Source: Deroplatys truncata
Lineage: Eukaryota > Arthropoda > Insecta > Mantodea > Mantidae
NCBI GenBank assembly: GCA_030765065.1
Contig: CM060985.1
Span: 5,270,001 to 5,334,000 of the forward strand
Length of the DNA: 64,000 nucleotides
Direction: 5' to 3'
The position numbers were made by a program, and so were the translations under genes. Of this stretch, positions 1 through 64,000 are shown piece after piece. The notes under the pieces were generated by a model. It ran no database searches. It was not told the origin of the DNA and worked only from the letters and a program-made list of their open reading frames with translations. Within the stretch, counting starts at the first letter, position 1, and each line of letters begins with the position of its first letter.

Positions 1-663
1 CCTTATGTACAATGCCTTTAATGTAAAAAAACACAATACTCATTGACTACATTTGGATCAAATTTGTCTGGCCTTTTTCGGGCATGGAGATGAAGGACTC
101 TTCCATTGTGAAGATTGTTGCTTCGTTTCTGAATCGTACCCATAAATCCATGTTTCATCACCAGTAATAATTTTCTCCATAAACTGTAGGTCATTTTGTA
201 GCTGTTCTTTAAGATCTGTGCAGGCAATCACACGGCTTTCCTTTTGGTCATTTGAAAGCAGGCAGGGCACGAACTTGGCGGCAATTCTTCTCATGTCCAA
301 ATTGTCTTTCAAAATGCTTTGAACACTTCCAAAGGAGAGTCCTAATAAGTCAGAAAGTTCTCTTATTGTAATGCGCCTATCATTTAAGACCATTTCCCTC
401 ACCTGATTGATATTTTCATCAGTTTTGCTGGAACAGGGTCGCCCCGAACGATCTGCATCTTCAACTGATGTCACACCACTTTTAAATTTCGAAAACCACT
501 CAAGTGCTTGAGTTTTGCCCATAACTTCCTCCCCATAAGCTGCTCTTAACATTTCATAGGCTTTTGTTGCAGTTTTACCGAGTTTAAAGCAAAATTTGAT
601 GTTCGTTGTTTGTTCTTCGTAATCTGATATTTTTGCTACGCGGAAAAATCGCAGCATGTGCAA
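1..663 (-). pseudogene. mariner-family transposase, N-terminal half, broken
   Basis: A minus-strand frame of 201 codons (663 down to 58) reads as the N-terminal half of a mariner transposase, the cut-and-paste enzyme of Tc1/mariner DNA transposons. Visible are a first helix-turn-helix region (about residues 23-62, with EWFSKFKSG at 55-63), a linker with DRSGRP (71-76), a second helix-turn-helix (about 98-118, IRELSDLLGLSFGSVQSIL), and the first catalytic aspartate in GDETWIYGYD (D169). Full mariner transposases are about 345 residues. Here a TGA stops the frame at 58-60, and mariner-like coding sense seems to continue in another frame over about 1-45, so there is a frameshift or nonsense lesion before the window edge. 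The second and third catalytic acids would lie beyond position 1. The family call is firm; activity is very unlikely from this copy. No terminal inverted repeat could be identified on the right side. Confidence 0.85.
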
Positions 664-836
664 AACACGTGTTCACTTCAGAGCGTCTACCTCATCACGG
701 TATGGTCACAGGAAGTGGCGTGACCTCTCATTTTTATCGGGAAGGAACGCTGCATGTACAATCCGGGTAAGGATTAAAGAAATCTGAGCGTCAGCATTGT
801 TGTGAAGCCATTCTGGAAACTTTGTGATCACACCTC

Positions 837-871
837 GTATACGAGTGGAAACACGTGTTATACTCGTATAC
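837..871. repeat. 35-bp near-perfect palindrome
   Basis: The arms GTATACGAGT and ACTCGTATAC flank a central AACACGTGTT (850-859), with only a short mismatched patch between arm and centre. The perfect 12-bp palindrome CTCGTATACGAG (835-846) overlaps the left arm. The same decamer AACACGTGTT also occurs at 664-673, beside the presumed start of the transposase reading frame. The symmetry is read directly from the sequence. Whether it is a protein-binding site (CACGTG is an E-box core), a transposon end, or chance is not known. Confidence 0.6.
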
Positions 872-2849
872 AAAATTTTAAAACTGGGCCCCAAATTTGA
901 ACCTCATTTATTTTGAGGAGCAAAGACTTCAATTCAAGAAGTAAAACAAAACAGAAAATAATATATCTATGCCCTGAAAATTTCAGTAAATTGTAAGCAA
1001 TAGGAAAATGTTTTCCAGTTTACTCGAATTTCCTTTAAGTTAAAAGGGCATTTATTAATTATCAAAGTGAGGCAGAATAGAGAACCTGGTGTGTACAATA
1101 AGTTTCTGTTAGTAACGATGTCGTATATATACAAGTGTAGGCAGTAGTTGCTCTGTTAACACGCATATCCCTATTCCAAACATCTGCTGTGTGGTGTAAT
1201 GCTTTGTGCTTGCGTTTGCCTTGCGAGAGACGAGTGTTCGATTCCAACTACGTTATTCAGGCTTAAATGGATTAAATGTATTTTTAATTATTTTCTTCCC
1301 GGATGAAAGGCATAGCTAATCTTTATTTTTAAATTTATTGTCATGAAATGATACTTTTTGGGACGTTGCAAGTCTAGAAATACCAGCTTGTCTCGATATC
1401 CCTTTAGATGTGTTTACAAATTAAAGCAATACAAAAGCTAACAGATAAATAAAACCTTGAGAAATCTCATAGATTTATAAAACGTTCTATCACACAACGG
1501 GTAGACAAAGGTTGGTAGTATTTAAATGATGAGAGAAGAAGTGAATATTCATGGATGTAATGTCTGCCAGAAATGCAGGACTTTAAGAAATGTGTACTAA
1601 ATAGGAGTTGAAATCGGAAGCTAACTTATAACCTTATTAAGCTTGGTTGAATGTTGTTTTTATAAGATATACACACGTTATAATGTCGCTTTGCATGGCC
1701 TCCTGATGATAACTAAAACGATGAAGGTATGGAAGCGACGACAATGACCATGACATATGGATACCGTATAATTTAATACACGCGTGACACTGGCACGCAG
1801 TTTATGGCGGCAAACACATGGCACTGTCAGCAGAAAAGAAATATTAAAATGGTTAATGTTTAATATCGTAAGCTATACCTACCGCGAGTAACAGTCACGT
1901 GGCTTTTGTAATAGGAGGTTGAGAAAACGGCTAACTGCTTATGAAAGAATACAGATTGTAGAGTTGCAAAGCCATCCAGTTCTCTCTTCAAACTTCGTGC
2001 TTCCTTTCCCGCCACTACATATGTGTCCACGAAATAATCAGCTCCACTTTCTTGTCAGTGGAAGACCGCGGTTCAGTTTTGTAAGAAACACAACTACAAT
2101 TAAAATGTTTAACCTAACGTTAGAGCTGTCAGGTGTATTACTGGCATACAATTAATTGATTTCCTTTATTTTTTATTGATTTGTTTTACTGAATGCATGC
2201 AAAATAATTTTAACAATTGCGATGTTAAACTCCACGACGTCATTAGTTTGTAGTACAAAGAAACGTGAGGGAAATAGAATTGGTTTCGACCGGTAGCAAC
2301 AACACTTGTACGGATTCGGGGTACGGCCACGTGGATGTTTGGTAGTAAACAACAAACTTGTTAGTTATTTGTTTAAACTTGAATTGTAAGAACTTGAATT
2401 GTTCTCAAGGACCTGACAATACCACCCTTCTGGAGAACTCTCGTGTTACTGCGTTTTTTATTCCGACTTCCCAAAAGGATCACCCAGATTATAGTCGTGA
2501 CGATCACATTAAACAACCTGACGTGCTTCAATCACACGACTTTCTCTACACATTTTCATAGGTATTGTGGGCAGAGCTGCTTGCGCCAGGTAGTGTTTGG
2601 TCGAAGAGAGGGAGGAGAGATGCTCTTCAGCTTATCGAACTATCCGGAAGTCCTATCGGGACGCGAGTAGAAATCTCCAGAATTCCCCTGCCATTTTGTC
2701 AGTGTTTGAACCTTCTAGAAGATGCCGTTGGGAAGGCTGACCGCTCTCTCTGCTTTCCAATCAGTTCTGTTCTGCTTAACGCTTGTCTACGCGAGCGGAG
2801 AAGAGGGTCCCTCTTTGAACAGCATACTTCAAAAACGAAATGTTGGTGG
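872..2849. other. A+T-rich DNA without recognisable gene
   Basis: This stretch has only short frames with no protein family I recognise. It becomes less A+T-rich around 2560-2830. A frame at 2722-2931 begins with a hydrophobic, signal-peptide-like segment but runs directly into dispersed repeat DNA. No RNA gene, tandem repeat or clear transposon end was seen. Confidence 0.4.
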
Positions 2850-3145
2850 AAGTGACTTGAGGACCTTTCAACAAAATCTCCCCGTCCCAAAGTACCGTTT
2901 ACGGGGAAATACTCAGTTATTATTTAATTAAAATACCACATGTTTACAATAATTGCCTGATTAATAAAACGCATATCTCGAGCTTTTTGAAAGCTTCTTG
3001 TATAGCTGCTAAACCATAAACGACAAGCAAAATACTTGTAGAACCAACAATCCATTTCAAATAACTTTTTGTGGCATAAACCATTTCCAAGATATCCGCT
3101 ATTATTGGTTTGAATATTGCAATAGTTAATGACACATTGTTGCAG
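2850..3145 (+). repeat. dispersed repeat family A, copy 1 (partial)
   Basis: This is a diverged partial copy of a family defined by the better-preserved copy at 8215-8975. Shared landmarks, in order, are an AAAATC(T/C)CCCC run followed by a TACC(G/C) motif, a segment close to TAAAATACCACAT, then TGGCATAAACCATTTCCAAG and the TTATT(A)GGTT motif. No coding capacity is evident. The family is probably a non-autonomous transposable element, but the ends are not defined. Confidence 0.55.
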
Positions 3146-3424
3146 TCTTATTTTACGCTTATTCGGTATAATGTTGCGAGAATGTGACCCACAATGGTAA
3201 AGGGCAAGTTCGGGAAGCAACATGTTCCTGTCTTCTACTGACATTATGTTACATTCTCATGGATTTCTCTACCCCCTAGCGTCCTTCACATTAATCAAGA
3301 TAAATGTTTACAGTTTCATTACACAAGGCACAAGGAGGATACAGGATCGCTATTCCGTGCCCTATCCACGACATCAAGAGGCAGCACGGATCCTGGAAAG
3401 TTGTGTGCAGTGAGTCATTCATCA

Positions 3425-3592
3425 ACATTCCACGTATATGGTATTTTAATGCACATCGTTAGAGCCACATTTGAGAAAACAAAAATTTCGAAAAATGTCC
3501 CATGTAAAGGGCAGCTGGGGTGGGAGGAATTTCCTTGAAAATGTTCGTGTCGCATCCTTGGAAGATACCGAACTTAAAATACCAAATGCATG
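3425..3592 (-). repeat. dispersed repeat family A, copy 2 (partial, inverted)
   Basis: It carries the family landmarks in reverse order: TATTTTAAT, a TTTCGAAAAATGTCCCATGT segment, then GGGGTGGGAGGAATTTCC and a GTGTCGCATCCTTGGAAG segment. These are the complement of the landmarks in the plus-oriented copies. It lies about 280 bp from copy 1 in the opposite orientation, directly before the fold-back element. Confidence 0.6.
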
Positions 3593-3617
3593 GCGAGGAT
3601 AATGGTCAAGGACCAAT

Positions 3618-5030
3618 TAGCCAGGCGATTGTAATGCTGCGTACACTCGCTTACATTTATGCCGTCCTCGCAGCTTTGGGGGGCATTCTACTGGCCTTGA
3701 GCACGTATAGCAAGGAGGAGGTGCGTGTATTTGTTTACTATTTCGCGCATGCAGTAGCGTCCTGCTTTACGTGGGCAATTCCATGTTATTCGCATATCAA
3801 GTTATAACTTCATCACTTACATATTTAAATATACAACTATATAAAATCCTGTTTTGCACAATATCTCTATGAAAAAGTGTTTTAAAGGCAATATAATGTA
3901 CAACTTAAGCGAATTATACTTTTCACTCTCATAAAGGACACATTTACTAGACATTATTTTAATGTGTCCAATACCTGGTTTAGCAGCCTAGGCACTGAAT
4001 TAGAACACTCATCAAATGTTGGAACATACGCGTTTAGAGTTCTTCCACCTCCTAGGCGATTACGTGCACAGGTGGCTAACTCAGGCATTGGATAACATTT
4101 AGGCTGAACAATAATTAAAATGTGTCCTCTTTGAGAGCAATAAGTATATCTTACTTCAGTTTTACATAATATTGCCGTTAAAACACTTTTTCATGGAGAA
4201 ATTGTACAAAACATGGTTTTATTTAGTTGTATATTTAGGCTGAACAATAATTAAAATAATGTGTGTAGTAAATGAGTCCTCTTTGAGAGCAATAAGTATA
4301 TCTTACTTCAGTTTTACATAATATTGCCGTTAAAACACTTTTTCATGGAGAAATTGTACAAAACATGGTTTTATTTAGTTGTATATTTAGGCTGAACAAT
4401 AATTAAAATAATGTGTGTAGTAAATGAGTCCTCTTTGAGAGCAATAAGTATATCTTACTTCAGTTTTACATAATATTGCCGTTAAAACACTTTTTCATGG
4501 AGAAATTGTACAAAACATGGTTTTATTTAGTTGTATATTTAGGCTGAACAATAATTAAAATAATGTGTGTAGTAAATGAGTCCTCTTTGAGAGCAATAAG
4601 TATATCTTACTTCAGTTTTACATAATATTGCCGTTAAAACACTTTTTCATGGAGAAATTGTACAAAACATGGTTTTATTTAGTTGTATATTTAGGCTGAA
4701 CAATAATTAAAATAATGTGTGTAGTAAATGAGTCCTCTTTGAGAGCAATAAGTATATCTTACTTCAGTTTTACATAATATTGCCGTTAAATCACTTTTTC
4801 ATGGAGAAATTGTACAAAACATGGTTGTATTTTATTTTAACATAAGTAATGACGAGTCTATTGCTCGAAGTTATGTAGAACTGTGCACGTAAAACAGGAC
4901 GCCACAGATACACACACCCCATCCTTGCTATACATACTCACCTGTGAAGGCCAGCAGAATGCCTCTCAAAGCTGCAGGCGCATCATAAATGGAAGCGAGT
5001 GTACAAAGACTTATCTAGATAGGCCAGTTA
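3618..5030. mobile_element. fold-back (long inverted-repeat) element
   Basis: The left arm (about 3618-3990) is the approximate reverse complement of the right arm (about 4065-5030) once four extra tandem copies in the right arm are discounted. Matching landmarks include ACACTCGCTT near 3645 against AAGCGAGTGT near 4992, the GTATAGCAAGGA motif at 3704 against its complement near 4922, TTTTACGTG against CACGTAAAA, and ATGAAAAAGTGTTTTAA at 3869 against its complement near 4180. The loop is about 75 bp (3990-4065). The arms are diverged by substitutions and small indels, so the element is old. No transposase is encoded. A MITE or foldback-type non-autonomous element is the likeliest identity; no target-site duplication was identified. 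Confidence 0.7.
4101..4835. repeat. 152-bp tandem array inside the right arm of the fold-back element
   Basis: AGGCTGAACAATAATTAAAA starts at 4101, 4237, 4389, 4541 and 4693. The last three spacings are exactly 152 bp; the first is 136 bp because that unit lacks a short segment (ATGTGTGTAGTAAATG type) present in the others. Units 2-5 are almost identical to each other, with one visible T/A change in the last unit. The unit also corresponds, inverted and diverged, to 3828-3966 of the left arm. The array therefore arose by recent amplification of one arm of the inverted repeat. Confidence 0.9.
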
Positions 5031-5334
5031 GGGGTAGCGGAAGCTTATGAAACCTGCAGGGTAGATTATAATTTTTGTGAGATACTAAAACCCAAGAGTG
5101 TCACGGTTTTTCAAAATCGTACCAAAAAAAAAAAACTCTTTCATGACTAAGTTCAGCGAAATAAGAGTTAAGTTTCGTGATGTACAGGCCACGGGTTCCG
5201 ATGCATCATGGGTCGAAGATTATGAAAATGTATATTGATTAGGTCATTTTATGCTAGTTTCTGATTTAGAGAACTTTTACCGAGTTTACATTGCTCCTTG
5301 CGTCTTCATATGGCATTTTTGTTGCATTTACATT
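5031..5334. other. A+T-rich spacer without recognisable features
   Basis: Contains an A homopolymer near 5125-5135 and no gene-like frame. It separates the fold-back element from the SINE copy that starts at 5347. Confidence 0.4.
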
Positions 5335-5346
5335 GATAAGTTTTCA

Positions 5347-5610
5347 TTCATTCATTCATTATCTGTTTACCCACCTCTTATGTAGGACTTACACCCCCCA
5401 GGACTTACAAGCGGGTGCCTGGGGTCAGAGGCCCGTCGAGGAGCAGACACTCATGGATCAGACAGAGCATCCAGGATCCAGGAGAACCCGGAGAAAACCC
5501 GCCCAGACGCCGCTTCGTCCACCACAAATCCCATATTCAGGTCCCTGGGATTGAACCCGGGCCGCCTAGATGTGAGGCGAGCGGTCTAACCACTCGGCCA
5601 CGGCGCCGCC
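5347..5610 (-). mobile_element. tRNA-derived SINE, copy 1 (internally deleted)
   Basis: Read on the minus strand, the element starts with a tRNA-like head (GGCGCCGTGGCCGAGTGG) holding a box A match (TGGCCGAGTGG) and a box B match (GGTTCAATCCC). It continues through a unique body and ends in an (AATG)n tail (5347-5361 on the plus strand). The 12-bp duplication GATAAGTTTTCA flanks it at 5335-5346 and 5611-5622, the signature of LINE-assisted retrotransposition. Compared with the copy at 12138 it lacks about 120 bp from the middle of the body. SINEs are transcribed by RNA polymerase III from the internal boxes and encode no protein. Translated frames through this region are spurious. Confidence 0.92.
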
Positions 5611-5622
5611 GATAAGTTTTCA

Positions 5623-6367
5623 AACATCAGAAATTTCGCTGTTTAATGGCTTGCCTGGAAAGGGTGGCTATTGAAATCGTGTCCCAAACCAGGATGATAC
5701 AAGACAGTTGATGCTACAGCTTTGCAACACCTGCTACAAAAAACAATTTTCTTAATTTTGTTTTCACATTATGTATACACTTCTTCATTAATTTCCTAAA
5801 TTATAGAATCATTATGATGTATAGGAGTTTTGCTCACGTATACATTAACTGCAATAAATGTAGATAGTTAATTAAACGCGGTCCCTGGTGAGAATGACGT
5901 ACAGAAATGTAAAGCTATCAGGCTGATGGACTGAAACACCTTAAATAACGGCTTCAATTGCCACAAAAGCTGCAGCTCAAGGACGATTTAACCATAAAAC
6001 TGATTCGAAGGTTAAGACGGATATTGGACACATAATTACGTCAAGGCGACATTCACATCTCCTGTACTTGCACATAATTTGTTTGAAATGATGTAATACT
6101 CTCACGTCCAGTCTTGAGGCCGACAAAACTTCTAGCAGCCAACTTAATGGACATAACATTCTCTTCTTCAAATCTTTGATTTTATTAGTTTTACAATGTT
6201 TTGAATATTGCACCGATTTTATATGCACTTAGTAGTGCAATGTTTGATGTACCTACACTACCTGATATGTTCATCGACGTGTGATGGAAAAATAATTCTG
6301 TAAACACCACAAACAAAAAAAACTGAAGAATTCTCAATCACGTACTAGCTATAACGTAGAGCAGATA
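5623..6367. other. no recognisable gene
   Basis: A+T-rich sequence between the SINE and the next dispersed repeat. Only short frames occur, and no tandem repeat, RNA gene or transposon protein was recognised. Confidence 0.4.
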
Positions 6368-7200
6368 TTGCATTCCACCCAAAATTTCGACACACAGTTA
6401 CATGTTTTGAGGTCCCTGTCCGTGTTTGTGTCTATCAACAGGATAACTCATAAACGGAAAGTCGGATAAACACCAAACTTGATATTTAATCTTCCAGAGG
6501 TGCCACACGAACATTTTCATGCCATTTGCTGGAATCTAACGATTTTGATTAAAACACCGCATATTAAATACATTTATATGACAAATAAAATGTGTATGTT
6601 GAATTTTCTGGGAATAGCCTGTGATATCCTCTTCATTCGGAAGGAATTTTGTATAATCTTCTAAAAGTGGTAAACGTTAAGCGATGTAGGAAAACGTACT
6701 ATACAATTTGTGGCATTACCCACTTCCGAGATAGGTATCGGTTATTAAAGGTTCGAATTGTTCATTTCCTGGCCGTTCTCTTAAAATGCTGTACGTTGTT
6801 TGTCGCGATGGCAGTTTAAGGTCGGCGTATATTGTCCACTTGTTCCGTTTCTACGCCGCCTTTCCTACCAACTACTGCCTATGGCAGTATTCGCTTGTGT
6901 TGGCTTTCTACTAAAATAGACTCTGGGGAGGATAGGCAATAATGTTGGCTAGAGACCCACCCCAGCCGGGAGTCGAACCCGGGGCCTCACACAGCGGACT
7001 AAGCTACGGTTCCTTTTCTATCTATAACGAAATGTGTAATGTAGCTATTTCTGTAAACGTTTATTTGGATTAAAATGTAGTGGATACAAAAATAAACTTG
7101 AGTAAGAATAATTTGTATACTCACCATTAAAGGATATAGGGTAGAGAAAGTGGTGTGAAAGTATCACATGAGAGATTTTTGCAAGATATTGAAAGCTACG
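6368..7200 (+). repeat. dispersed repeat family A, copy 3, interrupted by a SINE
   Basis: The copy starts near CATTCCACCCAAAATTTCG and continues through the AAAGTCGGATAAACACCAAA motif, TGACAAATAAAATGTGTATG, GTGGTAAACGTTAAG and TTTGTCGCGATGGCA. It resumes after the SINE insertion at TCTATAACGAAATGTGTAAT (about 7019). The order matches the copy at 8215-8975. About 60 bp present in that copy at the insertion point are absent here. Confidence 0.65.
6812..7013 (-). mobile_element. second tRNA-derived SINE (different head)
   Basis: On the minus strand a tRNA-like head begins near 7013 (GGAACCGTAGCTTAGTCCGC) and has a strong T-arm with box B (GGGTTCGACTCCCGG, complement of 6964-6978). The D-arm side is present, but the anticodon region is shortened, so this is not a functional tRNA gene. 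The body extends to about 6812 and interrupts a dispersed repeat, which fixes its approximate limits. No clear target-site duplication or simple tail was seen, so the ends are approximate. Confidence 0.6.
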
Positions 7201-7394
7201 AAACAAGTAAACTGTAATGCCATGCTGGCTACTAGAATTTTTAAAACCCTATAGGAATACTTTTGTCCGCTCCTGTACTAAAATTATGAAATTAGATGAC
7301 GTTCTCTGTGTCAGCTATTGCAGTCTATCGAAATATAACAATAATTATTCTTCTGTCTGCTTCATGTTAATGGAAATAAACGTTGTACGAAGCG

Positions 7395-7965
7395 ATCTAC
7401 TTCATTTCATTCGAGATACGTAAACCTTTACAGAAACAGCTACATGTCGTTATAGAGAACGGCGATAGTCAAATGTTTAACAACTGAACGCTATATGCTG
7501 GCCATGACATCGCGAGAAACAACTGAACGCTATATGCTGGCTCCATGACATCGCGAGAAACAAACAATGGCTAAGTATTGAACATTTCGAGCTATTAATA
7601 ACGGAATGCCAAAAAAATGTTTTTGAAATAAATTGTATGTTTTAAAGAGATGTACATTTCTTGCGTTTTCGTCTATCACATAGCATGTACCAGTTATACA
7701 GGAATGAAGAGCACTTCACAGAGAATTCAAGATACACATTTTATTTGTCAAATATCTTTAATGTATGGTACTTTAATAAAAATCATTAAAGCCATTTTTT
7801 ATAAAATAAAAACTTTCGAAAAATCTTCCTTGTAAAGGGTAATTTGGGGTGGGGGATTTTGTTGAAAATGTTCGTCACATCTTTGGAGGTGCTCAACTTA
7901 GTTTTGTGTTTATTTGCGGTGAAATAAAATACTTGCTCTAGCTGCAAGTACGTAGTAGAGAAGGG
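7395..7965 (-). repeat. dispersed repeat family A, copy 4 (inverted)
   Basis: This is the family in reverse orientation. GTAAACCTTTACAGAAACAG and TTATAGAGAAC come first, then ACATCGCGAGAAAC, ACCAGTTATAC, TTTTATTTGTCAAATATCTT and GGGGTGGGGGATTTTG. With copy 3 it forms a tail-to-tail inverted pair about 200 bp apart. It also contains a local 39-bp direct duplication (7481-7519 and 7520-7560) around CAACTGAACGCTATATGCTG. Confidence 0.65.
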
Positions 7966-8214
7966 CATGTGAGATACTTTTATTAGTAACGAATGAGAAG
8001 ATTTGAAGGTGTTGCGGCCAGATCGACTTCAATATAAGCTGTGTTGACCTCCTCTAAATTGAAACAGCAGTGCTCTAGTTAACGACTTCCGTTTCCGTAC
8101 GTATATGCTTGTTATTCATTTAAACAAACTGTCAAAGTCAAGCATCATTCACCTTCTCACGCAACTGTTTCAATATTTTTAATGTTTTCAAAATGGCTTT
8201 AATTGTTACTTTCT

Positions 8215-8975
8215 CTACCGCGTACCTACCTGTATTGCATTCCGCCCAAAAATTGGATGATGAGATTTCCCGGAAATACGTGTTTTGGACTCCCCTGAAT
8301 TTGTTTAACAAAAAAAAAAGCATTTTTAGAAAAATGTCCGTGTGCATAATTCAAAAACGAAGAGTTGGATAAATACCAAAGCTGGTATTTCGGTTTAGTA
8401 CCTTCCAAAACTGCGACACGAAGATTTGAAGAAAATTCACCCAGTCCAAACTACCCCGTTATGGGTCATTTTCGAAATGTCTAATTTTCTAAAAAATATC
8501 TTTAACATTTTCGATTACAATACCATATGTCAAAGATATTTACATGACATAAAATGTAGGTATATCTTGAATTTTCTAGGAAGTCCTTTTCTTCGGGAGG
8601 ACTTTTGTATAATATTGTATAACTGGTAAACGTTAAGAGACGAAAACCTACTTCACAAAAAATGCAGATCTCTGTAAAACACACAATTTATTTCAAGGTT
8701 CGAATTATTCATTACTTGGTCCTGTCGACATTCAGTTGTTTCTCGCGATGTCATGGAAACAGTATGGAGCATATAGCGTTCAGTTGTTAAACATTTGACT
8801 ATCGCTGTTCTCTATAACGAAATATGTAATGTAGCCGTTTCTACAAAGGTTTATCTCGGTTAAAATGAAGTAGATAAGAAAAAAACGTTTAGTAAGAATA
8901 GTTTGTATAGCCACTAATGAACCATAGAGAGCAGAGAAAGTGATGTAGATATAATCACATAAGAGTTTTTTTTTT
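8215..8975 (+). repeat. dispersed repeat family A, copy 5 (best preserved)
   Basis: The reference copy of the family, about 0.75 kb. In order it has CATTCCGCCCAAAAATTGG, a TGTGCATAATTCAAAAACGA motif, CCTTCCAAAACTGCGACACG, GAAAATTCACCCAGTCC, TTACATGACATAAAATGTAG, AACTGGTAAACGTTAAGAGA, TTTCTCGCGATGTCATGG, GCATATAGCGTTCAGTTG, TCTCTATAACGAAATATG, and an end near AATCACATAAGAG. No conserved open frame runs through it, which argues for a non-coding, non-autonomous element. Confidence 0.65.
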
Positions 8976-8994
8976 TACTTTGCCTACCACTTCC

Positions 8995-9410
8995 TATAGT
9001 AAGTAGAGGAAGTATTATATTCCACCCAAAAATTCTATACACACATTTAGCTGAAAATGCAGGTTTAGAGCGCCCCTGAATTCAAGAAATCACGCGTGCG
9101 TGTGTATATGAACAACATAACAGCAATGAAACAAAGTCGGACAAATAGCAAACTGGTCATTTAGCTAAGTATCTTCCTAGATACGAAGATTTTCAAGAAA
9201 ATTCCCCCACTCCAAAGAACTATTCTATATTTCTTTTTGAATGGTTCTAAAGATTAAAATTACATACTTTAAAGAGTATTTACGTGACAAATCTTGAATT
9301 TTGTGAGAATAACCTCTGAAGTAGGTACTCTTCATTCGGAATGCCTTTTGTAGATCTCGCTAAAACATACAATTTATGTGAAATAACGGTTTGTTATTGG
9401 TCACGCAGAG
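8995..9410 (+). repeat. dispersed repeat family A, copy 6 (partial)
   Basis: It begins near TATTCCACCCAAAAATTC and shares AAAGTCGGACAAATAGCAAA, a diverged CGAAGATTTTCAAGAAAATTC motif, and TTTACGTGACAAAT. It follows copy 5 directly in the same orientation and fades before the SINE fragment at 9458. Confidence 0.55.
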
Positions 9411-9457
9411 AGTCTGCAGCGAACTCTTTCACTAAACGTTTATCTCGAAGCTTGTGG

Positions 9458-9521
9458 AATCAGAATGAAAAAGTCAGTGCCTTAGCCGGGATTTGAGTAA
9501 CAACTGAGTTACCATGGCAAG
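9458..9521 (-). mobile_element. fragment of a third tRNA-derived SINE
   Basis: On the minus strand this matches both ends of the SINE at 61696-61790: CTTGCCATGGTAACTCAGT at the head, then TCAAATCCCGGCTAAGGCA and CTTTTTCATTCTGATT. The middle of the tRNA-like head is missing. Positions 9458-9494 are the near-complement of 10084-10120, which gives a 37-bp inverted repeat about 0.6 kb apart. Confidence 0.55.
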
Positions 9522-10083
9522 ATGCCAGCCGACAATTAAATTCCCCAGGAGATCTCAAATTCATTTTGAGATGACACACTCCAATGGCGACCTACAATAT
9601 CTTAAGCGCTTTAAGGGGACTGCTACCAAAATGGCAAAAAATGTTATTTTTTCAGAAAAGCTGTTTTTAAAAGAAACAGTATCTTTGGAACAGCCAGTAA
9701 ATGTTAGCGTCTGGAATTGGTTCCCAAACTTTAAACAGCAATTTTTGTTGTTTGAGTAGATGCTTGGCACGTGGAACATATAAGTGGCATTGCTATGTCC
9801 TTTGTGATATTTTGTTCTAAGTGCAAAACAAATGTTATTTTTTCTAATAAATATGTTGGAAAACAAATGCACAAGTTTATTGCATAGGAATGCAACAACA
9901 AGCACTCCAAATTTCAGACCTATTGCAAAAAGTCTAGAAATCCTTCATTACTATGCAATTATTTACAAAAAGTATAATAAATAAACGATTGAATCTAGAG
10001 CAACATATCATGGCAGGTGCAGTTTAACCCAAACATCTAGTTAAAACTTGACACAAGTCTTGTGATTGGAATCAGAATGAAAC
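9522..10083. other. DNA between inverted SINE fragments, no recognisable gene
   Basis: Frames of 81 and 114 codons overlap here on opposite strands without any motif I recognise. The sequence ATGCAACAACAAGCA and the surroundings are A+T-rich. The interval could be the interior of a fold-back element bounded by the 37-bp inverted repeat, or merely the DNA between two independent SINE insertions. Confidence 0.35.
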
Positions 10084-10120
10084 AAATCCCGGCTATGACA
10101 TTGACTTTTTCATTCTGATT
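10084..10120 (+). mobile_element. 3' fragment of the third tRNA-derived SINE
   Basis: AAATCCCGGCTATGACATTG followed by ACTTTTTCATTCTGATT matches the 3' half of the minus-strand element at 61696-61790 and the inverse of 9458-9494. Only the T-arm onwards is present. A further GGAATCAGAATGAAAC lies just upstream at 10068-10083. Confidence 0.5.
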
Positions 10121-11154
10121 CTTCCTTCCCAAGGCTTGAGTGAAACAACTGTAGAAGAATGTAACACATCAGATTCCTTGTAGCTGTTACCTCAGTTTTT
10201 AAACATCTTAGAATCATTTTATAGGCAATTTTTTTCAAACTTTTTGTGTCATCAAAATGTGGACCCCCCTATGTCGGCTTCCTCAGTTAAAAAGAAAGTG
10301 AACACGATTTTGCAAGCGACTCGAGTTTTACTTTCAGCTGAAGGCCTTAGCGTTACTCAATTGTCTTGTGACGTAACGTTTGTGTAGTTCAACGTCCTGA
10401 CCGCAAGATGATGCACAAATGCATGTATCATTATTGAAAACAAATTTGACACGCTGAAATCAACGAACGCTACGCTTTAAGAGCAATTGCAATGCACCAA
10501 GACATGGTAATGTGAACCTTAACAACAGCAAGCATTACTATTTGTTACGGTAACAGTTCGTGAATCAATTTCAACGCATGCCAAATATGACTTCCTAGCG
10601 TTGCCAACCATGTCGGCGCATTAACACAGGAGCTTGCGTGAAATTGGAGAAACTTGCACAGTACGAAATCAAGAGGAAAGTTTATGAAAACAGAAAGCTG
10701 TACACATTTTAACACAATTTGTAAACGTAAATGACGGAAAGTCTTAGACTGTTTCTGCTTTACTTTTAAGAAATGTGAGAATTACGTCATTAAAGATGTA
10801 CAATTTGCATGCGGTAAACACGAATTTGTTTTCGAGATAGCTCGGTTGGTAACGCTGAATGGATGAACCTGTGTTTTACAAACGAACAAGAATCACATTA
10901 ACAGAACACCATTTTATTTGTTAGCAATTCCAAAGCACTTTAAACTACAAAGAATATAAACAAAACACTAGGACTAATATCCATTTGCAAAGCATAGGAA
11001 CACCAAAGATGGTTAGTTGAAGATCAACCCGTGACACCTTTTCTATGTTTGCCGATTGTCTTTTGTTTTTCCGTGACTAAATCGTAATCATCTATGTATG
11101 CACATTGCTTGGAATGAAGTATCCACGCCATTAATAAGTCTTATTACTTTCTCT
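10121..11154. other. no recognisable gene
   Basis: About 1 kb of moderately A+T-rich DNA with no long frame, tandem repeat, RNA gene or match to the dispersed repeat family. Confidence 0.4.
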
Positions 11155-11615
11155 ACTTGGAGGTAGGTCAAGTACTGCATTTCAACAAAAATGTCATATA
11201 GAGAGTTTACCGCAATTAGGTACCTACATGATTTGAGGCCTCTGAAAAAGAAAGCACGTCTCTGGTGAACACCAAGATGATATTAAGTTTAGTGCCATCC
11301 AAGAATGTGGAAGTAAGATTTTTAAGAAAACCCTCCCACCCCAAGCTACCCTTTACGTAGAAAATGTTGTGTCAGATACTCGATGATTTTGATTACGTCA
11401 TTGTTTTATATACTGGCATAAGTAATAAAATGCATATCTTGAATTTTGTCTGAGTCACCTACCAAATCTCCTTTATTTGGTAGGTAGAATTTTCTGTAAC
11501 CAGAAAATCATAAGCAACACATAAGAACAGAGAAGATGTGCAGCTCATTAAAACAGGATTTGTGTCAAATAATGATTTTCGTAGCATAAGCCGTTTTCGA
11601 AATATTCCACATTGT
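11155..11615 (+). repeat. dispersed repeat family A, copy 7 (diverged)
   Basis: Landmarks are CTGCATTTCAACAAAAATGTC, AAACCCTCCCACCCCAAGCT, TACCCTTTACGTAG, a TGATTTTGATTACGTCA motif, and AATAAAATGCATATCTTGAA. It ends near GCATAAGCCGTTTTCGAAAT. It is more diverged than copies 4 and 5. Confidence 0.5.
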
Positions 11616-11864
11616 CAGTTTACACCCTTTTCAAATGTGCGTCATTTAACGACATGCTTGAAAGTTTGCCATTCTTTTCTCTTTGTCTGCATTTCTTTAT
11701 TGCCAATGCAAAAGCTCGTTATCAGAAATAAATACTTGCTGTTTTTCCTCGTGGTCCCAATTGTTTTAATTTAAAGTAAAAACATATCGCGAATAACATA
11801 ATATGAATAGAAGAAGAATCAATGTTATGTATAGAGAAGGTCGCAGTTTTACTTTCGTAAGTAG

Positions 11865-12950
11865 CGGACATATTGTAGGTATTCCATCCAAAAATTCGGA
11901 AATGCACGCTTTGAGGCTCCCTGATTTTAAAAGAAGGCATTTTTAGAACAAGATGTTGTGTGAGCCGCATAACCCGAAAAGAAAAATATCAACAGTGTCT
12001 TCCATTGACGTGACACAAAGATGTTAAACAACATCCCACACCCCAAATTTCCTTTCACATGGAAAAGTTTCCGATGTTTTTTATTTTCGCAAAAATGGCT
12101 CTAACGATTTTAATTAAAACGTCATATGCTTAAGATAGGGCGGCGCCGTGGCCGAGTGGTTAGACCGCTCGCCTCCCATCTAGGCGGCCCGGGTTCAATC
12201 CCAGGGACCTGCATGTGGGATTTGTGGTGGACGAAGCGGCGTCTGGGCGGGTTTTCTCCGGGTTCTCCGGTTTCCCCCGCCATTCATTCCACCAACTGCT
12301 CCATCATCACCTTTCCTTTCATCCATTTCACCAACCTTTCGTTTCATCTACTTCCTTCATCCCATACCAGGCATCGGGCTGATCACCCATCCTGGATGCT
12401 CTGTCTGATCCATGAGTGTCTGCTCCTCGACGGGCCTCTGACCCCAGGCACCCGCTTGTAAGTCCTGGGGGGTGTAAGTCCTACATAAGAGGAGGGTAAA
12501 CAGATAATGAATGAATGAATGAATGCTTAAGATATTTGCATGACAAATAAAATGTAGTAATATCACGCATTTTCTAGGAACATCCTGCCAAGTCCTCTTC
12601 ATTTGTAGAGAATTTCAAATATATTTTGTTAGTGATCAGCCGTTTCCTAGATATCCGTTATTATTGGGTTGAATGTTTCAATACTTTTGTCAGTTTTTTA
12701 AAGTGCTGTCTCTATTCAACTGTTTCTCGCGAAGGCCAGCTTATAGCAACTCGCTTTGAAAATCTGATAGTCGATTCGGTTTCTCTCGATTAACATGAAG
12801 AAAATAGAGGAAAAAAAAAAGTTCCGTAAGAATGGTTTGCGGAGGCTATATAAAATAAGCGATATTTGGTAGGGAAAGTCATGTGAATATAACCGTTAGA
12901 TGTTCTAGTATTTCAGTCTTTGAAGTTTGAAATTAGAAGCTTTGTGAGAG
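11865..12950 (+). repeat. dispersed repeat family A, copy 8, interrupted by a SINE
   Basis: It starts near TATTCCATCCAAAAATTCGG and passes through a CGTGACACAAAGATG motif and ACATCCCACACCCCAAATTT. It is interrupted at 12126-12534 by the SINE and its target duplications, then resumes with TATTTGCATGACAAATAAAA and TTTCTCGCGAAGG. It ends near ATATAACCGTTAGATG. Removing the SINE plus one target copy restores an uninterrupted match to the family, which dates the SINE as younger. Confidence 0.65.
12138..12522 (+). mobile_element. tRNA-derived SINE, copy 2 (full length)
   Basis: About 385 bp flanked by the perfect 12-bp duplication ATGCTTAAGATA at 12126-12137 and 12523-12534. The head (12139 to about 12210) resembles a class II tRNA, with box A TGGCCGAGTGG and box B GGTTCAATCCC. 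The body contains GGGTTTTCTCCGGGTTCTCC and the element ends in an (ATGA)n tail. It shares head, 3' body and tail with the minus-strand copy at 5347-5610 but keeps an extra central segment of about 120 bp. The 111-codon frame across it is a by-product. The family is clear; I do not assign a database name. Confidence 0.93.
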
Positions 12951-13300
12951 ATTCTGTTTTTATTGAGTTCGTAATGTTTCAATGTCGCTGCAAAAGACAA
13001 AGCGTTATTGACACAATTGGCAGTCAAGAGAAGGTGTCACACGCTTACTAAATACACACGTCACTTTGATGAGACATACAGGAAATAATGGGTGACCTCG
13101 TACCAATAAATCTTAAGTAAACCCTGGACTCGCCCGAGTGGGTGTAACAGCTAATCATCAACTTTATTTTGAAACAAACGCCAGCTAGATTTGAAGTCAA
13201 GCTACGACACTTCATTGCCATCCATTACTTTTGTCTGGTGCCTATTAGAAGTTTCTATCATGACGGGAACTGAAGAAACACGTCCTACCTAGATACAGCA
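12951..13300. other. spacer without recognisable features
   Basis: No gene-like frame, RNA gene or repeat was recognised. This interval separates two oppositely oriented copies of dispersed family A. Confidence 0.35.
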
Positions 13301-14035
13301 TATGCTATATTAAAAAATCTGATGTTACCTTCACATGACTTTCTCTAACCTCTAACATTTATTACTGGGTATACAAATTATTTTTACTAATGCTTGTTTG
13401 GCTATCTACTTCAGCCGAATCAGATAAACCTTAACAGAAACAGCTACATTACACATTACGTTATAGAGAACAGCGATAGTCAAATGTTTAACAACTGAAC
13501 GCTATATGCTCCATACTGTTTCCATGATAAACAACAAATGAAACCATTAATAACGATATCTTGGAAATGGTTGATGCCACAAAAACGTCATTTGAGATAA
13601 ACTGTGTGCACATTTGTTGTGTAGTACGTTTAAAGTTTACCAGTTATACAAAACTCCCTCCAAATGAGGACGACTACACACCCTATTTCCAGATATACAC
13701 TTCATTTGTCGTAAATATCCTTAATATATAGTATTTTAATCAAAATCGTTAGCCATATTTTAGAAAATAAAAACTGTTGAAAAATATCCCATGAAGGGGT
13801 AGTTTGGGAGTGGGGGATTTCCTGAAAATCCTAGTGTCGCATCTTTGGAAGGTACTGAACCCAAATACCAAGTTTCATATTTATTACACTTTACGTTTTT
13901 GAGTTATGTACACATTTTTCTAAATACTTTTTTCAATTCAAGGTGCCCCAAAACGTATTTGCGGTGAAACGTCGATATCGAATATTTTGGGTGGATTGCA
14001 ACACCTTCCCTACATACTATGTGCGTGGTAGAAAA
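13301..14035 (-). repeat. dispersed repeat family A, copy 9 (inverted)
   Basis: A long inverted copy. TTATAGAGAACAGCGATAGT and ACGCTATATGCTCCATAC come first, then ACCAGTTATACAAAACTCC, TATTTTAATCAAAATCGTTA and GGGAGTGGGGGATTTCCTG, and it ends near TTTTGGGTGGATTGCAACA. It is the complement of the order in copy 5 and forms an inverted pair with copy 8. Confidence 0.65.
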
Positions 14036-14580
14036 GTAACCAAGGTAACTCGGCTGATTTCGTCTGGTATATTATTGTGAAAATGCGAGTTATACTGATC
14101 GTGTATTAACAAATAAAAACGTAATTAAAGGCAGAGGAAAGCCTGTGTCATTTTACGTGAAATGAGATAATGGAAACATTAAAGCGGTTGTGACAGGATT
14201 AGCAGCTGTAACAGCAACATTATGTTGAATGTGACATAATGGAGGAGAAAACAAAAAAAGAATACCTATCTTTCTCTATTTTTTGTCTTCTCTTAAGCAA
14301 GTTGCAGTCCTAGTGATTCCCACTGTACCTTTGCATCGAATAATGATTTGTTTCAATTGACCTCACTTCGTAATTAAAGTACAATGGTTTACAAGAACCT
14401 CAATGTTGAAGCCTCCCCAAAATAAACCTCACAACGGACCACATACATTCCCAACTATTCACAAAAACGGAAGTAAAATGTCGACGGATGTCGTATTTCT
14501 CACCTTCGCTGACAGCCTTTGAAATTCTGGAAACAATTGCGGACAACGTGCGTAAACATGCACGTAGTGACAAACGGATG
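14036..14580. other. left flank of the 79-bp array, no recognisable gene
   Basis: This appears to be single-copy A+T-rich DNA up to the abrupt array start at about 14581. No frame with recognisable content, and no transposon end, was seen at the junction. Confidence 0.4.
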
Positions 14581-15124
14581 TGACCATCGGGAGTGAGGGA
14601 GAGGTGAGGGGAGAGACCTGAAACCTGGAAAGAGTACCACACACTTGTACTTCTACCAGTGACACCCGGGAGTGAGGGAGAGGTGAGGGGAGAGACCTGA
14701 AACCTGGACAGAGTACCACACACTTGTACTTCTACCAGTGACACCCGGGAGTGAGGGAGGTGAGGGGAGCGACCCGAAACCTGGACACAACACCGCACAC
14801 TTGTACTTCTACCAGTGGCACCCGGGAGTGCGGGAGAGGTGAGGGGAGACACCTAAAACCTGGACACAACACCACACACTTGTACTTCTACCAGTGACAC
14901 CCGGGAGTGAGGGAGAGGTGAGGGGAGCAACCCGAAACCTGGACACAACACCGCACACTTGTACTTCTACCAGTGACACCCGGGAGTGAGGGAGAGGTGA
15001 GGGGAGAGACCCGAAACCTGGACACAACACCGCACACTTGTACTTCTACCAGTGACACCCGGGAGTGAGGGAGAGGTGAGGGGAGAGACCTGAAAACTGG
15101 ACACAACACCGCACACTTGTACTT

Positions 15125-16860
15125 CTACCAGTGACACCCGGGAGTGAGGGAGAGGTGAGGGGAGAGACCCGAAACCTGGACAGAGTACCACACACTTGTA
15201 CTTCTACCAGTGACACTCGGAAGTGAGGTAGAGGTGAGGGGAGCGACCTGAAACCTGGACAGAGTACCACACACTTGTACTTCTACCAGTGACACCCGGG
15301 AGTAGGGAGAGGTGAGGGGAGAGACCCGAAACCAGGACACAACACCGCACACTTGTACTTCTACCAGTGACACCCGGGAGTGAGGGAGAGGTGAGGGGAG
15401 AGACCTAAAACCTGGACACAACACCACACGCTTGTACTTCCACCAGTGACACCCGGGAGTGAGGGAGAGGTGACGGGAGAGACCTGAATCCTGGACACAA
15501 CACCGCACACTTGTACTTCTACCAGTGACACCCGGGAGTGAGGGAGAGGTGAGGGGACAGACCTAAAACCTGGACACAACACCACACACTTGTACTTCTA
15601 CCAGTGACACCCGGGAGTGAGGGAGAGGTGAGGGGAGAGACCCGAAACCTGGACAGAGTACCACTCACTTGTACTTCTACCAGTGACACCCGGGAGTGAG
15701 GGAGAGGTGAGGGGAGAGACCCGAAACCTGGACAGAGTACCAAAAAACTTGTACTTCTACCAGTGGCACCCGGGAGTGAGGGAGAGGTGAGGGGAGAGAC
15801 CCGAAACCTGGACAGCCCACCGCACACTTGTACTTCTACCAGTGACACCCGGGAGTGAGGGAGAGGTGAGGGGAGAGACCTGAAACCTGGACAGAGTACC
15901 ACACACTTGTACTTCTACCAGTGATCCCCGGGAGTGAGGGAGAGGTGAGGGGAGAGACCCGAAACCTGGACACAACACCACACACTTGTACTTCTACCAG
16001 TGACACCCGGGAGTGAGGGAGAGGTGAGGGGAGAGACCCCAAACCTGGACACAACACCACACACTTGTACTTCTACCAGTGACAACCGGGAGTGAGGGAG
16101 AGGTGAGGGGAGAGACCCGAAAACTGGACAGAGTACCACACACTTGTACTTCTACCTGTGACACCCGGGAGTGAGGAAGAGGTGAGGGGAGAGACCCGAA
16201 ACCTGGACAGAGTACCACACACTTGTACTTCTACCAGTGACACCCGGGAGTAGGGAGAGGTGAGGGGAGAGACCTGAAAACTGGACACAACACCACAAGC
16301 TTGTACTTCTACCAGTGACACCAGGGAGTGAGGGAGAGGTGAGGTGAGAGACCTGAAACCTGGACACAACACCACACGCTTGTACTTCTACCAGTGACAC
16401 CCGGGAGTGAGGGAGAGGTGAGGGGAGAGACCTAAAAACTGGACACAACACCGCACACTTTTACTTCTACCAGTGACACCCGGGAGTGAGGGAGAGGTGA
16501 GGGGAGAGACCCGAAACCTGGACAGAGTACCACACACTTGTACTTCTACCAGTGACACTCGGAAGTGAGGTAGAGGTGAGGGGAGCGACCTGAAACCTGG
16601 ACAGAGTACCACACACTTGTACTTCTACCAGTGACACCCGGGAGTAGGGAGAGGTGAGGGGAGAGACCCGAATCCTGGACACAACACCGCACACTTGTAC
16701 TTCTACCAGTGACACCCGGGAGTGAGGGAGAGGAGAAGGGAGAGACCTGAAACCTGGACACAACACCGCACACTTGTACTTCTACCAGTGACACCCGCGA
16801 GTGAGGGAGAGGTGAGGGGAGAGACCCGAAACCTGGACACAACACCACACACTTGTACTT
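15125..16860. repeat. higher-order block 1a of the 79-bp array
   Basis: About 22 units that recur, in the same order of rare variants, in the next block. Matching points are 1,736 bp apart in the left part and 1,815 bp apart in the rest. Markers include the unit with TACCAAAAAACTTG near 15740, GACAACCGGGAG near 16081, and the ACACTCGGAAGTGAGGTAG unit near 16555. Confidence 0.8.
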
Positions 16861-18675
16861 CTACCAGTGACACCCGGGAGTGAGGGAGAGGTGAGAGGAG
16901 AGACCCGAAACCTGGACAGAGTACCACACACTTGTACTTCTACCAGTGACACTCGGAAGTGAGGTAGAGGTGAGGGGAGCGACCTGAAACCTGGACAGAG
17001 TACCACACACTTGTACTTCTACCAGTGACACCCGGGAGTAGGGAGAGGTGAGCGGAGAGACCCGAAACCTGGACACAACACCGCACACTTGTACTTCTAC
17101 CAGTGACACCCGGGAGTGAGGGAGAGGTGAGGGGAGAGACCTAAAACCTGGACACAACACCACACGCTTGTACTTCCACCAGTGACACCCGGGAGTGAGG
17201 GAGAGGTGACGGGAGAGACCTGAATCCTGGACACAACACCGCACACTTGTACTTCTACCAGTGACACCCGGGAGTGAGGGAGAGGTGAGGGGACAGACAT
17301 AAAACCTGGACACAACACCACACACTTGTACTTCTACCAGTGACACCCGGGAGTAAGGGAGAGGTAAGGGGAGAGACTCGAAACCTGGACACAACACCAC
17401 ACACTTGTACTTCTACCAGTGACACCCGGGAGTGAGGGAGAGGTGAGGGGAGAGACCCGAAACCTGGACAGAGTACCACTCACTTGTACTTCTACCAGTG
17501 ACACCCGGGAGTGAGGGAGAGGTGAGGGGAGAGACCCGAAACCTGGACAGAGTACCAAAAAACTTGTACTTCTACCAGTGGCACCCGGGAGTGAGGGAGA
17601 GGTGAGGGGAGAGACCCGAAACCTGGACAGCGCACCGCACACTTGTACTTCTACCAGTGACACCCGGGAGTGAGGGAGAGGTGAGGGGAGAGACCTGAAA
17701 CCTGGACAGAGTACCACACACTTGTACTTCTACCAGTGATCCCCGGGAGTGAGGGAGAGGTGAGGGGAGAGACCCGAAACCTGGACACAACACCACACAC
17801 TTGTACTTCTACCAGTGACACCCGGGAGTGAGGGAGAGGTGAGGGGAGAGACCCGAAACCTGGACACAACAACACACACTTGTACTTCTACCAGTGACAA
17901 CCGGGAGTGAGGGAGAGGTGAGGGGAGAGACCCGAAAACTGGACAGAGTACCACACACTTGTACTTCTACCTGTGACACCCGGGAGTGAGGAAGAGGTGA
18001 GGGGAGAGACCCGAAACCTGGACAGAGTACCACACACTTGTACTTCTACCAGTGACACCCGGGAGTAGGGAGAGGTGAGGGGAGAGACCTGAAAACTGGA
18101 CACAACACCACAAGCTTGTACTTCTACCAGTGACACCAGGGAGTGAGGGAGAGGTGAGGTGAGAGACCTGAAACCTGGACACAACACCACACGCTTGTAC
18201 TTCTAACAGTGACACCCGGGAGTGAGGGAGAGGTGAGGGGAGAGACCTAAAAACTGGACACAACACCGCACACTTTTACTTCTACCAGTGACACCCGGGA
18301 GTGAGGGAGAGGTGAGGGGAGAGACCCGAAACCTGGACAGAGTACCACACACTTGTACTTCTACCAGTGACACTCGGAAGTGAGGTAGAGGTGAGGGGAG
18401 CGACCTGAAACCTGGACAGAGTACCACACACTTGTACTTCTACCAGTGACACCCGGGAGTAGGGAGAGGTGAGGGGAGAGACCCGAATCCTGGACACAAC
18501 ACCGCACACTTGTACTTCTACCAGTGACACCCGGGAGTGAGGGAGAGGAGAAGGGAGAGACCTGAAACCTGGACACAACACCGCACACTTGTACTTCTAC
18601 CAGTGACACCCGCGAGTGAGGGAGAGGTGAGGGGAGAGACCCGAAACCTGGACACAACACCACACACTTGTACTT
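16861..18675. repeat. higher-order block 1b of the 79-bp array
   Basis: Tandem copy of the preceding block with one additional unit (about 23 units). It carries the same markers: TACCAAAAAACTTG near 17555, GACAACCGGGAG near 17896, and ACACTCGGAAGTGAGGTAG near 18370. The near-identity of variant order shows that a single event duplicated many units together. Confidence 0.8.
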
Positions 18676-21199
18676 CTACCAGTGACACCCGGGAGTGAGG
18701 GAGAGGTGAGGGGAGAGACCCGAAACCTGGACAGAGTACCACACACTTGTACTACTACCAGTGATCCCCGGGAGTGAGGGAGAGGTGAGGGGAGAGACCC
18801 GAAACCTGGACAGAGTACCACACACTTGTACTTCTACCAGTGACACCCGGGAGTGAGGGAGAGGTGAGGGGAGAGACCCGAAACCTGGACACAACACCAC
18901 ACACTTGTACTTCTACCAGTGACACCCGGGAGTGAGGGAGAAGTGAGGGGAGAGACCCGAAACCTGGACAGAGTACCGCACACTTGTACTTCTACCAGTG
19001 ACACACGGGAGTGAGGGAGAGGTGAGGGCAGAGACCCGAAACCTGGACACAACACCACACACTTGTACTTCTACCAGTGACACACGGGAGTGAGGGAAAG
19101 GTGAGGGGAGAGAACCGAAACCTGGACACAACACCGCACACTTGTACTTCTACCAGTGCCACCCGGGAGGGAGAGGTGAGGGGAGAGACCCGAAACCTGG
19201 ACAGAGTACCACACACTTGTACTTCTACCAGTGACACTCGGGAGTGAGGGAGAGGTGAGGGGAGAGACCTGAAACCTGGACAGAGTACCACACACTTGTA
19301 CTTCTACCAGTGACACCCGGGAGTGAGGGAGAGGTGAGGGGAGAGACCTGAAACCTGGACAGAGTACCACACACTTGTACTTCTACCAGTGACACCCGGG
19401 AGTTAGGAAGAGGTGAGGAAGGAGACCTGAAATCTGGACACAACACCACACACTTGTACTTCTAATAGTGACACCCGGGAGTGAGGGAGAGGTGAGGAGA
19501 GCGACCCGAAACCTGGACAGAGTACCACACACTTGTACTTCTACCAGTGACACCCGGGAGTGAGGGAGAGGTGAGGGGAGAGACCCGAAACCTGGACACA
19601 ACACCACACACTTGTACTTCTACCAGTGACACCCGGAAGTGAGGGAGAGGTGAGGGGAGACACCCGAAACCTGGACACAACACCGCACACTTGTACTTCT
19701 ACCAGTGACACCCGGGAGTGAGGGGGAGGTGAGGGGAGAGACCTGAAACCTGGACAGAGTACCACACACTTGTACTTCTACCAGTAACACCCGGGAGTGA
19801 GGGGGAGGTGAGGGGAGAGACCTGAAACTTGGACAGAGTACCGCACACTTGTACTTCTACCAGTGACACCCGGGAGTGAGGGAGAGGTGAGGAGACAGAC
19901 CTGAAAGCTGGACAGAGTACCACACACTTGTACTTCTACCAGTGACACCCGGGAGTGAGGGAGAGGTGAGGGGAGAGACCTGAAACCTGGACACAACACC
20001 CCACACTTGTACTTCTACCAGTGACACCCGGGAGTGAGGGAGAGGTGAGGGGAGAGACCCGAAATCTGGACAGAGTACCGCACACTTTTACTTCTACCAG
20101 TGACGCCCGGGAGTGAGGGAGAGGTGAGGGGAGAGACCCGAAACCTGGACACAACACCGCACACTTGTACTTCTACCAGTGACACCCGGGAGTGAGGGAG
20201 ACGTGCGGGGAGAGACCTGAAACCTGGACACAACACCACACACTTGTACTTCCACCAGCGACACCTGGGTGTGAGGGAGAGGTGAGGGGAGAGACCTGAA
20301 ACCTGGACACAACACCACACACTTGTACTTCTACCAGTGACACCCGGGAGTGAGGGAGAGGTAAGGGGAGAGACCTGAAACCTGGACACAACACCGCACA
20401 CTTGTACTTCCACCAGTGATCCCCGGGAGTGAGGGGGAGGTGAGGGCAGAGACCTGAAACCTGGACAGAGTACCACACAATTGTACTTCTACCAGTGACA
20501 CCCGGGAGTGAGGGGGAGGTGAGGGGAGAGACCTGAAACCTGCACAGAGTACAACACACTTGTACTTCTACCAGTGACACCCGGGAGTGAGGGAGAGGTG
20601 AGGGGAGAGACCTGAAACCTGGACACAACACCGCACACTTGTACTTCTACCAGTGACACCCGGGAGTGAGGGAGAGGTGAGGGGACAGACCTAAAACCTG
20701 GACAGAGTACCACACACTTGTACTTCTACCAGTGATCCCCGGGAGTGAGGGAGAGGTGAGGGGAGAGACCCGAAACCTGGACAGAGTACCACACACTTGT
20801 ACCTCTACCAGTGACACCCGGGAGTGAGGGAGAGGTGAGGGGAGAAACCTGAAACCTGGACACAACACCGCACACTTGTACTTCTACCAGTGACACCCGG
20901 GAGTGAGGGAGACGTGAGGGGAGAGACCTAAAACCTGGCCACAACACCACACACTTGTACTTCTACCAGTGACACCCGGGAGTGAGGGAGAGGTAAGGGG
21001 AGAGACCTGAAACCTGGACACAACACCGCACACTTGTACTTCCACCAGCGATCCCCGGGAGTGAGGGGGAGGTGAGGGGAGAGACCTGAAACCTGGACAG
21101 AGTACCACACACATGTACTTCTACCAGTGACACCCGGGAGTGAGGGGGAGGTGAGAGGAGAGACCTGAAACCTGGACAGAGTACAACACACTTGTACTT

Positions 21200-24100
21200 C
21201 TACCAGTGACACCCGGGAGTGAGGGAGAGGTGAGGGGAGAGACCTGAAACCTGGACACAACACCGCACACTTGTACATCTACCAGTGACACCCGGGAGTG
21301 AGGGAGAGGTGAGGGGAGAGACCCGAAACCTGGACAGAGTACCACACACTTGTACTTCTACCAGTGATCCCCGGGAGTGAGGGAGAGGTGAGGGGAGAGA
21401 CCCGAAACCTGGACAGAGTACCACACACTTGTACTTCTACCAGTGACACCCGGGAGTGAGGGAGAGGTGAGGGGAGAGACCTGAAACCTGGACACAACAC
21501 CGCACACTTGTACTTCTACCAGTGACACCCGGGAGTGAGGGAGAGGTGAGGGGAGAGACCTGAAACCTGGACAGAGTACCACAAACTTGTACTTCTACCA
21601 GTGACACCCGGGAGTGAGGGAGAGGTGAGGGGAGAGACGTGAAACCTGGACAGAGCACCACACACTTGTACTTCTACCAGTGACACCCGGGAGTGAGGGA
21701 GAGGTGAGGAGAGAGACCTGAAACCTGGACAGAGTACCACACACTTGTACTTCTACCAGTGACACCCGTGGAGTGAGAGAGAGGTGAGAGGAGAGACCCG
21801 AAACCTGGACACAACACCACACACTTGTACTCCTAAAGGTGACACCCGGGAGTGATGGAGAGGGGAGGGGAGAGACCTGAAACCTGGACAGAGTACCACA
21901 CACTTGTACTTCTACCAGTGATCCCCAAAGGCGAGGGAGAGGGAGGGGAGAGACCTGAAACCTGGACAGAGTACCACACACTTGTACTTCTACCAGTGAC
22001 CCCCGGGAGTGAGGGAGAGGTGAGGGGAGAGACCCGAAACCTGGACACAACACCACACACTTGCACTTCTACCAGTGGCACCCGGGAGTGAGGGAGAGGT
22101 GAGGGGAGAGCCCTGAAACCTGGACACAACACCACACACTTGTACTTCTACCAGTGACACCGGGAGTGAAGGAGAGGTGAGGGGAGAGAACCGAAACCTG
22201 GACTGAGTACCACACACTTGTACTTCTACCAGTGACACCCGGGAGTGAGGGGGAGGTGAGGGTAGAGACCCGAAACCTGGACACAACACCACGCTTGTAC
22301 TTCTACCAGTGACACCCCGGAGTGAGGGAGAGGTGAGGGGAGAGACCCGAAACCTGGACACAACACCACACACTTGTACTTCTACCAGTGACACCCGGGA
22401 GTGAGGGAGAGGTAAGGGGAGGGACCCGAAACCTGGACACAACACCACACACTTGTACTTCTACAAGTGACACCCGGGAGGGAGTGGTGAGGGGAGGGAC
22501 CCGAAACCTGGACACAACACCACACACTTGTACTTCTACCAGTGACACCCGGGAGGGAGAGGTGAGTGGAGGGACCCGAAACCTGACCACAACACCACAC
22601 ACTTGTACTTCTACCAGTGACCCCCGGGAGTGAGGGAGAGGTGAGAGAGAGACCTGAAACCTGGACACAACACCACACACTTGAACTTCTACCAGTGACA
22701 CCCGGGAGTGAGGGAGAGGTGAGGGGAGAGACCCGAAACCTGGACAGAGTACCACACACTTGTACTTCCACCAGTGACACCCGGGAGTGTGGGAGATGTG
22801 TGGGGAGATACCTGAAACCTGGACACAACACCGCACACTTGTACTTCTACCAGTGACACCCGGGAGTGAGGGAGAGGTGAGAGGAGAGACCCGAAACCTG
22901 GACAGAGTACCACACACTTGTACCTCTACCAGTGACACCCGGGAGTGAGGAAGACGTAAGGGGAGGGACCCGAAACCTGGACAGAGTACCACACACTTGT
23001 ACTTCTACCAGTGACACCCGGGAGTGAGGGAGAGGTGAGGGGAGAGACTCGAAACCTGGACAGAGTACCACACACTTGTACTTCTACCAGTGACACCCGG
23101 GAGTGAGGGAGAGGTGAGGGGAGAGACCTGAAACCTGGACACAACACCGCACACTTGTATTTCTACCAGTGACACCCGGGAGTGAGAGAGAGGTAGGGGA
23201 GGGACACGAAACCTGGACAGAGTACCACACTCCTGTACTTCTACCAGTGACACCCGGTAGTGAGGGAGAGGTGAGGGGAGAGACCCCAAACCTGGACAGA
23301 GTACCACACACTTGTACTTCTACCAGTGACCCCCGGGAGTGAGGGAGAGGTGAGAGAGAGACCTGAAACCTGTACACAACACCACACACTTGTACTTCTA
23401 CCAGTGACACCCGGGAGTGAGGGAGAGGTGAGGGGAGAGACCCGAAACCTGGACAGAGTACCACACACTTGTACTTCTACCAGTGACACCCGGGAGTGTG
23501 GGAGATGTGTGGGGAGAGACCTGAAACCTGGACACAACACCGCACACTTGTACTTCTACCAGTGACACCCGGGAGTGAGGGAGAGGTGAGAGGAGAGACC
23601 CGAAACCTGGACAGAGTACCACACACTTGTACTTCTACCAGTGACATCCGGGTGGGAGAGGTGAGGGGAGGGACCCGAAACCTGGACACAACACCACACA
23701 CTTGTACTTCTACCAGTGACACCCGGGAGTGAGGGAGAGGTGAGGGGAGCGACCCGAAACCTGGACACAACACCACACACTTGTACTTCTACAAGTGACA
23801 CCCGGGAGGGAGTGGTGAGGGGAGGGACCCGAAACCTGGACACATCACCACACACTTGTACTTCTACCAGTGACACCCGGGAGGGAGAGGTGAGTGGAGG
23901 GACCCGAAACCTGACCACAACACCACACACTTGTACTTCTACCAGTGACCCCCGGGAGTGAGGGAGAGGTGAGAGAGAGACCTGAAACCTGGACACAACA
24001 CCGCACACTTGTACTTCTACCAGTGACACCCGGGAGTGAGGGAGAGGTGAGAAGAGAGACCCGAAACCTGGACAGAGTACCACACACTTGTACTTCTACC

Positions 24101-26900
24101 AGTGACACCCGGGAGTGAGGGAGACGTGAGGGGAGGGACCCGAAACCTGGACAGAGTACCACACACTTGTACTTCTACCAGTGACACCCGGGAGTGAGGG
24201 AGAGGTGAGTGGAGAGACTCGAAACCTGGAATGAGTACCACACAATTGTACTTCTACCAGAGATACCCGGGAGAGAGGGAGAGGTGAGGGGAGAGACCTG
24301 AAACCTGGACACAACACCGCACACTTGTACTTCTACCAGTGACACCCGGGAGTGAGGGAGAGGTGAGGGGAGAGACCCGAAACCTGGACAGAGTACCACA
24401 CACTTGTACTTCTACCAGAGACACCCGGGAGTGAGGGAGAGGTGAGGGGAGCGACCTGAAACCTGGACACAACACCACACACTTGTACTTCTACCAGTGA
24501 CACCCGGGAGGGAGAGGTGAGGGGAGGGACCCGAAACCTGGACACAACACCACACACTTGTACTTCTACCAGTGACACCCGGGAGTGAGGGAGAGGTGAG
24601 GGGATGGACCCGAAACCTGGACAGAGTACCACACACTTGTACTTCTACGAGTGACACCCGGGAGTGAGGGAGAGGTGAGGGGAGAGACCCGAAACCTGGA
24701 CTGAGTACCACACACTTGTACTTCTACCAGTGACACCCGGGTGTGAGGGAGAGGTGAGGGGAGAGACCTGAAACCTGGACAGAGTACCACACACTTGTAC
24801 TTCTACCAGTGACACCCGGGAGTGAGGGAGAGGTGAGGGGAGAGACCCGAAACCTGGACACAACACCGCACACTTGTACTTCCACCAGTGATCCCCGGGA
24901 GTGAGGGGGAGGTGAGGGGAGAGACCTGAAACCTGGACAGAGTACCACACACTTGTACTTCTACTAGTGACACCCGGGAGTGAGGGGGAGGTGAGGGGAG
25001 AGACCTGAACCTGGACAGAGTACAACACACTTGTACTTCTACCAGTGACACCCAGGAGTGAGTGAGAGGTGAGGGGAGAGACCTGAAACCTGGACACAAC
25101 ACCGCACACTTGTACTTCTACCAGTGACACCCGGGAGTGAGGGAGAGGTGAGGGGAGAGACCCGAAACCTGGACAGAGTACCACACACTTGTACTTCTAC
25201 CAGTGATCCCCGGGAGTGAGGGAGAGGTGAGGGGAGAGACCCGAAACCTGGACAGAGTACCACACACTTGTACCTCTACCAGTGACACCCGGGAGTGAGG
25301 GAGAGGTGAGGGGACAAACCTGAAACCTGGACACAACACCGCACACTTGTACTTCTACCAGTGACACCCGGGAGTGAGGGAGACGTGAGGGGAGAGACCT
25401 GAAACCTGGCCACAACACCACACACTTGTACTTCCACCAGCGACACCTGGGTGTGAGGGAGAGGTGAGGGGAGAGACCTGAAACCTGGACACAACACCAC
25501 ACACTTGTACTTCTACCAGTGACACCCGGGAGTGAGGGAGAGGTAAGGGGAGAGACCTGAAACCTGGACACAACACCGCACACTTGTACTTCCACCAGTG
25601 ATCCCCGGGAGTGAGGGGGAGGTGAGGGGAGAGACCTGAAACCTGGACAGAGTACTACACACTTGTACTTCTACCAGTGACACCCGGGAGTGAGGGGGAG
25701 GTGAGGGGAGAGACCTGAAACCTGGACAGAGTACAATAAACTTGTACTTCTACCAGGGACACCCGGGAGTGAGGGAGAGGTGAGGGGAGAGACCTGAAAC
25801 CTGGACACAACACCGCACACTTGTACTTCTACCAGTGACACCCGGGAGTGAGGGAGAGGTGAGGGGAGAGACCCGAAACCTGGACAGAGTACCACACACT
25901 TGTACTTCTACCAGTGATCCCCGGGAGTGAGGGAGAGGTGAGGGGAGAGACCCGAAACCTGGACAGAGTACCACACACTTGTACTTCTACCAGTGACACC
26001 CGGGAGTGAGGGAGAGGTGAGGGGAGAGACCTGAAACCTGGACACAACACCGCACACTTGTACTTCTACCAGTGACACCCGGGAGTGAGGGAGAGGTGAG
26101 GGGAGAGACCTGAAACCTGGACAGAGTACCACAAACTTGTACTTCTACCAGTGACACCCGGGAGTGAGGGAGAGGTGAGGGGAGAGACGTGAAACCTGGA
26201 CAGAGCACCACACACTTGTACTTCTACCAGTGACACCCGGGAGTGAGGGAGAGGTGAGGAGACAGACCTGAAACCTGGACAGAGTACCACACACTTGTAC
26301 TTCCACCAGTGACACCCGTGGAGTGAGAGAGAGGTGAGAGGAGAGACCCGAAACCTGGACAGAGTACCACACACTTGTACTTCTACCAGTGACACCGGGA
26401 GTGAGGGAGAGGTGAGGGGAGAGAACCGAAACCTGGACAGAGTACCACACACTTGTACTTCTACCAGTGACACACGGGAGTGAGGGAGAGGTGAGGGTAG
26501 AGACCCGAAACCTGGACACAACACCACGCTTGTACTTCTACCAGTGACACCCGGGAGTGAGGTAGAGGTGAGGGGAGAGATCTGAAACCTGGACACAACA
26601 CCACACACTTGTACTTCTACCAGTGACACCCGGGAGTGAGGGAGAGGTGAGGGGAGAGACCTGAAACCTGGACACAACACCACGCTTGTACTTCTACAAG
26701 TGACACCCGGGAGTGAGGGAGAGGTCAGGGGAGAGACTCCAAACCTGGACACAACACCGCACACTTGTACTTCCACCAGTGACACCCGGGAGTGAGGGAG
26801 AGGTGAGGGGAGAAACCCGAAACCTGGACAGAGTACCAGAAACTTGTATTTCTACCAGTGACCCCCGGGAGTGAGGGAGGTGAGGGGAGCGACCCGAAAC
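21200..26900. repeat. higher-order block 2a of the 79-bp array
   Basis: The order of rare variants here recurs in the next block. Matching points are 6,201 bp apart at 21.2-22.1 kb, 6,435 bp apart at 22.9-26.1 kb, and about 6.5 kb apart near 26.5 kb, so a few units were gained or lost after duplication. Markers include CACCCGTGGAGTGAGAGAG near 21765 and 26315, CCCCAAAGGCGAGGGAGAG near 21922, and GTGTGGGAGATGTGTGGGG near 22787 and 23497. Ends are approximate. Confidence 0.75.
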
Positions 26901-27399
26901 CTGGACAGAGTACCACACACTTGTACTTCTACCAGTGACACCCGTTAGTGAGGGAGAGTTGAGGGGAGAGACCTAAAACCTTGACACAACACCACACACT
27001 TGTACTTCTACCAGTGACACCCGGGAGTGAGGGAGAGGTGAGGGGAGAGACCTGAAACCTGGACAGAGTACCACACATTTGTACTTCTACCAGTGATCCC
27101 CGAAGGCGAGAGAGAGGGAGGTGAGAGACCTGAAACCCGGACAGAGTACCACACACTTTTACTTCTACCAGTGGCAACCGGGAGTAAGGGAGAGGTGAGG
27201 GGAGAGACCTGAAACCAGGCACAACACCGCACACTTGTACTTCTACCAGTGACACCCGGGAGTGAGGGAGAGGTGAGGGGAGAGACCCGAAACCTGGACA
27301 GAGTACCACACACTTGTACTTCTACCAGTGATCCCCGGGAGTGAGGGAGAGGTGAGGGGAGAGACCCGAAACCTGGACAGAGTACCACACACATGTACT

Positions 27400-30300
27400 T
27401 CTACCAGTGACACCCGGGAGTGAGGGGGAGGTGAGAGGAGAGACCTGAAACCTGGACACAACACCGCACACTTGTACTTCTACCAGTGACACCCGGGAGT
27501 GAGGGAGAGGTGAGGGGAGAGACCCGAAACCTGGACAGAGTACCACACACTTGTACTTCTACCAGTGATCCCCGGGAGTGAGGGAGAGGTGAGGGGAGAG
27601 ACCCGAAACCTGGACAGAGTACCACACACTTGTACTTCTACCAGTGACACCCGGGAGTGAGGGAGAGGTGAGGGGAGAGACCTGAAACCTGGACACAACA
27701 CCGCACACTTGTACTTCTACCAGTGACACCCGGGAGTGAGGGAGAGGTGAGGGGAGAGACCTGAAACCTGGACAGAGTACCACAAACTTGTACTTCTACC
27801 AGTGACACCCGGGAGTGAGGGAGAGGTGAGGGGAGAGACGTGAAACCTGGACAGAGCACCACACACTTGTACTTCTACCAGTGACACCCGGGAGTGAGGG
27901 AGAGGTGAGGAGAGAGACCTGAAACCTGGACAGAGTACCACACACTTGTACTTCTACCAGTGACACCCGTGGAGTGAGAGAGAGGTGAGAGGAGAGACCC
28001 GAAACCTGGACACAACACCACACACTTGTACTCCTAAAGGTGACACCCGGGAGTGATGGAGAGGGGAGGGGAGAGACCTGAAACCTGGACAGAGTACCAC
28101 ACACTTGTACTTCTACCAGTGATCCCCAAAGGCGAGGGAGAGGGAGGGGAGAGACCTGAAACCTGGACAGAGTACCACACACTTGTACTTCTACCAGTGA
28201 CCCCCGGGAGTGAGGGAGAGGTGAGGGGAGAGACCCGAAACCTGGACACAACACCACACACTTGCACTTCTACCAGTGGCACCCGGGAGTGAGGGAGAGG
28301 TGAGGGGAGAGCCCTGAAACCTGGACACAACACCACACACTTGTACTTCTACCAGTGACACCCGGGAGTGAAGGAGAGGTGAGGGGAGAGAACCGAAACC
28401 TGGACTGAGTACCACACACTTGTACTTCTACCAGTGACACCCGGGAGTGAGGGGGAGGTGAGGGTAGAGACCCGAAACCTGGACACAACACCACGCTTGT
28501 ACTTCTACCAGTGACACCCGGGAGTGAGGGAGAGGTGAGGGGAGAGACCTGAAACCTGGACACAACACCACACACTTGTACTTCTACCAGTGACACCCGG
28601 GAGTGAGGGTGAGGTGAGGGGAGAGACCTGAAACCTGGACACAACACCGCACACTTGTACTTCTACCAGTGACACCCCGGAGTGAGGGAGAGGTGAGGGG
28701 AGAGACCCGAAACCTGGACAGAGTACCACACACTTGTACTTCTACCAGTGACACCCGGGTGGGAGAGGTGAGGGGAGGGACCCGAAACCTGGACACAACA
28801 CCACACACTTGTACTTCTACCAGTGACACCCGGGAGTTAGGGAGAGGTAAGGGGAGGGACCCGAAACCTGGACACAACACCACACACTTGTACTTCTACA
28901 AGTGACACCCGGGAGGGAGTGGTGAGGGGAGGGACCCGAAACCTGGACACAACACCACACACTTGTACTTCTACCAGTGACACCCGGGAGGGAGAGGTGA
29001 GTGGAGGGACCCGAAACCTGACCACAACACCACACACTTGTACTTCTACCAGTGACCCCCGGGAGTGAGGGAGAGGTGAGAGAGAGACCTGAAACCTGGA
29101 CACAACACCACACACTTGAACTTCTACCAGTGACACCCGGGAGTGAGGGAGAGGTGAGGGGAGAGACCCGAAACCTGGACAGAGTACCACACACTTGTAC
29201 TTCCACCAGTGACACCCGGGAGTGTGGGAGATGTGTGGGGAGATACCTGAAACCTGGACACAACACCGCACACTTGTACTTCTACCAGTGACACCCGGGA
29301 GTGAGGGAGAGGTGAGAGGAGAGACCCGAAACCTGGACAGAGTACCACACACTTGTACCTCTACCAGTGAGACCCGGGAGTGAGGAAGACGTAAGGGGAG
29401 GGACCCGAAACCTGGACAGAGTACCACACACTTGTACTTCTACCAGTGACACCCGGGAGTGAGGGAGAGGTGAGGGGAGAGACTCGAAACCTGGACAGAG
29501 TACCACACACTTGTACTTCTACCAGTGACACCCGGGAGTGAGGGAGAGGTGAGGGGAGAGACCTGAAACCTGGACACAACACCGCACACTTGTATTTCTA
29601 CCAGTGACACCCGGGAGTGAGAGAGAGGTAGGGGAGGGACACGAAACCTGGACAGAGTACCACACTCTTGTACTTCTACCAGTGACACCCGGTAGTGAGG
29701 GAGAGGTGAGGGGAGAGACCCGAAACCTGGACAGAGTACCACACACTTGTACTTCTACCAGTGACCCCCGGGAGTGAGGGAGAGGTGAGAGAGAGACCTG
29801 AAACCTGTACACAACACCACACACTTGTACTTCTACCAGTGACACCCGGGAGTGAGGGAGAGGTGAGGGGAGAGACCCGAAACCTGGACAGAGTACCACA
29901 CACTTGTACTTCTACCAGTGACACCCGGGAGTGTGGGAGATGTGTGGGGAGAGACCTGAAACCTGGACACAACACCGCACACTTGTACTTCTACCAGTGA
30001 CACCCGGGAGTGAGGGAGAGGTGAGAGGAGAGACCCGAAACCTGGACAGAGTACCACACACTTGTACTTCTACCAGTGACATCCGGGTGGGAGAGGTGAG
30101 GGGAGGGACCCGAAACCTGGACACAACACCACACACTTGTACTTCTACCAGTGACACCCGGGAGTGAGGGAGAGGTGAGGGGAGCGACCCGAAACCTGGA
30201 CACAACACCACACACTTGTACTTCTACAAGTGACACCCGGGAGGGAGTGGTGAGGGGAGGGACCCGAAACCTGGACACATCACCACACACTTGTACTTCT

Positions 30301-33300
30301 ACCAGTGACACCCGGGAGGGAGAGGTGAGTGGAGGGACCCGAAACCTGACCACAACACCACACACTTGTACTTCTACCAGTGACCCCCGGGAGTGAGGGA
30401 GAGGTGAGAGAGAGACCTGAAACCTGGACACAACACCGCACACTTGTACTTCTACCAGTGACACCCGGGAGTGAGGGAGAGGTGAGAAGAGAGACCCGAA
30501 ACCTGGACAGAGTACCACACACTTGTACTTCTACCAGTGACACCCGGGAGTGAGGGAGACGTGAGGGGAGGGACCCGAAACCTGGACAGAGTACCACACA
30601 CTTGTACTTCTACCAGTGACACCCGGGAGTGAGGGAGAGGTGAGTGGAGAGACTCGAAACCTGGACAGAGTACCACACAATTGTACTTCTACCAGAGATA
30701 CCCGGGAGAGAGGGAGAGGTGAGGGGAGAGACCTGAAACCTGGACACAACACCGCACACTTGTACTTCTACCAGTGACACCCGGGAGTGAGGGAGAGGTG
30801 AGGGGAGAGACCCGAAACCTGGACAGAGTACCACACACTTGTACTTCTACCAGAGACACCCGGGAGTGAGGGAGAGGTGAGGGGAGCGACCTGAAACCTG
30901 GACACAACACCACACACTTGTACTTCTACCAGTGACACCCGGGAGGGAGAGGTGAGGGGAGGGACCCGAAACCTGGACACAACACCACACACTTGTACTT
31001 CTACCAGTGACACCCGGGAGTGAGGGAGAGGTGGGGGGATGGACCCGAAACCTGGACAGAGTACCACACACTTGTACTTCTACGAGTGACACCCGGGAGT
31101 GAGGGAGAGGTGAGGGGAGAGACCCGAAACCTGGACTGAGTACCACACACTTGTACTTCTACCAGTGACACCCGGGTGTGAGGGAGAGGTGAGGGGAGAG
31201 ACCTGAAACCTGGACAGAGTACCACACACTTGTACTTCTACCAGTGACACCCGGGAGTGAGGGAGAGGTGAGGGGAGAGACCCGAAACCTGGACACAACA
31301 CCGCACACTTGTACTTCCACCAGTGATCCCCGGGAGTGAGGGGGAGGTGAGGGGAGAGACCTGAAACCTGGACAGAGTACCACACACTTGTACTTCTACT
31401 AGTGACACCCGGGAGTGAGGGGGAGGTGAGGGGAGAGACCTGAACCTGGACAGAGTACAACACACTTGTACTTCTACCAGTGACACCCAGGAGTGAGTGA
31501 GAGGTGAGGGGAGAGACCTGAAACCTGGACACAACACCGCACACTTGTACTTCTACCAGTGACACCCGGGAGTGAGGGAGAGGTGAGGGGAGAGACCCGA
31601 AACCTGGACAGAGTACCACACACTTGTACTTCTACCAGTGATCCCCGGGAGTGAGGGAGAGGTGAGGGGAGAGACCCGAAACCTGGACAGAGTACCACAC
31701 ACTTGTACCTCTACCAGTGACACCCGGGAGTGAGGGAGAGGTGAGGGGACAAACCTGAAACCTGGACACAACACCGCACACTTGTACTTCTACCAGTGAC
31801 ACCCGGGAGTGAGGGAGACGTGAGGGGAGAGACCTGAAACCTGGCCACAACACCACACACTTGTACTTCCACCAGCGACACCTGGGTGTGAGGGAGAGGT
31901 GAGGGGAGAGACCTGAAACCTGGACACAACACCACACACTTGTACTTCTACCAGTGACACCCGGGAGTGAGGGAGAGGTAAGGGGAGAGACATGAAACCT
32001 GGACACAACACCGCACACTTGTACTTCCACCAGTGATCCCCGGGAGTGAGGGGGAGGTGAGGGGAGAGACCTGAAACCTGGACAGAGTACTACACACTTG
32101 TACTTCTACCAGTGACACCCGGGAGTGAGGGGGAGGTGAGGGGAGAGACCTGAAACCTGGACAGAGTACAATAAACTTGTACTTCTACCAGGGACACCCG
32201 GGAGTGAGGGAGAGGTGAGGGGAGAGACCTGAAACCTGGACACAACACCGCACACTTGTACTTCTACCAGTGACACCCGGGAGTGAGGGAGAGGTGAGGG
32301 GAGAGACCCGAAACCTGGACAGAGTACCACACACTTGTACTTCTACCAGTGATCCCCGGAAGTGAGGGAGAGGTGAGGGGAGAGACCCGAAACCTGGACA
32401 GAGTACCACACACTTTTACTTCTACCAGTGACACCCGGGAGTGAGGGAGAGGTGAGGGGAGAGACCTGAAACCTGGACACAACACCGCACACTTGTACTT
32501 CTACCAGTGACACCCGGGAGTGAGGGAGAGGTGAGAGACCTGAAACCTGGACAGAGTACCACAAACTTGTACTTCTACCAGTGACACCCGGGAGTGAGGG
32601 AGAGGTGAGGGGAGAGACGTGAAACCTGGACAGAGCACCACACACTTGTACTTCTACCAGTGACACCCGGGAGTGAGGGAGAGGTGAGGAGACAGACCTG
32701 AAACCTGGACAGAGTACCACACACTTGTACTTCCACCAGTGACACCCGTGGAGTGAGAGAGAGGTGAGAGGAGAGACCCGAAACCTGGACACAACACCAC
32801 ACACTTGCACTTCTACCAGTGGCACCCGGGAGTGAGGGAGAGGTGAGGGGAGAGCCCTGAAACCTGGACACAACACCACACACTTGTACTTCTACCAGTG
32901 ACACCGGGAGTGAGGGAGAGGTGAGGGGAGAGAACCGAAACCTGGACAGAGTACCAGACACTTGTACTTCTACCAGTGACACACGGGAGTGAGGGAGAGG
33001 TGAGGGTAGAGACCCGAAACCTGGACACAACACCACGCTTGTACTTCTACCAGTGACACCCGGGAGTGAGGGAGAGGTGAGGGGAGAGATCTGAAACCTG
33101 GACACAACACCACACACTTGTACTTCTACCAGTGACACCCGGGAGTGAGGGAGAGGTGAGGGGAGAGACCTGAAACCTGGACACAACACCACGCTTGTAC
33201 TTCTACAAGTGACACCCGGGAGTGAGGGAGAGGTCAGGGGAGAGACTCCAAACCTGGACACAACACCGCACACTTGTACTTCCACCAGTGACACCCGGGA

Positions 33301-33350
33301 GTGAGGGAGAGGTGAGGGGAGAAACCCGAAACCTGGACTGAGTACCACAC
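27400..33350. repeat. higher-order block 2b of the 79-bp array
   Basis: Second copy of the large duplication. CACCCGTGGAGTGAGAGAG lies near 27966 and 32745, CCCCAAAGGCGAGGGAGAG near 28124, and GTGTGGGAGATGTGTGGGG near 29222 and 29930. It contains about three units near 28.4-28.8 kb that are missing from the first copy, and a 10-bp shorter unit near 32531. Ends are approximate. Confidence 0.75.
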
Positions 33351-36300
33351 ACTTGTACTTCTACCAGTGACACCCGGGTGTGAGGGAGAGGTGAGGGGAG
33401 AGACCTGAAACCTGGACAGAGTACCACACACTTGTACTTCTACCAGTGACACCCGGGAGTGAGGGAGAGGTGAGGGGAGAGACCCGAAACCTGGACACAA
33501 CACCGCACACTTGTACTTCCACCAGTGATCCCCGGGAGTGAGGGGGAGGTGAGGGGAGAGACCTGAAACCTGGACAGAGTACCACACACTTGTACTTCTA
33601 CTAGTGACACCCGGGAGTGAGGGGGAGGTGAGGGGAGCGACCCGAAACCTGGACAGAGTACCACACACTTGTACTTCTACCAGTGACACCCGTTAGTGAG
33701 GGAGAGGTGAGGGGAGAGACCTAGAACCTTGACACAACACCACACACTTGTACTTCTACCAGTGACACCCGGGAGTGAGGGAGAGGTGAGGGGAGAGACC
33801 TGAAACCTGGACAGAGTACCACACATTTGTACTTCTACCAGTGATCCCCGAAGGCGAGAGAGAGGGAGGTGAGAGACCTGAAACCCGGACAGAGTACCAC
33901 ACACTTTTACTTCTACCAGTGGCAACCGGGAGTAAGGGAGAGGTGAGGGGAGAGACCTGAAACCAGGCACAACACCGCACACTTGTACTTCTACCAGTGA
34001 CACCCGGGAGTGAGGGTGAGGTGAGGGGAGAGACCTGAAACCTGGACACAACACCGCACACTTGTACTTCTACCAGTGACACCCGGGAGTGAGGGAGAGG
34101 TGAGGGGAGAGACCTGAAACCTGGACACAACACCGCACACTTGTACTTCTACCAGTGACACCCCGGAGTGAGGGAGAGGTGAGGGGAGAGACCGAAACCT
34201 GGACAGAGTACCACACACTTGTACTTCTACCAGTGACACCCGGGAGGGAGAGGTGAGGGGAGGGACCCGAAACCTGGACACAACACCACACACTTGTACT
34301 TCTACCAGTGACACCCGGTAGTGAGGGAGAGGTGAGGGGAGGGACCCGAAAACTGGACACAACAACACACACTTGTACTTCTACAAGTGACACCCGGGAG
34401 GGAGTGGTGAGGGGAGGGACCCGAAACCTGGACACAACACCACACACTTGTACTTCTACCAGTGACACCCGTGAGGGATAGGTGAGGGGAGGGACACGAA
34501 ACCTGGACACAACACCGCACACTTGTATTTCTACCAGTGACACCCGGGAGTGAGAGAGAGGTAGAGGAGAGACACGAAACCTGGACAGAGTACCACACAC
34601 TTGTACTTCTACCAGTGACACCCGGTAGTGAGGGAGAGGTGAGGGGAGAGACCCGAAACCTGGACACAACACCGCACACTTGTATTTCTACCAGTGACAC
34701 CCGGGAGTGAGAGAGAGGTAGGGGAGAGACACGAAACCTGGACAGAGTACCACACACTTCTACTTCTACCAGTGACACCCGGTAGTGAGGGAGAGGTGAG
34801 GGGAGAGACCCGAAACCTGGACACAACACCGCACACTTGTATTTCTACCAGTGACACCCGGGAGTGAGAGAGAGGTAGGGGAGAGACACGAAACCTGGAC
34901 AGAGTACCACACACTTCTACTTCTACCAGTGACACCCGGTAGTGAGGGAGAGGTGAGGGGAGAGACCCGAAACCTGGACAGAGTACCACACACTTGTACT
35001 TCTACCAGTGACTCCCGGGAGTGAGGGAGAGGTGAGAGAGAGACCTGAAACCTGGACACAACACCACACACTTGTACTTCTACCAGTGACACCCGGGAGT
35101 GAGGGAGAGGTGAGGGGAGAGACCCGAAACCTGGACAGAGTACCACACACTTGTACTTCTACCAGTGACACCCGGGAGTGTGGGAGATGTGTGGGGAGAG
35201 ACCTGAAACCTGGACACAACACCGCACACTTGTACTTCTACCAGTGACACCCGGGAGTGAGGGAGAGGTGAGAGGAGAGACCCGAAACCTGGACAGAGTA
35301 CCACACACTTGTACTTCTACCAGTGACACCCGGGAGTGAGGGAGACGTGAGGGGAGGGACCCGAAACCTGGACAGAGTACCACACACTTGTACTTCTACC
35401 ATTGACACCCGGGAGTGAGTGAGAGGTGAGGGGAGAGACTCGAAACCTGGACAGAGTACCACACACTTGTACTTCTACCAGTGACACCCGGGAGTGAGGG
35501 AGAGGTGAGGGGAGAGACCTGAAACCTGGACACAACACCGCACACTTGTACTTCTACCAGTGACACCCGGGAGTGAGGGAGAGGTGAGAGACCCGTAACC
35601 TGGACAGAGTACCACACACTTGTACTTCTACCAGTGACACCCGGGAGGGAGAGGTGAGGGGAGGGACCCGAAACCTGGACACAACACCACACACTTGTAC
35701 TTCTACCAGTGACACCCGGGAGCGAGGGAGAGGTGAGGGGAGGGACCCGAAACCTGGACAGAGTACCACACACTTGTACTTCTACGAGTGACACCCGGGA
35801 GTGAGGGAGAGTTGAGGGGAGAGACCCGAAACCTGGACAGAGTACCACACACTTGTACTTCTACCAGTGACACCCGGGTGTGAGGGAGAGGTGAGGGGAG
35901 AGACCTGAAACCTGGACAGAGTACCACACACTTGTACTTCTACCAGTGACACCCGGGAGTGAGGGAGAGGTGAGGGGAGAGACCCGAAACCTGGACACAA
36001 CACCGCACACTTGTACTTCTACCAGTGACACCCGGGAGTGAGGGAGAGGTGAGGGGAGAGACCCGAAACCTGGACACAACACCGCACACTTGTACTTCTA
36101 CCAGTGACACCCGGGAGTGAGGGAGAGGTGAGGGGAGAGACCCGAAACCTGGACACAACACCGCACACTTGTGCTTCTACCAGTGACACCCGGGAGTGAG
36201 GGAGAGGTGAGGGAAGAGACCTGAAACCTGGACAGAGTACCACACACTTGTACTTCTACCAGTGATCCCCGAAGGCGAGGGAGAGGGAGGTGAGAGACCT

Positions 36301-39300
36301 GAAACCCGGACAGAGTACCACACACTTTTACTTCTACCAGTGGCAACCGGGAGTAAGGGAGAGGTGAGGGGAGAGACATGAAACCTGGACACAACACCGC
36401 ACACTTGTACTTCTACCAGTGACACCCGGGAGTGAGGGAGAGGTGAGGGGAGAGACCTGAAACCAGGCACAACACCGCACACTTGTACTTCTACCAGTGA
36501 CACCCGGGAGTGAGGTAGAGGTGAGGGGAGAGACCCGAAACCTGGACAGAGTACCACACACTTGTACTTCTACCAGTGACACCCGGGAGGGAGAGGTGAG
36601 GGGAGAGACACGAAACCTGGACACAACACCACACACTTGTACTTCTACCAGTGACACCCGGGAGTGAGGGTGAGGTGAGGGGAGAGACCTGAAACCTGGA
36701 CACAACACCGCACACTTGTACTTCTACCAGTGACACCCGGGAGTGAGGGAGAGGTGAGGGGAGAGACCTGAAACCTGGACACAACACCGCACACTTGTAC
36801 TTCTACCAGTGACACCCCGGAGTGAGGGAGAGGTGAGGGGAGGGACCCGAAACCTGGACACAACACCACACACTTGTACTTCTACCAGTGACACCCGGGA
36901 GTGAGGGAGAGGTGAGAGATAGACCTGAAACCTGGACACAACACCACACACTTGAACTTCTACCAGTGACACCCGGGAGTGAGGGAGAGGTGAGGGGAGA
37001 GACCCGAAACCTGGACAGAGTACCACACACTTGTACTTCTACCAGTGACACCCGGGAGTGTGGGAGATGTGTGGGGAGATACCTGAAACCTGGACACAAC
37101 ACCGCACACTTGTACTTCTACCAGTGACACCCGGGAGTGAGGGAGAGGTGAGAGGAGAGACCCGAAACCTGGACAGAGTACCACACACTTGTACTTCTAC
37201 CAGTGACACCCGGGAGTGAGGGAGACGTAAGGGGAGGGACCCGAAACCTGGACAGAGTACCACACACTTGTACTTCTACCAGTGACACCCGGGAGTGAGG
37301 GAGAGGTGAGGGGAGAGACTCGAAACCTGGACAGAGTACCACACACTTGTACTTCTACCAGTGACACCCGGGAGTGAGGGAGAGGTGAGGGGAGAGACCT
37401 GAAACCTGGACACAACACCACACACTTGTACTTCTACCAGTGACACCCGGGAGTGAGGGAGAGGTGAGGGGAGAGACTCGAAACCTGGACAGAGTACCAC
37501 ACACTTGTACTTCTACCAGTGACACCCGGGAGTGAGGGAGAGGTGAGGGAAGAGACTCGAAACCTGGACAGAGTACCACACACTTGTACTTCTACCAGTG
37601 ACACCCGGTAGTGAGGGAGAGGTTAGGGGAGAGACCCGAAACCTGGACAGAGTACCACACACTTGTACTTCTACCAGTGACCCCCGGGAGTGAGGGAGAG
37701 GTGAGAGAGAGACCTGAAACCTGGACACAACACCACACACTTGTACTTCTACCAGTGACACCCGGGAGTGAGGGAGAGGTGAGGGGAGCGACCCGAAACC
37801 TGGACAGAGTACCACACACTTGTACTTCTACCAGTGACACCCGGGAGTGTGGGAGATGTGTGGGGAGAGACCTGAAACCTGGACACAACACCGCACACCT
37901 GTACTTCTACCAGTGACACCCGGGAGTGAGGGAGAGGTGAGAGGAGAGACCCGAAACCTGGACAGAGTACCACACACTTGTACTTCTACCAGTGACACCC
38001 GGGTGGGAGAGGTGAGGGGAGGGACCCGAAACCTGGACACAACACCACACACTTATACTTCTACCAGTGACCCCCGGGAGTGAGGGAGAGGTGAGAGAGA
38101 GACCTGAAACCTGGACACAACACCGCACACTTGTACTTCTACCAGTGACACCCGGGAGTGAGGGAGAGGTGAGAGGAGAGACCCGAAACCTGGACAGAGT
38201 ACCACACACTTGTACTTCTACCAGTGACACCCGGGAGTGAGGGAGACGTGAGGGGAGGGACCCGAAACCTGGACAGAGTACCACACACTTGTAATTCTAC
38301 CAGTGACACCCGGGAGTGAGGGAGAGGTGAGGGGAGAGACTCGAAACCTGGACAGAGTACCACACAATTGTGCTTCTACCAGAGATACCCGGGAGAGAGG
38401 GAGAGGTGAGGGGAGAGACCTGAAACCTGGACACAACACCGCACACTTGTACTTCTACCAGTGACACCCGGGAGTGAGGGAGAGGTGAGGGGAGAGACCC
38501 GAAACCTGGACAGAGTACCACACACTTGTACTTCTACCAGTGACACCCGGGAGTGAGGGAGAGGTGAGGGGAGCGACCTGAAACCTGGACACAACACCAC
38601 ACACTTGTACTTCTACCAGTGACACCCGGGAGGGAGAGGTGAGGGGAGGGACCCGAAACCTGGACACAACACCACACACTTGTACTTCTACCAGTGACAC
38701 CCGGGAGTAAGGGAGAGGTGAGGGGAGGGACCCGAAACCTGGACAGAGTACCACACACTTGTACTTCTACGAGTGACACCCGGGAGTGAGGGAGAGGTGA
38801 GGGGAGAGACCCGAAACCTGGACAGAGTACCACACACTTGTACTTCTACCAGTGACACCCGGGTGTGAGGGAGAGGTGAGGGGAGAGACCTGAAACCTGG
38901 ACAGAGTACCTCACACTTGTACTTCTACCAGTGACACCCGGGAGTGAGGGAGAGGTGAGGGGAGAGACCCGAAACCTGGACACAACACCGCACACTTGTA
39001 CTTCTACCAGTGACACCCGGGAGTGAGGGAGAGGTGAGGGGAGAGACCTGAAACCTGGACACAACACCCCACACTTGTACTTCTACCAGTGACACCCGGG
39101 AGTGAGGGAGAGGTGAGGGGAGAGACCTAAAACCTGGACACAACACCGCACAGTTGTACTTCTACCAGTGACACCCGGGAGTGAGGGAGAGGTGAGGGGA
39201 GAGACCTAAAACCTGGACACAACACCACACACTTGTACTTCTACCAGTGACACCCGGGAGTGAGGGAGAGGTGAGGGGAGAGACCTGACACCTGGACAGA

Positions 39301-41749
39301 GTACCACGCACTTGTACTTCTACCAGTGACACCCGGGAGTGAGGGAGAGGTGAGGGGAGAGATCTGAAACCTGGACAGGGTACCACAGACTTGTACTTCT
39401 ACCAGTGACACCCGGGAGTGAGGGAGAGGTGAGGGGAGAGACCCGAAACCTGGACACAACACCACACACTTGTACTTCTACCAGTGACACCCGGGAGTGA
39501 GGGAGAGGTGAGGGGAGAGACCTGAAACGTGGACACAACACCACACACTTGTACTTCTACCAGTGACCCCCGGGAGTGAGGGAGAGGTGAGAGGAGAGAC
39601 CCAAAACCTGGACACAACACCACACACTTGCACTTCTACCAGTGGCACCCGGGAGTGAGGGAGAGGTGAGGGGAGAGACCTGAAACCTGGACACAACACC
39701 GCACACTTGTACTTCCACCAGTGATCCCCGGGAGTGAGGGGGAGGTGAGGGGAGAGACCTGAAACCTGGACAGAGTACCACACACTTGTACTTCTACCAG
39801 TGACACCGGTTAGTGAGTGAGAGGTGAGGGGAGAGACCTAAAACCTGGACACAACACCACACACTTGTACTTCTACCAGTGACACCCGGGAGTGAGGGAG
39901 AGGTGAGGGGAGAGACCTGAAACCTGGACAGAGTACCACACACTTGTACTTCTACCAGTGATCCCCGAAGGCGAGGGAGAGGGAGGTGGGAGACCTGAAA
40001 CCCGGACAGAGTACCACACACTTTTACTTCTACCAGTGGCAACCGGGAGTAAGGGAGAGGTGAGGGGAGAGACCTGAAACCTGGACAGAGTACCACACAC
40101 TTGTACTTCTACCAGTGGCACCCCGAAGGCGAGGGAGAGGGAGGGGAGAGACATGAAACCTGGACACAACACGGCACACTTGTACTTCTACCAGTGACAC
40201 CCGGGAGTGAGGGAGAGGTGAGGGGAGAGACCTGAAACCAGGCACAACACCGCACACTTGTACTTCTACCAGTGACACCCGGGAGTGAAGTAGAGATGAG
40301 GGGAGAGACCCGAAACCTGGACAGAGTACCACACACTTGTACTTCTACCAGTGACACCCGGGAGGGAGAGGTGAGGGGAGGGACCCGAAACCTGGACACA
40401 ACACCACACACTTGTACTTCTACCAGTGACACCCGGGAGTGAGGGTGAGGTGAGGGGAGAGACCTGAAACCTGGACACAACACCGCACACTTGTACTTCT
40501 ACCAGTGACACCCGGGAGTGAGGGAGAGGTGAAGGGAGAGACCTGAAACCTGGACACAACACCGCACACTTGTACTTCTACCAGTGACACCCCGGAGTGA
40601 GGGAGAGGTGAGGGAAGAGACCCGAAACCTGGACAGAGTACCACACACTTGTACTTCTACCAGTGACACCCGGGAGGGAGAGGTGAGGGGAGGGACCCGA
40701 AACCTGGACACAACACCACACACTTGTACTTCTACCAGTGACACCCGGGAGTGAGGGAGAGGTGAGGGGAGGGACACGAAACCTGGACACAACACCACAC
40801 ACTTGTACTTCTACAAGTGACACCCGGGAGGGAGTGGTGAGGGGAGGGACCCGAAACCTGGACACAACACCACACACTTGTACTTCTACCAGCGACACCC
40901 GGGAGTGAGGGAGAGGTGAGGGGAGAGACACGAAACCTGGACACAACACCGCACACTTGTATTTCTACCAGTGACACCCGGGAGTGAGAGAGAGGTAGGG
41001 GAGAGACACGAAACCTGGACAGAGTACCACACACTTGTACTTCTACCAGTGACACCCGGGAGGGAGAGGTGAGGGGAGGGACCCGAAACCTGGACACAAC
41101 ACCACACACTTGTACTTCTACCAGTGACACCCGGGAGTGAGGGTGAGGTGAGGGGAGAGACCTGAAACCTGGACACAACACCGCACACTTGTACTTCTAC
41201 CAGTGACACCCGGGAGTGAGGGAGAGGTGAAGGGAGAGACCTGAAACCTGGACACAACACCGCACACTTGTACTTCTACCAGTGACACCCCGGAGTGAGG
41301 GAGAGGTGAGGGGAGAGACCCGAAACCTGGACAGAGTACCACACACTTGTACTTCTACCAGTGACACCCGGGAGTGAGGGAGAGGTGAGGGGAGGGACCC
41401 GAAACCTGGACACAACACCACACACTTGTACTTCTACAAGTGACACCCGGGAGGGAGTGGTGAGGGGAGGGACCCGAAACCTGGACACAACACCACACAC
41501 TTGTACTTCTACCAGTGACACCCGGGAGTGAGGGAGAGGTGAGGGGAGAGACACGAAACCTGGACACAACACCGCACACTTGTATTTCTACCAGTGACAC
41601 CCGGGAGTGAGAGAGAGGTAGGGGAGAGACACGAAACCTGGACAGAGTACCACACACTTGTACTTCTACCAGTGACACCCGGTAGTGAGGGAGAGGTGAG
41701 GGGAGAGACCCGAAACCTGGACAGAGTACCACACACTTGTACTTCTACC

Positions 41750-44700
41750 AGTGACCCCCGGGGGTGAGGGAGAGGTGAGAGAGAGACCTGAAACCTGGAC
41801 ACAACACCACACACTTGTACTTCTACCAGTGACACCCGGGAGTGAGGGAGAGGTGAGGGGAGAGCCCCGAAACCTGGACAGAGTACCACACACTTGTACT
41901 TCTACCAGTGACACCCGGGAGTGTGGGAGATGTGTGGGGAGATACCTGAAACCTGGACACAACACCGCACACTTGTACTTCTACCAGTGACACCCGGGAG
42001 TGAGGGAGAGGTGAGAGGAGAGACCCGAAACCTGGACAGAGTACCACACACTTGTACTTCTACCAGTGACACCCGGGAGTGAGGGAGACGTGAGGGGAGA
42101 GACCCGAAACCTGGACAGAGTACCACACACTTGTACTTCTACCAGTGACACCCGGGAGGGAGAGGTGAGGGGAGAGACCTGAAACCTGGACACAACACCG
42201 CACACTTGTACTTCTACCAGTGACACCCGGGAGTGAGGGAGAGGTGAGGGGAGAGACCCGAAACCTGGACAGAGTACCACACACTTGTACTTCTACCAGT
42301 GACACCCGGGAGTGAGGGAGAGGTGAGGGGAGGGACCCGAAACCTGGATAGAGTACCACACACTTGTACTTCTACGAGTGACACCCGGGAGTGAGGGAGA
42401 GGTGAGGGGAGCGACCTGAAACCTGGACACAACACCACACACTTTTACTTCTACAAGTGACACCCGGGAGGGGGTGGTGAGGGGAGGGACCCGAAACCTG
42501 GACACAACACCACACACTTGTACTTCTACCAGTGACACCCGGGAGGGAGAGGTGAGGGGAGGGACCCGAAACCTGGACACAACACCACACACTTGTACTT
42601 CTACCAGTGACACCCGGGAGTGAGGGAGAGGTGCGGGGAGAGACCCGAAACCTGGACACAACACCGCACACTTGTACTTCTACCAGTGACACCCGGGAGT
42701 GAGGGAGAGGTGAGGGGAGAGACCCGAAACCTGGACACAACACCGCACACTTGTACTTCTACCAGTGACACCCGGGAGTGAGGGAGAGGTGAGGGGAGAG
42801 ACCCGAAACCTGGACACAACACCACACACTTGTACTTCTACCAGTGACACCCGGGAGTGAGGGAGAGGTGAGGGGAGAGACCTAAAACCTGGACACAACA
42901 CCGCACACTTGTACTTCTACCAGTGACACCCGGGAGTGAGGGAGAGGTGAGGGGAGAGACCTAAAACCTGGACACAACTCCACACACTTGTACTTCTACC
43001 AGTGACACCCGGGAGTGAGGGAGAGGTGAGGGGAGAGACCGGACACCTGGACAGAGTACCACACACTTGTACTTCTACCAGTGACACCCGGGAGTGAGGG
43101 AGAGGTGAGGGGAGAGACCTGAAACCTGGACAGAGTACCACACACTTGTACTTCTACCAGTGACACCCGGGAGTGAGGGAGAGGTGAGGGGAGAGACCCG
43201 AAACCTGGACACAACACCACACACTTGTACTTCTACCAGTGACACCCGGGAGTTAGGGAGAGGTGAGAGGAGAGTCCCAAAACCTGGACACAACACCACA
43301 CACTTGCACTTCTACCAGTGGCACCCGGGAGTGAGGGAGAGGTGAGGGGAGAGACCTGAAACCTGGACACAACACCACACACTTGTACTTCTACCAGTGA
43401 CACCCGGGAGTGAGGGAGAGGTGAGGGGAGATACCCAAAACCTGGACAGAGTACCACACACTTGTACTTCTACCAGTGACACCCGGGAGTGAGGGAGAGG
43501 TGAGGGGAGAGACCCGAAACCTGGACAGAGTACCACACACTTGTACTTCTACCAGTGACTCCCGGGAGGGAGAGGTGAGGGGAGGGACCCGAAACCTGGA
43601 CACAACACCACACACTTGTACTTCTACCAGTGACACCCGGGAGGGAGAGGTGAGGGGAGAGACCTGAAACCTGGACACAACACCGCACACTTGTACTTCT
43701 ACCAGTGACACCCGGGAGTGGGGGGAGAGACCTGAAACCTGGACACAACACCGCACACTTGTACTTCTACCAGTGACACCCGGGAGTGAGGGAGAGGTGA
43801 GGGGAGAGACCCGAAACCTGGACAGAGTACCACACACTTGTACTTCTACCAGTGACACTCGGGAGGGAGAGGTGAGGGGAGGGACCCGAAACCTGGACAC
43901 AACACCACACACTTGTACTTCTACCAGTGACACCCGGGAGTGAGGGAGAGGTGAGGGGAGGGACCCGAAACCTGGACACAACACCACACACTTGTACTTC
44001 TACAAGTGACACCCGGGAGGGAGTGGTGAGGGGAGGGACCCGAAACCTGGACACAACACCACACACTTGTACTTCTACCAGCGACACCCGGGAGGGAGAG
44101 GTGAGGGGAGGGACCCGAAACCTGGACACAACACCACACACTTGTACTTCTACCAGTGACACCCCGGAGTGAGGGAGAGGTGAGGGGAGAGACCCGAAAC
44201 CTGGACACAACACTGCACACTTGTATTTCTACCAGTGACACCCGGGAGTGAGGGAGAGGTGAGGGGAGAGACACGAAACCTGGACACAACACCACACACT
44301 TGTACTTCTACCAGTGACACCCGGGAGTGAGGGAGAGGTGAGGGAAGGGACCCGAAACCTGGACAGAGTACCACACACTTGTACTTCTACCAGTGACCCC
44401 CGGGAGTGAGGGAGAGGTGAGGGGAGAGACCTGAAACCTGGACACAACACCACACACTTGTACTTCTACCAGTGACACCCGGGAGTGAGGGAGGTGAGGG
44501 GAGAGACCCGAAACCTGGACAGAGTACCACACACTTGTACTTCTACCAGTGACCCCCGGGAGTGAGGGAGAGGTGAGGGGAGAGACCTGAAACCTGGACA
44601 CAACACCACACACTTGTACTTCTACCAGTGATCCCCGGGAGTGAGGGAGAGGTGAGGGGAGAGACCCGAAACCTGGACAGAGTACCACACATTTGTACTT

Positions 44701-47700
44701 CTACCAGTGACACCCGGGAGTGAGGGAGAGGTGAGGGGAGAGACCCGAAACCTGGACACAACACCACACACTTGTACTTCTACCAGTGACACCCGGGAGT
44801 GAGGGAGAGGTGAGGGGAGAGACCCGAAACCTGGACAGAGTACCACACACTTGTACTTCTACCAGTGACAGCCGTGAGGGAGGGAGGTGAGGGGAGAGAC
44901 CTGAAACCTGCACAGAGTACCACACACTTGTACTTCTACCAGTGACAGCCGTGAGGGAGGGAGGTGAGGGGAGAGACCTGAAACCTGCACAGAGTACCAC
45001 ACACTTGTACTTCTACCAGTGACACCCGGGAGTGAGGGAAGTGAGGGGAGAGACCTGAAACCTGCACAGAGTACCACACACTTGTACTTCTTCCAGTGAC
45101 ACCCGGGAGTGAGGGAAGTGAGGGGAGAGACCCGAAACCTGGACAGTGTACCACACACTTGTACTTCTACCAGTGACACCCGGGAGTGAGGGAAGTGAGG
45201 GGAGAGACCCGAAACCTGGACAGTGTACCACACACTTGTACTTCTTCCAGTGACACCCGGGAGTGAGGGAAGTGAGGGGAGAGACCCGAAACCTGGACAG
45301 TGTACCACACACTTGTACTTCTTCCAGTGACACCCGGGAGTGAGGGAGAGGTGAGGGGAGATACCTGAAACCTGGACACAACACCACACACTTGTACTTC
45401 TTCCAGTGACACCCGGGAGTAAGGGAGAGGTGAGGGGAGAGACACGAAACCTAGACACAACACCACACACTTGTACTTCTACCAGTGACACCCGGGAGTG
45501 AGGGAGAGGTGAGGGGAGAGACACGAAACCTGGACACAACACCACACACTTGTACTTCTTCCAGTGACACCCGGGAGTAAGGGTGAGGTGAAGGGAGAGA
45601 CCTGAAACCTGGACACAACACCGCACACTTGTACTTCTACCAGTGACACCCGGGAGTGAGGGAGAGGTGAAGGGAGAGACCTGAAACCTGGACACAACAC
45701 CGCACACTTGTACTTCTACCAGTGACACCCCGGAGTGAGGGAGAGGTGAGGGGAGAGACCCGAAACCTGGACAGAGTACCACACACTTGTACTTCTACCA
45801 GTGACACCCGGGAGGGAGAGGTGAGGGGAGGGACCCGAAACCTGGACACAACACCACACACTTGTACTTCTACCAGTGACACCCGGGAGTGAGGGAGAGG
45901 TGAGGGGAGGGACCCGAAACCTGGACACAACACCACACACTTGTACTTCTACAAGTGACACCCGGGAGGGAGTGGTGAGGGGAGGGACCCGAAACCTAGA
46001 CACAACACCACACACTTGTACTTCTACCAGTGACACCCGGGAGTGAGGGAGAGGTGAGGGGAGAGACACGAAACCTGGACAGAGTACCACACACTTGTAC
46101 TTCTACCAGTGACCCCCGGGGGTGAGGGAGAGGTGAGAGAGAGACCTGAAACCTGGACACAACACCACACACTTGTACTTCTACCAGTGACACCCGGGAG
46201 TGAGGGAGAGGTGAGGGGAGAGCCCCGAAACCTGGACAGAGTACCACACACTTGTACTTCTACCAGTGACACCCGGGAGTGTGGGAGATGTGTGGGGAGA
46301 TACCTGAAACCTGGACACAACACCGCACACTTGTACTTCTACCAGTGACACCCGGGAGTGAGGGAGAGGTGAGAGGAGAGACCCGAAACCTGGACAGAGT
46401 ACCACACACTTGTACTTCTACCAGTGACACCCGGGAGTGAGGGAGACGTGAGGGGAGAGACCCGAAACCTGGACAGAGTACCACACACTTGTACTTCTAC
46501 CAGTGACACCCGGGAGGGAGAGGTGAGGGGAGAGACCTGAAACCTGGACACAACACCGCACACTTGTACTTCTACCAGTGACACCCGGGAGTGAGGGAGA
46601 GGTGAGGGGAGAGACCCGAAAACTGGACAGAGTACCACACACTTGTACTTCTACCAGTGACACCCGGGAGTGAGGGAGAGGTGAGGGGAGGGACCCGAAA
46701 CCTGGATAGAGTACCACACACTTGTACTTCTACGAGTGACACCCGGGAGTGAGGGAGAGGTGAGGGGAGCGACCTGAAACCTGGACACAACACCACACAC
46801 TTTTACTTCTACAAGTGACACCCGGGAGGGGGTGGTGAGGGGAGGGACCCGAAACCTGGACACAACACCACACACTTGTACTTCTACCAGTGACACCCGG
46901 GAGGGAGAGGTGAGGGGAGGGACCCGAAACCTGGACACAACACCACACACTTGTACTTCTACCAGTGACACCCGGGAGTGAGGGAGAGGTGAGGGGAGAG
47001 ACCCGAAACCTGGACACAACACCGCACACTTGTACTTCTACCAGTGACACCCGGGAGTGAGGGAGAGGTGAGGGGAGAGACCCGAAACCTGGACACAACA
47101 CCGCACACTTGTACTTCTACCAGTGACACCCGGGAGTGAGGGAGAGGTGAGGGGAGAGACCCGAAACCTGGACACAACACCACACACTTGTACTTCTACC
47201 AGTGACACCCGGGAGTGAGGGAGAGGTGAGGGGAGAGACCTAAAACCTGGACACAACACCGCACACTTGTACTTCTACCAGTGACACCCGGGAGTGAGGG
47301 AGAGGTGAGGGGAGAGACCTAAAACCTGGACACAACTCCACACACTTGTACTTCTACCAGTGACACCCGGGAGTGAGGGAGAGGTGAGGGGAGAGACCTG
47401 ACACCTGGACAGAGTACCACACACTTGTACTTCTACCAGTGACACCCGGGAGTGAGGGAGAGGTGAGGGGAGAGACCTGAAACCTGGACAGAGTACCACA
47501 CACTTGTACTTCTACCAGTGACACCCGGGAGTGAGGGAGAGGTGAGGGGAGAGACCCGAAACCTGGACACAACACCACACACTTGTACTTCTACCAGTGA
47601 CACCCGGGAGTGAGGGAGAGGTGAGGGGAGAGACCTGAAACCTGGACAGAGTACCACACACTTGTACTTCTACCAGTGACCCCCGGGAGTGAGGGAGAGG

Positions 47701-50700
47701 TGAGAGGAGAGTCCCAAAACCTGGACACAACACCACACACTTGCACTTCTACCAGTGGCACCCGGGAGTGAGGGAGATGTGTGGGGAGATACCTGAAACC
47801 TGGACACAACACCGCACACTTGTACTTCTACCAGTGACACCCGGGAGTGAGGGAGAGGTGAGAGGAGAGACCCGAAACCTGGACAGAGTACCACACACTT
47901 GTACTTCTACCAGTGACACCCGGGAGTGTGGGAGATGTGTGGGGAGATACCTGAAACCTGGACACAACACCGCACACTTGTACTTCTACCAGTGACACCC
48001 GGGAGTGAGGGAGAGGTGAGAGGAGAGACCCGAAACCTGGACAGAGTACCACACACTTGTACTTCTACCAGTGACACCCGGGAGTGAGGGAGACGTGAGG
48101 GGAGAGACCCGAAACCTGGACAGAGTACCACACACTTGTACTTCTACCAGTGACACCCGGGAGGGAGAGGTGAGGGGAGAGACCTGAAACCTGGACACAA
48201 CACCGCACACTTGTACTTCTACCAGTGACACCCGGGAGTGAGGGAGAGGTGAGGGGAGAGACCCGAAACCTGGACAGAGTACCACACACTTGTACTTCTA
48301 CCAGTGACACCCGGGAGTGAGGGAGAGGTGAGGTGAGGGACCCGAAACCTGGATAGAGTACCACACACTTGTACTTCTACGAGTGACACCCGGGAGTGAG
48401 GGAGAGGTGAGGGGAGCGACCTGAAACCTGGACACAACACCACACACTTTTACTTCTACAAGTGACACCCGGGAGGGGGTGGTGAGGGGAGGGACCCGAA
48501 ACCTGGACACAACACCACACACTTGTACTTCTACCAGTGACACCCGGGAGGGAGAGGTGAGGGGAGATACCCGAAACCTGGACACAACACCACACACTTG
48601 TACTTCTACCAGTGACACCCGGGAGTGAGGGAGAGGTGAGGGGAGAGACCCGAAACCTGGACACAACACCGCACACTTGTACTTCTACCAGTGACACCCG
48701 GGAGTGAGGGAGAGGTGAGGGGAGAGACCCGAAACCTGGACACAACACCGCACACTTGTACTTCTACCAGTGACACCCGGGAGTGAGGGAGAGGTGAGGG
48801 GAGAGACCCGAAACCTGGACACAACACCACACACTTGTACTTCTACCAGTGACACCCGGGAGTGAGGGAGAGGTGAGGGGAGAGACCTAAAACCTGGACA
48901 CAACACCGCACACTTGTACTTCTACCAGTGACACCCGGGAGTGAGGGAGAGGTGAGGGGAGAGACCTAAAACCTGGACACAACTCCACACACTTGTACTT
49001 CTACCAGTGACACCCGGGAGTGAGGGAGAGGTGAGGGGAGAGACCTGACACCTGGACAGAGTACCACACACTTGTACTTCTACCAGTGACACCCGGGAGT
49101 GAGGGAGAGGTGAGGGGAGAGACCTGAAACCTGGACAGAGTACCACACACTTGTACTTCTACCAGTGACATCCGGGAGTGAGGGAGAGGTGAGGGGAGAG
49201 ACCCGAAACCTGGACACAACACCACACACTTGTACTTCTACCAGTGACACCCGGGAGTGAGGGAGAGGTGAGGGGAGAGACCTGAAACCTGGACAGAGTA
49301 CCACACACTTGTACTTCTACCAGTGACCCCCGGGAGTGAGGGAGAGGTGAGAGGAGAGTCCCAAAACCTGGACACAAAACCACACACTTGCACTTCTACC
49401 AGTGGCACCCGGGAGTGAGGGAGAGGTGAGGGGAGAGACCTGAAACCTGGACACAACACCACACACTTGTACTTCTACCAGTGACACCCGGGAGTGAGGG
49501 AGAGGTGAGGGGAGATACCCAAAACCTGGACAGAGTACCACACACTTGTACTTCTACCAGTGACACCCGGGAGTGAGGGAGAGGTGAGGGGAGAGACCCG
49601 AAACCTGGACAGAGTACCACACACTTGTACTTCTACCAGTGACTCCCGGGAGGGAGAGGTGAGGGGAGGGACCCGAAACCTGGACACAACACCACACACT
49701 TGTACTTCTACCAGTGACACCCGGGAGGGAGAGGTGAGGGGAGAGACCTGAAACCTGGACACAACACCGCACACTTGTACTTCTACCAGTGACACCCGGG
49801 AGTGGGGGGAGAGACCTGAAACCTGGACACAACACCGCACACTTGTACTTCTACCAGTGACACCCGGGAGTGAGGGAGAGGTGAGGGGAGAGACCCGAAA
49901 CCTGGACAGAGTACCACACACTTGTACTTCTACCAGTGACACTCGGGAGGGAGAGGTGAGGGGAGGGACCCGAAACCTGGACACAACACCACACACTTGT
50001 ACTTCTACCAGTGACACCCGGGAGTGAGGGAGAGGTGAGGGGAGGGACCCGAAACCTGGACACAACACCACACACTTGTACTTCTACAAGTGACACCCGG
50101 GAGGGAGTGGTGAGGGGAGGGACCCGAAACCTGGACACAACACCACACACTTGTACTTCTACCAGCGACACCCGGGAGGGAGAGGTGAGGGGAGGGACCC
50201 GAAACCTGGACACAACACCACACACTTGTACTTCTACCAGTGACACCCCGGAGTGAGGGAGAGGTGAGGGGAGAGACCCGAAACCTGGACACAACACTGC
50301 ACACTTGTATTTCTACCAGTGACACCCGGGAGTGAGGGAGAGGTGAGGGGAGAGACACGAAACCTGGACACAACACCACACACTTGTACTTCTACCAGTG
50401 ACACCCGGGAGTGAGGGAGAGGTGAGGGAAGGGACCCGAAACCTGGACAGAGTACCACACACTTGTACTTCTACCAGTGACCCCCGGGAGTGAGGGAGAG
50501 GTGAGGGGAGAGACCTGAAACCTGGACACAACACCACACACTTGTACTTCTACCAGTGACACCCGGGAGTGAGGGAGGTGAGGGGAGAGACCCGAAACCT
50601 GGACAGAGTACCACACACTTGTACTTCTACCAGTGACCCCCGGGAGTGAGGGAGAGGTGAGGGGAGAGACCTGAAACCTGGACACAACACCACACACTTG

Positions 50701-53700
50701 TACTTCTACCAGTGATCCCCGGGAGTGAGGGAGAGGTGAGGGGAGAGACCCGAAACCTGGACAGAGTACCACACATTTGTACTTCTACCAGTGACACCCG
50801 GGAGTGAGGGAGAGGTGAGGGGAGAGACCCGAAACCTGGACACAACACCACACACTTGTACTTCTACCAGTGACACCCGGGAGTGAGGGAGAGGTGAGGG
50901 GAGAGACCCGAAACCTGGACAGAGTACCACACACTTGTACTTCTACCAGTGACAGCCGTGAGGGAGGGAGGTGAGGGGAGAGACCTGAAACCTGCACAGA
51001 GTACCACACACTTGTACTTCTACCAGTGACAGCCGTGAGGGAGGGAGGTGAGGGGAGAGACCTGAAACCTGCACAGAGTACCACACACTTGTACTTCTAC
51101 CAGTGACACCCGGGAGTGAGGGAAGTGAGGGGAGAGACCTGAAACCTGCACAGAGTACCACACACTTGTACTTCTTCCAGTGACACCCGGGAGTGAGGGA
51201 AGTGAGGGGAGAGACCCGAAACCTGGACAGTGTACCACACACTTGTACTTCTACCAGTGACACCCGGGAGTGAGGGAAGTGAGGGGAGAGACCCGAAACC
51301 TGGACAGTGTACCACACACTTGTACTTCTTCCAGTGACACCCGGGAGTGAGGGAAGTGAGGGGAGAGACCCGAAACCTGGACAGTGTACCACACACTTGT
51401 ACTTCTTCCAGTGACACCCGGGAGTGAGGGAGAGGTGAGGGGAGAGACCTGAAACCTGGACACAACACCACACACTTGTACTTCTTCCAGTGACACCCGG
51501 GAGTAAGGGAGAGGTGAGGGGAGAGACACGAAACCTGGACACAACACCACACACTTGTACTTCTACCAGTGACACCCGGGAGTGAGGGAGAGGTGAGGGG
51601 AGAGACACGAAACCTGGACAGTGTACCACACACTTGTACTTCTTCCAGTGACACCCGGGAGTAAGGGTGAGGTGAGGGGAGAGACCTGAAACCTGGACAC
51701 AACACCGCACACTTGTTCTTCTACCAGTGACACCCGGGAGTGAGGGAGAGGTGAAGGGAGAGACCTGAAACCTGGACACAACACCGCACACTTGTACTTC
51801 TACCAGTGACACCCGGGAGTGGGGGGAGAGACCTGAAACCTGGACACAACACCGCACACTTGTACTTCTACCAGTGACACCCGGGAGTGAGGGAGAGGTG
51901 AGGGGAGAGACCCGAAACCTGGACAGAGTACCACACACTTGTACTTCTACCAGTGACACTCGGGAGGGAGAGGTGAGGGGAGGGACCCGAAACCTGGACA
52001 CAACACCACACACTTGTACTTCTACCAGTGACACCCGGGAGTGAGGGAGAGGTGAGGGGAGGGACCCGAAACCTGGACACAACACCACACACTTGTACTT
52101 CTACAAGTGACACCCGGGAGGGAGTGGTGAGGGGAGGGACCCGAAACCTGGACACAACACCACACACTTGTACTTCTACCAGCGACACCCGGGAGGGAGA
52201 GGTGAGGGGAGGGACCCGAAACCTGGACACAACACCACACACTTGTACTTCTACCAGTGACACCCCGGAGTGAGGGAGAGGTGAGGGGAGAGACCCGAAA
52301 CCTGGACACAACACTGCACACTTGTATTTCTACCAGTGACACCCGGGAGTGAGGGAGAGGTGAGGGGAGAGACACGAAACCTGGACACAACACCACACAC
52401 TTGTACTTCTACCAGTGACACCCGGGAGTGAGGGAGAGGTGAGGGAAGGGACCCGAAACCTGGACAGAGTACCACACACTTGTACTTCTACCAGTGACCC
52501 CCGGGAGTGAGGGAGAGGTGAGGGGAGAGACCTGAAACCTGGACACAACACCACACACTTGTACTTCTACCAGTGACACCCGGGAGTGAGGGAGGTGAGG
52601 GGAGAGACCCGAAACCTGGACAGAGTACCACACACTTGTACTTCTACCAGTGACCCCCGGGAGTGAGGGAGAGGTGAGGGGAGAGACCTGAAACCTGGAC
52701 ACAACACCACACACTTGTACTTCTACCAGTGATCCCCGGGAGTGAGGGAGAGGTGAGGGGAGAGACCCGAAACCTGGACAGAGTACCACACATTTGTACT
52801 TCTACCAGTGACACCCGGGAGTGAGGGAGAGGTGAGGGGAGAGACCCGAAACCTGGACACAACACCACACACTTGTACTTCTACCAGTGACACCCGGGAG
52901 TGAGGGAGAGGTGAGGGGAGAGACCCGAAACCTGGACAGAGTACCACACACTTGTACTTCTACCAGTGACAGCCGTGAGGGAGGGAGGTGAGGGGAGAGA
53001 CCTGAAACCTGCACAGAGTACCACACACTTGTACTTCTACCAGTGACAGCCGTGAGGGAGGGAGGTGAGGGGAGAGACCTGAAACCTGCACAGAGTACCA
53101 CACACTTGTACTTCTACCAGTGACACCCGGGAGTGAGGGAAGTGAGGGGAGAGACCTGAAACCTGCACAGAGTACCACACACTTGTACTTCTTCCAGTGA
53201 CACCCGGGAGTGAGGGAAGTGAGGGGAGAGACCCGAAACCTGGACAGTGTACCACACACTTGTACTTCTACCAGTGACACCCGGGAGTGAGGGAAGTGAG
53301 GGGAGAGACCCGAAACCTGGACAGTGTACCACACACTTGTACTTCTTCCAGTGACACCCGGGAGTGAGGGAAGTGAGGGGAGAGACCCGAAACCTGGACA
53401 GTGTACCACACACTTGTACTTCTTCCAGTGACACCCGGGAGTGAGGGAGAGGTGAGGGGAGAGACCTGAAACCTGGACACAACACCACACACTTGTACTT
53501 CTTCCAGTGACACCCGGGAGTAAGGGAGAGGTGAGGGGAGAGACACGAAACCTGGACACAACACCACACACTTGTACTTCTACCAGTGACACCCGGGAGT
53601 GAGGGAGAGGTGAGGGGAGAGACACGAAACCTGGACAGTGTACCACACACTTGTACTTCTTCCAGTGACACCCGGGAGTAAGGGTGAGGTGAGGGGAGAG

Positions 53701-56700
53701 ACCTGAAACCTGGACACAACACCGCACACTTGTTCTTCTACCAGTGACACCCGGGAGTGAGGGAGAGGTGAAGGGAGAGACCTGAAACCTGGACACAACA
53801 CCGCACACTTGTACTTCTACCAGTGACACCCCGGAGTGAGGGAGAGGTGAGGGGAGAGACCCGAAACCTGGACAGAGTACCACACACTTGTACTTCTACC
53901 AGTGACACCCGGGAGGGAGAGGTGAGGGGAGGGACCCGAAACCTGGACACAACACCACACACTTGCACTTCTACCAGTGACACCCGGGAGTGAGGGAGAG
54001 GTGAGGGGAGGGACCCGAAACCTGGACACAACACCACACACTTGTACTTCTACAAGTGACACCCGGGAGGGAGTGGTGAGGGGAGGGACCCGAAACCTAG
54101 ACACAACACCACACACTTGTACTTCTACCAGTGACACCCGGGAGTGAGGGAGAGGTTAGGGGAGAGACACGAAACCTGGACACAACACCGCACACTTGTA
54201 TTTCTACCAGTGACACCCGGGAGTGAGAGAGAGGTAGGGGAGAGACACGAAACCTGGACAGAGTACCACACACTTGTACTTCTACCAGTGACACCCGGTA
54301 GTGAGGGAGAGGTGAGGGGAGAGACCCGAAACCTGGACAGAGTACCACACACTTGTACTTCTACCAGTGACCCCCGGGGGTGAGGGAGAGGTGAGAGAGA
54401 GACCTGAAACCTGGACACAACACCACACACTTGTACTTCTACCAGTGACACCCGGGAGTGAGGGAGAGGTGAGGGGAGAGCCCCGAAACCTGGACAGAGT
54501 ACCACACACTTGTACTTCTACCAGTGACACCCGGGAGTGTGGGAGATGTGTGGGGAGATACCTGAAACCTGGACACAACACCGCACACTTGTACTTCTAC
54601 CAGTGACACCCGGGAGTGAGGGAGAGGTGAGAGGAGAGACCCGAAACCTGGACAGAGTACCACACACTTGTACTTCTACCAGTGACACCCGGGAGTGAGG
54701 GAGACGTGAGGGGAGAGACCCGAAACCTGGACAGAGTACCACACACTTGTACTTCTACCAGTGACACCCGGGAGGGAGAGGTGAGGGGAGAGACCTGAAA
54801 CCTGGACACAACACCGCACACTTGTACTTCTACCAGTGACACCCGGGAGTGAGGGAGAGGTGAGGGGAGAGACCCGAAAACTGGACAGAGTACCACACAC
54901 TTGTACTTCTACCAGTGACACCCGGGAGTGAGGGAGAGGTGAGGGGAGGGACCCGAAACCTGGATAGAGTACCACACACTTGTACTTCTACGAGTGACAC
55001 CCGGGAGTGAGGGAGAGGTGAGGGGAGCGACCTGAAACCTGGACACAACACCACACACTTTTACTTCTACAAGTGACACCCGGGAGGGGGTGGTGAGGGG
55101 AGGGACCCGAAACCTGGACACAACACCACACACTTGTACTTCTACCAGTGACACCCGGGAGGGAGAGGTGAGGGGAGGGACCCGAAACCTGGACACAACA
55201 CCACACACTTGTACTTCTACCAGTGACACCCGGGAGTGAGGGAGAGGTGAGGGGAGAGACCCGAAACCTGGACACAACACCGCACACTTGTACTTCTACC
55301 AGTGACACCCGGGAGTGAGGGAGAGGTGAGGGGAGAGACCCGAAACCTGGACACAACACCGCACACTTGTACTTCTACCAGTGACACCCGGGAGTGAGGG
55401 AGAGGTGAGGGGAGAGACCCGAAACCTGGACACAACACCACACACTTGTACTTCTACCAGTGACACCCGGGAGTGAGGGAGAGGTGAGGGGAGAGACCTA
55501 AAACCTGGACACAACACCGCACACTTGTACTTCTACCAGTGACACCCGGGAGTGAGGGAGAGGTGAGGGGAGAGACCTAAAACCTGGACACAACTCCACA
55601 CACTTGTACTTCTACCAGTGACACCCGGGAGTGAGGGAGAGGTGAGGGGAGAGACCTGACACCTGGACAGAGTACCACACACTTGTACTTCTACCAGTGA
55701 CACCCGGGAGTGAGGGAGAGGTGAGGGGAGAGACCTGAAACCTGGACAGAGTACCACACACTTGTACTTCTACCAGTGACACCCGGGAGTGAGGGAGAGG
55801 TGAGGGGAGAGACCCGAAACCTGGACACAACACCACACACTTGTACTTCTACCAGTGACACCCGGGAGTGAGGGAGAGGTGAGGGGAGAGACCTGAAACC
55901 TGGACAGAGTACCACACACTTGTACTTCTACCAGTGACCCCCGGGAGTGAGGGAGAGGTGAGAGGAGAGTCCCAAAACCTGGACACAACACCACACACTT
56001 GCACTTCTACCAGTGGCACCCGGGAGTGAGGGAGAGGTGAGGGGAGAGACCTGAAACCTGGACACAACACCACACACTTGTACTTCTACCAGTGACACCC
56101 GGGAGTGAGGGAGAGGTGAGGGGAGATACCCAAAACCTGGACAGAGTACCACACACTTGTACTTCTACCAGTGACACCCGGGAGTGAGGGAGAGGTGAGG
56201 GGAGAGACCCGAAACCTGGACAGAGTACCACACACTTGTACTTCTACCAGTGACTCCCGGGAGGGAGAGGTGAGGGGAGGGACCCGAAACCTGGACACAA
56301 CACCACACACTTGTACTTCTACCAGTGACACCCGGGAGGGAGAGGTGAGGGGAGAGACCTGAAACCTGGACACAACACCGCACACTTGTACTTCTACCAG
56401 TGACACCCGGGAGTGAGGGGAGAGACCTGAAACCTGGACACAACACCGCACACTTGTACTTCTACCAGTGACACCCGGGAGTGAGGGAGAGGTGAGGGGA
56501 GAGACCCGAAACCTGGACAGAGTACCACACACTTGTACTTCTACCAGTGACACTCGGGAGGGAGAGGTGAGGGGAGGGACCCGAAACCTGGACACAACAC
56601 CACACACTTGTACTTCTACCAGCGACACCCGGGAGTGAGGGAGAGGTGAGGGGAGGGACCCGAAACCTGGACACAACACCACACACTTGTACTTCTACAA

Positions 56701-58855
56701 GTGACACCCGGGAGGGAGTGGTGAGGGGAGGGACCCGAAACCTGGACACAACACCACACACTTGTACTTCTACCAGCGACACCCGGGAGGGAGAGGTGAG
56801 GGGAGGGACCCGAAACCTGGACACAACACCACACACTTGTACTTCTACCAGTGACACCCCAGAGTGAGGGAGAGGTGAGGGGAGAGACCCGAAACCTGGA
56901 CACAACACTGCACACTTGTATTTCTACCAGTGACACCCGGGAGTGAGGGAGAGGTGAGGGGAGAGACACGAAACCTGGACACAACACCACACACTTGTAC
57001 TTCTACCAGTGACACCCGGGAGTGAGGGAGAGGTGAGGGAAGGGACCCGAAACCTGGACAGAGTACCACACACTTGTACTTCTACCAGTGACCCCCGGGA
57101 GTGAGGGAGAGGTGAGGGGAGAGACCTGAAACCTGGACACAACACCACACACTTGTACTTCTACCAGTGACACCCGGGAGTGAGGGAGGTGAGGGGAGAG
57201 ACCCGAAACCTGGACAGAGTACCACACACTTGTACTTCTACCAGTGACCCCCGGGAGTGAGGGAGAGGTGAGGGGAGAGACCTGAAACCTGGACACAACA
57301 CCACACACTTGTACTTCTACCAGTGATCCCCGGGAGTGAGGGAGAGGTGAGGGGAGAGACCCGAAACCTGGACAGAGTACCACACATTTGTACTTCTACC
57401 AGTGACACCCGGGAGTGAGGGAGAGGTGAGGGGAGAGACCCGAAACCTGGACACAACACCACACACTTGTACTTCTACCAGTGACACCCGGGAGTGAGGG
57501 AGAGGTGAGGGGAGAGACCCGAAACCTGGACAGAGTACCACACACTTGTACTTCTACCAGTGACAGCCGTGAGGGAGGGAGGTGAGGGGAGAGACCTGAA
57601 ACCTGCACAGAGTACCACACACTTGTACTTCTACCAGTGACAGCCGTGAGGGAGGGAAGTGAGGGGAGAGACCTGAAACCTGCACAGAGTACCACACACT
57701 TGTACTTCTTCCAGTGACACCCGGGAGTGAGGGAAGTGAGGGGAGAGACACGAAACCTGGACAGTGTACCACACACTTGTACTTCTACCAGTGACACCCG
57801 GGAGTGAGGGAAGTGAGGGGAGAGACCCGAAACCTGGACAGTGTACCACACACTTGTACTTCTTCCAGTGACACCCGGGAGTGAGGGAAGTGAGGGGAGA
57901 GACCCGAAACCTGGACAGTGTACCACACACTTGTACTTCTTCCAGTGACACCCGGGAGTGAGGGAGAGGTGAGGGGAGAGACCTGAAACCTGGACACAAC
58001 ACCACACACTTGTACTTCTTCCAGTGACACCCGGGAGTAAGGGAGAGGTGAGGGGAGAGACACGAAACCTGGACACAACACCACACACTTGTACTTCTAC
58101 CAGTGACACCCGGGAGTGAGGGAGAGGTGAGGGGAGAGACACGAAACCTGGACACAACACCACACACTTGTACTTCTTCCAGTGACACCCGGGAGTAAGG
58201 GAGAGGTGAGGGGAGAGACACGAAACCTGGACACAACACCACACACTTGTACTTCTACCAGTGACACCCGGGAGTAAGGGAGAGGTGAGGGGAGAGACAC
58301 GAAACCTGGACACAACACCACACACTTGTACTTCTACCAGTGACACCCGGGAGTGAGGGAGAGGTGAGGGGAGAGACACGAAACCTGGACACAACACCAC
58401 ACACTTGTACTTCTTCCAGTGACACCCGGGAGTAAGGGAGAGGTGAGGGGAGAGACACGAAACCTGGACACAACACCACACACTTGTACTTCTACCAGTG
58501 ACACCCGGGAGTGAGGGAGAGGTGAGGGGAGAGACACGAAACCTGGACACAACACCACACACTTGTACTTCTTCCAGTGACACCCGGGAGTAAGGGAGAG
58601 GTGAGGGGAGAGACACGAAACCTGGACACAACACCACACACTTGTACTTCTACCAGTGACACCCGGGAGTAAGGGAGAGGTGAGGGGAGAGACTCGAAAC
58701 CTGGACACAACACCACACACTTGTACTTCTACCAGTGACACCCGGGAGTAAGGGAGAGGTGAGGGGAGAGACACGAAACCTGGACACAACACCACACACT
58801 TGTACTTCTACCAGTGACACCCGGGAGTAAGGGAGGGTGAGGGGAGAGACCCAAA
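41750..58855. repeat. nested higher-order region of the 79-bp array
   Basis: Three marker blocks recur at unequal spacings. Block X (with GGATAGAGTACC and GAGGGGGTGGTGAGGGG units) is near 41.8-43.2, 46.1-47.6, 47.8-49.2 and 54.4-55.8 kb. Block Y (with the shortened GGAGTGGGGGGAGAGACC unit) is near 43.4-44.9, 49.5-51.0 and 56.1-57.5 kb, and a part of it also at 51.8-52.9 kb. Block Z (with GACAGCCGTGAGGGAGGG and CTTCTTCCAGTG units) follows near 44.9, 50.95, 52.97 and 57.56 kb. Offsets of 4,358, 6,084, 2,017, 6,611 and 8,258 bp between exact matches imply several rounds of duplication. Confidence 0.8.
57396..58855. repeat. stop-less variant block at the right end of the array
   Basis: Many units here have CTTCTTCCAGTG in place of CTTCTACCAGTG. 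On the minus strand this turns the recurrent TAG (in CTGGTAGAAG) into AAG, so one frame stays open for 413 codons (58637 to 57396). Similar blocks at 45.1-45.6, 51.2-51.7 and 53.2-53.7 kb give frames of 307, 381 and 307 codons. The predicted peptide is a low-complexity repeat with no known domain, and 79-bp periodicity makes it change register every unit. I regard it as non-coding. Confidence 0.7.
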
Positions 58856-59181
58856 TATTCCGTATGATGACGGGTGCAAGCACGGACGGTGTCCCTAATG
58901 TTTCCAGATTGAACGCCTCCAACGCCTTCCGAGCCTGTGGGAAATTACCGAAGGAACACATGCGGGGTATCCAACCGAGCGGCCCCTGGACGTGGTCAGG
59001 AATAAAGCTCCACAGAGTACACCGCTACCATCCAGCCGTAACCGGCCGAACACCGTCACTTGGTTCTACATCCCTGATACGGAAGACGATGGGTACAGAA
59101 GGGTCGTGGAAGAAGATGAACCACTTCAGCATTCGCCTGTCGACCCGGGGAAACCACGAAAAACCCATGGTCAATATGCGC
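58856..59181. other. right flank of the array, possible SINE body
   Basis: G+C-balanced DNA that starts abruptly at the array end. Read on the minus strand from the tRNA-like segment at 59182-59244, it contains GGTTTTTCGTGGTTTCCCC and CAGGCGAATGCTGAAGTGG. These resemble, from memory only, the conserved central domain of some invertebrate SINEs. Frames on both strands (for example 58837-59295) carry no recognised domain. Confidence 0.35.
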
Positions 59182-59244
59182 GGTCACCGGGTATCGAACC
59201 CGGCTCCTCCAGAATGTGAGTCACACATGTTACCGCGACGCCAC
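59182..59244 (-). mobile_element. tRNA-like segment, probable SINE head
   Basis: On the minus strand GTGGCGTCGCGGTAACATG is followed by an arm with perfect stem and box B (CCGGGTTCGATACCCGG, complement of 59187-59203). The D-arm and anticodon arm are poorly formed, so a working tRNA gene is unlikely. Together with 58856-59181 it may be a complete SINE whose 3' end abuts the 79-bp array, but no target duplication was found. Confidence 0.45.
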
Positions 59245-59270
59245 CTCTCTCTCTCTCTCTCTCTCTCTCT
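59245..59270. repeat. (CT)13 microsatellite
   Basis: An uninterrupted run of CT dinucleotides immediately beside the tRNA-like segment. Confidence 0.95.
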
Positions 59271-60183
59271 GTATAATCACGTTACGTTTGTTTAAGAAAG
59301 GAGGAGCCTCTCGAGTCGGTATACACCTGCAGGTTGCGTGTTGAACAACAGTCCCTGGTTGACAAGGCGAATGTTGCAATTTGGGACGTGTATGCAGCGA
59401 CCCTCCCGTGACCGGGTGGTCAAGCGTGGAATTTTTAGCGAGCTCTGTTGACTTGCGCCGGCCTCGCTCTGCAACCCATACGTCTCCTGCGGTTCTCGCA
59501 TCTCATCCGTTCTTCCCGGGGATGTACCACAAAAGATCGACGTGCAAGGTGTTTCCTCCGTTAACCTATGCCGCAGCTGATGGGGGATTTTGTAAGTAAA
59601 CAATCAAGTTAGGAAAGTACTGGCGAGAGAAGCGCTTGCAGTGTTATGATATAAAACCACAATTAAGGAGTATTAGAACGAAAAAAACATAAGGCAATTA
59701 GCTATTGATAAAGTTACCTTGTGATTTAATTATTAAGGCAATATCTCCTGACAAAGCCCACTTTCCTCATTGTTGCTTGATAACAATGTTATGTGTTCCA
59801 TGCGATGTGTCCAATAAATGGAAGAGTCGCTACGTCACAACACGCTTCTCCGTGCGGTTATTCTCTTTACTTTGTGTCTGCCTGCTAGTGAGTCGTCATT
59901 CAGTGGTTTCTCTATCATCTCGGCGTTAAGGAGGGAAGGCTGTGTCCGCCTTCTTGTTACTTTTACGATAATTAATAAAGGATTATGATCCTGTTGGTTA
60001 ACTGTATGTCATTTTCATCTCTGGAACTTGAAGCGTATGCTCCCCCCCCCAAAAAAAACACTGAAAGAACTAAAAGAAAAGATATGTCGAGAAACTGACT
60101 CAATTTCGGATATTGAAGTCTAGTGTGTGAATGAGCGAACATTTTCCCATAAGATGCCAGAAATGTGTGGAAGAAAAGCGCCG
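59271..60183. other. no recognisable gene
   Basis: Short frames on both strands (for example 59292-59603 minus and 59381-59599 plus) lack recognised motifs. A nine-C run followed by eight A lies at 60042-60058. Nothing else was identified. Confidence 0.4.
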
Positions 60184-60516
60184 TACACAGACATGGTACC
60201 CTCACATACAGACATACACATACATACACTCACATGCATACATACACACAAACATGCATACCCTCACATACAGACATACATATATACACATACATATACA
60301 TACTCACATGCATACATACACACAGACATGCATACCGTCACATACAGACATACATATATACACTAAGACATACATATATAAACTCATACATACACTCACA
60401 TATACATTCACATACATACACTCACATACAGACATACATATATACTTATACATATATACACTCACACATACATATAATACACTCACATACACACATATCC
60501 TCACGTACAGATATAT
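60184..60516. repeat. ACATAC-type satellite, left part
   Basis: Composite of CATACATACA, CTCACATACAGACATACA and TATATACACA motifs. Its last motif, ACACATATCCTCACGTACAG, is the same as a recurrent motif of the large array after 62582. This shows that the transposon at 60519-62579 split one array. Frames across it (for example 60131-60544) are repeat translations. Confidence 0.92.
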
Positions 60517-61695
60517 TACTGGGGCAACGGTTCTAGACACGTGAAAATCTTAATGACAGCTAGGAAGCAAGTTACCTACCAGATCAGGTGGTGACCGGTC
60601 GTCTCCATGCTGCAAGAGTGCGTGGGACAGTCATCGTCAAATATCCACAACGGTTATGCACTGCTTTGCGCTGATAAACTTAGTTATATACAGTATATTA
60701 AAATCCACGCTGTAAAAAGCGCTTAATATAAAAAACGCTGTCAATCATTGCCTCCAATTCCTCCACATCTAACAACCCTTCCTCTTCTGCGGAATCACTC
60801 ACATTATTGCCGTCATCACTGCTGTCACTACTTTCTGCACCATTATCCTGGATGAGAATTCATTCTATTTGATTTTCTGCAATTCCGTATTCTTCGAAAT
60901 AATGATTCTTAATTTATTCAACATGTCGCCATACATTTTCCCATTCTGGCCTTCCAATTTCAGCAAATTGCTTGCGTTATAATTGCTCCACATATTTTAA
61001 TTTAAAAGTGATATTTCTGCATGCCACCCATTTTTTGATATCAGCCCAGATTAATTCGATTGGGTTTAGATCTGGGCGATACGATGACAGTCTTAAGTAC
61101 ATTATGGCGATGTTGTATTACTATCTGGTCAAGTATGTATGACTTCTGAAGCTGTTTGTTGGTTTTAATTAAGTTATATAGCTTTGTTTTACTCATGTTT
61201 TCATCTAAACCTTTATTATGTCTAAGTAACCAAGCTCTCATTTCTTCTTTCAAGGAAGTTGAGGTAGGTGGTTTGTGAATTTGAGTGTTGACGCATTGTG
61301 AAGCATTGTCGATGACCGGAACAGACCCAGCAGGCATATTAGGTATCATCATGGCGTTGATTCACTTCATGTAATTTTCTGTATTCATTTCTTGATGAAA
61401 ATCTCCTGTTGTTTGTTGCGACTTGTAAAAGAAGGGCATTTGGAACGAAGCCGATCTTTCCAACAGCATGAACGATAACAAGTATTTGCCCTTTGGCAAC
61501 AGGTGCCTGCAAACCTAATTCGCTATCGTCGCTCAAACTTTTAGGTGCTGTATGACTGCTGTGTATGTATGACTCATCTTCATACATTATAGTATTTTTC
61601 TGAAATTTGTAGCACCACCTTGAAAATTGATGCTGATATAAGTACACACTGATATAAGTACATATAAAATTATAGTCATTTGGAAAGGTAGAATC

Positions 61696-61790
61696 AAACT
61701 GAAAAATTAAATGCCATAGCCGGGATTTGAACCACGGATCTTAGGCTTTCCGTGCCGTTGCTCTAACCGACTAAGCTATCATGGCAACAT
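61696..61790 (-). mobile_element. tRNA-derived SINE nested in the transposase pseudogene
   Basis: On the minus strand GCCATGATAGCTTAGTCGG starts a tRNA-like head with a paired D-arm (GCTT/GAGC), a box B (GGTTCAAATCCC), and an acceptor-like end (CTATGGCA) that pairs for about six bases with the start. The anticodon and T stems are broken, so it is not a working tRNA gene. A short tail (TTTTTCAGTTTGATTC) follows. The same family is represented by fragments at 9458-9521 and 10084-10120. It lies between two copies of a transposase segment (GGTGGTGCTACAAAT, plus-strand complements near 61605 and 61934). Confidence 0.6.
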
Positions 61791-61860
61791 TTACTTTTTA
61801 TTTTTATTTTGTATTTTATTATTATTATTTTTTTATTTTATTTATTTATTTTGCTTTTCT
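61791..61860. repeat. T-rich low-complexity tract
   Basis: Runs of T with interspersed A (TTTTATTTTA-like), read as poly(A)-rich on the minus strand immediately before the SINE head. It may be the tail of another retroposed sequence that inserted at the same place. Confidence 0.7.
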
Positions 61861-62581
61861 GTTAGAACTCTTCTATTTGATTTCGGTTTCTTCCATTTGA
61901 ATCCTAAATCTTTAATAATTTTTTTGAGATTTGTAGCACCACCATGAAAGTTTCTGCTGTCTTTCAGCTGGATGAGCAATCTGCTTATTGTTAGCACAGT
62001 TTTTTCTTCCACATAGGAATTGTGAATCGTGCGCCGAATGACGCATTCGAAATCGTCTATTTCTGTAATAGTTTAGGAACCTTATGTTTCTTCCCAGGTG
62101 TGTCAAATGGTACTCTTTCATCCATATGTTTTTTCTCTTATCTTTGAGAACTCTGGAAACGGTACTCGGTGAAACACCAGTTGCTTTGACTACTCTTTCT
62201 TTCACCCTCTTAAGGCTTTTGTGGAACTCGGATGAACATAAAATTTCTTCCTTCATCTCTGCTTCCTGCTTCATGAAGTCGATGGCATTTGCAATTATTT
62301 CCCTACTTTGACTATGTAACACCTTACCACTTAACTTTGTAAACATAGGAGCCATGGTTATAAATATAACAAATATAAAATAAGTACTATTTAGATACTG
62401 CTGCTCTCTTTAAAATTACAACCAGATGCAGACACTTTCTATGCAGACTGTATGTGTTACGCACTGTGAGTAAGCAAAGGTGTTATATCGCTTTCGTTGA
62501 TAAAGCTAAACATAAACCATTCCTAGGCTCGGCAGCTGGGATGCCAATCAAGGTCACGATTCCAGAAGTTTTGCGCCAGTA

Positions 62582-64000
62582 ATACATACATACACATACA
62601 TACATACACTCACACATACATTCACATACATACACTCACATACATACACTCACATACACACATATCCTCACATACAGACATACACACATACATATATACA
62701 CTCACACATACATACATACATACATACATACACACATACATATATACACTCACATACAGACATACTCACATACACACATACACACATATCCTCACATACA
62801 GACATACACACATACATATATACACTCACACATACATACATACATACACATACATATATACACTCACATACAGACATACACACATACATATATACACTCA
62901 CACATACATACATACATACACATACATATATACACTCACATACAGACATGCATATATACACTCACACACATATACATACACTCACATACACACATATCCT
63001 CATTATACAGTCATACATATACACATACATATATACACTCACACATACATACATATACATACATTCACAGACATACATATATACACATACATATATACTC
63101 ACACATACATACATATACGTACACTCACATACACACATATCCTCACATACAGACATACATATATACACATGCATATATACACTCTCACATACATATATAC
63201 ACTCACACATACATATACATACACTCACAGACATAAATATATACACATACATATATACACTCACACATACATACATATACGTACACTCACATACACACAT
63301 ATCCTCACATACAGACATACATATATACACATACATATATACACTCACACATACATACACATACATACCCTCACATACACACATATCCTCACATACAGAC
63401 ATACATACACTCACATACATACATATACATACACTCACATACACACATATCCTCACATACAGACATACATACATACACTCACATACATACACATACATAC
63501 CCTCACATACACACATATCCTCACATACAGACATACATACATACACTCACATACATACACATACATACCCTCACATACACACATATCCTCACATACAGAC
63601 ATACATACATACACTCACATACATACATATACATACACTCACATACACACATATCCTCACATACAGACATACATATATACACTCACATACATACATATCC
63701 TCACATACAGACATACATACATGTATACACATACATGCATACCCTCACATACAGACATATATACATACATTCACACATACATACATATACCAATACATAC
63801 ACATACATACACACAAACATGCATACCCTCACATACAGACATACATATATACATTCACACATACATACTCACATACACACATATCCTCACATACACACAT
63901 ACATATATACACATAGATATATACAACTCACACATACATACACATACATACCTTCACATACACACATATATATACACTCACATACACACATATCCTCACA
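62582..64000. repeat. ACATAC-type satellite, right part, continuing past the window
   Basis: Composite array of CATACATACA, ACTCACATACAGACATACA and ATATATACACA motifs with a recurrent CACACATATCCTCACATAC. Between about 63380 and 63720 that motif recurs every 64-68 bp (63387, 63451, 63519, 63587, 63655), a minisatellite-like higher-order unit. Frames of 322 codons (plus) and 194 codons (minus) across it are simple-repeat translations rich in His/Tyr/Thr or Cys/Val/Met and are not genes. Confidence 0.95.

Follow-up and report, generated by a model that had tools for sequence, protein, structure and literature searches.

A 44-kb array of 79-bp units very probably derived from the 3' unit of a SINE

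Satellites often cannot easily be traced to their origin, since the source has disappeared. Among systems in which short elements and tandem repeats meet, the primate SINE-VNTR-Alu (SVA) is a SINE-related element with an internal tandem repeat, and RET76 of Reticulitermes termites is an insect satellite whose unit length is similar to that of the array described here. In squamates, sSats consist of tandem repeats of a SINE portion with the rest of the SINE at the edge and have independent origins, as set out in the available part of Vassetzky, Kosushkin and Ryskov (2023, PMC10702118). According to the same part of PMC10702118, they prefer chromosome ends, reach up to about 1000 units and are more uniform in longer arrays; its authors consider the restriction of such satellites to squamates uncertain, and the term direct repeats has 0 occurrences in it. 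HaSE1 and HaSE2 of Helicoverpa are short tRNA-derived SINEs comprising an A/B-box-like head, a body, a tail and target-site duplications, and the words 'tandem' and 'satellite' are absent from the available part of their description (PMC3272025). The literature searched, outside which most subscription papers lie, yielded no case of an insect SINE-derived satellite among the papers listed; the word 'SINE' is absent from a recent review of transposon-derived satellites, and one review lists PMC10702118 among its references.

The window is the whole 64-kb stretch of DNA analysed, C11:5270001-5334000, within a genome assembly of 4.29 Gb and 818 contigs, of which C1-C16 measure 134-707 Mb each and C17-C20 2.2 Mb or less. 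C16, at 707 Mb, is twice as long as the next longest among C1-C20. The window contains 0 N, and the features on which the analysis is built are the following.

14588..58852, minus strand (the SINE sense): array of about 565 units, period 79, very probably from the SINE 3' unit (TRF and profile search, controls 0)
49772..53800, end approximate, minus strand: recent-growth block pair, in which 2,076 bases recur exactly at an offset of 2,017
58859..59236, minus strand: SINE body and head (blastn to consensus 18-448, 71.7% identity; aligned with other loci)
59190..59243, minus strand: tRNA-like head, with an A-box-like motif at 59243-59232 and a B-box-like motif at 59200-59190 (by eye)
59245..59270, no strand assigned: CT/GA dinucleotide run at the SINE 5' end (TRF, 13 copies)

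TRF describes the array at 14588-58852 as having period 79, 565.4 copies, 91% matches and 1% indels, and profile search of the window recovers 565 units scoring 22-46 bits, of which 557 are nearly full-length and run without exception on the minus strand. The profile, made from 14 SINE copies that each carry one unit and are not arrays, gave 0 matches in the controls, namely 10 dinucleotide-shuffled versions of the array, the reversed array and the window flanks. The 564 spacings between 565 array anchors are 79 (414), 75 (60), 78 (43), 77 (35), 80 (6), 68 (4) and 74 (2) bp; since all of them lie within 68-80 bp, nothing transposon-sized fits inside. The earlier note had reported a single-orientation, uninterrupted and transposon-free array of about 560 units at 14581..58855, and TRF, anchor spacings and profile search together bear this out, with the coordinates correct to within a few bases. 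The span of 44 kb is the length as assembled. This is the longest array seen, followed among those with both ends in view by L017 at about 5.5 kb; because several other arrays run off the end of the fetched stretch, it may not be the longest in the genome.

The window flanks contain further repeats. TRF finds a 152-bp unit at 4118-4832 (4.7 copies, 99% matching) and long degenerate ACAT/ATAC-type microsatellites at 60185-60497 and 62582-63992, the second nearly reaching the right edge. A Mos1-like mariner transposase fragment occupies 58-663 on the minus strand (Pfam HTH_48, E 5.5e-12), and stretches of the left flank, such as 8344-8947 and 13304-13908, resemble sequences flanking many fetched loci, forming another dispersed repeat family. 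Two minus-strand tRNA-like sequences at 6957-7029 and 61712-61785 (Aragorn tRNA-Thr, Rfam tRNA 43.5 bits) may be tRNA genes or the head regions of other SINEs.

At its right edge, the array directly adjoins a SINE body (58859-59236) that the earlier note had overlooked. On the minus strand, head and body run from 59236 to 58859 and the array continues down to 14588. Searching the genome with the window unit returned diverged relatives at other loci; eight of nine regions fetched contain arrays with periods of 76-101, and the ninth, L019, holds a single unit inside an element. With this element, 20 of 20 further regions, fetched after a search with an 89-base unit, align over at least part of its length. 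The consensus from 14 elements measures 588 bases, the full SINE being about 590 bp. It opens with a head bearing A- and B-box-like motifs, continues through a body to the unit at 463-551 and ends in a CCTTTA-repeat tail. The unit spans about 89 bp and carries a TTCGGG direct repeat at both ends. In the head, the B-box-like GGTTCGATCCC and the A-box-like motif were recognised by eye; Aragorn found no tRNA in the consensus head, nor did Rfam in the head of L050.

Single-unit copies of this SINE are numerous. A query consisting of an 89-base unit, for which the best 40 of 2,370 candidates were scored, gave 55 matches, 38 of them single units and 17 in two arrays. Among 21 SINE loci (L019 and L040-L059), all but one of which came from the single-unit query, profile search assigns exactly one unit to 20 and 13 units to L051, and identity to the consensus by best piece is 72-89% (median 83%). 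Target-site duplications of 12-15 bases are present at five of the 21 loci, namely L019, L045 and L048 (which have common flanks), L047 and L050, with scores of 9-15 compared to mostly 3-8 in controls, single controls reaching 10 and 11; in the other 16 loci they are not clear. Dispersed copies, target-site duplications and a simple-repeat (CCTTTA) tail characterise the element as a SINE. Genome-wide, allowing up to 2 mismatches and with control counts of 0, the body-to-unit joint occurs 6,783 times and the unit-to-unit joint 512 times.

The match between window unit and SINE unit is directly visible in alignment: 66 of 74 aligned columns are identical, with 8 substitutions counted by eye, and the window consensus unit further differs by a 15-bp deletion and 5 inserted bases. 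We consider it very probable that the window array is a SINE-derived satellite, grown in place from the SINE 3' unit. Counting against this reading, the body is only 71.7% identical to the consensus. At the left edge the array ends within a unit, and neither a SINE tail nor a target-site duplication was found there. Also against it are the two of 14 arrays that lack a body at their edge, the 16 of 21 SINE loci without clear target-site duplications, and the missing support from Aragorn and Rfam for a tRNA origin of the head. The earlier statement that the unit is not a known satellite was fair from the sequence alone; its source can be identified as the 3' part of a SINE that occurs at thousands of genomic sites.

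The same arrangement is observed elsewhere in the genome, for which at least 26 array loci, the window's included, are known among the matches listed.

C1, at 12.3, 16.3, 17.16, 17.31 and 17.33 Mb: array loci
C3, at 84.9, 85.1, 86.9 and 87.5 Mb: array loci
C4 at 11.5 Mb, C6 at 169.8 Mb, C9 at 227.8 Mb, C14 at 199.0 Mb, C16 at 25.7 Mb and C18 at 0.4 Mb: array loci, that on C6 known from one match of about 1.6 units
C8, at 122.3, 147.4 and 150.7 Mb: array loci
C10, at 254.24, 254.29, 254.46, 256.7 and 259.1 Mb: array loci
C11, at 5.24, 5.3 (the window) and 8.26 Mb: array loci

DNA was inspected at 14 array loci besides the window. A SINE body adjoins 12 of the 14 arrays whose body-side edge is in hand (the window, L011, L014, the first array of L015, L016, L017, L018, L051, L061, L062, L063 and L064), and is lacking at that edge in L013 and in the second array of L015; in L012 and L060 this edge lies outside the fetched DNA. 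A tail-like stretch occurs at the expected place, exactly in L011, with 2 mismatches in L018, with 3 errors in 18 bases in L013, L061 and L063, and with 4 errors in L015, L016 and L051, in L051 also by alignment; that of L014 was seen by eye. The looser of these matches are weak, because the same loose pattern matches 4 times by chance in the window flanks. Flanks are alike between different arrays, TRF match percentages vary between arrays, and array-specific deletions set their units apart.

These edges bear on whether an independent satellite came first, with SINEs inserted in or beside it and the SINE taking its unit from the satellite. Satellites can capture elements at their edges, and the missing SINE tail at the left edge of the window array would agree with such an origin. 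However, thousands of dispersed SINEs hold one unit at the same place between body and tail, and the body stands at the same unit end in 12 of 14 arrays, rendering this origin hardly credible.

Several individual loci show further structure. L064 (C11:5239900-5242400) is an array that starts about 29 kb left of the window in the orientation opposite to the window array, with period 81 and no fewer than 20 units; it has a SINE body of its own, and its unit deletion differs from that of the window array. L015 1-8862 (C1:12.324-12.333 Mb) contains two arrays of opposite orientation, of 33 and 54 units, about 1 kb apart, with a body beside the first only. Unrelated tandem repeats lie at L011 3-1577 (52 bp), L012 7469-8996 (110 bp), L016 7864-9001 (85 bp) and L013 4366-4680 (105 bp), so that, with such repeats within a few kb of SINE-derived arrays, the surroundings look rich in several kinds of minisatellite. 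L013 also has units of a further type, about 101 bp long and joined differently (by eye), which suggests duplication through another breakpoint.

A common joint is seen directly across the arrays: GGTTTCGGGTCTCTCC, with variants, consists of the 3' bracket fused to the 5' bracket, as slippage or unequal exchange between the TTCGGG brackets would produce. The sharing of this joint, together with the body on one side and the tail on the other side of several arrays, would also be expected if the arrays had been spread by retroposition of a mobile SINE subfamily that, like the primate SVA, had two or more units from the start, with only the length of the arrays changing afterwards. Such a subfamily is distinctly unlikely, considering that 20 of 21 SINE loci hold a single unit, that deletions in the units vary from array to array, and that arrays do not group by descent. 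A tree was built from 26 of 28 extracted SINE bodies, L018 and L054 being dropped as too short and later-fetched loci falling outside it. The 'array' label, carried by 7 rows, each an array locus, requires 6 changes on this tree, compared to 6.3 for shuffled labels. Since 13 of the 23 inner branches have weak support, the 6 changes are an estimate; no fewer than 2 are required by well-supported branches, and 0% of 200 bootstrap trees unite the arrays. The scatter of array-bearing SINEs over the SINE tree indicates that expansion recurred.

Young blocks are observed inside the window array, which comprises 246 distinct units; compared in pairs, units differ by 7.2 edits on average. Nested duplicate blocks, 99.55-100% identical and at most 47 units long, include 360 of the 564 units. 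They comprise 47 units at a distance of 82 units (99.73%), 41 at 85 (99.69%), 28 at 78 (99.91%), 26 in direct succession (100%) and ten others. In the clearest example of recent growth, the unit distance matrix shows 26 units (49772-51788) repeated exactly, with 0 edits, directly afterwards from 51789. The block distances share no common period, as expected from repeated unequal exchange, and the nested near-identical blocks point to recent unequal exchange or a similar process. The absence of transposons may be due to this youth, since much of the array is young. The earlier note had offered turnover or strong constraint as explanations, of which turnover is supported by the nested blocks; of constraint there is no sign, and none is needed, given 246 distinct units, their edit distance and stops in all six frames.

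Because the array contains exact internal repeats as long as 2,076 bases, its 44-kb length might be an assembly artefact and the real array shorter. A simple assembly duplication is unlikely for the larger blocks, because their differences are scattered (for example, 10 edits in 47 units), and the window is without N. Partial expansion in the assembly could still have occurred, since some blocks are exact. Overall, we regard an artefact as unlikely.

A function of the array in coding, as a structured RNA or as a ribozyme was weighed and appears highly improbable. Open minus-strand stretches extend up to 417 codons between stops, and a minus frame matches Pfam Pea-VEAacid at 30.9 bits (cut-off 25). 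That score, however, is added up over repeated occurrences of one 8-residue piece of a 15-position model, and no single stretch passes, the best covering 8 residues. Moreover, 79 is not a multiple of 3, stops occur in all six frames with 190-198 per minus frame, and the word GGTAGAAG, containing TAG, is present in 469 copies; protein coding was rejected on the stops and the fragmentary Pfam match. RNA structure was likewise rejected, since none of four sequences folds better than its shuffles (z 0.21, 1.24, 1.30 and 0.45, the first two values being those of a single unit on its two strands), and Rfam matched no ribozyme family. Units of the SINE-derived family contain GATGAG-GGG-AGAGA-CCC-GAAAC, which resembles a hammerhead core, but the two bases before GATGAG do not fit that core. 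With Rfam covariance models, no hammerhead reached the gathering score in the window or 8 loci, and none appeared up to E = 10 in L013 3700-4500, where the two matches, asR3 and SNORA43, fall far below their cut-offs; the hammerhead was dismissed on this poor fit and the lack of an Rfam match. No function is required to explain the array.

Other candidate identities and causes were also set aside. A strict four-tract G-quadruplex motif, counted in near-full units only, is uneven between arrays (L014 22/22 units, L017 46/62, L018 4/6, L013 4/8, L016 3/11, L012 1/11, L011 0/11, L015 0/84, L051 0/13, the window 5/557 and single units 4/20) and is not a general cause of expansion. An rDNA identity was rejected in view of the absence of an rRNA match from the window. 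A 28-base pattern had no match in viral contigs, a 19-base pattern had two matches in prokaryote genomes against about 4 expected by chance (hand estimate), and the string GGTGAGGGGAGAGACC was not found in the literature searched, most subscription papers being outside it. A telomeric identity was excluded, the telomeres here being CCTAA/TTAGG; dense CCTAA repeats lie close to the starts of C3, C4, C9, C10, C15 and C16, which fits an insect or other arthropod.

Arrays lie closer to chromosome ends than single copies do. For the test of this, performed post hoc after array positions were seen, 24 array loci, the best-scoring candidates among the matches listed, were merged by hand into 11 clusters, with the unplaced C18 locus and C11 5.24 Mb outside. 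The clusters have a median distance of 14.8 Mb to a chromosome end, compared to 74.8 Mb for 38 single copies (p = 3.3e-5); against 19 autosomal single copies p = 1.5e-4, and relative position gives p = 0.004. At a 34-Mb cut, also chosen post hoc, 9/10 clusters stand against 7/38 and 8/92 single copies, the rank tests being independent of the cut. The 92 are exact joints on C1 and C2, which agree with the distal bias of arrays (earlier list of 10 clusters; exact matches only). The C3 cluster, located mid-chromosome, and the C6 locus, at 55 Mb from an end, are exceptions.

A likely course of events would begin with insertion of a SINE of about 590 bp on the minus strand at the window site. Mispairing of the TTCGGG brackets, by replication slippage or unequal exchange, would have doubled the segment of about 89 bp, which in this copy would also have lost 15 bp and gained 5 bases, to yield the length of 79. 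The array would then have grown to 44 kb, and would keep being renewed, through unequal exchange, first from unit to unit and later involving blocks of tens of units; at some point the SINE would have lost its 3' tail. We infer both the order of these events and the molecular process, which may have been unequal sister exchange, break-induced copying or circle re-insertion. More broadly, and at slightly less than an even chance, the SINE may carry a built-in satellite seed between its TTCGGG copies, with surroundings rather than sequence choosing which copies grow, and with recurrent distal growth through the same 6-bp joint. If so, retroposition has scattered near-identical seeds by the thousands, making the genome a replicated natural experiment on satellite birth. 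This single genome contains the source element, single-copy seeds, short arrays and a very long one together, which permits a direct test of what makes one copy in thousands grow, its sequence or its proximity to a chromosome end.

The array illustrates one way in which satellite DNA is born, and its place among known systems can be outlined. RET76 is likened to the window unit by length alone. With respect to SVA, the present element differs in that 20 of 21 loci are single-unit and expansion appears to take place in situ. The SINE family of the window resembles HaSE1 and HaSE2 in layout and in having target-site duplications, by description in the available part of PMC3272025, its own head being only A/B-box-like by eye. 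With squamate sSats, as characterised in the available part of PMC10702118, the window family shares its anatomy, independent origins and a preference for chromosome ends, found here post hoc: the unit comes from a SINE part that exists elsewhere as single-unit copies, and the rest of the SINE stands at the array edge (58859-59236 in the window). It differs from those sSats in its probably insect host, its other SINE, its unit of about 76-101 bp and the bracketing direct repeat at the joint. SINE-derived satellites thereby reach beyond squamates, probably to an insect.
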